Source of the DNA: Branchiostoma floridae
Lineage: Eukaryota > Chordata > Leptocardii > Amphioxiformes > Branchiostomatidae
Length of the DNA: 64,000 bases
Assembly (NCBI RefSeq): GCF_000003815.2
Contig: NC_049991.1
Coordinates: forward strand, 20,966,238-21,030,237
Reading direction: 5' to 3'
The first letter of the stretch is position 1. The number at the start of each line of letters is the position of its first letter. Shown here piece after piece: positions 1 through 64,000 of the stretch. Made by a program: the position numbers and the translations under genes. The notes beneath the pieces were generated by a model. That model made no database searches, had not been told where the DNA came from, and saw only the letters and a program-made list of their open reading frames with translations.

Positions 1-189
1 TTGTAAGACATGTATACAAACAAATTCATGGAAGGAATTTTTTCTCCGATGAAAAATATTGCTGTGGCAGATAAAAATATACGCCTGGGGTCAAAAATGA
101 CCCCATACGGTCGGATGAGGGTTAATGCATTGTTAAAGTCCTAGTATCTATTCACATATATTTATTAACTAAAGCATAAGGCTAGAAAT

Positions 190-367
190 TGGACAAATCC
201 AGACACATAACATGCCAAAGGGGTTAGGGGTATCGTTTGCGACCCAGCTAACTCGGCCGGCGTGTTATCTGGCTATATTTGTCAGATTTCTATCATTTTT
301 CCAGCGACCTGAGTAGAAGCTAAGACTTCCGTACGGACCTCATACGGGCTGAAATATACATAAGCCA
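190..367 (+). repeat. Fold-back repeat, second copy at 5065-5250
   Basis: ACACATAACATGCCAAAGG..GTGTTATCTGGCT and then CAGCGACCTG and ACGGACCTCATACGGGCT correspond to blocks in the 5-kb copy. The inner halves are complementary in the 5-kb copy. Confidence 0.65.
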
Positions 368-590
368 GTTTCAGCTCACTGAAGAGCTAGTCTTCCACTT
401 GCCATGACAGAGAAGACAGACTCTATGTATAGTTTTACAGGTTCATTGTGCCAGGGTCAGGGATATTCCCCGAGCTCTTTTCGACGAGCACAGTGAACAG
501 TGGGCCACGGCTTAATACCCTGTCCTAAGGACTGCGACCCTTTCCAGTAGCGTGCATGTCAGGTGATCGACACAGCCGGAATAGTCTTTG
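368..590 (+). repeat. Dispersed repeat, second copy at 61868-62045
   Basis: Shared blocks: TCAGCTCACTGAAGAGC / TTAGCTCACTGAAGAGC, AGCTCTTTTCGAC.AGCACA, GCGACCCTTTCC / GCAACCCTTTCC and CGACACAGCCGGAAT. No coding capacity is evident. Confidence 0.78.
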
Positions 591-1440
591 CATCAGCTTT
601 CCTTTTTAATGTAAACTGTTATACTCTGTTATGGTTTCCACCAACCTGGTGCTGTTCCAGAGCCAGGGCCACTAACCACTGGACTACGCACGCTACGCAC
701 GTCTAAACCCACCTTAACCAAGCACATATCGAGTCGCGTAACTAGACGTACCGAGCTCGACAATCACTGGTTTTAAACACTTCACGTACTTTACTAATGG
801 AGCTATGATCAGGAGATCACTGAGGGAAGCAGCGGGGAACTAGGCAGAAAATTACTCTGTAGAGAAGTGAAGGTCGGATAATGTGGATGAACTTCAAGTC
901 TTAGACTTTCATACTTGAAGATTGATTCATCGCAGACTCATGCGAAGTTTTAGACTCTCACATCTAGAGCTTATAATAATCACAGGTGCGTGCAAAATGA
1001 CCAGGTACACTTAGTCTAGTAGTTTATTGTGCTCTGTTGCATCAGGAGAAACCAGACTTATGCGCATGGCAGAAGAAAAGTGGATGCTGAGAAAAGAGCT
1101 CTGCAACAGACCTGAATCAGCTCACAGATGTGCTCTGTGTGGCACAGACTGTCATTCTCGTATGGGACTGTTTAGCCACAATCTGTAGGGCTGATATCAA
1201 GTAGGATTTTACCATGGTCAATATTGACCGAAAGAGGCCATAGGTATGTTGCTGTAGTGGTCTCAACACTCCGCAGCTGCAATCAGTTTCTTCGCAGATA
1301 CAGTATGATCATTTTTAATATAATCGAATGGTAGAAAATTGTTATAGATATTGAACAGCCATATCAAAACTCAGTATTAGTTCACACAAACTCCATGTAT
1401 AAGTTCACTTAAACTCCATGTATTAGTTCACACAAACTCC
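591..1440. other. No gene recognised
   Basis: A possible tRNA-like SINE head lies on the minus strand near 700-640 (GTCCAGTGGTTAGTGGCC), weakly supported. A 30-bp ACACAAACTCCATGTAT(A/T)AG duplication lies at 1380-1440. Confidence 0.35.
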
Positions 1441-1442
1441 AA

Positions 1443-1488
1443 TGCTTTACTTTACTTTACTTTACGTTACTTTACTTTACTTTACTTG
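1443..1488 (+). repeat. (TTTAC)n microsatellite
   Basis: About nine five-base units with one variant (TTTACG). Confidence 0.95.
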
Positions 1489-1689
1489 AATGCCGTTCGA
1501 TATTTCTCCAACTCAAATGCACATTGAAAGTTGCATGACAAAATCATTTGGGACTGCCACAAGAATAGGCACAAAATCTGGAATGCACCGAGAATTTCTA
1601 GGTTACAATACAAATTCCAGGAATACACAAAGAATCTTATTCAGACAGAATTCCGGTTCATTCCGGTTCTCGTTTGAAGGGGCTTTCAG

Positions 1690-3430
1690 CATATACGTGC
1701 ACCCACAACATTTTTATATCATCCCGCCACTTCTAATACCGATCCTGATGTGGTACGGTTTTTTTCCGCGCACAGGAAAATTGAAGCAAGCCTTCCGGCT
1801 AGATGTTTGCCACAACTAAGCCACGGCGTCTATTTTTTATTAGGTCCCGGGTTCATTTTAAGTCCTTCTTAGATTCAACCCGGTGCCCGGCATGGCCCCA
1901 AAATACCCCATGGTCCGCAAGATGCCCCACGGGGTCACGTAAAAAAACACAGACGGTGAACTGGCCGGCAGGGCCCCTTTTTTCCAATCTGGATCTTTTA
2001 GAAGCCCTAGCATGTCTGTGCATGTGTTACATTTTAATATCCTCCCACCACTGCTAATACCGACTTCCTCCTTTTTTCGCTCAGGAAAATTGGAGCAAAC
2101 TTCGCTTCCGGCTAGACCGCCTCTCTCGTGTTCCCTTCGCTTATCGCGTTTTCTGCCTGTGTGGTTTCGCGCATCCGTTCCGGGAAACTCCCCATACGCG
2201 CTAATGCCTTCCTTCCACGCTGGGACACACGGCGCTTCCAGCTATCTCATCTTGCCTTGTATGGATAAGCTCGGATTATGTACAGAATGGGATGCTGCTA
2301 CTATGGCGACCTTTGAGAATTTATTATCAGGATTGGGCGATGGATTTTTGCAAAGGCAATTTGTAATTTATAAAAGGGAATCAAGTCTAATTAAAAACAC
2401 ATACACCGTACGGAGATTTGGTCCCCGAATTGCGTAGAATTGTACTTTACAAGGCTGAAAGTTCGAGGTCAGGTAAGGTAAGACTGGTGCAACGGCTAAA
2501 GGTGGACTCTCACTGCACTTGCTGCACCGGTGCGACACTGCGGGGTTCGTAGATGACTCAACGAATTTCAGAGATGACGAACGAATTTTCTTCTGGTTTG
2601 TGTATTTTGTTGTCTTAGAAGTCATACTTTTGCGTATTACGCAATATCTAAATTATACAAAATGGGCAAATATAACAGTGTCGCAGTTAACGGACCCTGT
2701 TTTGCCACACCGGTGCCCCAAATGCGCTGAGATACCATCTTAATGCCTTAACGCGGAAACACATAGTGCTTCCGGCTTTATCCCATCTTGCCTTGTATGA
2801 ATAAGCTCGGATTATGTACAAAATGGGATGCTGCTACTATGGCGACCTTTGAGAATGTATAATCGGGATTGGGTGATGGATTCTCGCAAAGGCATCAAAG
2901 GCATAGAACTTATGTATAAAAAGAATCAAACCTAATTATACACACATTCACCGTTCGAATAGTTGGTTCCCGAATTGCGTAGAATTGTAACCTACAAGGT
3001 TGGAAGTTTGAGGTCGGGTAAGGTAAGGCTGGTGCCATGGCTAATTGAGTAGATTGTTTGCCTTGCAATTGGAAGGTACTTAATTGTTAGTTTGATCCCC
3101 AATCGAGTCATACCAAAGTGCGGATTATATACAGGATGGAATGCTGCTACTATAACGAATTGTGAAGATGTATACTTAGCTAGTAATCCGGATTGGGTGA
3201 TAGATTATTGCAAAGGCATCAAAGACGAAGAACTTAATATGTAAACCTTATGTATCAAACCAAGGACGTCCTTGATCAAACCTAATCAAACACACATACA
3301 CCGTTCAAATAGTTGGTTCCCGAAATGCGTAGAACTGTAATCTACATGGCCGAGGTCAGGTAAGGTCAGGCAAGGTAAGACTGTTGGAACGACTAAGTAA
3401 ATTGTAAAACTGAGTCACACCAAGGACGTT
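1690..3430 (+). repeat. Old tandem block, three copies of ~300 bp plus flanking duplications
   Basis: Units at ~2200-2499, ~2745-3050 and ~3095-3400 share GGATTATGTACA.AATGGGA, TGCTGCTACTATGGCGACCT, GTTCCCGAATTGCGTAGAAT and GGTCAGGTAAGGTAAG. Upstream, ~1725-1805 and ~2035-2115 share CTAATACCGA..CAGGAAAATTG.AGCAA and CTTCCGGCTAGA. Confidence 0.8.
2500..2740. mobile_element. Harbinger-like MITE with TAA target duplication
   Basis: Left end AGGTGGACTCTCACTGCACT, right end GCGCTGAGATACCATCT (imperfect inverted repeat), flanked by TAA at 2497-2499 and 2741-2743. It separates two units of the tandem block; the unit ends at ~3045 and ~3400 lack it. Same family as 41255-41496. Confidence 0.78.
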
Positions 3431-3469
3431 ATATCACAGCCTTGGTCATACCAAAGACGTTACATTTTT

Positions 3470-3945
3470 TTTCAACCTTTATTTAACCTTGATACATCAT
3501 TCGGCCTGAGCCGTTTTTCAAGATTTCAAGGGTGGGGGAGGTCAGAGGTCTAAATACCTTCTAAATACAATGCAGTACACAAAAGATACAATTCAACATT
3601 CCATAAATACTTTCGTATTCAACACAATATCAGTCCATCTCATAGTCCATAGTTACATAATTTCTAGTCAAGTTCTTAAACGACGATAAAGAGGGCGCCT
3701 GCCTCAAGTTCTGCCTCAGACTATTCCACAGAACTGTGCCTGAATACATTATAGATCTTCGAAACGCTTCTCTGTGGACCATGGGTAAGTATAGTAGGTT
3801 GGATTCGCTTTGTCGCGTTGATCTAGTAAAGGTAAATCATGCTGCTTTCTCTGCTTAGCTCTCAGCATCCTGGAAAGATAATGGTATTTCCAGTGAACCC
3901 ACCAAGGGATTGCACGAAGCTCTTTGACCAGGACTATTTGCACCG
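3470..3945 (-). pseudogene. Minus-strand LINE reverse transcriptase end and 3' UTR
   Basis: On the minus strand, a frame reads SNLLYLPMVHREAFRRS then IMYSGTVLWNSLRQNLRQAP and SLSSFKNLTRNYV, the standard LINE C-terminus. A stop upstream and an alternative open frame (3943-3749) show it is frameshifted. The 3' end finishes in an A-rich tail (T run at 3467-3474 on +). Confidence 0.72.
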
Positions 3946-4165
3946 TTTCGTGCGGGAAGGACTTGGAATTTTTAAAGGTAAAATTGCCGAGGGTGGCAAA
4001 GGTGTTCAGAAACCCTCATGTCAAAGCTTTTTTGTTAGGAACTATCTGGCCTTCTTACATGTTAAAGCGTAGATGTATTTGTGAATTTTACAATTGGAGA
4101 TAGCAGACTTCCCCCTTGCCTATGCTGCTTTGCGATCCTTTCAGCCTTACGGTTTCAGTTGCAGC
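3946..4165. other. No feature recognised
   Basis: Short single-copy stretch between the LINE end and the CA-rich tract. Confidence 0.3.
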
Positions 4166-4167
4166 AC

Positions 4168-4290
4168 AGACACACAGACACACACACACACACACACACA
4201 AGCGCGCACAGACGCATGAACACACAGGCAGACAGACAAACACAGATACACTGACGTACAGACAAACAAACAAACACAAACAGACAGACA
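4168..4290. repeat. (CA)n and CAGACAAACA-type simple repeat
   Basis: Cysteine/valine-rich and histidine-rich frames over this tract on either strand are artefacts of the repeat. Confidence 0.92.
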
Positions 4291-5064
4291 AGCCAAAAGC
4301 CCTATACTCCCTTCGGATGTGTTTAAAGGCGTTCAAGCATAATATATACAAGCAGGCATAATCTCATTATAATGCCTGATTACACCGTCTTCATACTATT
4401 TCATAACACAGTCACCACTAATCAGCTTTACAGCAAAATCTCCTAATGAAGTTTTAATCATAATACTTATTGCATTCTGCAGCATATCTTTCACGCTGTG
4501 CCTGAATACACCCGAGGAAGGCTCCCTTTTACATGTTGAAACCCGTGTCTTAATTTGCCCTAGGAAATGATCCCTAAAATAAAGATAAGACCTTGAAAGC
4601 AAGAGAGAAGAAGTAATATGTATTCATGAGGGTTAGGCGAAAGGTCGCGCTAGGGAAGTGTGCGGGGATGGGATTATCCTTTCGGGATTATATAAAGATG
4701 GGCGGAAAGCCGGAAGCGATTTGTGGCGTAGAAAAGGCTGGAGGATTGTCACGGTGTCACGCTTAAGCTATGTGGACCGTCTTTTTTTTAGGAAATCGAC
4801 GACTAATGCCACATAGGATACATCAGTCATTCACAATTGAAATGAAACATTATGCTTTTTCAAGTAGCTTGTGGTGGTGCAATGCGTGTGTCTACATGCC
4901 TTCACAGCGCATCAAGACCCTTTCACGTTTTGTTGACTAAAGTTGGTATCTCGCTGCACTTGGGGTACTGGTGTGGCACTATGTCCTCGTGTGAACCCCT
5001 TTGCGTATATGTCCGTATTTGGTCCGTATGGGGTTTTCTACGAGGCTTCACAGGTTGCTGTAAA

Positions 5065-5250
5065 AATAGACACATAACACGCCAAAGGAGTTGACTGTCC
5101 AAGGAATATAGGTTGTGATAAGCAAACTCCTCTGGCATGTTATCTGGCTGTATTTGTCCAATTCCTCGTTTTTCAGCAACCTGTGGAGCCCAATAGAGGC
5201 TAGGAATTTCATACAGACCTCATCTGGACTTACTATATACTCTAGGACAG
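5065..5250 (+). repeat. Fold-back repeat, copy of 190-367
   Basis: ACATAACACGCCAAAGGAGT and AACTCCTCTGGCATGTTATC form imperfect inverted arms. CAGCAACCTGTGGAGCC and CAGACCTCATCTGGAC follow. Confidence 0.65.
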
Positions 5251-6330
5251 CTATGTTTGAGTTATCTAGCCCGAGTACCATCCCCATAGTGACCGCGGGC
5301 TAAACCCTTTCGCTTACTAACCACGGATTAGCAAGTGAAATCATTGAGCCAGCGGTCACTACGGAGGATGGTTCTCAGGCTAGGATCTATCAGAGCAGTT
5401 TTGACAGATTGAGAACGGATGTAGAGGTGAGCCGGATGAGCCCAAATATCTTCCAGCCGGTTCATGTCAGACTTTGTCAGCCCGTCAAGCGAAGTGCGTG
5501 AATGATCATGATGTACGAGGGGCCGGCGATGTTCTGACGCGGAAGTCCGCCGTAGTGACAAACTTCTCATGACACTTGGAAGGATGCAGCGTAAAATCAA
5601 AGAACCCACGACGTTGTAATAATCCGGCATGGCTCTCATGAGACAAGCCGAGTTTGTAATACGCATACTGATTTTTCAAGTATATATTTATATTTTTCTG
5701 TTTCATGTTTCGATGTGGCGAAGGACCCATACGACTAGTTTCTATGCTGTAGCTTTTTGAATACTCTTTGTATAAAATTTCTTTAGAATTAGTTATTGCA
5801 ATGTATGTGACAAGACAATAGGGTTCTAGTTTTGTGTGTTATCAAACTCAAAGGTACGCAATTTAGCCGTCGGCTGCTATGTACCTGGTTAATAGAGTTA
5901 AGATTATAAACCTTTCATTCGTTAATTCATGGGTAGAAAATGCATCGTATGCGATAAAGTATATACCCACTAGACCTACATGCATTTAAAAACATAATTC
6001 AGTATTCTACTGAACTGCCCAAGTACCCTCTTGTCAAATGATGAAATCTCAGTCTATGGCTGAATACAAAGAGTCTTACAAGGTCTGACAAACGTTAGGT
6101 TACAAAAATAATTTTAGGGGCATCTGAGATGAAACGGTGAAAGTAAAAGTGAAAGTTGCTCCTTAACAGGATGTAACCCGAGTCTGTAATGTGATCCCAT
6201 CCCTGATGTATGTGTAATGACAGCTCGTTATCCCCCATGCTTCACTAATCCGCATCTCCTCTCCACCTCACGCACAGGTGCACGGGGCCGACCACGTGGG
6301 CGGAGACCACCAACCGCGTTGCCACACTTC
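5250..6330. other. No gene recognised
   Basis: The minus-strand frame 5666-5328 (112 codons) resembles no family I know. Nothing else is seen. Confidence 0.35.
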
Positions 6331-6714
6331 TCCCCACGCCTCAAGGCTCTCTTATTTAAGGAATCAGGGCACTATCTGTAGTGTTCAGGCGAAGAGTGGC
6401 TATCCGGCCTAGCGGACACTTCGAGCAACAGAGAAGTCAGCGATACAGAGGCAACAAGTAACTATCACCTTTTCAAGATGTCACCCTGGAGACCAGACTG
6501 TAAGGTTAGATCCACTCACACAGGAAAGGACGCTTACTCTTTCCGATACGTGTGGTGGGTTCTTTGACGTGCTCGAGGTTTGGCTCTCCCCGAACACGGG
6601 ACCTCCATTTAACGTCCTAACCGAAGGAGCTCTCTAACCGAAGCCAGGTACTCATTTTCATCAGAGTGAAGTTCTATACAGTAGAGAACAGGAGCGCGTT
6701 TGACGGTACGTACT

Positions 6715-7345
6715 GGCATCTTCCTTGGGGACAACTGAAAGTCTCCACTGCGAAGTTTAGTACGTCATTACCCTCGTTTTGCTAACCCACGAGAGACGCA
6801 TTTACGTGACGCTCAGCTCAGGCGAACAGTGACAATCTGAACCTCGTGCTGGGTAGAAAGCTGCAACTTGTCAACATTCGTTAATGCAGGCCTTGGAGAC
6901 AACTGGAGGTCTCCACTGCGAAGTTAACTGCGTCACTGACGATCGCTCGTTCCTACCAAAGCCCCAGTTTACCCGCTCTGCATGATGCAGCCTTTGGTGA
7001 CCACAGAAGCTCCCCACTGCGATGTTTAATACGTAACCATTGGTTACTTCACGACTTGCGAGAATCACCTACAGCGTATATACCTAAGTGTTTACTCGAG
7101 AAGAAGAGGTTGGACCGGCGGGTGGGGAAAACGGACAGTGGCGCTCGTCTCCGCTGTGGTGATGAAAGGCTACCAAGGCTGCAGGTACTTATTAACACTT
7201 TCCTTGGGGGCAACTTGGAGTCTCTACAGCGAAATTCATTACGGGTAAAGTTCAGAAATCCTAGAACGTCTGCAGTCGATCAGAGGTCGTAGCGATTAGT
7301 CCTGGCTTACCGGCATTGGGAGCAACTCCAACTCTCCTCTGCGAA
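6715..7345 (+). repeat. Five diverged copies of a ~45-bp block upstream of the GPCR gene
   Basis: Related blocks at about 6718, 6891, 6987, 7200 and 7312 share the pattern CCTTGG..ACAACT..AGTCTCC followed by CTGCGAAGTTTA and often TACGTCA. Spacing is irregular (95-215 bp), so this is an old, decayed tandem family or a cluster of bound elements. Confidence 0.5.
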
Positions 7346-7419
7346 GTTTAGATTGATCAAGATTGCCTGTCGGATCCATCGCAGCGCTACATTGGACGTG
7401 GCTGCCGCGACACCTTACA

Positions 7420-7800
7420 GTGTCTCAGAATCAACATCGATCGTTCGTAAAACGCCGGCAAGTTCATCTGGACCGGTCTCTTCAGATCGGTGAGTCAAAA
7501 ATTGAACATTGTCATCGTGCCATTATCGTGGGTACAGGGGAGGTTTAAACATTTACCGCTGCCAGTGCTGTCTCGCCTGACTACCCAAATGTCACAGTTA
7601 TAGGATCACCGATAAAGAATGACTCAGAATCAACGTAGGTCGTTCATAAAACGCCGGCAAGTTCATCTGGACCCATCTCTTCAGCTTGGTGAGTCAAAAA
7701 ATTGAACAGGACGCGCGCAAGCCATTGTTAGGGATATAGCGCTGTCAGTGTTGTCTCACGCCTATGTTACACTTGTAAGATCATCGCTATCAACGACTTC
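7420..7800 (+). repeat. Tandem duplication of ~200 bp containing a donor-like site
   Basis: The two units start near 7425 and 7622 (CTCAGAATCAAC). Both contain AAACGCCGGCAAGTTCATCT and then a GGTGAGTC donor-like site. The pattern resembles the junction duplications seen at the coding exons, so it may mark a 5' UTR exon end. Confidence 0.6.
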
Positions 7801-9011
7801 AACCCACAGACTTCATTTGGAGCTGTCCATTTCTTAGATGAATGAGACAGAGACTTGATTGGCTTTAACATAGGACTGATCAGCTGCGTCTATGTGGCCG
7901 AGAGGCTTCTTTCACGTCAGACTTTAGGAATCTGTCTCGGCTAGTTGCTGCCAATAACAGCTAGCCGTCCGGGTGGAATTAGACGCGACAAGGTGGCGCG
8001 GGAGGTTCACACCGATTACTTACAGTCTTACCGAGATACAGGCCGTTTCTCAACGCTGCTTTGTCTTTCTCCAATCGATACACGGACTAGAAGAACGGAA
8101 GTACATTTGAATCTGCCTCGCTACTAGGTTGATGGGGTGAACAATCAACTGCTTCGGAAGCAGAACGCCACCACCGAACAGGCTATTGACAAGTCAGAGA
8201 TCAAGGAACGATCTTGGGCACTTGCTACAGATAACACCCTCGCTCTACAAGCTCAGCGCTATCTACAGCAAGGTGCAAAGGTGTGTAAATACCACTCAAT
8301 CTTTCTAGAAGTTCAAGCAAAAATAGTCTGACGACAAAACGTTTCTCCGGCGTCTTCGTATCGATTCGAAACACCTGCTAGAAAGAACTGAAGACCCGCG
8401 GGTCGGCAATAGTCATTTACAGGGTGTATATATAGAACTGATGCTGATCTTTGCTGTCGCCCCGCTCTTTCTTCTCGCTTTAATGTCGACTCAGATCAAC
8501 ATCTAGACGAAACAAAGACGCATTTCGAAGTTCCGCCCGTCTGCTGTCAAGTTCGACGCTGATCTTGTAAATTTGAGGTTTGGCTCGTTGACAGAAAGCA
8601 ACTGTTTTGTTAGTGGCAAAGAGCGTGGGAGATCAGTGCGGGATTTACTGACGTAGATAACAAGACAAAAAATAGGCGACTTTCAAGGCACTTTCTTTCA
8701 TCGACTTATTAAGAACTCTAACTGAGAAATACCCTGGCAGCATAACTGGTTTCGGGTACAAGGACTGAGTGGACAACAGAGTGCTAAGCAGAAGGCAACG
8801 GATAGGTTTCAGCTATTTCATACCAGTGCGTACCCATATTATTGCATAAGAACTGTAGCAGGTTTTTTAAACGTGCTCAATGGGTGTTTCTTCTCTAGAA
8901 AGGACTTAAATCTTACAGTGTACCTTTCGCAGGACTGGATGCTATTCAAGTAGTGCGAAAAACAAGGACAAGTCGTAGATTCGCATATTTATCAAGCGTT
9001 ATCTGGACAGG

Positions 9012-9273
9012 ATGTCTACCGAGGATGTCTACTCCAACTTCTCGGGGCTACCCTCGTGTCGCCCCGAAGGGATGCCCGCCAACGTGACGGTGGAGGCGGA
9101 GGAGTCCGGGGACTCGGGCGTCATTCCCAGCACGTTCATCGCGGTGTTCTTCACGCTGATCTGCCTAATGGGGGTGGTGGGGAACGCGCTGTGCTTCTAC
9201 GTGCTGTGCCTCAAGTCATCGCCGAGGTCCACCATCACCGTCTACATCCTAAGCCTCGCTACTGCAGACACAG
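9012..9273 (+). CDS. GPCR coding exon 1: N-terminus, TM1, first intracellular loop, start of TM2
   Basis: The exon encodes residues 1-87 plus one base of codon 88. The ATG at 9012 is chosen because the frame then runs straight into a typical short extracellular N-terminus with two N-glycosylation sequons (NFS at residue 9, NVT at residue 24) and TM1 from about residue 38, ending in the GN signature at 57-58. The second-loop arginine/serine stretch and LATAD (D86) follow. The donor is CAG|GTAAGG at 9273/9274. The exon joins in phase 1 to exon 2, completing a valine codon. Its last 88 bases are duplicated just downstream (9339-9426), and its donor region is repeated about 17 times to ~10120. 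Confidence 0.9.
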
Positions 9274-12200
9274 GTAAGGCCCCAGGCTTTAATAAATTAT
9301 TAGTCTCGATACGGCAGACACAGGTTAGGCCCCTGACAGCGCTGTGCTTCTACGTGCTGTGCCTCAAGTCATCGCCGAGGTCCACCATCACGGTCTACAT
9401 CCTCAGCCTCGCTACTGCAGACACAGGTAAGGCTCGCTGTGATACATCATTAGCCTCGCTACTGCAGACACAGGTACGGCCCCTGGCTTTAATACACCAT
9501 TAGCCTCGCTACGGCAGACACGGGTAAGGCTCACTCTAGTACATCCTCAGCCTCGCTACTGCAGACACAGGCAAGGCTCGCTCTAGTACATCCTTAGTCT
9601 CGCTACTGCAGACACAGGCAAGGCTCGCTCTAGTACATCCTTAGCCTCGCTACTGCAGACACAGGTAAGGCTCGCTCTAGTACATCCTTAGCCTCGCTAC
9701 TGCAGACACAGGAAGGCCCCAAAATTAGTACATCCTTAGGCTCACTACTGCAGACACAGGTAAGGCTCGCTCTAGTACATCCTTAGCCTCGCTACTGCAG
9801 ACACAGGAAGGCCCCAAAATTAGTACATCCTTAGGCTCGCTACTGCAGACACAGGTAAGGCCCCAATATAAGTACATCCTTAGCCTCGCTACTGCAGACA
9901 CAGGTAAGGCCCCAAAATCGGTACATCCTTAGCCTCGCTACTGCAGACACAGGTAAGGCCCCGAAATTGGTACATCCTTGGCCTCGGTAGGCCAAACACA
10001 GGTACTTAGGCTAACTACTGCAGACATAGGCTCCTCGCTTTGATACATCCTTAGCCTCGCTACGGCAGACACAAGTAAGGCTCCTCATCTTGATACATCC
10101 TTACTAGCCTCGCTACAAAACACACATGTGAGGGTCAATTTCATGTTGCAAATTCTGGAATATAGTAAGCCAAGAACAATATATGGCAAAACAAAGTTGG
10201 TGGGTCAGTTAATTAGGCAGGAGGGCCATAAACTGATTTACGGTCATTGAGCAGGTACGAGGTGGGGTTTTTCTAAAATCGTCATAATACTGAAGCATAT
10301 GCTGTTATTGCCATGAAAAGTGAATAACACATGTGTATGTGAAAGGACAAGCGTAGAGCGACGTATTTTTGTCATAGGAAAAGATGTTTGAATTTTTACG
10401 GGAAAATGTACAAAGAAATACGATACTAAGACCCGTTTAACATTACGCTGGGGTTAGACTCAGCGAGACTCACGGCAATGACCTTCACAGACAAGGAAAA
10501 GTAATGACTATGCGAATCGCAATTCCGCTGCACGGGGGACCTGAGAAATTCTAACTGAAAGCACTTTAGACTGTTCAGCTAGCAGAGTCTTGGGGGCATT
10601 GGGCTAAATGGAACTAGCTGTCGATGTGAATGGTAGTAAAGAACCGGAGTTGCGTCAAGAGGGATTGGCACATGACTTGGAAACGAAAAGCTCCTCAAGC
10701 TGGCTTTCAGAAGAGACATGTTCCAAAGTGTGGCCAAGGTCATTGAGGTGTCCTTAAATGAACCGATTGGTCATATAGATGATAATGATGGGGTCTTCGC
10801 GGCTTGTGGGAGATGTGGAAATACGACGTTGAAAGAAAAGCAATTAGAAGTGGTTTGCAGATGGGGATTTAGATTGTCGGCAAGGCGGAATAGAAATTGG
10901 TCATTTAGATGGTGAATAAGGAACAGAGACATTTCGCGTTTGCAGTGCCCTCCGCGAGAGATTAGATCGCTCAGAAGGTGTTTATTTCAAGACCAGGGCG
11001 GAAGAAGTTAGACGTGTATGTATTGACTTGTTCAGCCAGCTCATTCTAGTGGCACTGCAGAAGATGGATAGATGTCACTTGAAATGTCCGGAAGTAAATC
11101 TCCTAATTTCATCCAGCTGCAGATATTGAATTGCCATTCAATATTCTTTACCTAGATGTCAAACCATCGATGAAAACCACCGATGAAAAGCCGTGGATTT
11201 GATACAAGGTAGAAACAGCGCAGTTCCAGTGGTCTTCATCCATCCATACCAATCGGGTGTTCTCAATGTGTCAGAGTATTTATAACATTAGTTTTTTTTA
11301 AACATTAGTCAATGGCTTAAACTGTTGTTTTTATTTGAGACTCTAATTATTTTAATTGCAGGCGCTAATTATTGCATCACCCTATATTAGAACACGCGAT
11401 GGAGATAAAGACAGTGCAGAACCAGTGGTAGTTATCTAGTCTCTACCAGACGGCCTACGCTGGCCGTTATATGGAAAATAATTTGCCAGGGGAGTTTCGG
11501 CTGTTAGAAGAGTTAACCGGACTCCAGAAAGGGAAACACGAATCTTTAGAAGCGTGGACTGACTCCCCTGGCCTATTTTTTTGTGCCGAATTCTACGATC
11601 CCCGCATCCCCGTAGGAGGGCCTTGGTGGAGACTAGTAGTTAACCACGGAGGACCCTGTGTCCATTTGTCTGGCTGTGATGAGGATCAGTAGTCAGACGT
11701 TAATGAGTCTCTGTATAGCCTCCTTCACCGGCGTCTCTAGGGCCTTGGCGAAAGTTGTCAATTCGCGATTTTTATCTGGGAATACGACGCGCCAACAAAA
11801 ACTTTTGCCAAGGCCCTAGAGACGCCGGTGAAGGAGGCTATCTCTGAAGAAGTCGATGGAGGGATAAACAGTGGGTCTGCAATAGGCTAACAGGGCACAT
11901 AATATCACTCGTCTGTCAGATGATATGTCTCCGTGGATCTTATTCCGTGGATCGGTGGGTTGGAGTTCAATCGTGGGGTCGGCTTAGCTCGGACATCTTG
12001 TATGGGATTGTATTCATCTGTACTTTGGGTCATACTAACTAGATTGTGGCGCCAGATGCCGGTTCACATTTGTTTTGAAAAGTTTTACTTTGTACTATTT
12101 CTATAACTTACCCTCATGTTGGATTCGCACATAAAAGTACTGCGTGGTGAAGATAGATGGAAGACTGTGCAGGTAGTGAGCACGGATGCTGCCGAACCTT

Positions 12201-15200
12201 CCAGTTTTAATTAGTCCGCGATGTGAGCGGCTTCCGAGATGAGACCTTAATGAGTCTTTAGGGGGACATTCGGCAACAATCAAAGATTCCAGTGACGTGG
12301 ATGCACCAGTGTAGGTAGAGGGTTATATAAATTGTTTTCCTATCTCCTTTTCGAATTTATTATTTTATACAGCAAACGAAATTGGCAATCCAAGTATTCT
12401 GACACTGTTACAAATGGCCCGACCTGGTTTAAGGATAATGGCAAAATATTTCATTACGCTCCAGAATTTTGAACTCTTGAATTTTGATATTTCTAACTTG
12501 TGAAACCCAGAAGAATCCGAATTGCAACATAGTACTAAAAGTATTCGCATTATTAGGGTATTTTTTATATTTAACTTGAGCCTTCGAAAATAGGTGAATG
12601 TAATTGTTACTTCAATATACACCATGACGTCACTGTTCTACGCATTGACGCAAGTCATGATCTAGCAGTTGTTTTGGCACTGCAGTTGTTTTCATGTTAG
12701 TTAATATCTGTTAATTGTTTTCTTTTGCTTTTTCCTGTTTACATTCTTGCTTCATCGTTCTACGCGTTGACGTCTTTTATTTTCGTCATTAATTCGGGAA
12801 CTGTAATTTGTCGTATGCAAAAACCTGCTAAATGCTTCTTTCATGTTTACGGAAGGGAATACATTGTTTTTCTTACTCCCATACTTCTCCTTCTAGTAGC
12901 CAAAACTAGTATATCCTCTTTTTTACCATTATACTTATCACCGTTCATTGTCATATTTAACGTTACCTTTCTTATGTTTCTACAATGTGCTTGCAATTAT
13001 CCTCCGGGCATGAACCTGCAAATAAACTTTCATTAATGATTTCAGTTTACATACTGGCCTCGCCCTTCTACGCGTCCACGTACTTCACGAACCTAGCGTT
13101 TCAGTTGAAAACTGCAGTTGTTTGTATGTTAGAAACTTTCTATTTTTTCTATGTTTTTCAGTTTACATCCTGGCCTCGCCCTTCTACGCGTCCACGTACT
13201 TTACGAACCTGTGGTACTTCGGTGACGTCGGCTGCCGCCTCATCGCCGCCGTGGACGTCCTGACGCTGAACGCCGCCACCTTCACGCTCACCGTCATGTG
13301 TCTTGAGCGCTACCTGGCCGTCGTCGACCCCATCAAGTCTTTGAAGTGCCGCTCCGTCTCGCTGTCACGTGTGCTGTCAGGTGTGATCTGGGTGCTGGCG
13401 CTAGGACTGTCCCTTCCCATGGCGCTGTCTACGGAACTCCAGGAGGTAAGGGCTAAAGTTTAAAGTCACGTGATTAAGTGTTCCGCCATGTTGTTAAAGG
13501 GTTATGACGTGTTCGGTCAGGGGTCATCAGACTGCTGGCAAGGGGACTGTCCCTCCCCACGGCGCTGTCTACTGAAATTCAGGAGGTAAGGGCTCTGTCT
13601 ATAGTTTGCACTCACGTGGCTTTGCTTTCAGCCATGTTGCACGATTAAAAAGATATGTCGTGGTCAGTCAGAGGTTATCAGAGTGCTGACGCTAGGACTG
13701 CCCGTTCCCATAGCCCTCTCCACTGAAGTTTGGGATGTAATCATAAGGGCTTAATCTATAGCTTGCAGTCACGTGATTTCAGCTTTCCGCCATGTTGGAT
13801 GGTTAAGGGGTAAGACGTGTCCGGTAAGGGGTATCAAAGTGCTTTCGCTGGGACTGCCCCGTCCCATGACGTCTAATGAACTTTAGGATACAAAGGTTCT
13901 GTCTAAATTTTGGGTGATTTAGTTGATTAGAGGAAATGAAGTACTTTATAGTTTGCAGTTGCGTGACTGACATTCCCCCCATGTTGAGTGGTTAAAGTCA
14001 TGTGCCAGGTTTTATAGCTTATTGCTCATTGTGTTATAAATCCTTAGTTCAATTGTTCCTTCTCCATTGTGTTATAGATTATCTGTTTAGACTTCACTGC
14101 GTTATTGTTTGTTTGTAGTCAATTCGTCAGTGTTATAGTTTATTCATTTATTGTTCATTGTTCATCGTCTTACAGTATATTCGTTAATCGCCAATTGTTC
14201 TAGTGTTTGTTTGTAATTTATCATAGTATATATTTATACTTCATTTTCTTATTGCTTGTTAGTTTGTAGTATATATGTCATTGTGTCATGGTTTATTTGT
14301 TTATAGTTCTTTGTATTATACCGTCAAAATAAGAAACTACAACTCACTAACCTTCCAGTGGCTGCTGTGAACTTTCACGGCGGGTCATCCTCTTTGAATG
14401 TCGAAACAATCCGTTATCGGTTGCAAACACGTAGCGATGTTTAAGCCTTCACCATTATGATATTGTGTGGTAGCCAAGTTTTAAGATTTTGCCCAGGATT
14501 TCAATCCTCTGATTTCTTTTGTATACAGCGCTATAGCGCTAAAAGCGATACTTATGGAGTTTAGAGTTAAAATAACCAGATATTACCGGTACTGTGGCTA
14601 TGAACCTTCTCGGCACCAGGGCATCTCATCTGAACTTCTGGTCTGCTCGGCTGAGTATGTCTGAAACGACAAAAGTACAAGACATTACTTCTGCATCGCG
14701 CCGACCCGGAAATCTGCTCGTTTGAACCAGATTGGCTCCACAGGGGCAAGATTAGTAGCACTAAGCCTGACCGGAGCACGGCGAGTTTGGACGTTCTGCC
14801 AAGAAGGGCCAAACCGCATTACTTCTTCTCTATTGGCACTTCCAAAGCTGCAACACAATCATCAAAGGGCAACCCCAACCAGTGAGCATTCCACAAGAAC
14901 CGTCTCAGACATGTGGTCTTTCTTCAAGGAGCACTGGAGAAGGGCGAAGGGTCTTAAGGCGTCGTTGGTTTCCTTTCAAGTTGTGTAATGAACCGTTCCA
15001 TATCCTGATGTGATTTTACGCCGTGTTATTGTTCATGAGACGAGGCAGTGCAGGGTTATTGGAGTTGGTTAGATCAGGGTTAGTGAGTCGGACAATATGT
15101 TGTAGTTTAACGTTTGCCGAAGTTCCAGTTTAATGAGTTGGAAATTGTGATTTCGTTCGTTTCAATAAGACCACTTTGAGAAAACACAGGGGACAAAGTT

Positions 15201-18200
15201 AGAGCCAAGTAATAAAGCTACGAGTGGACAGCATCTAGTATATACTGACTACAGAGTAGAAGGAAGCTTTTTAAATGTTATCAAAAGGAGCTAATTATGC
15301 AGTAAGCAAACTCGTGAAAAGTCAGCAAAAAAAAAAAAATTGGCATTTGTTACCTGTGGCGGTGACTGTTTTGACGTATGTCATTGAAAGTTAGAGAATT
15401 TGTGTTTCCGCCAACAGAAAGTTATTGGATTGGTTTTAAATGTGAAATGAAGATGAGATAACTTTGATTCAAGTTTGAAAAAAAAATTAAACCGCAAATA
15501 TACAACTACACTTGCCAAAATTTCCGATTTACATGTACAGCAGTTACTTAACTTCTGTGTCAAAACTTAAATACATATGATCCTTCTTTGACGTCACTGG
15601 TAGCTTACCGAAACAGTTGGCAAATCAATTTTTTGGTCTCTCTTTTCTTCCAAGGTTCAGCGGTCACTAATGCGGCCACCCCATCCTGCCAGCTCTTCCA
15701 TCTAGTGCCTGACTTCTTAGCAAATCAATTTTAACAGTTGACGAGCTTGACCTGACGGTTGAAATAAGACTTCGTTGTAACTTCCTGCAAGTCAGATAAG
15801 CTTTCAAGTTCAGATCTTAAGTTTATAAAAAAAAGAGAGAGTCCTAAATTGTGGCACTCCTAAAGATCGCGCATGTCTCAGATTGCATCTTGCCCTTTCA
15901 ATGTACGGTCTTGATTTACCCCAAATGTCCCTGTGGCGGCTATGCCGTGCCTTTAAACGAACCACAGCACATTGTACCGTCCCAGGTCTTGGCCCGGGAA
16001 GCAGGGTTAGCGGTAACCGCAGCCTGTTACGTACTTCCATCCATTGCCTGTTTTCTGGTTCCCTCACATCTTAGCGAATCAACTTTGACGGATGTCGAGT
16101 TGGACCTGAAGGTTGAAATACGACTTTGTTCAACAAGACACTGTCAGATAGGCTTTCAAGATAAGATCCAAAGTTTGTGATAAAAAGTGTCTTAAATTGT
16201 GGCAACTTCAAGTCACTTGCATGTCTCGAGTTGCAGCTTGGCCTTTCAATCTACCGTCTTGATTTACCCCAAATGTCCCTGCGGTGGATATGCCGTATTT
16301 ATAAACGAACCACAGCACATTGTACCATCTCAGGTCAGGGACCGGGAAGCAGGGTTGGCGATAACGGCAGCCTGTTACGTACTTCCATCCATTGCCTGTT
16401 TTCTGGTTCCCTCACATCTTAGCGAATCAATTTTGACCCATGTCGAGTTGGACCTGAAGGTTGAAATACGACTTTGGTACAACTTCCAGCAAGACGGATA
16501 ATCTTACAAGATAAGATCCAAAGTTTGTGAAAAAAAGAGTCTTAAATTGTGGCAACTTCTAGTCACTTGCTTGTCTCGAGTTGCATCTTGCCCTTTCAAT
16601 CTACGGTCTTGATTTACCACAAATGTCCCTTGCGCGGTTATGCCGTGCCTATAAACGAACCGCAGCACATTGTACCGTCTCAGGTCAGGGCCCGGGAAGC
16701 GAGGTGAGCGGTAACGGCGCGTGCAGGCTGTTAAGGACTGGTGAAAAGGGATGATGATGGTTCGCACCTTTGCACTTGGGACGGTTTTAATGGCAAGCGA
16801 GATCGCACAAAGGTCGTGCCTATTCTTCGCGGTGTCGGGCGGTGAAAAACGCTTCATCACTGAGCGAGTTTGGGAAATACCGGAACGGTTAGAAGCGCTG
16901 CTTTGCTGAGCCATGTCATTGTTTACGTCATTGATTACGTCACTCAGGCTTGTGCAAATGTCAGGTTAGACTGCATGGTCCTAGATGAAGCAATGCACAA
17001 ATCATTGGGATTATGAGAAATAAATTGTTCTGTATGTCATAGAATTGAGCTACCGGGATTTTTGACTGAATCGTGCGTTTATATCAATCTTGAAAAGAAA
17101 CAAGAAGAAATTCCAATTTGGGCTTTCGGGATATGAGGCTACTTAGTAACAAATTTGCAAAAGTTTTGCAAATTTTCAAATTTGCATCTAAATCAATGGA
17201 AGAAAGTTAGATAAAACCCAAAACTTAAGCTTCTTTCGATGAAAGTTCGACATCCAAGTTTGCATCAACTGTGTCTTGGCTTCGTTTCCCATTGAAATCC
17301 CAAATTGTCTTCAGCTTGACTTTGTCTTACCTTTGTTTTCTATTGGAATCCAAATTGTTTTCAAGCCTGAATTTGTTTTACAATGTTTCCTATTGTCTTC
17401 ATTTCTTCCAGATCACTTAAGTGTCACTGACGAAAACTATTGGATGCTAGTTGAAACGTCTGAGCTTTCCAAAAATCATATCCAGTTGCTTGACTAACTG
17501 CTTTTTGGCACAAGACTTCTGCTTTATTGTATTACGTTTTCCGTCTGGAACGTAATGTCTTATTCAGGAAGATCACCGAGTATTATTGTGAAAATAGATG
17601 TTTAATACAACACACGCCTCCTGCATTAATATATTTTGCCTTCTGGGGTGGGGTGGGGGACTCAACGTCTTATTTAGGAAAATCACTGCATATTGTTCTG
17701 AAAATGGGATGTTACGACTACTTATGACTTCTGCATTAATATATTACGCCATTTCAGGAGTGCGTGTTATTATCATATATATCACGCGTGTTATTCCGGA
17801 ATTGTGAAGCGACCGTTGGTATTAAGCAGGTACAGTTTACATCAGAAGTGCAGGAGAGTGATCATCCCTTGCTTGCTCAGAAACATAATTCTGGAAAATC
17901 ACTGCGTATTATTGTGACAATGGGATGTTTAACAAAACATACTCTTCTGCATTCATGCATTACGCCCCCTCAGAAGGGAACTCAGTGTCTTATTCCTGAA
18001 AATCACGCGCGTTATTCTGCAATTGTGAAGCGGCCGATGGTGTTCAGCACGTAACATCAGAGATGTTGAAGAGTGATCATCCCTTGCTTAGTCAGAAATG
18101 GCCCCGAGAGAGAGTAAATGCGGCCGTAACATGAAACGCAACATTAACCTTCAGCTATTACAGACTAGGCATCCTTTACTCGCATGGCAGATGGCGTGTA

Positions 18201-21200
18201 CTACCTCTGATTTGTCTTATGGTCTTTCTTGATGGAACGGTCTGCCTTTTATGCCTTTTGTCGAATCGTTGTTGCTTCTAGAAGAGCCAAGGACATGTCG
18301 TTAGGTCTCTTAGACGGCGTAAGGTCTGAAGTGCCTGGTTTGGATAAAGAGGGTATAATAACGTAAAACCTCTATTCTATCAAGGACAAACTGTAGGCAA
18401 TCTTGTCTAGACCAGATTGATCTAAAACTATTTCTGGAGAAATATGGTATTGCCTCTTTTGCAAATAATGTTTTGGACGTGCTTGCCCTACGTATACAAA
18501 CTTCTTTACAAGACTTAGACATTCAGATTGATATATCACCCAAGAGAAATTTGAACCGGACTTAAGTTGTGAATAAAGTGTTTTGATAATATTTACGTTT
18601 TTTTTCTACATTATCTTTAATATTGTGTTGAATTATCCTGAGTTATTTCTATGATTTATTACAACAATGTTAGATGTTGACTACTTTTTTGTGTTTTTTA
18701 TTGATGAGAATATATCGTATTCTGGTTTGTTATAACTATAAGAGCTGTTTTCGAATTAAATCATTTGGCTTACATTATACTGAAGGGACTACCCACGGAT
18801 AGGACATGAAATGAAGATCCCGTGTTTGTAAAGAGCAACATATTGAGTACGTCAGAAAAGCATTGCAATTATCGAAACGAGTAGAATTCCTTCCCCGTGT
18901 GAGTGGTTAAACCGTACAGTCCAATGGCCACACCTTGAAAGTACCATGTTTAAGGAGAGCCACACTACGAGCAGGTTAAAGAATCCACCACACTTACTGA
19001 AAAAAAGAGTAGGGGTCCTTCCCGGTGTTAATAGTTAAAAATGTACAGTTCCATGGCCGCACCTGGGGCAATTGTTGTCGTATTGAGGTCACATCGAGTG
19101 GTGCCGAATGGCAGCTCGCTCCAGACCCTTGCGACTTAGCCCGCCATGTGTCACCTCCTCGCAATCCAGCACCTGTCTGTGAAGAGAGAGTAGTCGGCCC
19201 ACCCAACAAATAAGTAAATAATACCCTGAAGATCCATAGATAGATAAATGATAGCAATCACAGCACTTCTAACCCTACGGCAATTACAGAACGCTTTTCT
19301 CGATGCGGAAGATGAATAAGCATCACCAGGTCATTACCATAATTCTCCAGGCACCTGGCTGATGGGGTAGCTACCTCACGGGATGTTCACGGAAGCCGCG
19401 AGGCCATTTCTGAGCGATCGGTAAAGATTGCCGCCTTTCAGGCTAATTGTGAAGCAACGGAGTTAAACACAGGCATTCAGGAGCTAATTCTACTCCACCA
19501 GGGACAAGTTTGTGGCGTCATCATTTAGGAATGCTGACGCAGCATTTGTCAGATGTAGTCTGTGTGCTGGAGTAGAAATGTCTCTAACGATATATCAGAG
19601 GAGATAGAAATGATGGAAACGTGTTTACGCTTCTGTCAGAAGCAGTTTAATACCATTTCTGAGCGATCGGTAAAGAATTCCGGCTTTCGGGCTAATTGTG
19701 AAGCAACGGAGTTAAATACAGGCATTCAGGAGCTAATTCTACCCCATCAGGGACAAGTTTGTGGCGTCATCACACAGGAATGCTGACGCAACATTTGTCA
19801 GATATAGTCTGTGTGCTGGAGTAGAAATGGCCCTGACGATATATCAGAGGAGATAGAAATGATGGAAACGTGTTTACGCTTCTGTCAGAATCAGTTTGAT
19901 GCCATTTCTGAGAGATCGGTAAAGAATTCCGGCTTGTGAAGCTATCGGGTAAGATATAGGCATTCAGAAGCTAATTCTACTCCATCAGGGAAAACGTTAT
20001 AGCGTCATCATTTAGGAATGCTGACGCAGCATTTGTCAGATGTAGTTGGTGTACTGGAGTAGAAACTCTGACGATATATCAGAGGAGATAGAAATGATGG
20101 AAACGTGTTTACGCTTCTGTCAGAAGCAGTTTGATACCATTTCTGAGCGATCGGTAAAGAATTCCGGCTTTCGGGCTAATTGTGAAGCAACGGAGTTAAA
20201 CACAGGCATTCAGGAGCTAATTCTACTCCACCAGGGACAAGTTTGTGGCGTCATCATTTAGGAATGCTGACGCAGCATTTGTCAGCTGTAGTTTGTGTAC
20301 TGGAGTAGAAACTCTGACGATATATCAGAGGAGATAGAAATGATGGAAACGTGTTTACGCTTCTGTCAGAAGCAGTTTGATACCATTTCTGAGAGATCGG
20401 TAAAGAATTCCGGCTTGTGAAGCTATCGGGTAAGATATAGGCATTCAGAAGCTAATTCTACTCCATCAGGGACAACGTTGTAGCGTCATCATACAGGAAT
20501 GCTGACGCAGCATTTGTCAGCGCTGGTTTATGTGCTGGAGTAAAAATGGCTCTGACGATATATCAGAGGAGATAGAAAGTATAGAAACATGTTTACGCTT
20601 CTGTCAGAAGCAGTTTGATACCATTTCTGAGCGATCGGTAAATAATTCAGGCTTTCGGGCTAATTGTGAAGCTATCGAGTTAGATATAGGCATTCAGAAG
20701 GAAAAAAGGTCGGTGTTATATCAACGGATTGGATCCCCTAACCTCTGGATTCCGGACCAAACACCCTGCTGTTATGCCAAACGAATCCACAACCATCTTA
20801 GAAACATCAGCGGATACATGTGGTAATAAAAGAAAAAACGAACAAGAATGAATAAAAACACGATTCCAAGTCACGTCGATGACAGTTAGGCATCCATGTA
20901 ATAGGATTTACCAAAAGCAGTTACTCCATGCATCAATTGGATATGATTTTGGAAGTGGTCAGAAGTTTCAGATAGCATCCACTATCTTTCGTCAGTGACA
21001 AAGATTCCAAGTCGCTATACTTCTTTCATATTGTAGACAGTGCAATTGCGATTCCATGCCTTACAGCGTGCCTGTACGTATTCTGTAACGTTATTGAGAA
21101 ATCACTTGGATTACTGCGGAGATTCCCACCACGTCGGCGCGTGGATGGTTGGTAATCTTGAATCTTTCATCGGATCTCGGCACGGTAGCTCATATTGGGT

Positions 21201-24200
21201 CATAACTGCAGCTGAATGATAAACGATAAATAAGACATCGCTGAATCATCTCAACTAGAGACAACCGTCGAGGCGTGGCGGCATGGCGCTTTTATTAAAG
21301 TCTTGTTACGGCCGTGAACTTTAGATGGCGAGGCCAGAGGTGGCTGCAGGCCCATAATTGGTTTCTATCGATTTATATCAAATTCAAGTTGCTGTAATAT
21401 AACGGGTAGAATATATCAGAGGACACACTTTTTTAACGAGTTTGCTCAGTGCAAGGATATTGACCACTTCTAGACACTGAACTACGCTTACTGTGGCAGC
21501 ATCTCTTCTCTCTAAGTCAGAAACATCGATCGCGAGCTTCTGCAAGCTTTAATAAGTATCTAGAGAATTTGAATTAAGTTATGCTGTGAAGGTTTATGAA
21601 AGGTACAAACGTGTAAACATCTAGTGGTCAGAGGCAAGCTTGAGAATATTACAACGTTAACATTGTTTCAGTAAAGTTTGCTAAACCCATCTTTATGAAG
21701 ATCCTAATGATTTATCCTAAGACTTATTGTACCTCTACCACAATTGGCATGGCCGACGTGCACAAAATGACAAGCCCAAATTCTGCTGTCCAGATACTCA
21801 ACACGCCCGGGGAAAAAGTCTAAGTATCGGAAACATTTAATGAACGTTTGCAAATAGTTTCATCAGGTTGGCACGTCCCTGAATAAAGAGACTCTTTTAC
21901 ACAACCACTGCTTAATAGTTAATATGTAAATCAAGCTTTTGCCAAACACATGCTTTTTGCCTACCACACCATGACATCATCGCGATCGCTCGTATTTCCA
22001 CCGACGTCTCGGTGACCGTCTGTCACTTTCCTCAGGACAATTAACACTGGTTCACATCGTATAACAGCAATACGTGTCACTACTTACAGATGAATGTTGC
22101 TCCGAAGTTATATTTTTCGGTACGAACTAATAGATACTGGCAACTTTTTCAAAGTTCTCAGATCAAAGACAGGCCTACGAATGTGGCTTACGTGGCAGAA
22201 ATGCCAGAATTCTTCATATTAGAATAGCACTGAGTGTAAATTAGGGTTTTACCATGATGCAGACTGACCGATGGCGGTCATACATTAATCCTGACTACTG
22301 CCGAGCCAAATGCGCAACTGTCTTATTAGAACCCCTCCATCTAGCCTTAGCATCTTACAATTCTTATCCTTACAACCTTTACTAATATTCTTTCCAGAAC
22401 AGTCCCATCCCTTATATTATATTATAACAGCAATAGCCAAACTTTGTAATACGTATAGTGATTTTACCAGTATATATATATCTTTTTTCATACGGCTAGT
22501 CCTATAATAGAATTAGCAATTAATAGAATTATATAATACAAGATAAAAAGTCAGTCACGTAAATCGTTTGTGAGGAGATTCATGTACCTGGTTGATAGAG
22601 TTAAATAAACCGTTCCATTACATAGATTACTTACAGGATTTCCTACGACCTAACGGACGCACAACTTCCGTCTCTCCCCCTATCTTTATGTGCAAGACCC
22701 CGCAGTCGCATTACGTGGCCTATTCAGTAGACATAGTTTCTCTAGCTCGATAACTGAAAGCTCTAGGGGCAATTTCTCTCAAAGCCGACCCAATGACCTA
22801 GTCGTAGACCCTTCCAATGATGTTACTCCATTGTGAAGCAAACCGTGTATACCCGTGATACAGACAGGGGATGCTACTGTACAGTTGTGGTTACAATCAG
22901 GAGGTATACCGGAGGAGTCACCGCTTACGGCAAGTACACCTAACGGTGACCCAATGGCCCAGTCATCGATCCTCCCAATTCTGTAAATCGTAAAGCCTAA
23001 CCGTACACACCCACGATACAGACAAGGATGTCCCTGGTGCTGAAAATACAGCCCCCCCCCCCCCTCCCCCATGCTGTTACTCCATCGTATAGCCTAACCT
23101 TACAAACTCATGGCACAGACATCGTCATGCCCTTGGTGCTGAACTAGGAATTGTGGTTAGAATCAAACGGAGGAGTCACCACTTACGGCAATTTCAATAA
23201 ACGGCGACCCTTTGGCCTAGTCATGGTTCTTCCCAATGATGTTACTACATCGTTAAGCCTAATCGTATAAAGGCATGCATGGCACGGAAATGTGTATGCA
23301 TTTGGTTCTGAATTGACAATTGTGGTTAGAGTCAAGAGGTCAAACGAAGAAGTCACCGCTTACGGTGATATCATGCAACGGCAATTCAAAGGCCCAGACA
23401 TATACCCTCCCAATAATGTTACTACAACGTAAAGCCTAGTCGCACACAACCATGGCACATACATGGTCATGCCCTTGGTGCTAAACAGACAGTTGTAGTT
23501 AGAATCAGTCGGTCTAACGAAGGCGTCACCGCTTACGGCAAATACACCAAAGTCGACCCAATGGCCCAGTCACAGATCTTCCCAATGCTGTTACTACAAC
23601 GTAAAGCCTAACTGTACAAACCCATGCATGGCACAGAAGTGGGTATGCCCTTAGAGCTGAACTGACAACTGCGGTTAGAATCAGGAGGTCTAACGAAGGA
23701 GTCACGACTCACAGCAATTTTACCCAAAGACGACCCAATGGCCTAGTCACACTTAGATATCGCCCCAATTCTATTACTTAATCGAAAAGCCTATATGCCT
23801 AATCGACAAACCCATGCATGGCACAGAAATGGGCATGCCCTTAGTGCCGAACAGACAGTTGTGGTTAGAACCAGGAGGTCTAACGAAGGAGTCACTGCTT
23901 ACGGCAAAAACGGTGACCCAATAGCCTAGTCATAGATCCTCCAAATGCTGTTACTTCATCGAATAGCCTAACCATACACACCCATGCATGGCACAGAAGT
24001 GGGTATGCCCTTAGAGCTGAACTGACAACTGCGGTTAGAATCAGGAGGTCTAACGAAGGAGTCACCACTTACGGCAATTTCATCCAACGGCGACCCAATG
24101 GCCCAGTCATCGATCCTCCCAATGATGTAACTACATCTTAAAGCCTAACCGTACAGCCTAACCATACAAACTCGTGGCACAGACATGGAAATGCCCTTGG

Positions 24201-27200
24201 TGCTAAACTGACAATTGGTTTTACAGCCAGGAGGTCAAGCGAAGGAGTCACCGCTTACGGCAAACGGTGACTCAATAGCCCAGTCACAGATCTTCCCAAT
24301 GCTGTTACTACATCGCAAAGCCTAGCCATACAAACTCATACATGGCACAGAAATGGGTCCGGGTATGCCATTGGTTCTGAACTGAAGATTGTAGTAAGAA
24401 TTAGGAGGTCAAGCGATAGAGTCTCCGCTTACGGAAAGTACACCAAACGGTGACCCAATGGCCCATTCATAGATCCCCCCAATGCTATTACTACATCGCA
24501 AAGCCTAACCGTACAAACTCGTGGTACAGACATGGTCATGCCCTTGGTGCTAAACAGAGAGTTGTTGTTACAGTCAGGTCAAACGAAGGAGTTACCACTT
24601 ACGGCAACTTCACGGCAACCCAATGGCCTAGTCATAGATCCTCCCAATTCTGTTACTACATCTTAAAGCCTAATCGTATAAAGGCATACATGGCACGGAA
24701 ATGTGTATGCATTTGGTTCTGAATTGACAATTGTGGTTAGAGTCAAGAGGTCAAACGAAGAAGTCACCGCTTAAGGTGATATCATGCAACGGCAATTCAA
24801 AGGCCCAGACATATACCCTCCCAATGATGTTACTACAACGTAAAGCCTAACCGTACAAACTCATGGCACAGACATGTCCCTGCTACTTAACAGACAGTTG
24901 TGGTTAGAACCAAGAGGTCTAACGAAGGAGTCACCGCTTACGGCAGAAACGGTGACCCAATGGTCTAGTCATAAATCCTCGCAATGCTGTTACTAGTGTT
25001 AGTACATCGTAACGCCTAACCATGTATACCCATGATACAGATATGGTCATACCCTTGGTGTTGTACAGACAGCTTTGGTTACAATCAGGAAGTCCAACGA
25101 AGGCATCACCACTTATGGTAATTTCACCCAACGATGACCCATTTATAGATCCTCCCAATGCTGTTACTACATCGTGAGGCCTAACTGTACAAACTCATGA
25201 CACAGACACGGTCATGCCCTTGATACTAAACAGACTGTTGTTGTTTGAGTCAGGAGGTCACCGCTTACGGCAATTTCACCCAAAGTCGACCCAATAGCCT
25301 AGTCCTAGACCCTCCCAATGCTGTTTCTACGTTGTAAAGCCTAACTGTACAAACTCATGCATGACACAGACATGGTCATGCCCTTGGTGCTAAACGGACA
25401 GTTGTGATTAGTATCAGGAGGTTAAACGAAGGCGTCACCGCTTACGGAAATTTCACCAAGCAGCGACTCAATAGCCCAGTCACAGATCCTTCCGATGCTG
25501 TTACTACGTAGTAAAGCCTAACCGTACAGCCCAACCGTACAATATGACATGGGCAAACATGTCCTTAGTTCTGAATTGTCAATTGTTGCTACAGTAAGGA
25601 GGTCAAGCGAAGGAGACACCGCTTACGGGTATGCTTACACTTGAAAAACGGATTACTGGAATTATGTCAGAGTTTCCCCAAAGAGCAAAGAGACCAATTT
25701 GCGTCAGCAGCGCCATTAAACTAATCCCAACAAATAGCCCCCACCCTGAGTCGCCAGCTGAGAGCAGGGCCTTTATCCTCCTGTGATTGGTCTGGTAACC
25801 ATCAGACGAGCTGCAGGGATTCTATAGTCAAAGCTCAGCAGCGATAGATATACACGATGTCCAACTGGGCGAAGGTCGTGCTAAAAATGCACCGGCGTAA
25901 AGTTTGGGAGATTTATGGATTCTTCTCCGTCGCACACAAAGTTTCATCCGATACGCTTGTCTTATTGTTTGGTTGAGTTAAGAAGAGAAACCGATGACAT
26001 GATGCTCTCCATTATAACTGGGTCATTTTTTTCTGTATTTAAGAACATTATTTGAGACAGGAAGAATATTACTAAAAATGGTGTTGAATATTACATTATG
26101 CTTTAATACAAAAAGGCGACGCGTCGAATATGTATATATTTGCTAATCCCAACAAATAGCCTCTACCCGGAGTCGCCAGCTGCGAGTAGGGCTATTATCC
26201 CGGCAGTGATTGGTCTGGTAACCATCAGACGAGCTGCAGGGATTCTATCTTTATAGCTCAGCAGCGATAAATATACACAATTTCCAACTGGGTGAAGGTC
26301 GTGCTAAAAATGCACCGGCGTTTAGTTTGGGAGGCATATATATGGAGTCTGTCCACAAAGTTTCATCTGATAAGTTTGGCTTGTTCTTTGATGTTGTTTG
26401 CGGAGTTAAGAATAGGAACCGATGACATATGCTCTCCATGAATACTGGGTCATTTTGTTCTGTATCTAAGTCATACATATTCGTCAAATATAAACTAAGG
26501 TTTAGTACAAAAAGGCTACGCGGCGAATATATATGACTATAGAGATATTTGGCAATACGGGTATCTTGTTAGCTCAGCAACAATACACATGCACACTGCC
26601 CAACTGGGTAAGAGTCATGCTTGAAATGCGCCCCTGTTGAGTTTGGGACATATATGCAGTCTCTCCATTGCACACAAAGTTTTATATGATAACTTTGGCT
26701 TGTTTTTTTGGTGGTGTTTTTGTGTAAAGAAGAGGAACCGATCAGTGCAAAAAGTGCAAAAATGCCAAATCTACATGACTATATAGACAATTCAGAGATC
26801 TTGTTAGTTCAGCAGCAATAAAAAGACTGTCCAACTTGGTAGCAGTTATGTTAGAAATGCACTGGCGTTGAATTTGGGTAGTCTCTACCAGACTCCGGAT
26901 CGCTGGAAAAATCGTAGAAATGGAAAAAATAGAGGAGTAAGCCGGCCAGAGGAATATAACCGGCCAGGGAACAGCACGCGATCCACGGATTATATTCCTC
27001 TCTATTTGTTCCATTTCTACGATTTTCCAGCGATCCGGAGTCTGGTAGAGACTAGAATTTGGGACTGGTATAGCTTCTCCATCCCACACAAAGTTTCGTC
27101 CGATACGTCTGGCTTGTTCTTTGATGATCTTTGTTTACTACAGCGTTTGTTGAGTTTTGTACTCTGTGTAATAGTTGTTACCATATATTGTAACATGTAC

Positions 27201-29967
27201 AGCTGTCGTGCAATAGAGTTCTGTGTATGTTACATTGTGGAGAGGACGTAGAATTGCAGGACCTATACCGTTATTTTGTGCTAAGTGTTGCCCTACATTG
27301 TACCATGTACAATAAAGTTCTGTGTATGTTACAGTGTGGGGAGGATGGTATAGTGCAGCAGTCGGGGTGCTTTGCCGTCTGGAGTGAACAGGAGACGAAA
27401 ATCTACTTCACAACTCTCTTCATCGTCGCTTTCGTCATCCCGGGGGTCGTGCTCTGCGCATTCTATCTGCGCATGCTCTGTAAGTACTGGCTGCCGGCCG
27501 GCCGGCCCATCGGGGAGGTGACGTCACGAGCAACCGAGTCCAGGAAAAAGGTAAACAAAAACAAAGTACTTGCTTTCCTGGGAAACTGTGTGCTCGTTGC
27601 TGTTCAATGATCTGATACGAAAGTAATAGAGGCTTCATCTAGAATATGCTGATGGTTGTGCTATCGGGTTACTTGAAACCAACTAGACACTGTCAAACCC
27701 AGAACCGAACGCTACAATAAAGTGCGATTCCATATATGACATGCCTGCTGAACAAAAAGAATGGAAATTAATGTTAACAATGCGACTGTATGTTATCTAT
27801 TTTATATATGTAATGTTCTTTTGATGATTTTATTGTAGTTGTAGCGCAGTGGTGCTGTACAGCAAGGCCGTAATTCAACCTCCGTTTGCCAGTGTCTTGT
27901 TTTTATTTTGAATAAACCATTTGATTGATTGGTTGATTGATTGAAATGTCTCGGTAGTAGAAATGCACAGTCTTTGACAATGTTCTGTATCTTTCTAAGT
28001 TTTTTTATCCTGTCGGTGCTCCATATTTCACTGATGGTCAGGGTGATTTCCATGATGATGGACAGATGTTTGTCGTTCTGTTTTGCTGTAACGTGTTCAG
28101 TACTGTACTGCATTTCTTCTGTACCGTTCTGCGAGATGGTATTCCTGACACTGGTGGTGATCTGACCATGACGTATAACATTCTATAACAAGTTCTGTAC
28201 CGTTCTGTATGTATTACGCACCGTTTTATATGTGTTCTGTACGGGTCTCACTAAATACCGACAACAAACCGACAACAACCGAAAACTACCGAAAACAACC
28301 GAAAAGAACTTTCACTAAATACCGAAAATAACCGAAAACAACTTTCACTCATTACCGAAAACAACCGAAAACAACTTTCACTAATTACCGAAAACAACCG
28401 AAAACAACTTGAAACCGTTGCACAGGTTGCCAAAGCCCCTGATCCTAGTAGTGTTCTGGCTGTGCTACCTGCCGTTCTGTACCAAGTTCTGTACCGTTCT
28501 ACATGTTTTTTTTACCGTTCTATATGTGCTATGTGCCGTTCTCTAGGTAGCCAAGATGGTGTCCCTGATCTTGGTGGTGTTCTGGCTGTGCTACCTGCCG
28601 TTCTGTACCAAGTTCTGTACCGTTCTATATGTGTTCTGTACCGTTCTACATGTGTTCTGTACTGTTCTGTAGGTAGCTAAGATAGTGTGCCTGATCCTGG
28701 TGGTGTTCTGGCTGTGCTACCTGCCGTTCTGTACCAAGTTCTGTACCGTTCTATATGTGTCCTGTACCGTTCTACATGTGTTCTGTACTGTTCTGTAGGT
28801 AGCCAAGATGGTGTCCCTGATCCTGGTGGTGTTATGGCTGTTGTACCTGCCGTTCTGCACCATGTTCTATACCGTTCTGCATGTGTTCTGTACCGTTCTA
28901 CATGTGTTCTGTACTGTTCTGTAGGTAGCTAAGATGGTGTCCCTGATCCTGGTGGTGTTCTGGCTGTGCTACCTGCCGTTCTGTACCAAGTTCTATACCG
29001 TTCTGCATGTGTTCTGTACTGTTCTACATGTGTTCTGTACCGTTCTGTAGGTAGCCAAGATGGTGTCCCTGATCCTGGTGGTGTTCTGGCTGTGCTACCT
29101 GCCGTTCTGGATCCTGCAGATGCTGATGTTTCATAGTCCCGAGACCATCCGCAGCGGCATCAGCTCCGAGGCTTTCTACTACCTCAGGTCGGTACGACGG
29201 TATAATGATGGAACATCTTTTGTTTTATCATTGTGTCGGCCGACTATATATATATACTCTCTGTTCGCAGCCAGCGCACTGAGCTTACAATGGGTGGGGC
29301 TAAATCGCAAGAGTCTGGAGCGACTGCCATTCGGGACTAACTCAGTTCATGTTTTTTTGAAAATTAAGATTTAACATGTTTTTGAACATATTATGTAGTT
29401 TTTATTATCTTCAGTTGTAGCTTAGTAAAGCAATGGCGCATCAGACATAGGTCAATATAGAACGTCATAGAACTCCGGGCTGTGATGGAATCTTGCACCG
29501 ACAAAAATCCTAGATTGCATTTTTCGTGTGAAGACAGGTGGTCTTCGCATCACACAACACATGCACAACCATCTTCCGAGTGCCCTCACTTTGCGAACGT
29601 ACGCCGTTCATTCATTCATTCGTTCGGTCATTTTTCCAGGTTCGTCCTGCAGAACCTCAGCTACATCAACGCATGCGCCAACCCGTTCTTGTACACGTTG
29701 CTAAGCGACAAGTACAAGGCCATCCTGAAGGGCATCCTGACCTTGGGGGGCACGCCGCAGTTTCCCGCCGTGCACCGCACCATGACCACTCACAGCTCCA
29801 TCGAGCTCAACTCCATGCGTAGGAGTCACGTGATGGACAGGGGCAGTCACGTGACGACCCACACCCCCTCGCCCATGTTCGGGACGCCCCACGTGCGCCG
29901 GACCTTCTACACCATCCGCGAGCGGTCAAGTTCGGAGGAGAACGACGCCATGAACATTCGCGCCTGA
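9012..29967 (+). CDS. UTS2R-like: Urotensin-2 receptor-like rhodopsin-class GPCR, five coding exons joined across 21 kb
   Basis: The join 9012-9273, 13162-13445, 27335-27550, 29051-29187, 29640-29967 gives one open frame of about 408 residues (399-400 with the alternative exon 3 acceptors), ending in TGA at 29965. Every junction is in phase (1, 0, 0, 2). Seven membrane segments appear in order, with GN in TM1, LATAD in TM2, WYFGDVGC before TM3, an aspartate in TM3 at the amine/peptide-contact position, ERY at the TM3 end, FWLCYLPFW in TM6 and NPFLY in TM7. The stretches FGDVGCR, FTLTVM, ERY and CANPFLYTLL match what I know of vertebrate urotensin II receptors better than somatostatin receptors, so I call it UTS2R-like; a somatostatin/galanin-type label is the alternative. 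The role would be a plasma-membrane peptide receptor coupled to G proteins. The vertebrate gene is, to my knowledge, intronless in its coding region, so this five-exon form is notable. Confidence 0.88.
9261..10120 (+). repeat. Minisatellite of ~47 bp carrying copies of the exon 1 splice donor
   Basis: About 17 units follow the real exon end. Each holds GCCTCGCTACTGCAGACACA then a donor-like GGTAAGGC and a short spacer ending TACATCCTTA. Most units keep CAG|GTAAGG; some have CAG|GCAAGG (at ~9565 and ~9614) or have lost a base (CAGGAAGG, ~9708 and ~9803). Degeneration increases beyond ~9980. The array starts inside coding sequence, so the exon is the apparent parent copy. Confidence 0.92.
9339..9426 (+). 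repeat. In-frame 88-bp duplicate of the end of GPCR exon 1
   Basis: Bases 9186-9273 (TM1 end, loop 1 and TM2 start) recur here 153 bp downstream, ending in an intact donor at 9426/9427. Only two differences are seen, ACC/ACG and CTA/CTC, both synonymous. The 153-bp spacing is 51 codons and the frame from 9012 stays open throughout, so use of this second donor would insert 51 residues without a frameshift. Confidence 0.85.
10121..11430. other. Intron 1 sequence without recognised elements
   Basis: A decayed retroelement fragment with TGTCACTTGAAATGTCCGGA lies at ~11055-11105. No exon candidates fit between TM2 and TM3. Confidence 0.4.
11437..11635. mobile_element. Mutator-like MITE, 9-bp target duplication with one mismatch
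   Basis: It starts TAGTCTCTACCAGACGG and ends GGTGGAGACTA. Flanks are GTAGTTATC (11428-11436) and GTAGTTAAC (11636-11644). Internal blocks (TTTGCCAGGGGAGTTT, GTGCCGAATTCT) recur at ~58449-58575 and 58868-59078. Confidence 0.82.
11716..11840. mobile_element. Fold-back element with 40-bp arms
   Basis: TAGCCTCCTTCACCGGCGTC (11716 on) and its complement ending at 11840 form 40-bp arms with one mismatch and a 45-base loop. TAGCCTCC resembles the tips of the neighbouring Mutator-like family, so this may be another member. Confidence 0.88.
11841..12609. other. Intron 1 sequence without recognised elements
   Basis: No exon, array or terminal repeat was identified. Confidence 0.35.
12610..13161 (+). 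repeat. Duplicated acceptor and 5' part of GPCR exon 2
   Basis: A near-perfect copy begins at 13046 (after ATTTCAG) and covers ~48 bases of exon 2 before diverging; it is offset 116 bp from the real exon start. A decayed copy lies at ~12727-12780 (acceptor AG lost) and a weaker one at ~12612-12650. The linking sequence with ACTGCAGTTGTTT is also shared between units. Confidence 0.85.
13162..13445 (+). CDS. GPCR coding exon 2: end of TM2 through TM4
   Basis: After the acceptor TTTTTCAG (AG at 13160-13161) the exon continues the frame as V-Y-I-L-A-S-P-F-Y, reaching residue 182. It carries the extracellular loop 1 tryptophan (W105), FGDVGC with the disulfide cysteine C112, D119 in TM3, FTLTVM, the ERY motif at 136-138, the second intracellular loop and TM4 (W164, P173). 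The donor CAGGAG|GTAAGG lies at 13445/13446 in phase 0. The TM3 block is the strongest match to urotensin II receptors. Both ends of this exon are tandemly duplicated into the flanking introns. Confidence 0.92.
13388..14005 (+). repeat. Four tandem units of ~145 bp spanning the exon 2 donor
   Basis: Units begin near 13388 (the real exon end), ~13530, ~13680 and ~13836. Each contains CTAGGACTG..CCC, a CTGAA or GGAACT stretch, then the intron start and CGCCATGTTG. Unit 2 keeps a perfect CAGGAG|GTAAGGG donor near 13587; units 3 and 4 have lost it. Confidence 0.85.
14010..15650. other. Intron 2 sequence without recognised elements
   Basis: An A/T-rich stretch at 14010-14330 has loose TTCATTGT/TTTATTGT repeats. 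A poly(A) run of 12 lies at ~15328. I see no exon or mobile element. Confidence 0.4.
15654..16735 (+). repeat. Tandem satellite, ~350-bp unit, about three copies, in GPCR intron 2
   Basis: Units start near 15839, 16187 and 16543, with a partial copy upstream from ~15654. Shared blocks include TTACCCCAAATGTCCCTG, ATAAACGAACC, CAGCACATTGTACC and CATCCATTGCCTGTTTTCTG. Open frames over these units (~110 codons) recur only because the sequence repeats and are not treated as genes. Confidence 0.85.
17405..17530 (+). repeat. Retroelement end with a CTGANGA-hairpin-GAAAC core
   Basis: CTGACGA (17427-17433), a 5-bp stem AACTA/TAGTT around TGGATG, and GAAAC (17453-17457) are followed by the family sequence CATATCCAGTTGCTTGA. 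The same family recurs at 20925-21010, 31680-31800, 38540-38660 and 46305-46562. Its copy pattern resembles ends of Penelope-like elements, but no reverse transcriptase is visible. Confidence 0.6.
17535..18095 (+). repeat. Degenerate tandem array in intron 2
   Basis: Repeated blocks such as GTCTTATT(C/T)AGGAA, ATCACTGCGTATTATTGTGA, TTCTGCATTAATATATT and GAGTGATCATCCCTTGCTT occur in ~115- and ~235-bp periods. There are two to four copies depending on the block. Confidence 0.65.
18100..18885. other. Intron 2 sequence with nothing recognised
   Basis: A moderately A/T-rich stretch. I see no coding frame with a recognisable domain, no terminal repeats and no tandem structure. Confidence 0.35.
18889..19165 (-). 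repeat. Dispersed repeat (family shared with 29255-29345 and 40755-41110)
   Basis: The reverse complement contains GTCTGGAGCGAGCTGCCATT and a downstream block on CCCGGTGT/CACACTT also seen at 40945-41110. The + strand TTCCATGGCCGCACCTGGGG is a further shared block. It is probably a SINE or short transposon. Confidence 0.6.
19405..20705 (+). repeat. Tandem array, ~240-bp unit, five copies plus a partial
   Basis: AATGCTGACGCA recurs at 19530, 19778, 20018, 20261 and 20501. Each unit contains GAGGAGATAGAAATGATGG and TTTACGCTTCTGTCAGAA. Units alternate between two subtypes that differ by a small deletion after AATTCCGGCTT. Because 240 is a multiple of three, similar ~70-codon frames recur, but the deletion shifts the frame, so this is not treated as coding. 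Confidence 0.9.
20925..21010 (-). repeat. Minus-strand copy of the CTGANGA-hairpin-GAAAC element
   Basis: On the minus strand: CTGACGA (20995-20989), stem AGATAG/CTATCT around TGGATG, then GAAAC (20969-20965). Compared with the copy at 46343-46386 the outer stem pair changes from G-C to A-T on both sides. Confidence 0.6.
21010..22640. other. Intron 2 sequence without recognised elements
   Basis: I see no exon with splice signals, no terminal repeats and no arrays, only scattered A/T-rich tracts near 22380-22540. Confidence 0.35.
22740..25640 (+). repeat. Satellite of ~175-bp unit, about 16-17 copies, in GPCR intron 2
   Basis: The block GTCACCGCTTACGG or a variant recurs at about 22917, 23172, 23352, 23527, 23700, 23890, 24060, 24247, 24420, 24590, 24763, 24929, 25106, 25257, 25434 and 25614. 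Each unit also has TGACCCAATGGCC, CCTCCCAATGCTGTTACTAC and AAGCCTAACCGTAC. A unit at ~23260-23430 is nearly identical to one at ~24660-24830, and another pair (~23625 and ~23980) shares its variants, so higher-order copying has occurred. A C-tract lies at ~23050-23062. Confidence 0.92.
25690..27125 (+). repeat. Tandem array of four ~300-450-bp units, the last interrupted by a MITE
   Basis: Units start near 25700, 26148, ~26560 (partial) and ~26800 (partial). Shared blocks include GCTCAGCAGCGATA, CCAACTGGG, AAAATGCACCGGCG, AGTTTGGGA and CACAAAGTTTCATC. In the fourth unit the AGTTTGGG block is split by the element at 26879-27054. Confidence 0.85.
26879..27054. mobile_element. Fold-back MITE with 9-bp target-site duplication (Mutator-like)
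   Basis: The element starts TAGTCTCTACCAGACTCCGG and ends with the inverted complement; the arms are ~58 bp with few mismatches. It is flanked by perfect GAATTTGGG copies (26870-26878 and 27055-27063). Three neighbouring tandem units show the uninterrupted site (for example GAGTTTGGG at ~26641), proving insertion. A 9-bp duplication fits the Mutator superfamily. No transposase is present. Confidence 0.9.
27170..27360 (+). repeat. Two-copy duplication spanning the exon 3 acceptor
   Basis: The blocks TTGTAACATGTAC..AATA.AGTTCTGTGTATGTTACA and ATTGTACCATGTACAATAAAGTTCTG lie ~98 bp apart. The upstream copy reads TTACATTG where the real acceptor reads TTACAGTG, so its AG is lost. Confidence 0.75.
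27335..27550 (+). CDS. GPCR coding exon 3: extracellular loop 2, TM5, third intracellular loop
   Basis: The frame reads SGC-FAVW, the loop 2 cysteine that should pair with C112, then a membrane segment (IYFTTLFIVAFVIPGVVL) with the TM5 proline and tyrosine, and a basic loop ending SRKK at the donor AAG|GTAAAC (27550/27551, phase 0). Three acceptors preserve the frame: TTACAG (exon from 27335), GCAG (27359) and CAGCAG (27362). I prefer the first because it has the better upstream context, but only the C-terminal 61 codons are certain. The preceding ~95 bp, including the acceptor, are duplicated upstream at about 27170-27260, where the AG has become AT. Confidence 0.82.
27835..27945 (+). repeat. 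3' end of a retroelement with (TTGA)n tail in intron 3
   Basis: GTAATTCAACCTCCGTTTGCC, TTTGAATAAACCATT and a (TTGA)n tail form a typical non-LTR or SINE 3' end. A related end lies, in reverse, at ~55470-55560. Confidence 0.55.
28250..28420 (+). repeat. Minisatellite of ACCGAAAACA-type units with TTTCACTAA spacers
   Basis: Units of about 10-11 bp (CCGAAAACAA) occur in groups separated by CTTTCACTAA(A/T)TACC. The frames it creates on the minus strand are repeat artefacts. Confidence 0.85.
28426..29107 (+). repeat. 126-bp array of exon 4 acceptor plus TM6 start, six units
   Basis: Units start at 28426, 28547, 28673, 28799, 28925 and 29051, the last being the functional exon. Spacings are 121, 126, 126, 126 and 126 bp. 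Each unit has the first 57 bases of exon 4 followed by intron-like 21-bp sub-repeats (TTCTGTACCGTTCTACATGTG type) ending in TTCTGTAG, an intact acceptor. In the exon frame a unit is exactly 42 codons, the last being TAG, whose AG is the splice acceptor. The first unit is the most diverged. Confidence 0.95.
29051..29187 (+). CDS. GPCR coding exon 4: TM6 and extracellular loop 3
   Basis: The acceptor TTCTGTAG ends at 29050. The exon begins VAKMVSLILVVFWLCYLPFW, the TM6 signature of the family, and continues through loop 3 to YYLR. The donor ACCTCAG|GTCGGT lies at 29187/29188 and leaves two bases (phase 2). A competing donor four bases on (after 29191) would put the next exon out of phase, so it is rejected. 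The first 57 bases of the exon, with the acceptor, are repeated five more times upstream at 126-bp spacing. Confidence 0.9.
29255..29345 (+). repeat. Dispersed repeat fragment in intron 4
   Basis: GAGCTTACAATGGGTGGGGC followed by TAAATCGCAAGAGTCTGGAG matches 40768-40795 joined to 40949-40970, that is, without the MITE found there. It therefore serves as a related empty site. Confidence 0.7.
29640..29967 (+). CDS. GPCR coding exon 5: TM7, helix 8 and cytoplasmic tail
   Basis: The acceptor TTTTTCCAG ends at 29639 after a (TTCA)n-rich pyrimidine tract. The first base completes the split arginine codon. TM7 contains NLSYINACANPFLYTLL, with the NPxxY-type motif, followed by a basic helix 8 (SDKYKAILKGIL). 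The tail is about 85 residues, rich in Ser, Thr, His and Arg, with no cysteine for palmitoylation, and ends SSSEENDAMNIRA before TGA. No AATAAA was found close downstream; the next sequence is a 21-bp minisatellite. Confidence 0.93.
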
Positions 29968-30004
29968 TGGACTATCGCAGAAACGTAACTTCGATTGCTT
30001 ACGC

Positions 30005-30780
30005 ATGGGCGACCTTGTTAGAAAAGCCACAAGGGTTACTGAGAAAGTCACAAGGGTTTACATGAATGCAACCAGGGTTGTTAAGGAAAAGGCCACGATT
30101 TTAAGAAGAGTAACAAGCGTTACCAAGAAAAAGGCTAGGATTAAAATGAGAGTAAAAAGAATTGCAAAGAAAGTCACAAGGGCTGACATCAATTTAACGA
30201 GGCTTGGCAAGAATAAGGATAGGATTAAAAGGAAAGTAACAAAGGTTTGCAAGAGGAAAGCTAAGATTAAAAGGGGAGTAACTAGGATTGGCAAGAAAGC
30301 CGCAAGGGTTACCATGAATATGATTAGAGTCGCCAAGAAAGTAACAAGAGTTGACAAGAAAAAAAGAAGCACTGTGAGGAGAGAAACAATGGTTGCCAAG
30401 AATTTAACAATTGTTGACATCAATGAAACAAGAGTTGCCAAGAACAAGGGTAGGATTAAGAGGAAAGTAATGAAGATTGGCAACAAAGTCACAAAGGTTG
30501 CCATGAATGAATCAGGTTATTAACAAGACTGGCGAAGAAAAAAGATAGGAGTTAAAGGAGAGTAAGAAGGGTAAGCAAAATAGTGACAAGGGTTGCCAAG
30601 AAAAAGGCTATAATTGAAAGGAAGATTAACAAGAGTTACCAAGAACGTGAAAAGAATTGGCAAGAAAATGACGATGGTTGGCAAGAAAGTGACGATGGTT
30701 ACCATGGATTTGACTAAGGTTGCTAAGAAAAAGGCTACCATTTTAAGGCAAGTGACTAAGGTTTTAGGATATTGAAGAGG
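30005..30780 (+). repeat. 21-bp minisatellite just after the GPCR stop codon, with a 172-codon open frame
   Basis: Units like GTAACAAGGGTTGCCAAGAAA repeat with much substitution but keep strict 21-bp register for about 24 units to ~30520, then become irregular. On the + strand the frame from ATG 30005 is open to 30523 and would encode basic heptads of the type KVTRVAK; on the minus strand 30504-30058 is also open. It is not in frame with the receptor exon. I annotate it as a repeat, with coding potential unproven. Confidence 0.8.
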
Positions 30781-32330
30781 TTCAAGAATCTGTAGTATTT
30801 CGAAAACGCGCGATGTTGATGTAAATAATACCATTAGAAAGCTAACCTAAGGCTGGATCCTGGGAAACGTTCATTACTTTTATCAGTCGAATTTAAGAAT
30901 CACATGCGACCCTGCTTATCAGGGCGATCAGGAAAGTATTAGTAAAGCTACCGTACCCACGTAGCCGTAGGGTCGCCATCCTTGATTCATCGATTCGTTA
31001 CTTTTACTTTCAATTGATTTTCCCTTTTGATGTGAACCGTTTCATCTTTCCCCAGACGCCCTTAAAGACATTACTGCGTCTCAAAGACGGAAGATGAAAG
31101 AGCAGATTCCTTCTTGATAACGAGAACCCTGTGCAAGACAAACGGTTTTCTTATTGGTAATAATCCAAAACATCAGAACAACACAAAATCATTCGTCAAA
31201 CAGTAGACACAATAATCTTTATAAATAGACTAGAAAACGTGATAAATAATAGTTTTCAATAATCCGTGGTAGTTAATTGTTTATTTAGTTATTTCTTTGT
31301 TAACGAGGAATCGTCACAACGCCATTGCTCGTCGATTAATTGTGATGTTAATGGATTAGCTCAAGTTCAGACGAGATTGACTGTGTAAATCTCACGTCTA
31401 TTGATATTGAGGGCAAGACTTTAAGTTTCTGTTTTAAAATTCTAAGAAAGTAGGACACAAGCAAACTCTTTACAATACTTAAGACAGGTAGCCTCTGTAA
31501 TTCAAACAACAGGAGCTAATTAATTTGCATCGACCTAGTCTTAACGTGTCTTACCTTTGGACTATTGAAAATTTGTCTTCTTCAGCCTTTTGCATAGTCA
31601 GGATAAACCTGTTTTCAATCTCTTTTGCATATCAATTCACAGCTAGGATATAAGACCTCTCTCCAACAGCATTTCTCCAGTATCACAGACGAAAAACAAC
31701 GGATATTGTTTAAAACGTCTGACCGTTCCTAAAATTATATCCAGCTGTTTGAGTAACTTCTGTTTGACGTACCTTATTTCCTGGATGTATAATCTTCATC
31801 GAATTCTAAAGGTATTTGATGTCCAAAAAGTACTTTTGTTTTGGAAGAGGGAAATGCGTCTTTGATAATATGTGCCGAACCCACAGACGCATTCCAACAT
31901 CACACACTCGTAAGATAACTCAAGGAAAGGTTTACACGAACTATCCGTGTATCAAAATATTTGAAGGTTAGGAATTTTGCAAACATGAGAAGTTGTAAAC
32001 TGTTTAGCATGCAGGTCGCCATGCTTCACGCTTCTGCCTCCATGGTACGTATTGGAACCGAAACTGCCCGGATAAGACTAATAGTCCACGCCGGAAATAG
32101 TCTGTTTTACGTACGTTTCATGAACCATTCGCCGTATATCACAGGAAAACAGGTTTTTATCTCCAGTACCCCGAGTCAACATGGGGCAATATTTTGTTAA
32201 CCCGGGCAGGAAGGTCTGCGCGATTAATTTTGTGCTGAACATCATTCCCACAGGAGACATCGGTCTTACGTCAGCAAGGCCATAGCAAATAAATTGTATG
32301 GATGACATCAGCGCGCTCATTGATTTTCAC
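30781..32330. other. Intergenic sequence, no gene recognised
   Basis: It contains one diverged CTGANGA-family copy at 31680-31800 (AAAACGTCTGACCGTTCC core). Otherwise no arrays, terminal repeats or convincing frames. Confidence 0.4.
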
Positions 32331-32800
32331 CAGATTTGAAAAAAAAAAATTTGTGTCCTCTTCGGGGATGGTCAAAAAGACCAAAATAGGCAAACATGTT
32401 GTGTTGTAGCCTAATAATCATACTTGTAGAAGTGACACTAGGGAGGTAGCCATGACTATAGTTGCAGAATAGCGAAACTTGTTAGATAGCTGTAAACGTG
32501 CCACCAATATGGAAGAAAAAATGGCAAGTGATACCAGTGTACCACACTAGTATCACTTTTACCACACTAGCTTACCACTTTAAATTAATACTGTGATGGA
32601 TGCCGTGTAAGTTGTGTTGCCACGTTTTGTTACTTCAAATCTTGTTACGGCGACTATGGTGTCTACTTTGAAAATTTATGCATCTTTTCTTTTACCCATC
32701 TTGCTTTTTCTCTCACTTTTTTGCACTCCGCATAGGATGTTATCCATAAAATTGACTTGCTGTAGCCTAAGACTCGCGGCGCTCTTTGCTTTAACATGAA
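32330..32800. repeat. Dispersed repeat, shared with 57880-58290
   Basis: Shared blocks in both places include CTTCGGGGATGGTC with its complement, TAGAAGTGACACTAGGGAGG, TTGAAAATTTA.GCATCTT and ATCCATAAAATTGACTTGCT. Orientation differs for part of the element, suggesting an inverted-repeat structure. Confidence 0.7.
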
Positions 32801-33364
32801 GACCGCAGCTTGATCGGTTACCCTCATTCCGAACGGAGCAGTCTGTCGCGAGGAATTCATTTTCACGGCGTGAAGAATGCACAGACCCGGCAGGAAGACA
32901 GACCCAATCTTAACCGGTATTAGCGCGTAATCTCAGCCACTGGAGGGGCCATTCGTTATTAAGGCATCTTGGTAGAATTCGGGTTTACTCACGTACCAGT
33001 TCCGGATATTTTCCTTCTGCAAGACAATCATTCTTAAAGTTTGTCTGGTGAAATCATAACATGTGATTACACGTCAGCTGTAAACTTTTATAGTTATGTT
33101 TGGGGTCGGTTAAGTAGCATTTTTTAAAGAAGTGAGGTATTCATTATAACTTGCATTCAAAATCATTGCAAACATTTTCTATTACTCAAACGGTTGACCG
33201 ATCGCCTGGGGGTACTCGGCAGCAGACAGAGGTGTTCGTGATAAGGTTTGTACACATGGAAGACGCTTATTTTACATTGACATACATCTAGCGTATATAT
33301 AATTATCACCTTGTTAAAATACTGCAAAGGCGTTTCTGTTTCTGTTTTAATTCTGTTTTAATTC

Positions 33365-33428
33365 AAGTGGCACATTGACACATCACGAAGTCGTTTACTA
33401 TAATTCGTGATGTGTCAATGTGCCACTT
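33365..33428. repeat. Perfect 25-bp inverted repeat hairpin
   Basis: The left arm AAGTGGCACATTGACACATC (continuing ACGAA, 33365-33389) is exactly complementary to 33404-33428, with a 14-base loop. Small fold-back element or MITE core; the identity of the arms implies recent origin or conversion. Confidence 0.9.
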
Positions 33429-33869
33429 TTGGTCTACATGTATGCAAATTTCTCGTATTGTTTGATGTTTGCAAATTCGTTCCTGGATCTCTAGACGTTA
33501 ACTTAGACTTTTCACTACGCTGGTACATGGTATACCGGTAGAGTTTCGTGCGACAGGTACTGGTAGACGAAAAACAGAAGTGACAAATAGGGAGTAGGGA
33601 GGAAGACAGTAACTATTCTCAATTGATAGATGAAGAAAGAATCTAGAGGGGGCGCGCGATAATAAGACCGGTACGTATGATTAATTTGTCAATTCTAGCT
33701 CTAAATTTGTCAGGATCAACTTCTTAATTTCACAGTGGATAAGATCGCCCGGTGAGGCATGGAGTCGCGCCCCGGATAGCGCCACGGCGGGGTAGTAAAT
33801 GGGAGGAGATCCGTCAGGACGATGGGTGGCAGGCGTACGCAGGTGACAGATGTCACGCGTACGAAGGTG

Positions 33870-35110
33870 GCCTGCACATATCAACCACATGGTTGGGATT
33901 GCCGGGCATTCATCAAGCTACGCAACAAAGCCGAGAATATAATTATCAATTCGATTTATTTATTTGCAAATCCATGCCTGTAGGCTAATTACAGGGATAC
34001 AAACAGTGAAAAAGTAACAATCGTCTATTCTATAAAGCTATCTATAGGCATGATTCTACATTCTTTACTGGGAGGTTTGACTTCTTCTTTGGAGGCAGTG
34101 GCTGATGAAAAGTCCCCCGTCTTTAATGGTTAGTGGGTTCTATAATTCTAACAGGAATATAGTTTTTGGAGGTCTACAAACTGGTGAAAAGTTGGAAATA
34201 TTGTTTTGATAGAAACACAGTTTTCAATAGGGGATGGCCACTTCCATGGTTCTCAATGTGCAAGACATTAAAATCTAGAACATTTGTATCTATTTGACTA
34301 TATTACTGCAATTGCACCCAAAAACACCTAAAAATAGGTCATAAATATGAGATATTTTCACCTGGCACATATTGTTGGGATTGCTGCCCATTCATCAAGC
34401 TACACAACAAAGCCTAGCCACTGCTGGATGTATCCATCCAAAGCTAAACATATGGGCGACTTCAGAATCTACAACATTCGTATTCATTTGACTATATTGC
34501 TGCAATTGTATCCAAACGCACCTGAAAACAGGTCATAAACATGAGATATTTTCACCTGGCACATATCAAACACATGGTTGGGATTGCCGGCTATTCATCA
34601 AGCTAAGCAACAAAGCCTAGACGCTGCATGGGTGTAATCATCTAGAGCTTTACATGTGGGCGACTTTAGAATCTAGAACATTTGTATCTATTTGACTATA
34701 TCCTTGTAATTGTCTACAAAGGTACCTAAAACAGTATCAACTACATGGTTGGGATTACCGGCTATTCATCAAACCACGCAACAAAGCCGAGACAATAGAG
34801 ACGCTGCATGGACTTACCTATCTAGGGCTTTACATGTAAGCGATTTTAGAATCTATAACATTTTTATTTATTTGACTATATCCTTGTAATTGTCTCCAAA
34901 TCCACCTAAAACAGTATCAACTCCATGGCTCAGATTACTACCCATTCATCAAGACATGTTACAGAGCCTAGACATTGGAGACGCCGTAGGGATGTTCCCA
35001 TCCAGGGCTTACACGTGGGCAACTTTAGTATCTATAACATTATGTATTTATTTTACAATTCTTGTAATTTTAGCCAAAGGCACCAAAAAGCAGACCATAA
35101 ACATGAGAAT
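33870..35110 (+). repeat. Tandem array of ~180-bp units
   Basis: CATGGTTGGGATTGCCGGCT or variants recur at ~33890, ~34370, ~34573, ~34745 and ~34925, followed by ATTCATCAAGCTA and GCAACAAAGCC, then ATCTATTTGACTATAT. A single reversed fragment of the same unit lies at ~39525-39570. Confidence 0.85.
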
Positions 35111-36820
35111 TTTTTGCTTCCCAGAGAATAAAACTTAACAACTTCCCATGGTGTTGAGTGAAAAGACGCTCGTTACCAGTTTTCCGCTGTGTACACTTGC
35201 TTATCAAATGCTTCATTGTTTGAACTAACCCTTTAAGTTCATATAAACATTAAAGACGTCAGAAGGTGTACTTAGCTAGATCTTAAAGAGCCATGGCAGG
35301 TGCACACCCCACCAAGCTAAGCAAAGATTTGACTTTTATTGAAAGCTTCCGAAACACAAAAACCGCTTAACCCTAATCGCCATCTATCTCACCCTTTGTA
35401 GTAGAGGTTAATTTCAATTGCAGTGATATATGATTTGATAAGACGAAGGTGAAGACAATCAGTTATACGGCGATGTTAGACTATCAATGAAGTAAACGGG
35501 CCAGGATCGGCGTCAATAGGTCACGACTCGGTAACAGGATACATGAAAGGTCAGAGGTAACGGCCTGTGCAGCTTGCGTTTAAGATGTTCCCACAAGTTG
35601 TAGAATGTGGGCAATCTTTTGGGCTGTTCTTACCAAATACCAATGAAGTACGAAGATACATCAGAAAGAGGCGATGACCTGCCCTAATTCTGCATTAAAA
35701 CGACAAAGCTAACATTCGGTGAAGATCAAAGTCGAGAGATATCAATTTCAGGTTAGAAAGATGATGGGGTCTCTTTTAAACAAGTTTAACTACATCACCT
35801 GCTACATTCTACTACATCAGGAGTAGAATGGTTCTTGCTAAATGATATCATGCTCTCAAATTCAAACAAATAACAGTTTCTCGATATGAATTCAATTATC
35901 ATTCTATCAAAATTAGAGACGTGTCTTGATCAAAAACAGCTTACCAAATTACCGCATGTTTAACACAGCATGTGCGACAAAAATGACAACGTAAAACAGC
36001 ATAGTAAGCGACTACTGTAGTTTAAAGGCTAACTCTAAAATGTTATTTATTGGGGTTGACACCTTTATCTGACAGTTGAAGACGAATAATCCCAGTTTTT
36101 TCTGTTAATTGTGGATTCTGTGATGTTGATTTAAAAGGAAAGTAGTTTGTTTTGTCTATAAACGTGGAGAGATTGGGATGGACTTTGGTGGCCTCTTTCT
36201 GAAGCTCTTTTCTTTGTTGATCGTAAACGGGAAGATAGTTTGAAATTTAACTAGAATATAATTATATACAATTATAATATAATAAATAATCATAAGTATC
36301 TAATTCTTGACTATTCTTTACACTATGTGGGAACTATTTGTAAAACTACTGCTCTATATGTAGTGTTGTCGGGACATGTATGTGTGAAATTACTGTGAAA
36401 AAACGATGAAAACTGCCGCTCTATATGTTCCCCTATATGTAATCTTGTTATAACATGTATTTGTGAGTGACTGTAACAAATCGTTGAAGAAACGCAGTAC
36501 TACTATTTCAGCTGGTCTGATCAACTAATGAACTCTACAATATAGGACTGTGTAGTGTCCGTTCTATGTCAACAATACAGCATCAGCTTTAGCGGAAATA
36601 ATAAACTTTTCACATGAGAAATCATATTTTCGGGCCATTTCTTTTCGGCCAAACTTTTGCAAAGAGTATGTACATGTGTGCCAGTGTGTACAAATATAAT
36701 GGGTAGAGCTATATTTTGGTGATGTAATGATGTTTATGAAGAAGCTAACTTTATATGTCCGTTTTTATATTCGCTCGGCAACATATTGGAGAACTCTTGT
36801 ACACACCCAAAATTAAACTC
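35110..36820. other. Intergenic sequence, no gene recognised
   Basis: A/T-rich with a loose duplication at ~36350-36470 (CTGC..CTCTATATG and TAACATGTAT..GTGA). Nothing else is recognised. Confidence 0.35.
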
Positions 36821-36824
36821 ACTT

Positions 36825-36965
36825 GCTTACGTTTCGGTGTCTATCAGACACCTTCCTCAGAGCTTCTGACTTGCGTTCTGCTTCTCGCCGGTATATAAAA
36901 GTGAGTTTAATTTTGGTTGTGTACAAGAATTCTCCTAGCATGAAAGTTCATCTGTATTGGTAGAA
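36825..36965 (-). repeat. Second family with CTGANGA-hairpin-GAAAC core
   Basis: On the minus strand: CTGAGGA (36860-36854), a perfect 6-bp stem GGTGTC/GACACC with loop TGATA, then GAAAC (36835-36831). Flanking sequence (AAGAATTCTCC, GTGAGTTTAATTTT) is unrelated to the 46-kb family and partly repeats in inverted form. Confidence 0.55.
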
Positions 36966-36970
36966 TACAT

Positions 36971-37073
36971 TATGGAAATGCTAAACTTTCTTTCCAACAC
37001 GAATTAATATAAATTTAGGGTAAGTCCCTATATATATTAATTCGTGTTGGAAAGAAAGTTTAGCATTTCCATA
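36971..37073. repeat. Perfect 41-bp inverted repeat with 21-base loop
   Basis: The arms 36971-37011 and 37033-37073 are exactly complementary (left arm begins TATGGAAATGCTAAAC). GAATTCTCCTA occurs on both sides (~36926 and ~37076). This is a short fold-back element. Confidence 0.92.
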
Positions 37074-37079
37074 AAGAAT

Positions 37080-38540
37080 TCTCCTATATCCTATATTCTA
37101 TATTCTACCAACCTGATGAAATTATTTTTGGATGTTATGTCTTTGTAAGTGCAATTGCTGCAACGTACAAGTGACAGAAAGCGCGGCGGGTATGTAACTA
37201 CATTATGTTCGTGTTGCAATACAATCGCCGACGATGCTCACGTAAACAAATAATGCGCTTTGCCTCAGTGTAAAACATGTTCTGATAACGACAAATTAGC
37301 ATCATTTGTATGAATAAATGGCAGCCGATGCAAAGTCTTATATGTGTATTTGATCTTGAATAAAGTTTGTGGTTGCTCATTTGCTGTTTTATCACGTTTT
37401 GAGTCTGTGTGTTAGATCATACAATCTTTATTGACACGACAAAAGTACAGCGACTTTCGTAAGGTCTACATGTATAACAACTACTTACAGTACAACTAAA
37501 CACACATATATGGATATCTATAGGTATGGATACAGTAACATAAAGGGTATAGCACGTCATTTACAAATTGGTTCTACGGTATAAACAATCGTGGATATAT
37601 TTACCTACTTGTACACAGTGAGGATTATCGCCTCCCAGAATGTGGTTAGATTTATCTATCGAACAGAGAGTAGCAAAGTAATAAAAAAGTTTACATCTGA
37701 TGAATCATTCAACCTACTAGGCTAGACATGTAACGTAATAAAGTAAGTCTTTCCGTGGAATCTATTTTAGATTTTGTAGTTCCAGAGACGTTTGAACTGA
37801 TTTAGCACGTTTTAAAGTGCAGAAACTCTTCCGGCATGACGCCAGCTTTTTACCAAATGGCAAAGTGATGTACGTTCTTAAGTAGAGTTTTCCTGTCAGA
37901 GAAGTTGGCCGGCCTCGCAGACAAAGAGAGACAATTACCCTTATTTACATCTAGCGTGGTCTGATTTCCCTGGCAAATTTCCCGATTTTCGCGAATTCTT
38001 CTACTTCCTTCCCCCGTAGGACGGTCTGGTGGAAGCTAGAATATCTCAACATTAAGATTCCATTGATCTTGCGCAATGCCGTCGACTTGAGATGCACACT
38101 CACCTCCAGAATAAAACGTTGATGCCAAACACCATTAGCGGATCGGCAAAGCGATCAAAATGTGACGTTACTTGCATGCTAGGCAGAAACCTAACGAAAG
38201 TGGATCTTGTAGCGTAGCACACCTGAATCAGACACTTGTTATACCCAGGTACCGTTTATGTTCAGGTATGTATGTTGGCAAGAGTCGCAGGAAGAGTAGC
38301 TACAGTGTACATGTATGTTGTTTGGCTTGATGTCATCAAAATTAACTTGTACTTAAACAATCACAAACAATATCCTATTCGAATATCCCGGGAGAACACA
38401 GCCTCCAATCAACATATACCGGTGGCAAGCCAGTACCCATAGGTCACAATGATAACCACCATGAATAGGCCACCGACAAGCCGAGATCTGCTTGGAGATT
38501 AAATAGAGCAAATATAAAAACGTACTTTTTAATGAGAGTT
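37080..38540. other. Intergenic sequence, no gene recognised
   Basis: A reversed retroelement tail may start at ~37418 (CAATCTTTATTGACACGAC). No other structure or coding signal is seen. Confidence 0.35.
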
Positions 38541-38660
38541 CTTTAGTAGTGGATTCTACCTGAAACGTCTGACCGTTTCCAAAATCATATCGAGTTGCTT
38601 GAGAAACTGACATTTGGTGTATCGTATTACTTGAATGTCTAACCTTCATTGACGTAGGAA
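38540..38660 (+). repeat. Copy of the CTGANGA-hairpin-GAAAC family, core partly decayed
   Basis: The stem GTAG/CTAC around TGGATT and the second hairpin GAAACG/CGTTTC around TCTGAC remain, followed by ATCATATCGAGTTGCTTGAG. The CTGANGA element is lost. Confidence 0.55.
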
Positions 38661-38787
38661 GAATATTATTTGCTCTTTTAAGAGCCTATCACACATATTG
38701 AAAAAAAGAAAAGGGGCCCCCAGTTAAAGCCACATTAAACGCATTGCTATTAGAACATGCACAAAATTTCACCTGCGTTCAGGAAGC

Positions 38788-38992
38788 CTAAGACTACTCT
38801 CCGAGCAGAGGTTAGGCTCCGGGTGTTGTTTTTTTTTACGTTTTATTTAGACGTTATTATCTGGCTTTCTATTTTGTACTGTTTTCATTATGTCTCGCGG
38901 CCTATCAAGAAAACAGTGCAAAATAGAAAGCCCGATTAAAACGCCTAAAAGGTAAACAGCCAGAGCCTAACCTCTGCTTGGATGGTGGCCTA
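38788..38992. mobile_element. Inverted-repeat MITE (GCAGAGGTTAGGCTC family)
   Basis: Imperfect terminal arms contain GCAGAGGTTAGGCTC on the left and GAGCCTAACCTCTGC on the right; the internal arms also pair (CTTTCTATTTTGTACTGTTTT with its complement). A second copy starts at ~63886 and runs off the end of the window. Confidence 0.8.
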
Positions 38993-39694
38993 AGACCACC
39001 TTTTAGTTAACTTCAGGACAGAAATGCTGACCACAGGCCTGACCTGACCTGACCTGAACTTCTATAGCATAGGGTTCATAATCTCTCAAAGTTAGGAACT
39101 GAAACCAAAGATCGGCATATATCCTTCCCTATGACGTCATCACTACAATCCTTCTAAGCGCATTCCCACTTTTGGACGATGTTAACTCCGTACAAGGAAA
39201 GTTAAATGCCTTCAGAGTAAAAGTAAAAGTGGTGACTTAAGCAAGCGGAGGCGCTGATTGAAAGGAGAATTGCCAAGTCTCAGCGGAGGCGGAATCTCGG
39301 ATAACCTCATCGATTGCTTTAAAGAACTTTCACTAAGTGAAAAGATTTTTGTACTACTTTCTGAAAGGTTGGTATTCACGTGAACACGTCAGCCCAAGAA
39401 GTGGATTCACTTTGGGGTATCAAGTGTTGTTCGCGCCAAAAGCTTTACGTCAAGGTGTTAATACATTTGACGTCACCTCGCGTTTCAAAGAGACCAGCGA
39501 GGGACGACGCAGGTATCTCTGATGGCTTGATGAATAGCCGGCAATCTCAACCATTTAGTTGATGCCAACGGCTGAAATAAACCTTTTGATGTTAGGGTCA
39601 TTGACACGATTACGGTCATTGACGCAGAACCCAGAGGACATGGGTTCAAATCCAATGACATGACTTCAAGTACCAGAGTTACCAACCTAGGATT

Positions 39695-39940
39695 GATGTG
39701 CTCAAAAATTCGTATTTTCCCAGAACTATCGTAGAGTGGAACTTGTTATCACCAAGCACAGTAGGGGCATCTTCTCTGGATAGTTTTAAAGAACGCTTGC
39801 AGATAGATGTGCAAAAGTTAGGTGTGACAGATCGTTCAGTGTAATATAACCAGCTGCTGCCGCGCCGCGTGCCTGCGAAGCTGGTGTGTTACGCCGAATG
39901 GTGGTTATACCGGCTATATAGATACAGATACAGATACTCC
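39695..39940 (+). pseudogene. 3' end of a non-LTR retrotransposon reverse transcriptase with its tail repeat
   Basis: The frame from about 39706 reads SYFPRTIVEWNLLSPSTV, then SLDSFKERLQIDVQKLGV, ending at a TAA at ~39844. This is the usual C-terminus of LINE reverse transcriptase proteins. The 3' tail follows, with one unit of GAAGCTGGTGTGTTACGCCG and TATAGATACAGATACAGA. The element is 5'-truncated. Confidence 0.75.
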
Positions 39941-40100
39941 GCCGTTGTGCATTTGGGAAAGGCACGACTTTCAGCACTCTCGTCAGGTGAAAATGGATAC
40001 CTAGCTTCGGCTAGGGACGTCCCTCGGGAGGTTGTTACCCTTTTACTGCTGCTAGGGTCACATTTTCTATGCGGGGTAGGTTTGGCGAATTAAGAGGATG

Positions 40101-40121
40101 ATATATATATATATATATATA
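40101..40121. repeat. (TA)n microsatellite
   Basis: About ten TA units. Confidence 0.9.
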
Positions 40122-40754
40122 AGTGGAATAGAATGTCCATGCTTCTCGATATAAACTTTCAATTCTTTGATTCCCGACCGGGCCCCGGAACCCTGACTTG
40201 AATCTACGCCCGCGTGTGACCCCTGCCAAAGGCCTAGGTCCCAATTCCCAAAACGGGGCCTGGCCAGGTAGCTTTTGGATTGCAAATGAAAAATATGATT
40301 AAGAAAGTGAAAAAAACAATTAGTCAAGAGCATAATTTGTGTATATTCCTTGGTAAAAACTTTTCTTTTTAGCGTCTGCAAACATCCCGGCTTGGCTCCG
40401 GTGTATAAAGATGTATATGATATCATCTCGGCACGTTCACGTGGTTTGATGGACCGTTTAGTGATCCTACCGTGACAGCCGCGCTCCCTGAGTCACACCT
40501 CTCTGTGTAGTCTACACATCTTACCTGACAACTCTATTGCAACCGCTCCGCTTCATTTATGTTCGTTACATTCCGGTGGATATCGTAACACATGACGGAT
40601 GGTTAGTATCGTGTCGCACTTTCAGATGCACTTTGTCATCCTTCCGCTGTGCCGTATGGATATACATCGTAGTTTCTCTCTCTGCAGAGTTTAGCTGTCA
40701 CTGATGCGGGCCATCACAGCCTGTTATTTCTTATTGGTTGGACCAGCCAGGGGC

Positions 40755-41150
40755 TGAATTGTGAGGAACTTACAATAGGAGGGGTCATATCGCAAAGATC
40801 AGATGGTACGGTAGCATAAGATAGTATTAAATGCTGACAGAGGAGTGAAGCCGGCCTAGAAGTGTTACGCTTGGCCGACTATAGTCCTTGGCCATCTTTG
40901 ATACTATCTTATGGCACCATAGGGTCTGGGTGGAGACTAATATCGCAAGGGTCTGGAGCGAGCTGCCATTTGGCGCCACTCAGGTGACCTCAATATGACA
41001 GTAATTGCCCCAGGTGCTGTCATAGGACTGTGAGGTTCGACCACCCACACCGGGAAGGATCCCTACTCTTTTCGATAAGTGTGGTGGATTTCGAACCCGT
41101 TACCTTTGGGGTCTGCGTCAAACACCTTACCGATGGCGCCACACGATGCG
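40755..41150 (+). repeat. Dispersed repeat, interrupted by a MITE, with a tRNA-like segment at its right end
   Basis: The left part up to 40795 and the right part from 40940 rejoin to match 29283-29325. The right part (to ~41110) also matches 18889-19165 in reverse. On the minus strand at ~41145-41088 there is GGCGCCATCGGTAAGG and then GGGTTCGAAATCC, resembling polymerase III A and B boxes of a tRNA-derived SINE. Confidence 0.6.
40796..40939. mobile_element. Mutator-like MITE nested in an older repeat, 9-bp duplication
   Basis: It is flanked by ATATCGCAA at 40787-40795 and 40940-40948. The right end GTGGAGACTA matches the family end at 11635. The inner arms pair (CATAAGATAGTATTAAA with TTTGATACTATCTTATG). 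The left tip is shorter than the right, so the left end has lost ~10 bases. The uninterrupted site is at 29300-29315. Confidence 0.75.
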
Positions 41151-41254
41151 ATGCGTTTCTGCTTTCGGCCTCCCACCAGTTTTACTCCAACTCCTTAAAG
41201 TCCCGCAGACTGCCGCGCGCTTCTGACCATTGCCTGTTTTATGACTCTATCTAA

Positions 41255-41496
41255 AGGTGGACTCTCACTGCACTTGGGGCACCGGTGCAGCACTACGGGG
41301 TTCGTTCACTGCGGCACTGTTTTGTTATCATCGCGATTTTTAAAAATTTAGTAAAAGTAAATGTAAAAGTATGACTTAGAAGGCAACAAAATACACAAAA
41401 CGGAAGAGAAATCGTTCTTTATCTCTGAAATTCGTTGAGTCATCTACGAACCTCGCAGTGCCGCACCGGTGCCGCAAGTGCAGTGAGAGTCCACCT
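41255..41496. mobile_element. Harbinger-like MITE with long terminal inverted repeats
   Basis: The left arm starts AGGTGGACTCTCACTGCACT and includes GGGGCACCGGTGC. The right arm is its near-exact complement, ending at 41496 against an assembly gap. The left flank is TAA, the 3-bp target type of PIF/Harbinger elements; the right flank is hidden in the gap. Confidence 0.82.
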
Positions 41497-41668
41497 NNNN
41501 NNNNNNNNNNNNNNNNNNNNNNNNNNNNNNNNNNNNNNNNNNNNNNNNNNNNNNNNNNNNNNNNNNNNNNNNNNNNNNNNNNNNNNNNNNNNNNNNNNNN
41601 NNNNNNNNNNNNNNNNNNNNNNNNNNNNNNNNNNNNNNNNNNNNNNNNNNNNNNNNNNNNNNNNNNNN
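41497..41668. other. Assembly gap (172 N)
   Basis: A run of N beginning exactly at the end of a terminal inverted repeat. Any reading frame across it is meaningless. Confidence 0.99.
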
Positions 41669-41881
41669 GTCAGTGTTTGCGGAGTATCCAAGACGTTCCC
41701 AGAGTTACCTTAAAGATTCCATGAGTATGCACGAAGGAGTCCCGATAAGGCCCTGCTGCGGTAGAGGTCAGGGCTGTTTGCAGTTTTACAGCCTCCCGGG
41801 AGACTTATTTACAAACCGAAAAAGTCATAAAATCTGGTATCATCTCTCCTCCAGTAGTTATTTTCACATCGCCGAGCAATA

Positions 41882-43120
41882 ACTCCTCGCGTAATCCGCA
41901 CAACCTTGTAAACAAACGACCGCTGCTTTGCACTTGATTCTTCAATTCCACTGTTTTATGATCGCCTGAAGAGAGTTTATTGCGCTGACCTTTGGGCGCA
42001 GTATTTCTTTCAAGGACAGATCAAGAAAGATCGCTTTCTTAATGAAGCCATTTTTGTCCGGGAATATCAGGAAAGGGATAAAAGAAATTGCCAACTAAAG
42101 TCTACTAGTAGTAAAAAAGATGGGAAAACTAATCAAGGAACTAGGCGTCAAATCAGAGAAAAAAGTTTAACGCTACCGAGGAAATAGGCAGTTGCTACGG
42201 GGTGGTCGCAAGGTTTTAGCAGAATTCTTACAATTGCATACCATCCCTTCCTCATGTTGACTACTTCGGATGTGATTATGGAATGTTGAATTGTTTTTTG
42301 TTTTTTTTTTCTATTTGCTTTTGGACAGACGAGGACGATGTGGCACTGCACTCAAGTTTTTGTAACTTATATTAACAATGCCACATACACGGTACAGACA
42401 GAAGGAAAGTCGTGTAAAGTGCCTTTCCCAAGGGCACAACGTCGGGGGCACGGTGGGAATCGAACTCAGGACCCATAGATTCCGAGCCGAAAGCCCTACC
42501 AGTTACGCCACGAATGTTGAATTGTTTCTTTTTATTTTTTCATTTATTCCTTTATTGCGTTCGAATCTCGTCTGTGTCATTCACTGACATGCGCACTACT
42601 GGAAAGGGTTGCGGTCCTTATAAGAAGACGGAATGTTAAGCCATATGCATGGTCCGCATTTCATTGGGCTTGTTTAAAAGAGCTCGGGGATTTCTCCAGT
42701 ACAGCTGTTAAGACTAGACGGATCGCTCAACAAATTCTATAGAAAAGAAACGAATCATTTCACACTTTGTGTGTTTTGTGTCTTTCACGGTCACACTTTT
42801 ACGTTTTGTATGATATATCCAGTGTGGAAGCGAAGGTTACACATATCCTATTTAGGTCGCAGTGAGAGCGCAGCGCGATCGCCGTCCAGTGGAAAGGGGG
42901 CTTAAAAAGTAATATTTTACGATTCAGAACCCTACGCCACACCTCCTCCCCTCGTTAATTTGAAATCACTATGCAATAACCTGTCTTATCTGCACAAGCC
43001 TTGAGATAAACGACCGCTGCTTTGCACACGATTCGTCATTTCATCTGTTTTATGTTCGGTTGGACGGGGTTTATTTTCATGACCTTTGAGCACAGTTTCT
43101 CATCCCATCTTTGGAAAGTC
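41882..43120. repeat. Direct repeats (41882-42030 and 42945-43120) bracketing a mixed insertion
   Basis: Both arms contain CGACCGCTGCTTTGCAC, CTGTTTTATG and TGACCTTTG.GC.CAGT. Between them lie a SINE (42297-42511) and, at 42718-42905, a repeat whose sequence (ATTCTATAGAAAAGAAACGA, GTCCAGTGGAAAGGGGG) recurs near 61408-61560. Confidence 0.6.
42297..42511 (-). mobile_element. tRNA-derived SINE with target-site duplication
   Basis: On the minus strand the element starts with a tRNA-like head: A box TGGCGTAACTGG and B box GAGTTCGATTCCC. A conserved-looking body (GTTGTGCCCTTGGGAAAGGC) follows, and it ends with an A-rich tail. GAATGTTGAATTGTTT lies on both sides (42281-42296 and 42512-42527), a 16-bp duplication. 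The tail sequence (GTCTGTCCAAAAGCAAATAG) recurs on the + strand at ~50185-50210. It is not a functional tRNA gene. Confidence 0.85.
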
Positions 43121-43454
43121 CTAAAAGTAGGGGGATGGTGTGGAATTAGTGATAAGTAGGAAAGAATTTGAACTTATTTTTATACATGGAAAATATACAT
43201 AACGGCTTCTCATTTTAGCACGGGACATCCCATTCCTTCCAAAGGACTGCGACCGCTGATCTCCAGATTTACCAGTGGCAAAAGATAGTATCAAAGCTGG
43301 CTAGGGAGTACAGCGGGCCAACGGGAGTCATCGGCCACTGGAAGGCAAACACGAACCTGGCCTGGATTCACTCCTCTGCCTGCGATTGAGGATTTTCCCT
43401 TGGTCACTCGCATAACGCCGTTCAATGAAGGAACAAAAAATGTAAACCAGAAGG

Positions 43455-43680
43455 TTCGCTGTTAATGCAGAAACTTTCGTGGTGGATTAATATTCGCGAT
43501 TTTCGCGGCGACCGCTTCACGACGACTTTAAAACCACCGCGAACAATTTTCCATAATAACAAGAGACTAGAGTGCGTGGTGATACCGCGAAATTAAAACC
43601 AGCGCGAAAAGTCCGTTTTCCTGCTACCGCAAAATCAAATCTCCACGAAATTAAATGCATTTAGAGTATCATGTTGCCGT
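43455..43680. repeat. Repeat with many CCGCGAA/TTCGCGG palindromic motifs
   Basis: AATATTCGCGATTTTCGCGG, AACCACCGCGAACA, TACCGCGAAATTAAAACC and CCACGAAATTAAATGCAT are typical of a fold-back repeat. A shorter relative is at ~51160-51200. Confidence 0.5.
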
Positions 43681-44004
43681 AGGATCTGCTTGGAGATCAT
43701 CCGGCCGGTTCAAGCAGTGCGCAAGATGAATTCAGAAGCGTGATCCCCGCGAATGTCCTGACTCAGGGTTTCTTATTTGTAAACACACTACAGATACTAG
43801 AATCTATAGAATGGCATTCAAATTGAAGGGCGCAAGTAAAGGTTCAAACAAATAAATTTCGATTCTTGTTGAAACGAGAACTGTTGCTACCATCCCCTTC
43901 CAAAAGGCCCGGTATAAAAAATCGTGACCATACAATGTCCAGAACACAAGATATGAAAATCGTACGTTTATGCCATGTAAATAAGTGCAAAGAGCCTGTC
44001 TTCT

Positions 44005-44250
44005 CTGTCACGACTGGTGTAAAATTTACTCTCCCTTTCAGCGAGGTTGATGGTCTCCCCATGTTTTACACGAGTTTTCGTAAGCGGCGGTTCATTGTAC
44101 TCGCTAAAATCAGCTAGGAGTACTCCCCTAGTTCATTGGACCTTACACGTCCATATAAGAGTCTGTAACGGTTGGTGGAAAATTTGCTTTCCTGTCCTCC
44201 ATCCCTTTCAGCAGGGTCGGTGCCCTCCCCATGTTTTACGCGAGAGTGAA
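44005..44250 (+). repeat. Two-copy ~160-bp duplication with acceptor-like CCCTTTCAG
   Basis: Both copies read ..AAAATTT(A/G)CT..CCCTTTCAGC, then GGT..(G/C)CTCCCCATGTTTTACGCGAG or a variant. No coding exon could be assigned. Confidence 0.5.
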
Positions 44251-44639
44251 ACATAGAGCACTGAAGTTTGATCTGATGCTAACGAGGCATTCACGGAAAG
44301 CAGCGTGGATTTGAGAGACCCGATGAGGCGATGGCGTGCCAAGCCGCGACCTCCAAGTCCTTCACACGAGTTTCCCGAAACTCAATTCCACTCCTGTGAA
44401 AGAATGGAGTAGCTAACAAGTTGGGCAGGGGCAGGGAATTAGCTGGGATTTGCTGGGATCTGTATCATAGAGGCGCGTGTGCGGGCGGTTTGGAACAGGG
44501 GTCGAGCCCCCAATCTCTAACCTCCTGCCTTTGCTGTGAGCTTCCAGTTAAGGCCCCGCTCTCGCCTGTTTTAAAGCAAAAGCTGCGGAGCGGGAGGATT
44601 TAGGGTCCTGCTGAGAACCATTTACGGCTTTATAGAGAG

Positions 44640-44826
44640 TAGCTGTAGCATACGCAGCAGAATGCACCGTAGGAGCATTCGCATTACAAGAACTATCACA
44701 GTATGGAAGCCATTGTCACCAAGTACGCACGGTAGGGCCATCCTTACAAGATAGCTTAAAAGAACGACTGGATTTAGATGTGCAAAAACTAGGTGTGACA
44801 GGTCGTTCATCGATCAGTGTAATATA
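44640..44826 (+). pseudogene. Second copy of the same LINE reverse transcriptase end, frameshifted
   Basis: One frame gives RTITVWKPLSPST; after a single-base shift the other gives DSLKERLDLDVQKLGVTG before a TAA. It aligns with 39695-39845 and leads directly into the tail minisatellite. Confidence 0.72.
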
Positions 44827-45405
44827 ACCAGCTGCTGCCGCGCCCCATGCCTGCAAATCTGGTGTGTTATGCCGAAGGGCAGTTATATCGGCTATATAGA
44901 GACAGATACAGAAGCTGGTGTGTTGCACCGAAGGGCAGTTATATCGGCTATATAGAGACAGATGCAGAAGCTGGTGTGTTATGCCAAAGGGCGGTTATAC
45001 CGGCTATATAGATACAGATACAGAAGCTGGTGTGTTACGTCGAAGGGCGGCTATATAGAGACAGATAAGTGTGTTACACCGAAGTGCGGTTATACCAGCT
45101 GTATAGATACAGATACAGAAGCTGGTGTGTTACGCAGAAGTGCGGTTATACCATCTGTATAGATACAGATACAGAAGCTGGTGTGTTACGTCGAAGGGCG
45201 GCTAAATAGAGACAGTTCCAGTTGTTAGTGTGTTACCCCGAAGGGCGGTTTTCCCACCTGTATAGATCCAGATCCAGAAGCTGGTGTGTTACCCCGAAGG
45301 GCGGTTATAGCGGCTTTGCAGATACAGTTCCAGAAGCTGGTGTGTTCCCCCGAAGGGGGGTTATCCCGGCTTTACGGATCCAGATCCAGAAGGGGGTGTG
45401 TTAGG
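44827..45405 (+). repeat. LINE-tail minisatellite, ~56-bp unit, about ten copies
   Basis: Units of GAAGCTGGTGTGTTACGCCG, AAGGGCGGTTATACC and TATAGATACAGATACAGA continue the 3' tail of the adjoining LINE end. The array finishes in a C tract and an A tract (45412-45440). The single-unit form is at 39880-39940; a reversed expanded form is at 63285-63885. Confidence 0.88.
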
Positions 45406-46304
45406 ATTTTGACCCCCCCCCCCCCCCCCCCCAAAAAAAAACTCACGCTCCAACTCGTAACGTTAGTCCAACACCAATGATCTTGCACAGACGAACGAGT
45501 CTTAAAACGACTTAAAACGAAGTTGTTCTCGAAAAGAAGGCGATGGTAATGTATTAGGGCCACGACCCCATCACAACAGTGTAAGTCTACAAATCACTGT
45601 GGTGAAATCCACGCAAATCCCACTGGTACAAGGCTTTTATCTAGCACGTGTTTTATTTTTCTAGCGGCTGCACAAAGCGGGCTAGTTCCCGTAGTTCACA
45701 GCCGGACGGCTCAAACGTAATGGAGAGAATAATCTGTGCATACAATAGCTATGTAAGGCCATGTTGATTTGATTGTATGGATGACATCCTCTGGGATCCC
45801 CAAAACTGATGTGAGCGTGCGAATAAAAATAAAAGTTTGACAACAAACAAACAAAGTTGCCTTCATTTCGACCAAGAGATTTGACCTCGAGCGCTCAATC
45901 GCTGCAATTCTGAATTTTAACGTAGAGCTTGACATTGACCTTGCAGCACCCCCCCTCCCACTATCTCTAAAAGTACCATGATCTTAAAGGTATTCCCAAA
46001 AGGTACTATGATCTTAAAGATGTCAAACTTTCCTTAAATTACGTTTCTTGTGATCGATACTCTGATTTCTGAGGTAAAACCCAGCGGCGACCAGATGAAA
46101 AGGTCATGACGACGCCGGTAAGAAGCTCTTGTTTTGTACATGGATTCTCCATTACTGCTGTGTTCTGCGCTGGCCGCGGTCCAAAATAGATATATACTGG
46201 CCGTGTCTCGAATCTGTTTCGCTTACAGACAAGCTGGCCTATTTTAACCTCCTTGTTCTGATCAAGGTCGTGAAAGGGAGAGAATGCAGACAATTTGTTT
46301 TATC

Positions 46305-46397
46305 CGCCAAAAATAGTTACTCAAGCAACTGGATATGGTTTTGAAACGGTCAGACGTTTCGGATAGAATCCACTATCCTTCGTCAGTGACACTGAGA
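46305..46397 (-). repeat. CTGANGA-hairpin-GAAAC element, best-preserved copy, next to a gap
   Basis: On the minus strand: CTGACGA (46386-46380), stem GGATAG/CTATCC around TGGATT, GAAAC, then a second hairpin GAAACG/CGTTTC around TCTGAC (46360-46343). After the 100-base gap the same family resumes on the + strand (46498-46562), so the two copies are inverted about the gap. Confidence 0.65.
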
Positions 46398-46497
46398 NNN
46401 NNNNNNNNNNNNNNNNNNNNNNNNNNNNNNNNNNNNNNNNNNNNNNNNNNNNNNNNNNNNNNNNNNNNNNNNNNNNNNNNNNNNNNNNNNNNNNNNN
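46398..46497. other. Assembly gap (100 N)
   Basis: Exactly 100 N, probably a gap of unknown size, lying between inverted copies of one repeat, which may be why assembly failed. Confidence 0.98.
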
Positions 46498-46562
46498 CAT
46501 ATCCAGTTGCTTGAGTAACTATTTTTGGCGTATCCTATTACCTGGATGTCTAACCTACATCG
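46498..46562 (+). repeat. Plus-strand partner of the inverted retroelement pair
   Basis: CATATCCAGTTGCTTGAGTA, then TATTACCTGGATGTCTAACC, the family sequence downstream of the GAAAC core. Confidence 0.6.
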
Positions 46563-48300
46563 ACGTAATTTGTTTTATCTTCATGGAAAAAGGAGGACCT
46601 CGTATAGTTTTTACGATTACGACTAAATTTGGTGCGTGGGTATGTGTTGTGAACCGAACGGTCAAGGAAGACTTGGGGTCTCCTGGTGCCTGACCTTGGT
46701 ACTGCAACAGAACGTCCAATTTTTGTGCCTGTTGTCCCGTAGTAGTCTTGACTTGACCCCATAGCCTTTGATGTAAGGAAGAAGTGATATGAACTCTCAA
46801 GCACAAGGAACCAAGAGTTAAATACCAAAGAGAGACTATAGACTCAAAAGCGAACCATGTGTTACTCAGCACCAAGAGGCCACGTCTAGCGAAATAATAG
46901 ACGTTAAACGAGGACAACAACAGCAACAACAAATATTTTGTACACTGAATATCTTAAACGTTATATCCGCACACAAAGAAAAGTTCAACAAGTTATCGGT
47001 CAATCCTCTGGCCCTTCACAAGTTGGAATGCCCGGAAGCCTACGTCACGTAGCCTAACCGGAAGTGTGACGTCAGCAACGAGTCAAAGGTGACCGGCAGT
47101 CGGTATCTACCACAATGATGATAACGTTACATCTTCACCATGTAATTGCCGGCACAGGTGAACGTTAGCATGCGACTATTTATTTGTTTGGTATGGATAA
47201 ACAGTAAACCCGGACTTTAGATCAAACTGCTATGTTTGGTCCGGCCACGCCGACATGGATCCTCAAACGTCGATGCGTAGACATGCTGTTATAGAGGTTG
47301 ATACACGAAGACTGGTGACTAGAATAGGAAACGAAGTAAAAGTGCATAACAGTAAGACCACATATTGTTACTGGGGCCGAAAGGGCACAGTGGACATACG
47401 CATACAAAATATGTATTATGTTGCAGCAAAAAATATAATACATCATAACATATCATAAATGATCAAATTATATAATAGCAAAAATAAATAAAACCGATGT
47501 GCAATGCAACTTGATTACATGTTAATTATTCATCAATGGTTACAGGTATAGTATACAGAAGCAATTGATGACCACAAAGTCACATCTTCTATTCATACAA
47601 CTCCACATGAAGACACGTTTGTAACGTTGATATAACAATCGACACATTAAAATGCTCGCGATTCACTGCGGACGACAGGGAATGCGCGAACCCCAATTAC
47701 TCCGAACGGTGACCCCTGGCCCCCGTGGGTCACGACCCTTGACCCTAGGTCGGGGATCACGCGTGCGGACCCGGACTTGCTGTCTGGGCCTGTGTGTTGT
47801 ATTATGTATCTCGCCACGGGTGAGGACACTGGCGCCTAAAGGTCGCCATGATACAGGGGATCGCCTTATTGTAATTATTATATTAATTTTTTATTCCTGA
47901 GCTCATAAAGGCAGACGTTCAATTTTGGTGCACCCTTAAAAACTCTTGACTAAAAACTTTAAGACTTAAGAGCTTGAAGCACGAGAAGCATTAGCTTTAG
48001 AGTTCACAGGATAGCAGTTACTCAAGCAACTAGATAGATTTTAATCCATCATTGATAACAAGAGTATAGAGAAGTTTGAGTAGCCGTTATCCGCATCTCA
48101 CTACTTGGATGTCTATCAAACCTTAAACCGGAAAGGAGCTCTCCAGTACATTGAAAACAGCTTGGTTCACGTAGGACAATAACTTTTCCTATGAAACTTA
48201 TAAAAACATACTTTAAACACGAGTGACATTTGCATACGATCCTTTCATGTTAAACTGTTTTTTCTAGTTAGATTTACTTGTATATACTTGTTTCTGCCAG
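46563..48300. other. Intergenic sequence, no gene recognised
   Basis: A rearranged copy of the TTACTCAAGCAACT family is at ~47995-48130. The GC-rich patch 47680-47800 has GACCCCTGGCCCCCGTGGGT-like runs but no gene signal. Confidence 0.35.
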
Positions 48301-48309
48301 TTCATTTTA

Positions 48310-48420
48310 GTCACGCTGAAGAAGACTGACGGATGTCACTCGAAACGTCCAGAAGTAAATCTCCGTTTTCACCCCGTTGTAGAAATGAAATTCTATCTGA
48401 ATACTAATCTACTGACAGTT
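48310..48420 (+). repeat. Third family with a CTGANGA-hairpin-GAAAC core
   Basis: CTGAAGA (48316-48322), stem GACTGAC/GTCACTC (one C-C mismatch) around GGAT, then GAAAC (48342-48346) and AGAAGTAAATCTCC. A decayed relative is at ~11055-11105. Confidence 0.55.
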
Positions 48421-48746
48421 TTCAAACAATGGACAGCCATTCCTTCGAATTGTCTAATACAGCTGTGTTACTTCAAACGCACACGAGCACAAAAACATCC
48501 TGACACACACCGAAAACAAAGCACACAGAACCAAACATATGCCCGTCGCGTATCTCATTACCAAACTTCCGTGTAGTCGGGATCCGGTTACTTCCGCTCG
48601 AAGTACAGTAATTGAATTCATGAAATTTAAAGCCCCGCTGCTTGGCGAGCCCGCCTGGTTTCTGCTTCCCCACAGCCGCGATAACATGTTAACTACGCCC
48701 CTAGGTACTAATTAGGCGTTGGGATACACAGTTCAACAACCGGTTA

Positions 48747-49400
48747 CATTGCCACTTGGGGCCTTCGATAGTTTCTGGATCGGAAGTCTTCAAACAAAAC
48801 TCTCGTGACGGTTGAGGTAAGACTTAAGATATCAAGATGTTTATAGTTTTGCGCATAATTTAATTGCACGACAATGGTATATATGGCACAATGTATGGCA
48901 ACAATTACAAGTATTACCCTAAGTACAAAATAAAGGTAAAGATAAAGATAAAGTTTAACATTGCCACTTTGGGCTTTAAATAGTTTCTGGATCGGAAGTC
49001 TTCAAACAAAACTCTCGTAACGGTTAAGGTATAAGGCTTAAAATCTTAAGATGTTTACAGTTTTGCGCATAACTTCATCAGACAGCTTAATTGCACGACA
49101 ATGGTATATATGGCACAATGTATGGCAACAATTACAAGTATTACCCAAAGTACAAAATAAAGGTACATGATAAAGTTTAACATTGCCACTTTGGGCTTTA
49201 AATAGTTTCTGGATCGGAAGTCTTCAAACAAAACTCTCGTAACGGTTGAGGTAAGGCTTTAAAGATATTAAGATGTTTACAGTTTTGCGCATAACTTCAT
49301 TAAAGATAACTTAAGTAATTGCACGACAATTGTACATGGTACAATTTATGGCAACAATTCTTACTCAAAGTACAAAATAAAGGTATAGGGTGAATTAAGC
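48747..49400 (+). repeat. Tandem array of ~215-bp units, three copies
   Basis: CATTGCCACTT(T/G)GGGC starts units at ~48747, ~48960 and ~49183. Each contains TTTCTGGATCGGAAGTCTTC, TTTTGCGCATAA and CGACAATGGTATATATGGCA. Confidence 0.88.
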
Positions 49401-50144
49401 TTGATATCCTAATTAACAATAAGTGCTTACATAATTCTTTGATATAGTGTTATACTGGAGTAGGCTTATCATTAGTTTCGGTAATCTTTCGAAGAACAAA
49501 GCAGTCCTTTACAAATGTGCCTATTTTTGCATCATGAGAGTTGTGACATCGACCTAAAAGATATATACAAATCTGCCTGTAGCGTCGAGTCTACTGAAAT
49601 CTGTTGGACTTGATTCAAGAAATGTGAATAACTTATTACGTATTATTTGTGTTTATAAGATTCGTTCCGCCTAGTTCTGAATCAGATAAATCAGGATGTG
49701 GGTAAGCCACAATTAAAACTTCGGGAACTAATTGTGCCTGAAAAATGGTAGCCTGGCATCCTACCGTATCATAGCTCCCGAGTCTCAAAAGTATTTGCAG
49801 AGAGAACATAAGAGACCCGGGAGATATAAGACGGCTGGATACTGGGCTAAACAATGGTCAGCTCTCATACATGCTGCCACATGAACGTACATGAAAGCCA
49901 ATGTTAAGCACACCCTCTTAAGCATTTTGTCGCGTCGATGGAAATATGAACTCCCTTCAACTAAAGTAAGGACTAGACAGAGGTACATGTACCAAACACT
50001 GCGAACCAAAACGAAAACAGTAGATTGTTCTTTTACTTCATGTAGGATACTTTAATTATTCGTCAAAGTTATTTTGAACCACTTTAACTCGTATAAACTC
50101 CGTGAACACTTGAGCTACACTTCCAGTGGCACTGTTAAAATACG

Positions 50145-50212
50145 TCACTTACTTGAGTGCAGTGTCACATTGTCCCTGTCTGTCCAAAACGCAAATAGAA
50201 AAAAAAAACAGA
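50145..50212 (+). mobile_element. 5'-truncated copy of the tRNA-derived SINE
   Basis: CTTGAGTGCAGTGTCACATT..GTCTGTCCAAAACGCAAATAG plus an A run matches the last ~60 bases of the element at 42297-42511. Confidence 0.7.
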
Positions 50213-50821
50213 CTCCAGTCCAACAACAAGTAAAACAGTTATACGGTTCGGTAAACTTTTTTTTCAAAAAGCACTCTATAAGTCTAGAATCGTGTCAATG
50301 AACTCCGTAATATCCTTTAGGTCGATCCTTATATCCGTTTAGGTTTTCTTCACTCCACTGGACGCTAATCCTAACACGCCTCTGCCTTTGCGTCTGGAAA
50401 ATTGCATTCGACCCTAAACCTAAATCAGGCAAAAAGGTTTCTTTCTTCTTTCTTACTTTCTTGACAATGATACAACTCATTACACGGGTCTGCATAGGCA
50501 GCTTTGGGTTGGTAGCAGCAGACCCACAAATATGCATACAGACAGACATACACAGACGCTATGACAAAAAGCATTACAATATGATGCAATATGAAATAAT
50601 CAGTAAATATAGAATGTGTCATGCGTCTTGAAATTGATCTATAATATATAGCATACCTAAAAGATGGGAATCGGTGGAGTATATATAGTAGGTGGAAGGT
50701 AAGTATGAGTTTAATTCTAAGATCATCACAAACGGTGGGTTTTACAGCGAGACTTGAACTCTCGAAGAGCGTAAGAGTCGGTCACGTGTTTTGGAAGGCT
50801 GTTCCAAAGCCTGAAAGGTTT

Positions 50822-50968
50822 GTGCTAATCTCCAAGCAGATCTTGCGGTGATTTAAGATTCTATTCGCGGTGGAATAAAACTCCTCCACGGCTAAACTCC
50901 TTCCCCTAGCTTTAAATACTATCTTCTGCCACCGCAAAATCTGCTTTGGGAGATCAGTTTTTTTTTGC
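50822..50968. mobile_element. Inverted-repeat MITE
   Basis: Left arm GCTAATCTCCAAGCAGATCT..GCGGTG and right arm CACCGCAAAATCTGCTTTGG..GAGATCAG are complementary with few mismatches. The core CTCCAAGCAGA is shared with fragments at ~38490 and ~43688. Confidence 0.72.
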
Positions 50969-51221
50969 AGAAACGGTTATTCATACTGCGTCAGTCCTTA
51001 AATCCTGTCGCCTGAACCTTAACGAACCTCTTCCAGTCGAAGTGAATTATCCTTTCCGATATTCTCGGCTCCCTGCACACGGGATGTAAGCGGGCATGGC
51101 GGGTGTACGTTAGTGGATTACCGGGGGTGCAGTCTATTGGGTCGGATTTATAATTATTTCACGGGGAATTTCCTCGCTAAAACCGTGAAATACAGCAATA
51201 CAACCACTCTGACAGACTTCC

Positions 51222-51340
51222 AAAGGTAGTAATGAGAAGAAGATTAAAGTGGTATGGACACGTAATGCGATCAAATGGACCGTCCAAAGTTATCCTTCAA
51301 GGAACAGTGAAGTGGGCAAGGAAAAGGGGGAGACAGATAC
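51222..51340 (+). pseudogene. RTE-like LINE reverse transcriptase C-terminal fragment
   Basis: The frame reads VMRRRLKWYGHVMRSNG then KVILQGTVKWARKRGRQ, the conserved arginine-rich tail of RTE-type proteins. It then dissolves into a tandem repeat. Confidence 0.75.
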
Positions 51341-51830
51341 AGATACCAACTTTGCCACAATTATAACAGATGTTGATTTTGCTACAGTAACAGATATCAA
51401 CTTCGCCAGATAAGGATGCCAACTTTGCCACAACTACTGATGCGAACTTTTGCCACAGTTACGGATGTTGACTTTTGCCACAGTTGCAAACCTCTATTGA
51501 AACTGAGCAAGGAAAAGGGAAGCCAGATACAGATACCAACTTTGCCACAATAATAACAGATGTCGACTTTGCTACAGTAACAGATACCAACTTTGCCACA
51601 ATAATAACAGATATCAACTTTGTCAGATACAGATACCAACTTTGCCACAACTACATAATTATGTGAACTTTTGCCACAATTACAGATGTCGACTTTTGCC
51701 ACAGTCGCAAACCTCTATTGAAACTGAGCAAGGAAAAGGGGAGCCAGATACAGATACCAACTTTGCCACAGCTACAGATGTGAACTTTTGCCACAGTTAC
51801 GGATGTCGACTTTTGCCACAGAAGCAAAAG
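51336..51830 (+). repeat. Minisatellite with a higher-order duplication, grown from a LINE fragment
   Basis: ACAGATACCAACTTTGCCAC and ACAGATGTCGACTTTTGCCA units of 24-30 bp alternate. A ~222-bp block with AACCTCTATTGAAACTGAGC is present twice (~51487 and ~51709). Frames on both strands are repeat artefacts. Confidence 0.88.
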
Positions 51831-52720
51831 GCTTATGAAATTCCAATAACTGACAGAAAGTTTCCAACTCGTGTCTACCAGCACATGGGTCCTCTTGACC
51901 TCCGTAACACTACGAACCGAGAATGTTGCGTTCCAGACTTCATCGGTGGAAGGAAAATACGGAACTAAACCACGCGTAGTTAATACTGTTTACGCTCAGT
52001 ACATATGGCATGCAGTCTATGATCAAATTAGAGTCTTGGTGAAGACGCATAACCAGCTGACTGTATGGCCCATATGGAAAACGTTGCACCTATAAATAAT
52101 GTTTTCATAGTTGGAGGTCACAGAGCAATGGGGAATTATTCACTTGATTAACTGTCGACAGAAAACAAGAACTAGAGGGGAGGTGAGATTCTAAGCAGGT
52201 GATATGTATTTCTATCGTTATTCTTCATTGCAGACAATAATTGGCCCATAGTAAAAAAAAACAGACCGTATGATACAAAAAACATGATGCTCTATATACA
52301 CATGCTTCTCCGGAAGTTCTTGAAGTATTTCTTAAAGTAGAAAGAATAGAATTTAAGCGCAGACTGAATAGAGGGATTTGAAAAGTCGAAAGTACAAATG
52401 AGTAATGCTGCTTACACTGCTAACACTGGCATTAAAGGTATCAGCACAATATTAATTAAAAGCGAACTTTTTACTAGCAATGACATATCCTGGCAAATTC
52501 ATTCAGTAAGTGCATTATTGGTTGTGTATACTAGTAACTCACACCTACACCTGCCGCATATTCCACAGGGAATGAATCTTGAAACTTTCTTCCGTGAATA
52601 GTTTTATCATGTTGACTATAACAAAGTTTCTTTACCCACAACCACATGTTTTTTCAAGAGTGGACGTTTTGATAAGCGTCTGACACCTTCTTCAGGGCAA
52701 TAATGGCTGATCCGCTTTGT
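51830..52720. other. Intergenic sequence, no gene recognised
   Basis: Nothing recognised apart from the CTGAAGA-type fragment at its right end (52655-52700, minus strand), whose core reads AAAAC instead of GAAAC. Confidence 0.35.
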
Positions 52721-52726
52721 GTAGTA

Positions 52727-52958
52727 CACTGGGAGCCAGACAGGACCGGGTAGCTAGCGAGTTTTGTTCGGGGAGCCAAGGCAGTCAGCCCGCCGATCTC
52801 ACATTAGCACTCCAGAGGAGTTTAAGCCCGAAGGAGTTATCGCTACAGGTGGACCTAGTCGGTCTTAACGGGGCGCTAATAGGAGCTCGGTGAGCCAGTC
52901 TATCTTGGGCCACCGAATAAACTGTCCTAGCTGCCCGACCCGGATGGCTCCCAGGGTA
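52727..52958. mobile_element. Imperfect inverted-repeat element
   Basis: CTGGGAGCCAGACAGGACCG at the left and GACCCGGATGGCTCCCAG at the right are complementary over ~18 of 22 positions. No target-site duplication was identified. Confidence 0.6.
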
Positions 52959-53194
52959 TTTGTGTAACAGTTCGGCGCCACTGCAGTAACAAAACGTTAA
53001 GTACTATACATAGCCACCGTTAAGCAACAATACTAACACTACTACTACTACTACTGCTGGTGTCAGTTAGTCTATATAGACTATGATACATTTTCTATAT
53101 ACTTTGGGTTCACCACAAAACAAGGCTCAAGGAGCCACTCTCACGTTTTGGGTTTCTATAATACTGGATTGTGATGACAGATGTCTGTTCACTT

Positions 53195-53275
53195 TTGATT
53201 TTAAACTTTTAGATTGAACTTTTAGATTGAACTTTTAGATTGAACTTTCAGATTGTCTGATTGAACTTTTAGATT
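53195..53275 (+). repeat. Short minisatellite, GAACTTTTAGATT units
   Basis: Five to six 13-bp units. Confidence 0.9.
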
Positions 53276-53439
53276 GTACCCCACAGTACAAGGAATCAAT
53301 CCTGCTAAACCGCGCAAAAATGGGGTACATTATGTTCTTGATCGTATCATCATTTCTTTAATTATTTGAGGTATTATTCTTAGTTTTTCTTCATTTATGT
53401 TCTAGATGTTCACTTGTGTTCACCGTCAGTAATTCTCTT

Positions 53440-53712
53440 GATACGCACATACAGCTCAGAAGTTCAAGGAACAGTTGAACCCAGTTCAACCTGCAGCAAT
53501 ACTGAGACCCTTTAAACTTTCCCCAGGGACAGATCGCCCCATATGGACACGACCATGCTAAACTGCGCAAAATTAAAAAATAAAATACTCTGTGATATAC
53601 AAAAAAATAATACCCAGTCATACGACACATACAACTCGGAAGTTCAAGGAACAGTTGAACCTAGTTCAAGACTGAGACACTTTAAACTTTCCCCAGGGAC
53701 AGATCGCCTGAT
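53440..53712 (+). repeat. Two-copy duplication of ~85 bp
   Basis: GAAGTTCAAGGAACAGTTGA and TTTAAACTTTCCCCAGGGAC occur at ~53460-53528 and ~53640-53703, separated by a poorly conserved segment. Confidence 0.85.
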
Positions 53713-54909
53713 CTCTGTTGCTTTACAATCCCTCGTTCCGCAGTAAACGCGCGGAATAACCGCTGACGCGCCAACCTGTGGTCGTTACCGCACACACAGC
53801 GGGAGCGCGCACACCCGCGGGAGGGCTTACTCACACAGGTGTCATGGCAGATACGATTGTTGGGGGAAGAAGATTCTAAGTCCAGTCTTAGCTGACTGGA
53901 CACGTTTCCCCTAATTTGTTGTAAAAAAAAAGGAACAAGGCAAAGAACAGCATATATCACACGGGTTTAGTGTACCGGGATTTTCTTTTGGCAGAATCCC
54001 GAGGAATAATATAGAACAACTTTACGACTTGTTAAAGCAAAGTCAAGGTGAACGTTTTACGATAACTGATGGGAGGCTTAAAAGATGTTTTAGATTTCTT
54101 GGCCCGAGAGCAAAGTAAGGAAAGGAATAACACTTTATCCAGTTTTAGCTTCGTGAAACGCTTGGCCTAGTAATTCATCTATGGACAGTTGAACTTGTCT
54201 CCTGACTCATCCTCAGGCACTGGGAGACTTTGGATGCTGTCTGAAACATCTGGTTATTTACAAAACATTCATGAAGTGGCGTGACGTATTTTGAATACAT
54301 AAGATAGGATGTCGAAGAACAGTATACAGAAAAATGCTAACAACGTATAGACAGATAAGACAGATTTGAGAAGGACATTTTCTTCCAAGAGCAGGAAGAC
54401 GTCCAGAAGAAACCAAGCTTTTGTTTCCATTTCAGAAAGTCTTTCTGATACTTATTACACCCTCCTGCAAAGGTGGCGTGTTCCTGACGTCATTGCAAGA
54501 GATAGAAGTGTCATTCTGTGAACAAGGTCGGAGATTGACCGAAAATTCATAGTCCCTATTAGTTTAATTCAGTATTGTAAGAATTGTGTTGGCATTTTTA
54601 TATAATAATGCAAACGTTGTTATTGCAGATACGCTTTGCCAGTTGCTCAACAGCACGGCTTTTGGAAAAATATCCATATTATGAGAAAGCGCTGCACTGA
54701 TAGGACTCGAGCTTTTAAACACCATGCATTCATCAAACTTTTTCTGAAGTTTCAAGGCCAGTTGACACGCCCGCCGCGTGACAGCTTGACACTAATGACA
54801 GCTTCAGCGCGCTGACAAATGTCCGAGTCGCCATTATGTATACTTCACGTAAAAGATCTGAATCTTTGCATGGAAAATCACTGCACGGATTCCTACAAGG
54901 GTTGTAGGA

Positions 54910-55375
54910 ATCACTGCAAGGATTTCCAGAGGCGTGAGAACTTGACACTAAAGTTTGCATTAAAGTCCCTTCTAACATCCAGCCAGTACCGTCATCTCCT
55001 GCCACCGGACAGACAGAGTATTAGTGGCAGACAGACCCGCTCCTCAAACAACTTGGACTTGGTTCATTGTAGAACAGAGCGATATAGAAACAGCGCAGTC
55101 CCATATATGGTACGCTTGATCAACACATAGCCCATCAATGTATGATGTTGTTGTAAATAGCTCTAATTTACTTTTAACGACGGTGTTGCGTATTATTGTT
55201 TTGCATTTTAAATTGTAACAAGTTGTATACTTCGCATTTGCTTATCCTATAATCATTTATGTGTAAAATGATATACAAAAAGACTGTCAAGCAGTGCAAT
55301 TCAGCCCTTTGGGCTGCAAGACCGCTTTTAATTTGTCATTCTTGTTGAAATGAATGAATAAACCAATCTACTACT
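54910..55375 (+). pseudogene. Non-LTR retrotransposon: reverse transcriptase C-terminus and 3' UTR
   Basis: The frame ending at the TAG of 55128-55130 reads RRENLTLKFALKSLLTS, YRHLLPPDRQSISGRQTRSS and TERYRNSAVPYMVRLINT, the characteristic end of LINE polyproteins. A ~240-bp 3' UTR with CAGCCCTTTGGGCTGCAAG and a GAATGAATAAACC end follows. It is heavily 5'-truncated. Confidence 0.82.
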
Positions 55376-55469
55376 ACAAGAACTAAGACATCAAACATAT
55401 AAACAGGCAAATACAAACTTTGTTTATTTGTTTGAACCTTTATTCAGTCATGAGGGAGGTAAGGGTCAG

Positions 55470-55565
55470 ATAAAATATAATAATAATGGTTTATTCAAAA
55501 GTCAGACGTCACAGTTGCCACCTTGCAGCCAACGGCTGAATTGCGTGGTAAACTACACAAGATAA
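55470..55565 (-). repeat. Reversed LINE/SINE 3' tail
   Basis: The reverse complement reads CAATTCAGCCGTTGGCTGCA and TTTTGAATAAACCATTATTA, matching the tail type at 55300-55360 and 27870-27930. Confidence 0.65.
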
Positions 55566-55719
55566 TGTGTAAAATATAATGGAGATACAGATTGCATTGG
55601 GTACTAATAAATCTATCAACTTTTTCTTCAAAAGTTGCAAGGCCAGTTGACACGCCCGCGCGTGACTCCGTGACAGCTGCAGCACGCTGACGAATGGTCG
55701 AGTCGCGTTGCTCTGACGT

Positions 55720-57560
55720 TTGCCTTGGGATGGTTGTAAATCATACCGAGTTCGTCATACCTAAAACTGTGACATCCGACCTCCTGTAGAATGTAATTCA
55801 CCGTCAAGCTTCCGAATGTATCATCATCATCATCATCACCATTCACTGCGTTCTGCCTCTATAGTCTTTAAAGAGTCCTGTAGCGGCACATCCAGACTTT
55901 CTTCATCTTTCTCCACTGTGCTTTACATCCTGCAATCTTCCTTAGCTCTTGGAATTAAGTCTGTATGTAGTACTTTATCTTGTGCTTCTTTCAACATCAT
56001 TATGTATATACGTCTTACGTAATTTTTTTTGTATCATTGTCAGTCATTGTTATGTAAATGTTATTTGTAGACCTATGTAATCAGCTTGTGCTGCCAATAC
56101 TTCTGTGTGATGTATTTTGAATAAATGAAAATAAAGACATCATGGCCGAATTTGTAGATCGGTCAAAGCTCGCCAAGTTTCAACATCAGCCGAGTATTCG
56201 CTCTTCGTCTCTGTCAGGTTTCATAGAAAAGGCGCCCACGCTACCCAGCTTGATGTTCATACTTTAATATCATCAGGCTCTGGCCCTGGACTTTCATGCC
56301 TGATAAATGGCTAGTTCTATCAACTCTGAACTCTTGCTTCCTGTCACCCCCACAAGTCTGTCCTTTGCAGTGACTTCACTTAATTTCTGTCACACTAAAC
56401 CAACAGTGTTTTAAAAAAAACTATACAGACATCAACCCAAACACAAACGGCAAGCTTTCTGGGATACTTGGACACTTAGCCGATTCCAAGAGTCTTTCTA
56501 ATAATGCTACACAAATGTTGATTTTACGTGGTAGTCCTCTCTGTTCCTTTAGAGGCAATCGTAATGTCATGTCGGCCACACAGGATTATCTCACTTAGGT
56601 CATTGATATTCCTGTCTGATATATTATTGTTAATATTTGTACGAGTGGCGGCACTAAAATAAATTGAGTACAACTTGTGTTCGCTGTCACATCGTCTGCG
56701 TCCTTTTATATGTATTCTTCAATTTATAAAATACTCAAACACACCGGAAACTAAAAACACAAGGTCAATGACAGCTAGAGCGGCCGTAGGTTGACCCTGT
56801 ATAGCGCGGCTGTCAGAAAACCGATAACGTTCACCACATGTCCTTCCTATCACATAGCCCACTTTCCCCCGCACCAAATCACAGCTTTACAGTGTATATC
56901 CTATTAACAAGCCGATTTAGTTTCCCGAATTACCGGCCAGACGCGGACATCAGGTTCCCACCGGGAGTGTTTGACGTCACGGCTGGCGGGGTCACGATCA
57001 GGTCAACAGAGGACGCGTCGACCGACGGACGAGCGCTTGTTTCAAGACTCGATGTCAAATGTCTGATGTTGTATGTATGTATGTTATTCTTTACTTAACC
57101 AGGGTTATAACATATCGGCGGGGGGGTGTACTGAAATCCAAGACACATTGTAAAAAAAGAAGAAGCAACAGATTTCTTTTTAGTAACTAGGCGTTTTTTG
57201 TCTATTTTGTCGTTTGTGTTTGTCCTTATGAAAGTCATCTTACTCTTTATTCTGTCAATGTAGCCTACATCATTTTCCCTGCCTTTCATTTATTTCTTTG
57301 TTTTTTTATATGCCCTTTTCTCTGTGTAAGACAATGAGTCGATGCAATGTTTAACAGAACATTGGATTGCGGCAACACTCAGATATATGTCTATCACTGG
57401 TCTTTGTCTATACCCTCGTCATATATTGACTTAAAGCGGAAATTGAACGCAACGGAGAAATCGTTCGACATGAGTTCAGGCGAAGTTGACGGTGACATTC
57501 TGATGCCTCCCTGAACAGCACGACTCGTCAGGCAATTATGGATTAAATTATCATACATTT
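55720..57560. other. Intergenic sequence, no gene recognised
   Basis: A (TCA)n tract lies at ~55820-55838. The + strand frame 56838-57098 follows an acceptor-like tract, but its product matches nothing I know and is not annotated as a gene. Confidence 0.35.
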
Positions 57561-57614
57561 TCAGAGAAGAGGCCATTTCCAGCCAGAAACGGAAGACTTT
57601 AATTGAAGCGTATC

Positions 57615-58365
57615 GGAGAGATTGACAACGCGCGACCGCGCACAGCGACAATGGTCCCCGCAGAGCTAATAGCGAAACTTAGGCCACAGCAAGTAAATTT
57701 TACGGATGCCATCCAATGTAGAGTGCAAAAATAATGATAGCACGAAAAAAAAACAAGATGCGTAAAAATAAACAAGATAGCTAAATTTTCAAAATGGACA
57801 CCATAAACGTCGTAACAAGATTTGAAATGACAAAAATTGGCATCACAACTAACAAGACATTCATTCCTGTTTTAAAAAATTAAACTAGTGTAGTGAAATG
57901 ATTCTAGTGTGGCACAGAAGTCATCTCTACCTCCCTAGTGTCACTTCTACAAGTATAATTTTCAGGCTTCAACACAACAGGTTTCCTATTTTGGTCTATC
58001 TGACCATCCCCGAAGAGGGTAGAAATCTTGTTTGTTTTTTCTGAAATGAGGCCAAAATTAAAAAGCCCGCTGATGTCATCCATAAAATTGACTTGCTGTG
58101 ACCTAACAGTGAGAAGTTGTTAGTTGTGATGAAACTTTTTGTAACTTCAAATCTCATTATGACGTTTACGGTGTCTATTTTGAAAATTTAGCCATCTTGC
58201 TTTTTTAAACCATCTCTTTTTTCGCCCTATCTCGGTATTTTTACAGTCTGCCCAAGATGTCATCCATAAAATTGACTTGCTGTGGCGTACCTTTGAGATT
58301 GACAGCGCGCGACCGCGCACAGTGACGATGGCTCCCCGCAGAGCTAATAGCGAGACTTACACAGT
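57615..58365. repeat. 60-bp direct repeats enclosing a dispersed element
   Basis: CGCGCGACCGCGCACAG and CCCCGCAGAGCTAATAGCGA occur at ~57628-57680 and ~58302-58355. The segment 57880-58290 is the repeat also seen at 32330-32800. Confidence 0.75.
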
Positions 58366-58650
58366 AATCAATGGGGCGTGTCACGTACATGTATCCAGTA
58401 TCGGGCGTTCGCGCAACGAGTCTTTCTATTCTTGTGCACGCGTAGGTATAGCCTCCACCAGGCGTTCATATGGGGTACGGGGATTGTAGAATTCGGCAAA
58501 AAAAAAACAATCGGGAAATTGGCCAAAACTCCCCTGGCATATTATCCCTATAACAGCCAGTGAGTCAGTCTGGAAAAGACAAAGACTAAATGTAAGGGGC
58601 GTGTCACATACTGCAGCATCGGGCGTTCACTGACTCACGCACGCGTAGTT

Positions 58651-58872
58651 TGTATCTCACTGCACTTGGGGCACCGATGCGGCACTGCGGGGTTCGAAAG
58701 ATACTTCATGAATTTCATGAGATAAAGAACGACTTTTCTTACGTTTCCTGCATTTTGCATACTTTTACGTAATAAGCAATATCTAAATGATATTTAAAAA
58801 ATCGGCACAACAGTGCCGCAGTGAACGAACCCCGCAGTACCGCACCGTTGCCTCAAGTGCAGTGAGATGCCA
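58651..58872. mobile_element. Harbinger-like MITE, third copy of the 41255 family
   Basis: Left TATCTCACTGCACTTGGGGC and right GCCTCAAGTGCAGTGAGATG form inverted ends; the internal TTACGTAATAAGCAATATCT matches the copy at 2500-2740. A further left-arm fragment lies at 4941-5000. Confidence 0.75.
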
Positions 58873-59078
58873 CCACCAGGCCTAATCCTATGGGGGTGCG
58901 GGGATCCGAGAATTCGGCACACAAAAAAATAGGGAAAGTGGGGAGTAAGTCCAAGCCAATAGGTTTCACCTTCGCGGCCGACCAACTACTCTGGTGACAA
59001 AACTCCCCTGGCAAATTATTCTCCCTATAGTATAGATTATAATAGTCAGTCTGGTAGAGAGAACGCTTGGTGAGTAAT
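58868..59078 (-). mobile_element. Relative of the 11437 Mutator-like MITE, reversed
   Basis: GGGGATCCGAGAATTCGGCA, AACTCCCCTGGCAAATTATT and the end CAGTCTGGTAGAGAGA match 11437-11635 in reverse. Another decayed copy is at ~58449-58575. Confidence 0.7.
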
Positions 59079-59079
59079 G

Positions 59080-59713
59080 CATTGCGAGGTTTCATCATAG
59101 ATCCGAATGTCCAGGTCATCCATGGGTATAGAGTGACAGGAAACGCAGTTCAAAAGTTCTCACTGACAAGTCGATGTCGTTTCACTCTGGGAAGTGGGGT
59201 AGACTACCATACACTATTAATTTCGGATATTCATTGGTGAAATTATATATGTGACCATAGCATTTTGCGACAATATGTGATCATAGCATTTTGTTCTCGG
59301 ATTCTAGGTTTCAGTTTTGGTGTTTCTCATAATATGTGTATTCATTTTGTATGCTTGCCATTGACTTTCGTTCTGTAAAATTATGTTCTTCATCATCAAA
59401 AAAAGAATGATTTTGCGAAAAAAAACTCTTCAAAACTGTCTCGCCGTTGCCATTGTTTCCGCTGACGTCATCGTTACCATTTTCCGTTTTATCTGCTAAT
59501 GCCTTATTTGGTAACGTGTCTGCCAAAACCGATACAAGCTATGGTGACGTTTCCATCTACCGAAAAGAATCGAAAATCATCGGGCAACAGTGTCACTCCT
59601 ATGTGTGTTATTTGACTTTTACTTTAAGACCATTTACAGTCACGATGTTTTCAGGAGAATGTGGCCCGAATTATGCCGTAACACACGACAAGTCGTTTGA
59701 TCAGTCGCTACAT

Positions 59714-59718
<5 letters not shown>
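59080..59718. other. Intergenic sequence, no gene recognised
   Basis: No array, terminal repeat or recognisable frame was seen. Confidence 0.35.

Positions 59719-59766
<48 letters not shown>
59719..59766. repeat. (TA)n microsatellite
   Basis: About 23 TA units. Confidence 0.95.
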
Positions 59767-59769
<3 letters not shown>

Positions 59770-59859
59770 GCAATCCACCAAGGCAAAGCCGTGTTATGCT
59801 GTTGATCTACATACACACGTACATACAATCCCTACGCAAAACATAATCTTCTTGGCGAA

Positions 59860-60290
59860 GGAAAAAGGTTCATCACCGAACAACTGCCTTCATGATCATC
59901 CTTGTGGCCAGGGCCTTCTTGTAGCGACGCCACCATGCGGTAGTNNNNNNNNNNNNNNNNNNNNNNNNNNNNNNNNNNNNNNNNNNNNNNNNNNNNNNNN
60001 NNNNNNNNNNNNNNNNNNNNNNNNNNNNNNNNNNNNNNNNNNNNGCCCATCTCGCCCTGTCCTCTGCCCCCCTGATCAGTTGTTCAGTGCTTAGGCCAGT
60101 CCATGTCTTAATGTTGTCCAGCCACGTCTTCCTTGGCCTCCCTCGTTTCCTCCCTCCCTGCTACTGTGCCTTGTAGTATGATCTTATAATTAGCGAGGGA
60201 GTTGTGTCGGCATATGTGGACGAACCAGTTCAGCTTCCGACGCTTGACCGTGGACAAGACGTCGGTGAGGAAATGACTGAGTCGAGTGAC
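59860..60290 (-). pseudogene. RTE-like LINE reverse transcriptase C-terminus, minus strand, broken by a gap
   Basis: Read on the minus strand from ~60290: VKRRKLNWFVHICRHNSL, then KIILQGTVAGR, then (after a frameshift) RKTWLDNIKTWTGLSTEQL. This is the RTE-type C-terminal signature. The gap at 59945-60044 interrupts the end. Confidence 0.8.
59945..60044. other. Assembly gap (100 N)
   Basis: Exactly 100 N inside a LINE fragment. Confidence 0.98.
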
Positions 60291-60443
60291 GGAAGTTGTG
60301 TTAAGTTCCTTTCACAGGATACAAGTTCGTTGGGATTACAGGATGTGAACCAAAGACCTCTGGACCAAACATTGACCTGGATTTTCTGCAGTCATCAAAT
60401 TGATGACCAGGCCGCCCCTGGTTCAGACCCTTTTGTAAACAAT

Positions 60444-60615
60444 GTGCAGCGACTTTTGTATGGTCAATGGCAAATAACAAAATTTCGTAAAACGAAGAAA
60501 TGACTTATTTATGATCCAGCCACTGAATCATTCAGTGGCTGGATCATAAAAAAGTCATTTCTTCGTTTTACGAAATTTGGTTGTTTGCCATTGACCGTAA
60601 AAAAAGTCGCTGCAC
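60444..60615. repeat. 172-bp near-perfect palindrome
   Basis: The arms of about 80 bp start GTGCAGCGACTTTT and meet at CTGAATCATTCAG near 60529. A few single-base differences and small indels separate them (for example TTGTATGG against TTACGG). A fold-back element with essentially no loop. Confidence 0.92.
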
Positions 60616-60619
60616 TTTC

Positions 60620-61860
60620 GTTGCATCAATGAGACTTCTTCCATATTAAGAAGTCAAGTCAAAGCCTATGTTTAGTCTCTAAGTCACAAAATAATACAAC
60701 CAAAATACAATAGAATCAGACACGGCAAGTTACAAATACAACCAAATACAATAGAACTAGTGACAGAGGGCGACGCAAAAATGACCTCCGCTAACCTTTT
60801 CCGCAGTCGTATTTTCGATTTCTGTTAGCTCAGAAATAACACCAATGACAAACAGGCCCTGATACAGCATCGTTAGTACCCATTTCATCACTCCGTACCA
60901 CTTCCTAAAGCAGGCAGTTCAAACGCGTAATGGGTCGGAGTTTCGACTTCTTGTACGAGCATCCTCCGTTCGGAAGGATCATTGCAGTTAAGACGGATGG
61001 ATTTTGCTTTGTATGTAGACTAACATTATGCTGGGCAAAGAGCACACATCGTTCAGACAGAAGTCACTTCGAATTGTGAATGTCGCACCGGATTCTAGAG
61101 CTCAACTTAAAATGTCATTTGACAAATTCTAAAGGCCCACCGTACATGTAAACGCTACTTACAAGTTCCTGAAGGCACAGCTTGGATTGGCATTTACGAG
61201 TTTGTAAATAAAGCTTAGCATGACTTTGAAACTCCTTCGTAACAACTTCGTCTTGGAGTTACTCTTACGACTAGTCTTTCAGCTCTTGATGTAGCCGGCT
61301 GCATAAAACAGGAAAGCTTGGGTGAATGGCAACAACGCAACTTACACCGCTCGATCTCACCAGGCCTTCGACATTGGGTCCATGAAAACCTGACATTACC
61401 ATGTTCTAATACCCCCTTTCAACTAGGACGGCGCTCTCACCACGCTCTACTTGCGACCTAACATTTCACATATCCCTCAACGAATTGTATAGAAAAGAAA
61501 TGAATCTTTTTACACTTTCTGTGTTTTATTGTCTTCTTAGTCATAGACATAGTCAAGCTGCATATCCGGTCAAATTTATTGGATCCTTTCACACCGGAAA
61601 GGGCCCCGACTTTTTTGGCCTAGTGGAAATACTTTGAACTTGTGAAATCGCATAGCAGCCGCCCCATGGTGATCATCTACTCACATTTCATGACATCGAA
61701 ATTTTTTTTTTTGTTTCTTGTTTTGCGTTTTTTCTGAGCAATATCATTAAACCACTTCAATGCAATGAACCAAGAAGTTGGAAATACATGTAATTGACTA
61801 TTAATGGGTAAAAGTAGATAGCGGTTGAAACTGGCAATTGAACAAAAACGGAAAAAGTGA
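60620..61860. other. Mostly unrecognised sequence with a repeat fragment
   Basis: 61408-61560 is an inverted relative of 42718-42905 (CCCCCTTTCAACTAGGAC, GTATAGAAAAGAAATGAAT). The remainder shows nothing recognisable. Confidence 0.4.
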
Positions 61861-61867
61861 TTTTGGT

Positions 61868-62045
61868 CCAGTTTTAGCTCACTGAAGAGCAAGTTTTCCA
61901 CTAGTCGTGACAGAGAGAACAGACGGGGACATTTCACTAGCTCTTTTCGACAAGCACAATGAACAGTGGTTTAAAGTCCCATCATAAGAACTGCAACCCT
62001 TTCCGGTGGCATGCATGTCGGATAAGCGACACAGCCGGAATCACA
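61868..62045 (+). repeat. Second copy of the 368-590 repeat
   Basis: See the blocks TTAGCTCACTGAAGAGC, GCATGCATGTCGG and CGACACAGCCGGAAT. Same orientation as the first copy. Confidence 0.78.
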
Positions 62046-62049
62046 CTCA

Positions 62050-63010
62050 AGGCTCCTAATTCCAGAAGCAATATAGCGAGGTGAGTTTGAAGAACTTTGC
62101 CACTGCCCCATTGTTTTCCTACAAAAATCCGTGAACCAAGAAATTAACTTGATGTTGCCCCAACCGCATCTTGTATCTAATGTTCATCACTTGCCCTTGG
62201 AAATGTAATAAGCGACACCATCACATCTAAGACCGCCCATCTTAAAGGTCACTCATTTCTCAAAGATGTCTGAGACGAATTCCTCAGGCGGATAACGTCT
62301 TTCTTAACGACGTCTTGAGAGAAAATGAGTTTTCTTAATCTTATGCATTAGCTGTAAGATTGCCAAATAATGGTTTGCAGAAGTCTCTCCAAGTTGAGGA
62401 TCAGCTCTGGCTGTTTGTGACGTGTCCTGAAGCGTTTTGTCGGACTTTCTACTTTTGGCGTTTTCTTCTTGCACGCAGGATATAAAGGAAACAACACAAA
62501 AATAGAAAGTTTCTTACAGCAGTCTATAACTATATAATAGCCACAGTGTAGTTGGGCAGCCCTGCAAGTCTATGAAAACCTAGCCTTCCGCACTGGTGTT
62601 CCAGTGCTGATTCAATTCCAGTGCTGAAGCCATCTTCAGCACTGGGTTCCAGTGCTGAAAAAGGAGGGCGAGGTTTTCGTAGTTTTGCGGCAGCCCTGGT
62701 TGTGCGAGCTAAACAGCCAAAGCTGAGTAAATAAGATAAATAAGTCTTAAGACCTTGCCAAGACTTTTTCTTGAAGAATATGGCGTCTTAGACCAGTACA
62801 AGCAAATAAAAAGATATCTTCTGGGAAAAAAGTGAATGTGAAACTGTCTTGGCGGCCATAAATTATTTATCATAATGATCAAATGTGATATTACACGCAG
62901 AACAAAAATTCATAAACATAGCCTACATATCAGATGTTCAACACCGTCATATACATGTACATAATATACATACACACAAATTATGTCACAGTGTGTTATA
63001 CATTTTCTAT
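62050..63010. other. Intergenic sequence with a small repeat cluster
   Basis: TTCCAGTGCTGA occurs four times within 62595-62660, twice as complement-like AGCACTGG. Otherwise nothing recognised. Confidence 0.45.
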
Positions 63011-63013
63011 ATA

Positions 63014-63189
63014 CAGTATAGAAGCCAGTTAATTGCACACCGGATAATCGCACACTTCTGTTAATTGCACGAAATCCCTAAATCCCATAGTGGTGCGGTC
63101 CAGCTTAATAACTTCGCTTTGTTGTACCATTCGGATAATTGCACGAAATAAACTGGCAAATGGGGTGTGCAATTAAGCGGCTTCCACTG
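63014..63189. mobile_element. pogo/Tigger-like MITE with TA duplication
   Basis: Left end CAGTATAGAAGCCAGTTAAT and right end ATTAAGCGGCTTCCACTG are imperfect inverted repeats starting CAGT, flanked by TA on both sides (63012-63013 and 63190-63191). TAATTGCAC(G/A) motifs repeat inside. No transposase. Confidence 0.85.
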
Positions 63190-63284
63190 TATAATAGCAT
63201 CTTTCAAGTTTTAATTATTGGATTGTAAATGGAATGTCTTGAAGTGAGATGGGATGTTTAATTACTAGTATATATTTTGTCATA

Positions 63285-63885
63285 GTCTTTATTGCCCTTT
63301 GGCATAACCCACCAGCTTCTGTATCTATATAGCCTGTAAAGAAGCCCTTCAACATTAGAAAAAAACTGCATCATCTGTACTTCAGCACAACACACCAGCT
63401 TCTGTATTTGTATCTGCCAGTATACCTGCCCTTCAACATATAAAAACAGCTTCTGTATCAGCATCAGATTCTGTATAATTGGTATGACTGTACTTCTGTG
63501 TAACACACCTTTATCTGTATAGCCCGTATACCAGTCCTTCAGCATAAAACACAAGCTTTTTCACCTGTATATGCTGTTAATCCTCTATGTGTGTCTATAG
63601 TCAGTATAATCCCCCTGGCTTCACACGCCAGTTTCCGTGTCTGTATTGTTCAACCTAAATCTAACACACCACCTTATATACCTGTATTGTTCATTCATTG
63701 AAATAACTTAAATCTAGCACACCAGCTTTTATGTCTGTATTGTTCAATCCATTGAAATAACTTAAATCTAGCACACCAGCTTTTATATCTGTATTGTGTA
63801 ATTCATTAAAACAACTTAAGTCGAACACACCAGCTTCTATATCTGCATCCTTCAATTGAAGCAACTTGAATGTATACCAGCTTCG
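63285..63885 (-). repeat. Reversed LINE-tail minisatellite
   Basis: CACCAGCTTCTGTATCTATA and variants repeat about ten times, the complement of the units at 44827-45405. At the right the units are more diverged and interleaved with AACTTAAATCTAGCACACCA. Confidence 0.82.
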
Positions 63886-64000
63886 TTACTCTCCAAGCAG
63901 AGGTTTAGGCTCCGGCTGTTTTTTAACGGTTTTTTTGGTCGTTTTTATCGGGCTTTCTATTTTGTCATTTTTTGTTGACTCAGGTCTAGGGAGCGTGAGA
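63886..64000. mobile_element. Left part of a second GCAGAGGTTAGGCTC MITE, cut by the window end
   Basis: CTCTCCAAGCAGAGG and TTAGGCTCCGGCTGTT, then TCGGGCTTTCTATTTTGT, match 38795-38880. Confidence 0.7.

What the first reader, a model, noticed from the sequence alone, without database searches (positions are those of the whole stretch)
9186..29107. Five of eight coding splice junctions of one receptor gene are amplified into tandem decoy arrays
Seen directly: the exon 1 donor, exon 2 acceptor, exon 2 donor, exon 3 acceptor and exon 4 acceptor are each tandemly copied. The unit always includes both exon and intron bases. Donor copies spread downstream and acceptor copies upstream, so the copies always sit in the intron, and similarity falls with distance from the exon. 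Unit sizes differ (47, ~116-125, ~145, ~98, 126 bp), so these are separate events with a common rule. I recall junction-spanning 'mirage' minisatellites being described in amphioxus, so the class may be known; the density in a single gene is what stands out. Inference: either a replication or repair process targets junctions, or selection removes copies landing in the coding side.
Basis: partly seen in the sequence, partly recalled or inferred. Interest (0 to 1): 0.9.

Follow-up and report, generated by a model that had tools for sequence, protein, structure and literature searches.

The report
Copied splice junctions in lancelet receptor
A lancelet-like genome's hormone-receptor gene carries tandem copies of four of its eight splice junctions, a dense example of the already described lancelet 'mirage' repeats, best read as ordinary local duplications that selection tolerates only on the intron side.

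Summary
The arrays are real. The gene is a five-exon class A peptide receptor (urotensin-II/somatostatin-receptor-like). Four of its eight coding splice junctions are spanned by local tandem copies: exon 1 donor, exon 2 acceptor, exon 2 donor, exon 4 acceptor. The fifth claimed case, the exon 3 acceptor, is one purely intronic copy ending 3 bp before the exon. The claimed fall of similarity with distance holds for one array and not for the largest.

Such structures are in print as amphioxus 'mirages' (globin and PGBD5 papers, passages read). A small sample of the same 513 Mb genome found 3 of 115 inferred junctions spanned, against about 0.96 expected from local array density (P = 0.07). In this gene 49% of intron positions are array-covered, so four of eight is the positional background (P = 0.62). 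A stricter count of duplication events gives P of 0.003-0.03, but the gene was picked after the fact. One sampled gene shows the same pattern at its apparent stop codon, not a splice site. I conclude: minisatellite turnover filtered by selection; junction targeting is unproven.

The parts
9012..9273 (+). coding exon 1 of a class A peptide receptor (into TM2), phase-1 donor
9186..10136 (+). donor array of exon 1: 88 bp of exon plus intron; a copy at +153 and 47-bp units; 15 copies scored, 11 keep GT, 2 have GC, 2 GA
13040..13210 (+). acceptor array of exon 2: copy at -116 (46 of 48 exon bases identical, intron side at background beyond a few bases); an older degenerate copy near 12679-12779
13162..13445 (+). 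coding exon 2, phase-0 donor
13367..13912 (+). donor array of exon 2: copies at +140 and +291, and a weak one at +447
27208..27358 (+). one 52-bp purely intronic copy beside the exon 3 acceptor (27208-27259 copies 27307-27358); not junction-spanning
27362..27550 (+). coding exon 3; GCAGCAG acceptor, so the exon may start at 27359
28437..29116 (+). acceptor array of exon 4: 126-bp units, 4 well-kept copies with intact AG, and 21-bp subrepeats; a degenerate older stretch at 28093-28248
29051..29187 (+). coding exon 4 (TM6), phase-0 acceptor, phase-2 donor; donor not duplicated
29640..29967 (+). coding exon 5 (TM7, tail, stop); acceptor not duplicated

Best explanation
Local tandem duplications (slippage or unequal exchange) arise throughout the array-rich introns of this gene. 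Some units happen to include an exon edge. Such a duplication is harmless only if the exon-proximal splice site goes on being used, so surviving cases have their copies stacked in the intron: downstream of donors, upstream of acceptors. Copies then expand, diverge and lose their splice signals like any minisatellite. This is the described amphioxus 'mirage' minisatellite, here at four junctions of one gene. Shown: anatomy, intron-side rule, intact decoy sites, same structures in other genes of the genome. Inferred: the duplication mechanism, that decoys are not used in vivo, and selection as the filter.
For: Four junctions spanned, copies intronward in 4 of 4. Same anatomy elsewhere: a kinase exon with both junctions copied (L083), an SLC6 exon donor (L085), a weak myosin donor whose copy has lost its GT; intronward in all four. 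This gene's introns are 49% array-covered (381 of 773 positions) against 15% in the rest of the window (117 of 800) and 3.8% in sampled myosin loci (41 of 1076), so arrays touching junctions are expected here. Exon interiors in the myosin sample: 0 of 224 duplicated. 23 of 26 modelled alternative exon ends give a premature stop, so the outermost sites fit the protein best; its alignment to the human urotensin-II receptor shows no long extra segment at the junctions. A local duplicate straddling the apparent stop codon of a paralogous receptor (L047, 60 of 68 bases, copy downstream) suggests the rule follows the coding/noncoding border, not splicing. Prior reports: Adh3, troponin C, globins, PGBD5.
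Against: Counting duplication events instead of positions, 4 of 8 exceeds the expected 0.8-1.4 (P 0.003-0.03), and the sample leans the same way (3 against 0.96, P = 0.07). In L085 the exon part of the copy is identical over 80 bp while its intron part aligns with about 17% mismatches and many gaps (10 of 58 aligned bases, score 20.5 against a shuffle maximum of 19.0), which plain neutral decay does not predict if the intron parts are homologous. Leaving out exon 1, exon-part differences between copies and exons are 20 synonymous to 9 non-synonymous, where 23-31% synonymous is expected. No RNA data, second individual or second assembly was available.
Confidence: 0.78

Rival explanations
1. A junction-targeted process (splicing- or transcription-coupled breakage, R-loops, repair at exon edges) preferentially duplicates splice junctions.
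For: Event-based null: 4 of 8 against 0.8-1.4 expected; sample 3 of 115 against 0.96; the kinase exon L083 has both ends copied.
Against: Gene chosen post hoc; the sample's excess is not significant and 2 of its 3 cases are one exon; position-based background already explains 4 of 8; one case sits at an apparent stop codon; 8 of the 12 arrays found in the gene region span no junction.
Confidence: 0.1
2. The arrays are residues or engines of intron birth: tandem duplication of an exon segment with AG|GT creates new introns, as proposed for amphioxus globins.
For: Relatives in this genome mostly lack these introns: of 102 non-self matches listed, the match ranges of 81, 70, 67 and 63 run across the positions of introns 1 to 4; the donor 1 and acceptor 2 regions align with 17 of 20 columns identical, one gap.
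Against: That donor/acceptor similarity scores 12, at the 99th percentile of random pairs, with 16 pairs looked at, and much of it is a shared VYIL codon run; introns 2 to 4 show no such similarity (scores 7, 6, 8; null median 7). Introns could equally be old and lost in paralogues; closer relatives near C13:21.3 Mb could not be read.
Confidence: 0.06
3. The decoys are functional: arrays of competing splice sites tune splicing or expression, for example by feeding transcripts to nonsense-mediated decay.
For: Many decoys keep strong sites: 11 of 15 exon 1 donor copies keep GT, six of them scoring as high as the real donor; 4 good exon 4 acceptor copies score 6.2-6.9 against 6.4; 23 of 26 modelled alternative ends give premature stops. 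Copies differ from the exon with a synonymous bias.
Against: Other decoys have lost GT or AG; no RNA evidence; published globin and Adh3 data are said to suggest no interference with regular splicing. A synonymous bias is partly expected from changes on the constrained exon.
Confidence: 0.04
4. Assembly artefact: tandem arrays manufactured by misassembly.
Against: Copies differ from the real junctions by about 2-35%, which duplicated reads would not produce; the gaps lie outside the gene; resequencing supported the PGBD5 repeats.
Confidence: 0.02

Closest known systems
Amphioxus 'mirage' minisatellites (Adh3; globins BflGb6 and BflGb9; PMC3087553, passages read incl. part of the abstract; the Adh3 paper itself was not held)
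   Different: four junctions of one gene; no expression, length-polymorphism or somatic-instability data here
Lancelet PGBD5 60-bp and 108-bp repeats over splice sites (PMC3902484, passages read)
   Same: two junction-overlapping arrays in one gene, imperfect copies
   Different: fewer junctions; there a predicted exon lies in the repeats
Intron gain by tandem duplication of AG|GT segments (Rogers model, as cited in PMC3087553; potato RdRp paper PMC4974935 seen only in a search listing)
   Same: tandem duplication carrying splice signals inside a gene
   Different: no donor/acceptor homology was established for these introns

Membership tests
amphioxus mirage minisatellite | tandem repeat whose unit spans an exon-intron border | tested here: met
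   4 of 8 junctions; not met at the exon 3 acceptor
amphioxus mirage minisatellite | copies lie in the intron and the outermost site keeps the protein intact | tested here: met
   copies intronward in 4 of 4; CDS open, 399 aa; use of the outermost sites inferred from the protein, no RNA
amphioxus mirage minisatellite | copies keep AG/GT signals in many but not all units | tested here: met
   11 of 15 exon 1 donor copies keep GT; 4 of 5 exon 4 acceptor copies keep AG
amphioxus mirage minisatellite | host is a cephalochordate | tested here: inconclusive
   unnamed 513 Mb genome; the identification rests on recall of the Branchiostoma floridae assembly size and on the resemblance itself
amphioxus mirage minisatellite | normal splicing despite decoys | not testable with these tools
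   no RNA data
amphioxus mirage minisatellite | length instability between alleles or cells | not testable with these tools
   one assembly only
intron gained by tandem duplication | intron ends homologous to neighbouring exon ends | tested here: inconclusive
   intron 1 score 12 (99th percentile), introns 2-4 at background

The most novel reading that the evidence does not exclude
Coding/noncoding borders are real hot spots for the survival or birth of tandem arrays in this genome: the exon half of each unit is kept alike by exon-templated gene conversion while the intron half drifts, so the constrained exon acts as a master copy that keeps regenerating its own decoys. Hints: the event-based excess, exon half more alike than intron half in 26 of 29 copies (copies were found by exon similarity, so biased), the synonymous bias, an identical 80-bp exon copy beside a diverged intron copy.
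Probability: 0.15. Interest if true: 0.72.

Novelty: new member of a known kind. Interest (0 to 1): 0.4.

Why it matters
In the papers I saw, junction-spanning arrays in lancelets are reported gene by gene. Here one gene has four, and a small sample of the same genome puts the rate near 3 per 100 junctions (3 of 115), so many more may exist if the sample is representative. That makes two questions testable at scale: whether strong decoy splice sites stacked beside real ones are ignored, and by what rule; and whether such arrays seed new introns. For this gene the practical message is that gene models may wrongly include decoy exon fragments.

Tried and rejected
Whole-genome scan of repeats against annotated borders: not possible.

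Junction targeting: tested by position, by event simulation and in the sample; not established. One search's kinase/GPCR density wrongly included L043, a locus of this very gene; one search repeats it without L043 (0.024 instead of 0.028 per junction). The seven kinase loci used for junctions were chosen by partial match range, but only after one search had shown me L083, so that part is not fully blind. One of the six SLC6 junctions in L084 is doubtful (acceptor score 1.5).

C18 myosin locus L010 was suspected as a donor array but is a pyrimidine-rich minisatellite beyond the exon. L066 looks like a TG-rich repeat and L075 like a short repeat near the open frame's end; neither was counted as a junction copy. 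Pfam searches with loci 0 as a remote detector: SLC6 at E up to 10 showed one duplicated exon pair among 104 matches (read by eye), aldehyde dehydrogenase none among 14; sensitivity is low because short exon pieces rarely score. Intron birth by duplication: tested by donor/acceptor alignment, not supported. Exon-versus-intron identity of copies is biased because copies were found by their exon side, so I use it only as a hint.

None of seven paper searches listed a genome-wide survey of mirages; that is a statement about those searches in an open-licence library only.

Full report
What is there. The window lies at C13:20966238-21030237 of an unnamed 513 Mb, 431-contig genome. The size matches, from recall, the reference assembly of Branchiostoma floridae. 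The gene at 9012-29967 has five coding exons and an open 399-residue product. Pfam gives 7tm_1 (E 3e-45). The best-scoring solved structures are the urotensin-II receptor, then somatostatin receptors. No long extra segment appears at the junctions in the alignment to the urotensin-II receptor.

Junction by junction. A 120-bp probe on each of the eight junctions was compared with the whole window, and a stricter spanning test (at least 8 bp either side, searched 1.5 kb both ways) was applied. Exon 1 donor: many copies downstream. Exon 2 acceptor: copies upstream. Exon 2 donor: copies downstream. Exon 4 acceptor: four close copies upstream at a 126-bp spacing and a degenerate one. Exon 3 acceptor: one 52-bp copy, wholly intronic, ending 3 bp before exon 3. 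Exon 3 donor, exon 4 donor, exon 5 acceptor: nothing. The same test on 300 first-order Markov sequences gave no hit. A query holding the exon 1 junction matched only this locus (12 of 12 matches). The same query for the exon 4 unit did not complete.

Decoy quality. With a recalled consensus matrix, the real exon 1 donor scores 11.4 and six of its 15 copies score the same; 11 of 15 keep GT. The four good exon 4 acceptor copies score 6.2-6.9 against 6.4 for the real one; the fifth has lost its site. 23 of 26 modelled alternative exon ends truncate the protein. The three full-length ones are exon 1 +153, exon 3 -99 and the GCAGCAG alternative of exon 3; the last two are not junction-spanning copies.

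Is it special at junctions? Three tests. (1) By position: 381 of 773 intron positions of this gene pass the same spanning test, 117 of 800 in the rest of the window, and 14 of 92 exon-interior positions, the last because arrays reach into exon edges; four of eight junctions is then expected (P = 0.62). This test counts every copy of long arrays and so favours 'ordinary'. (2) By event: 12 arrays were found in the gene region, placed at random as single units on a collapsed gene of about 13.5 kb, units wholly inside or wholly covering an exon barred: mean 0.8 junctions hit, P(>=4) = 0.003; 0.005 with longer units; 0.03 if six older undetected events are added. This favours 'special', but the gene was chosen for its look. 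(3) Sample: myosin exons (30 loci of 142 matches, 58 exons, 101 inferred junctions, 1 spanned), partial-domain kinase exons (7 of 30 loci, 8 junctions, 2 spanned, both on one exon of L083), one SLC6 locus (6 junctions, one of them doubtful, 0 spanned): 3 of 115 against about 0.96 expected (P = 0.07). Of the 101 myosin junctions 48 were inferred from exon pairs and 53 from one side only. I read this as not established either way, with a lean towards a modest excess.

Other examples. L083, a kinase locus fetched without regard to repeats, has two acceptor copies (-152, -299) and two donor copies (+350, +480). L085, an SLC6 gene fetched because the Pfam listing showed two side-by-side matches and therefore left out of the 115, has its exon tail copied 168 bp downstream. 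L047, a paralogous receptor, has 68 bp around its apparent stop codon copied 198 bp downstream, 60 of 68 identical. Of 41 kinase and receptor loci scanned, 4 had an open-frame-to-flank copy (L047, L066, L075, L083); L066 and L075 look like simple repeats.

Mechanism. Tandem duplication of a unit that includes an exon edge leaves the exon-proximal site intact and puts all extra pieces in the intron. Use of an inner site mostly inserts a stop. So the intron-side rule needs no directed process: it follows from keeping the protein. The stop-codon case supports this. What is not settled is why the exon half of copies is often more alike than the intron half (26 of 29 copies, biased search; L085, where homology of the intron halves is only just above shuffles) and why exon-part differences lean synonymous (20 to 9, exon 1 left out, copies not independent). 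Changes on the constrained exon explain part; exon-templated gene conversion is possible.

Comparison. Passages of the amphioxus globin paper (PMC3087553) use the term 'mirage', describe it at 5' and 3' borders in two globin genes, cite Adh3 and other amphioxus loci, say splicing seems undisturbed, and propose intron gain. Passages of the PGBD5 paper (PMC3902484) describe two such arrays in one gene and cite Adh and troponin C. The Adh paper itself is not held. The present gene is a dense new member of that kind.

Against the calls I corrected the count of truncating alternatives to 23 of 26, the donor 1/acceptor 2 alignment to 17 of 20 columns, and added the 14 of 92 exon-interior positions and the limits of the kinase and SLC6 samples.

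Noticed in passing
L083 (C19, kinase exon at locus positions 1500-1897): Both splice junctions of one kinase exon are copied: acceptor copies at -152 and -299, donor copies at +350 and +480.
   Followed up: yes
L085 (C7:213700-214900): An exon of an SLC6-type transporter has its last 80 bp plus the donor copied 168 bp downstream, identical in the exon part while the intron part has diverged.
   Followed up: partly
L047 (C2, receptor paralogue, minus strand, oriented positions 2519-2586 and 2717-2784): Sequence around the apparent stop codon is copied downstream: the same border pattern at a coding/3'-flank border instead of a splice site.
   Followed up: partly
C13:21307085-21356792: Fragments of related receptors (56% and 39% identity to parts of exon 2) lie about 0.3 Mb away; they may be close paralogues with or without the same introns, but their DNA could not be fetched.
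   Followed up: no
window 44859-45403: 56-bp tandem array outside the receptor gene; its sequence seemed familiar as a lancelet minisatellite (recall only).
   Followed up: no
window 28490-29047: The exon 4 array holds 21-bp subrepeats resembling by eye the TM6-coding part of exon 4, so the intronic minisatellite may descend from exon sequence.
   Followed up: no
window 27353-27364: Exon 3 has a GCAGCAG tandem acceptor that could add one glutamine.
   Followed up: partly
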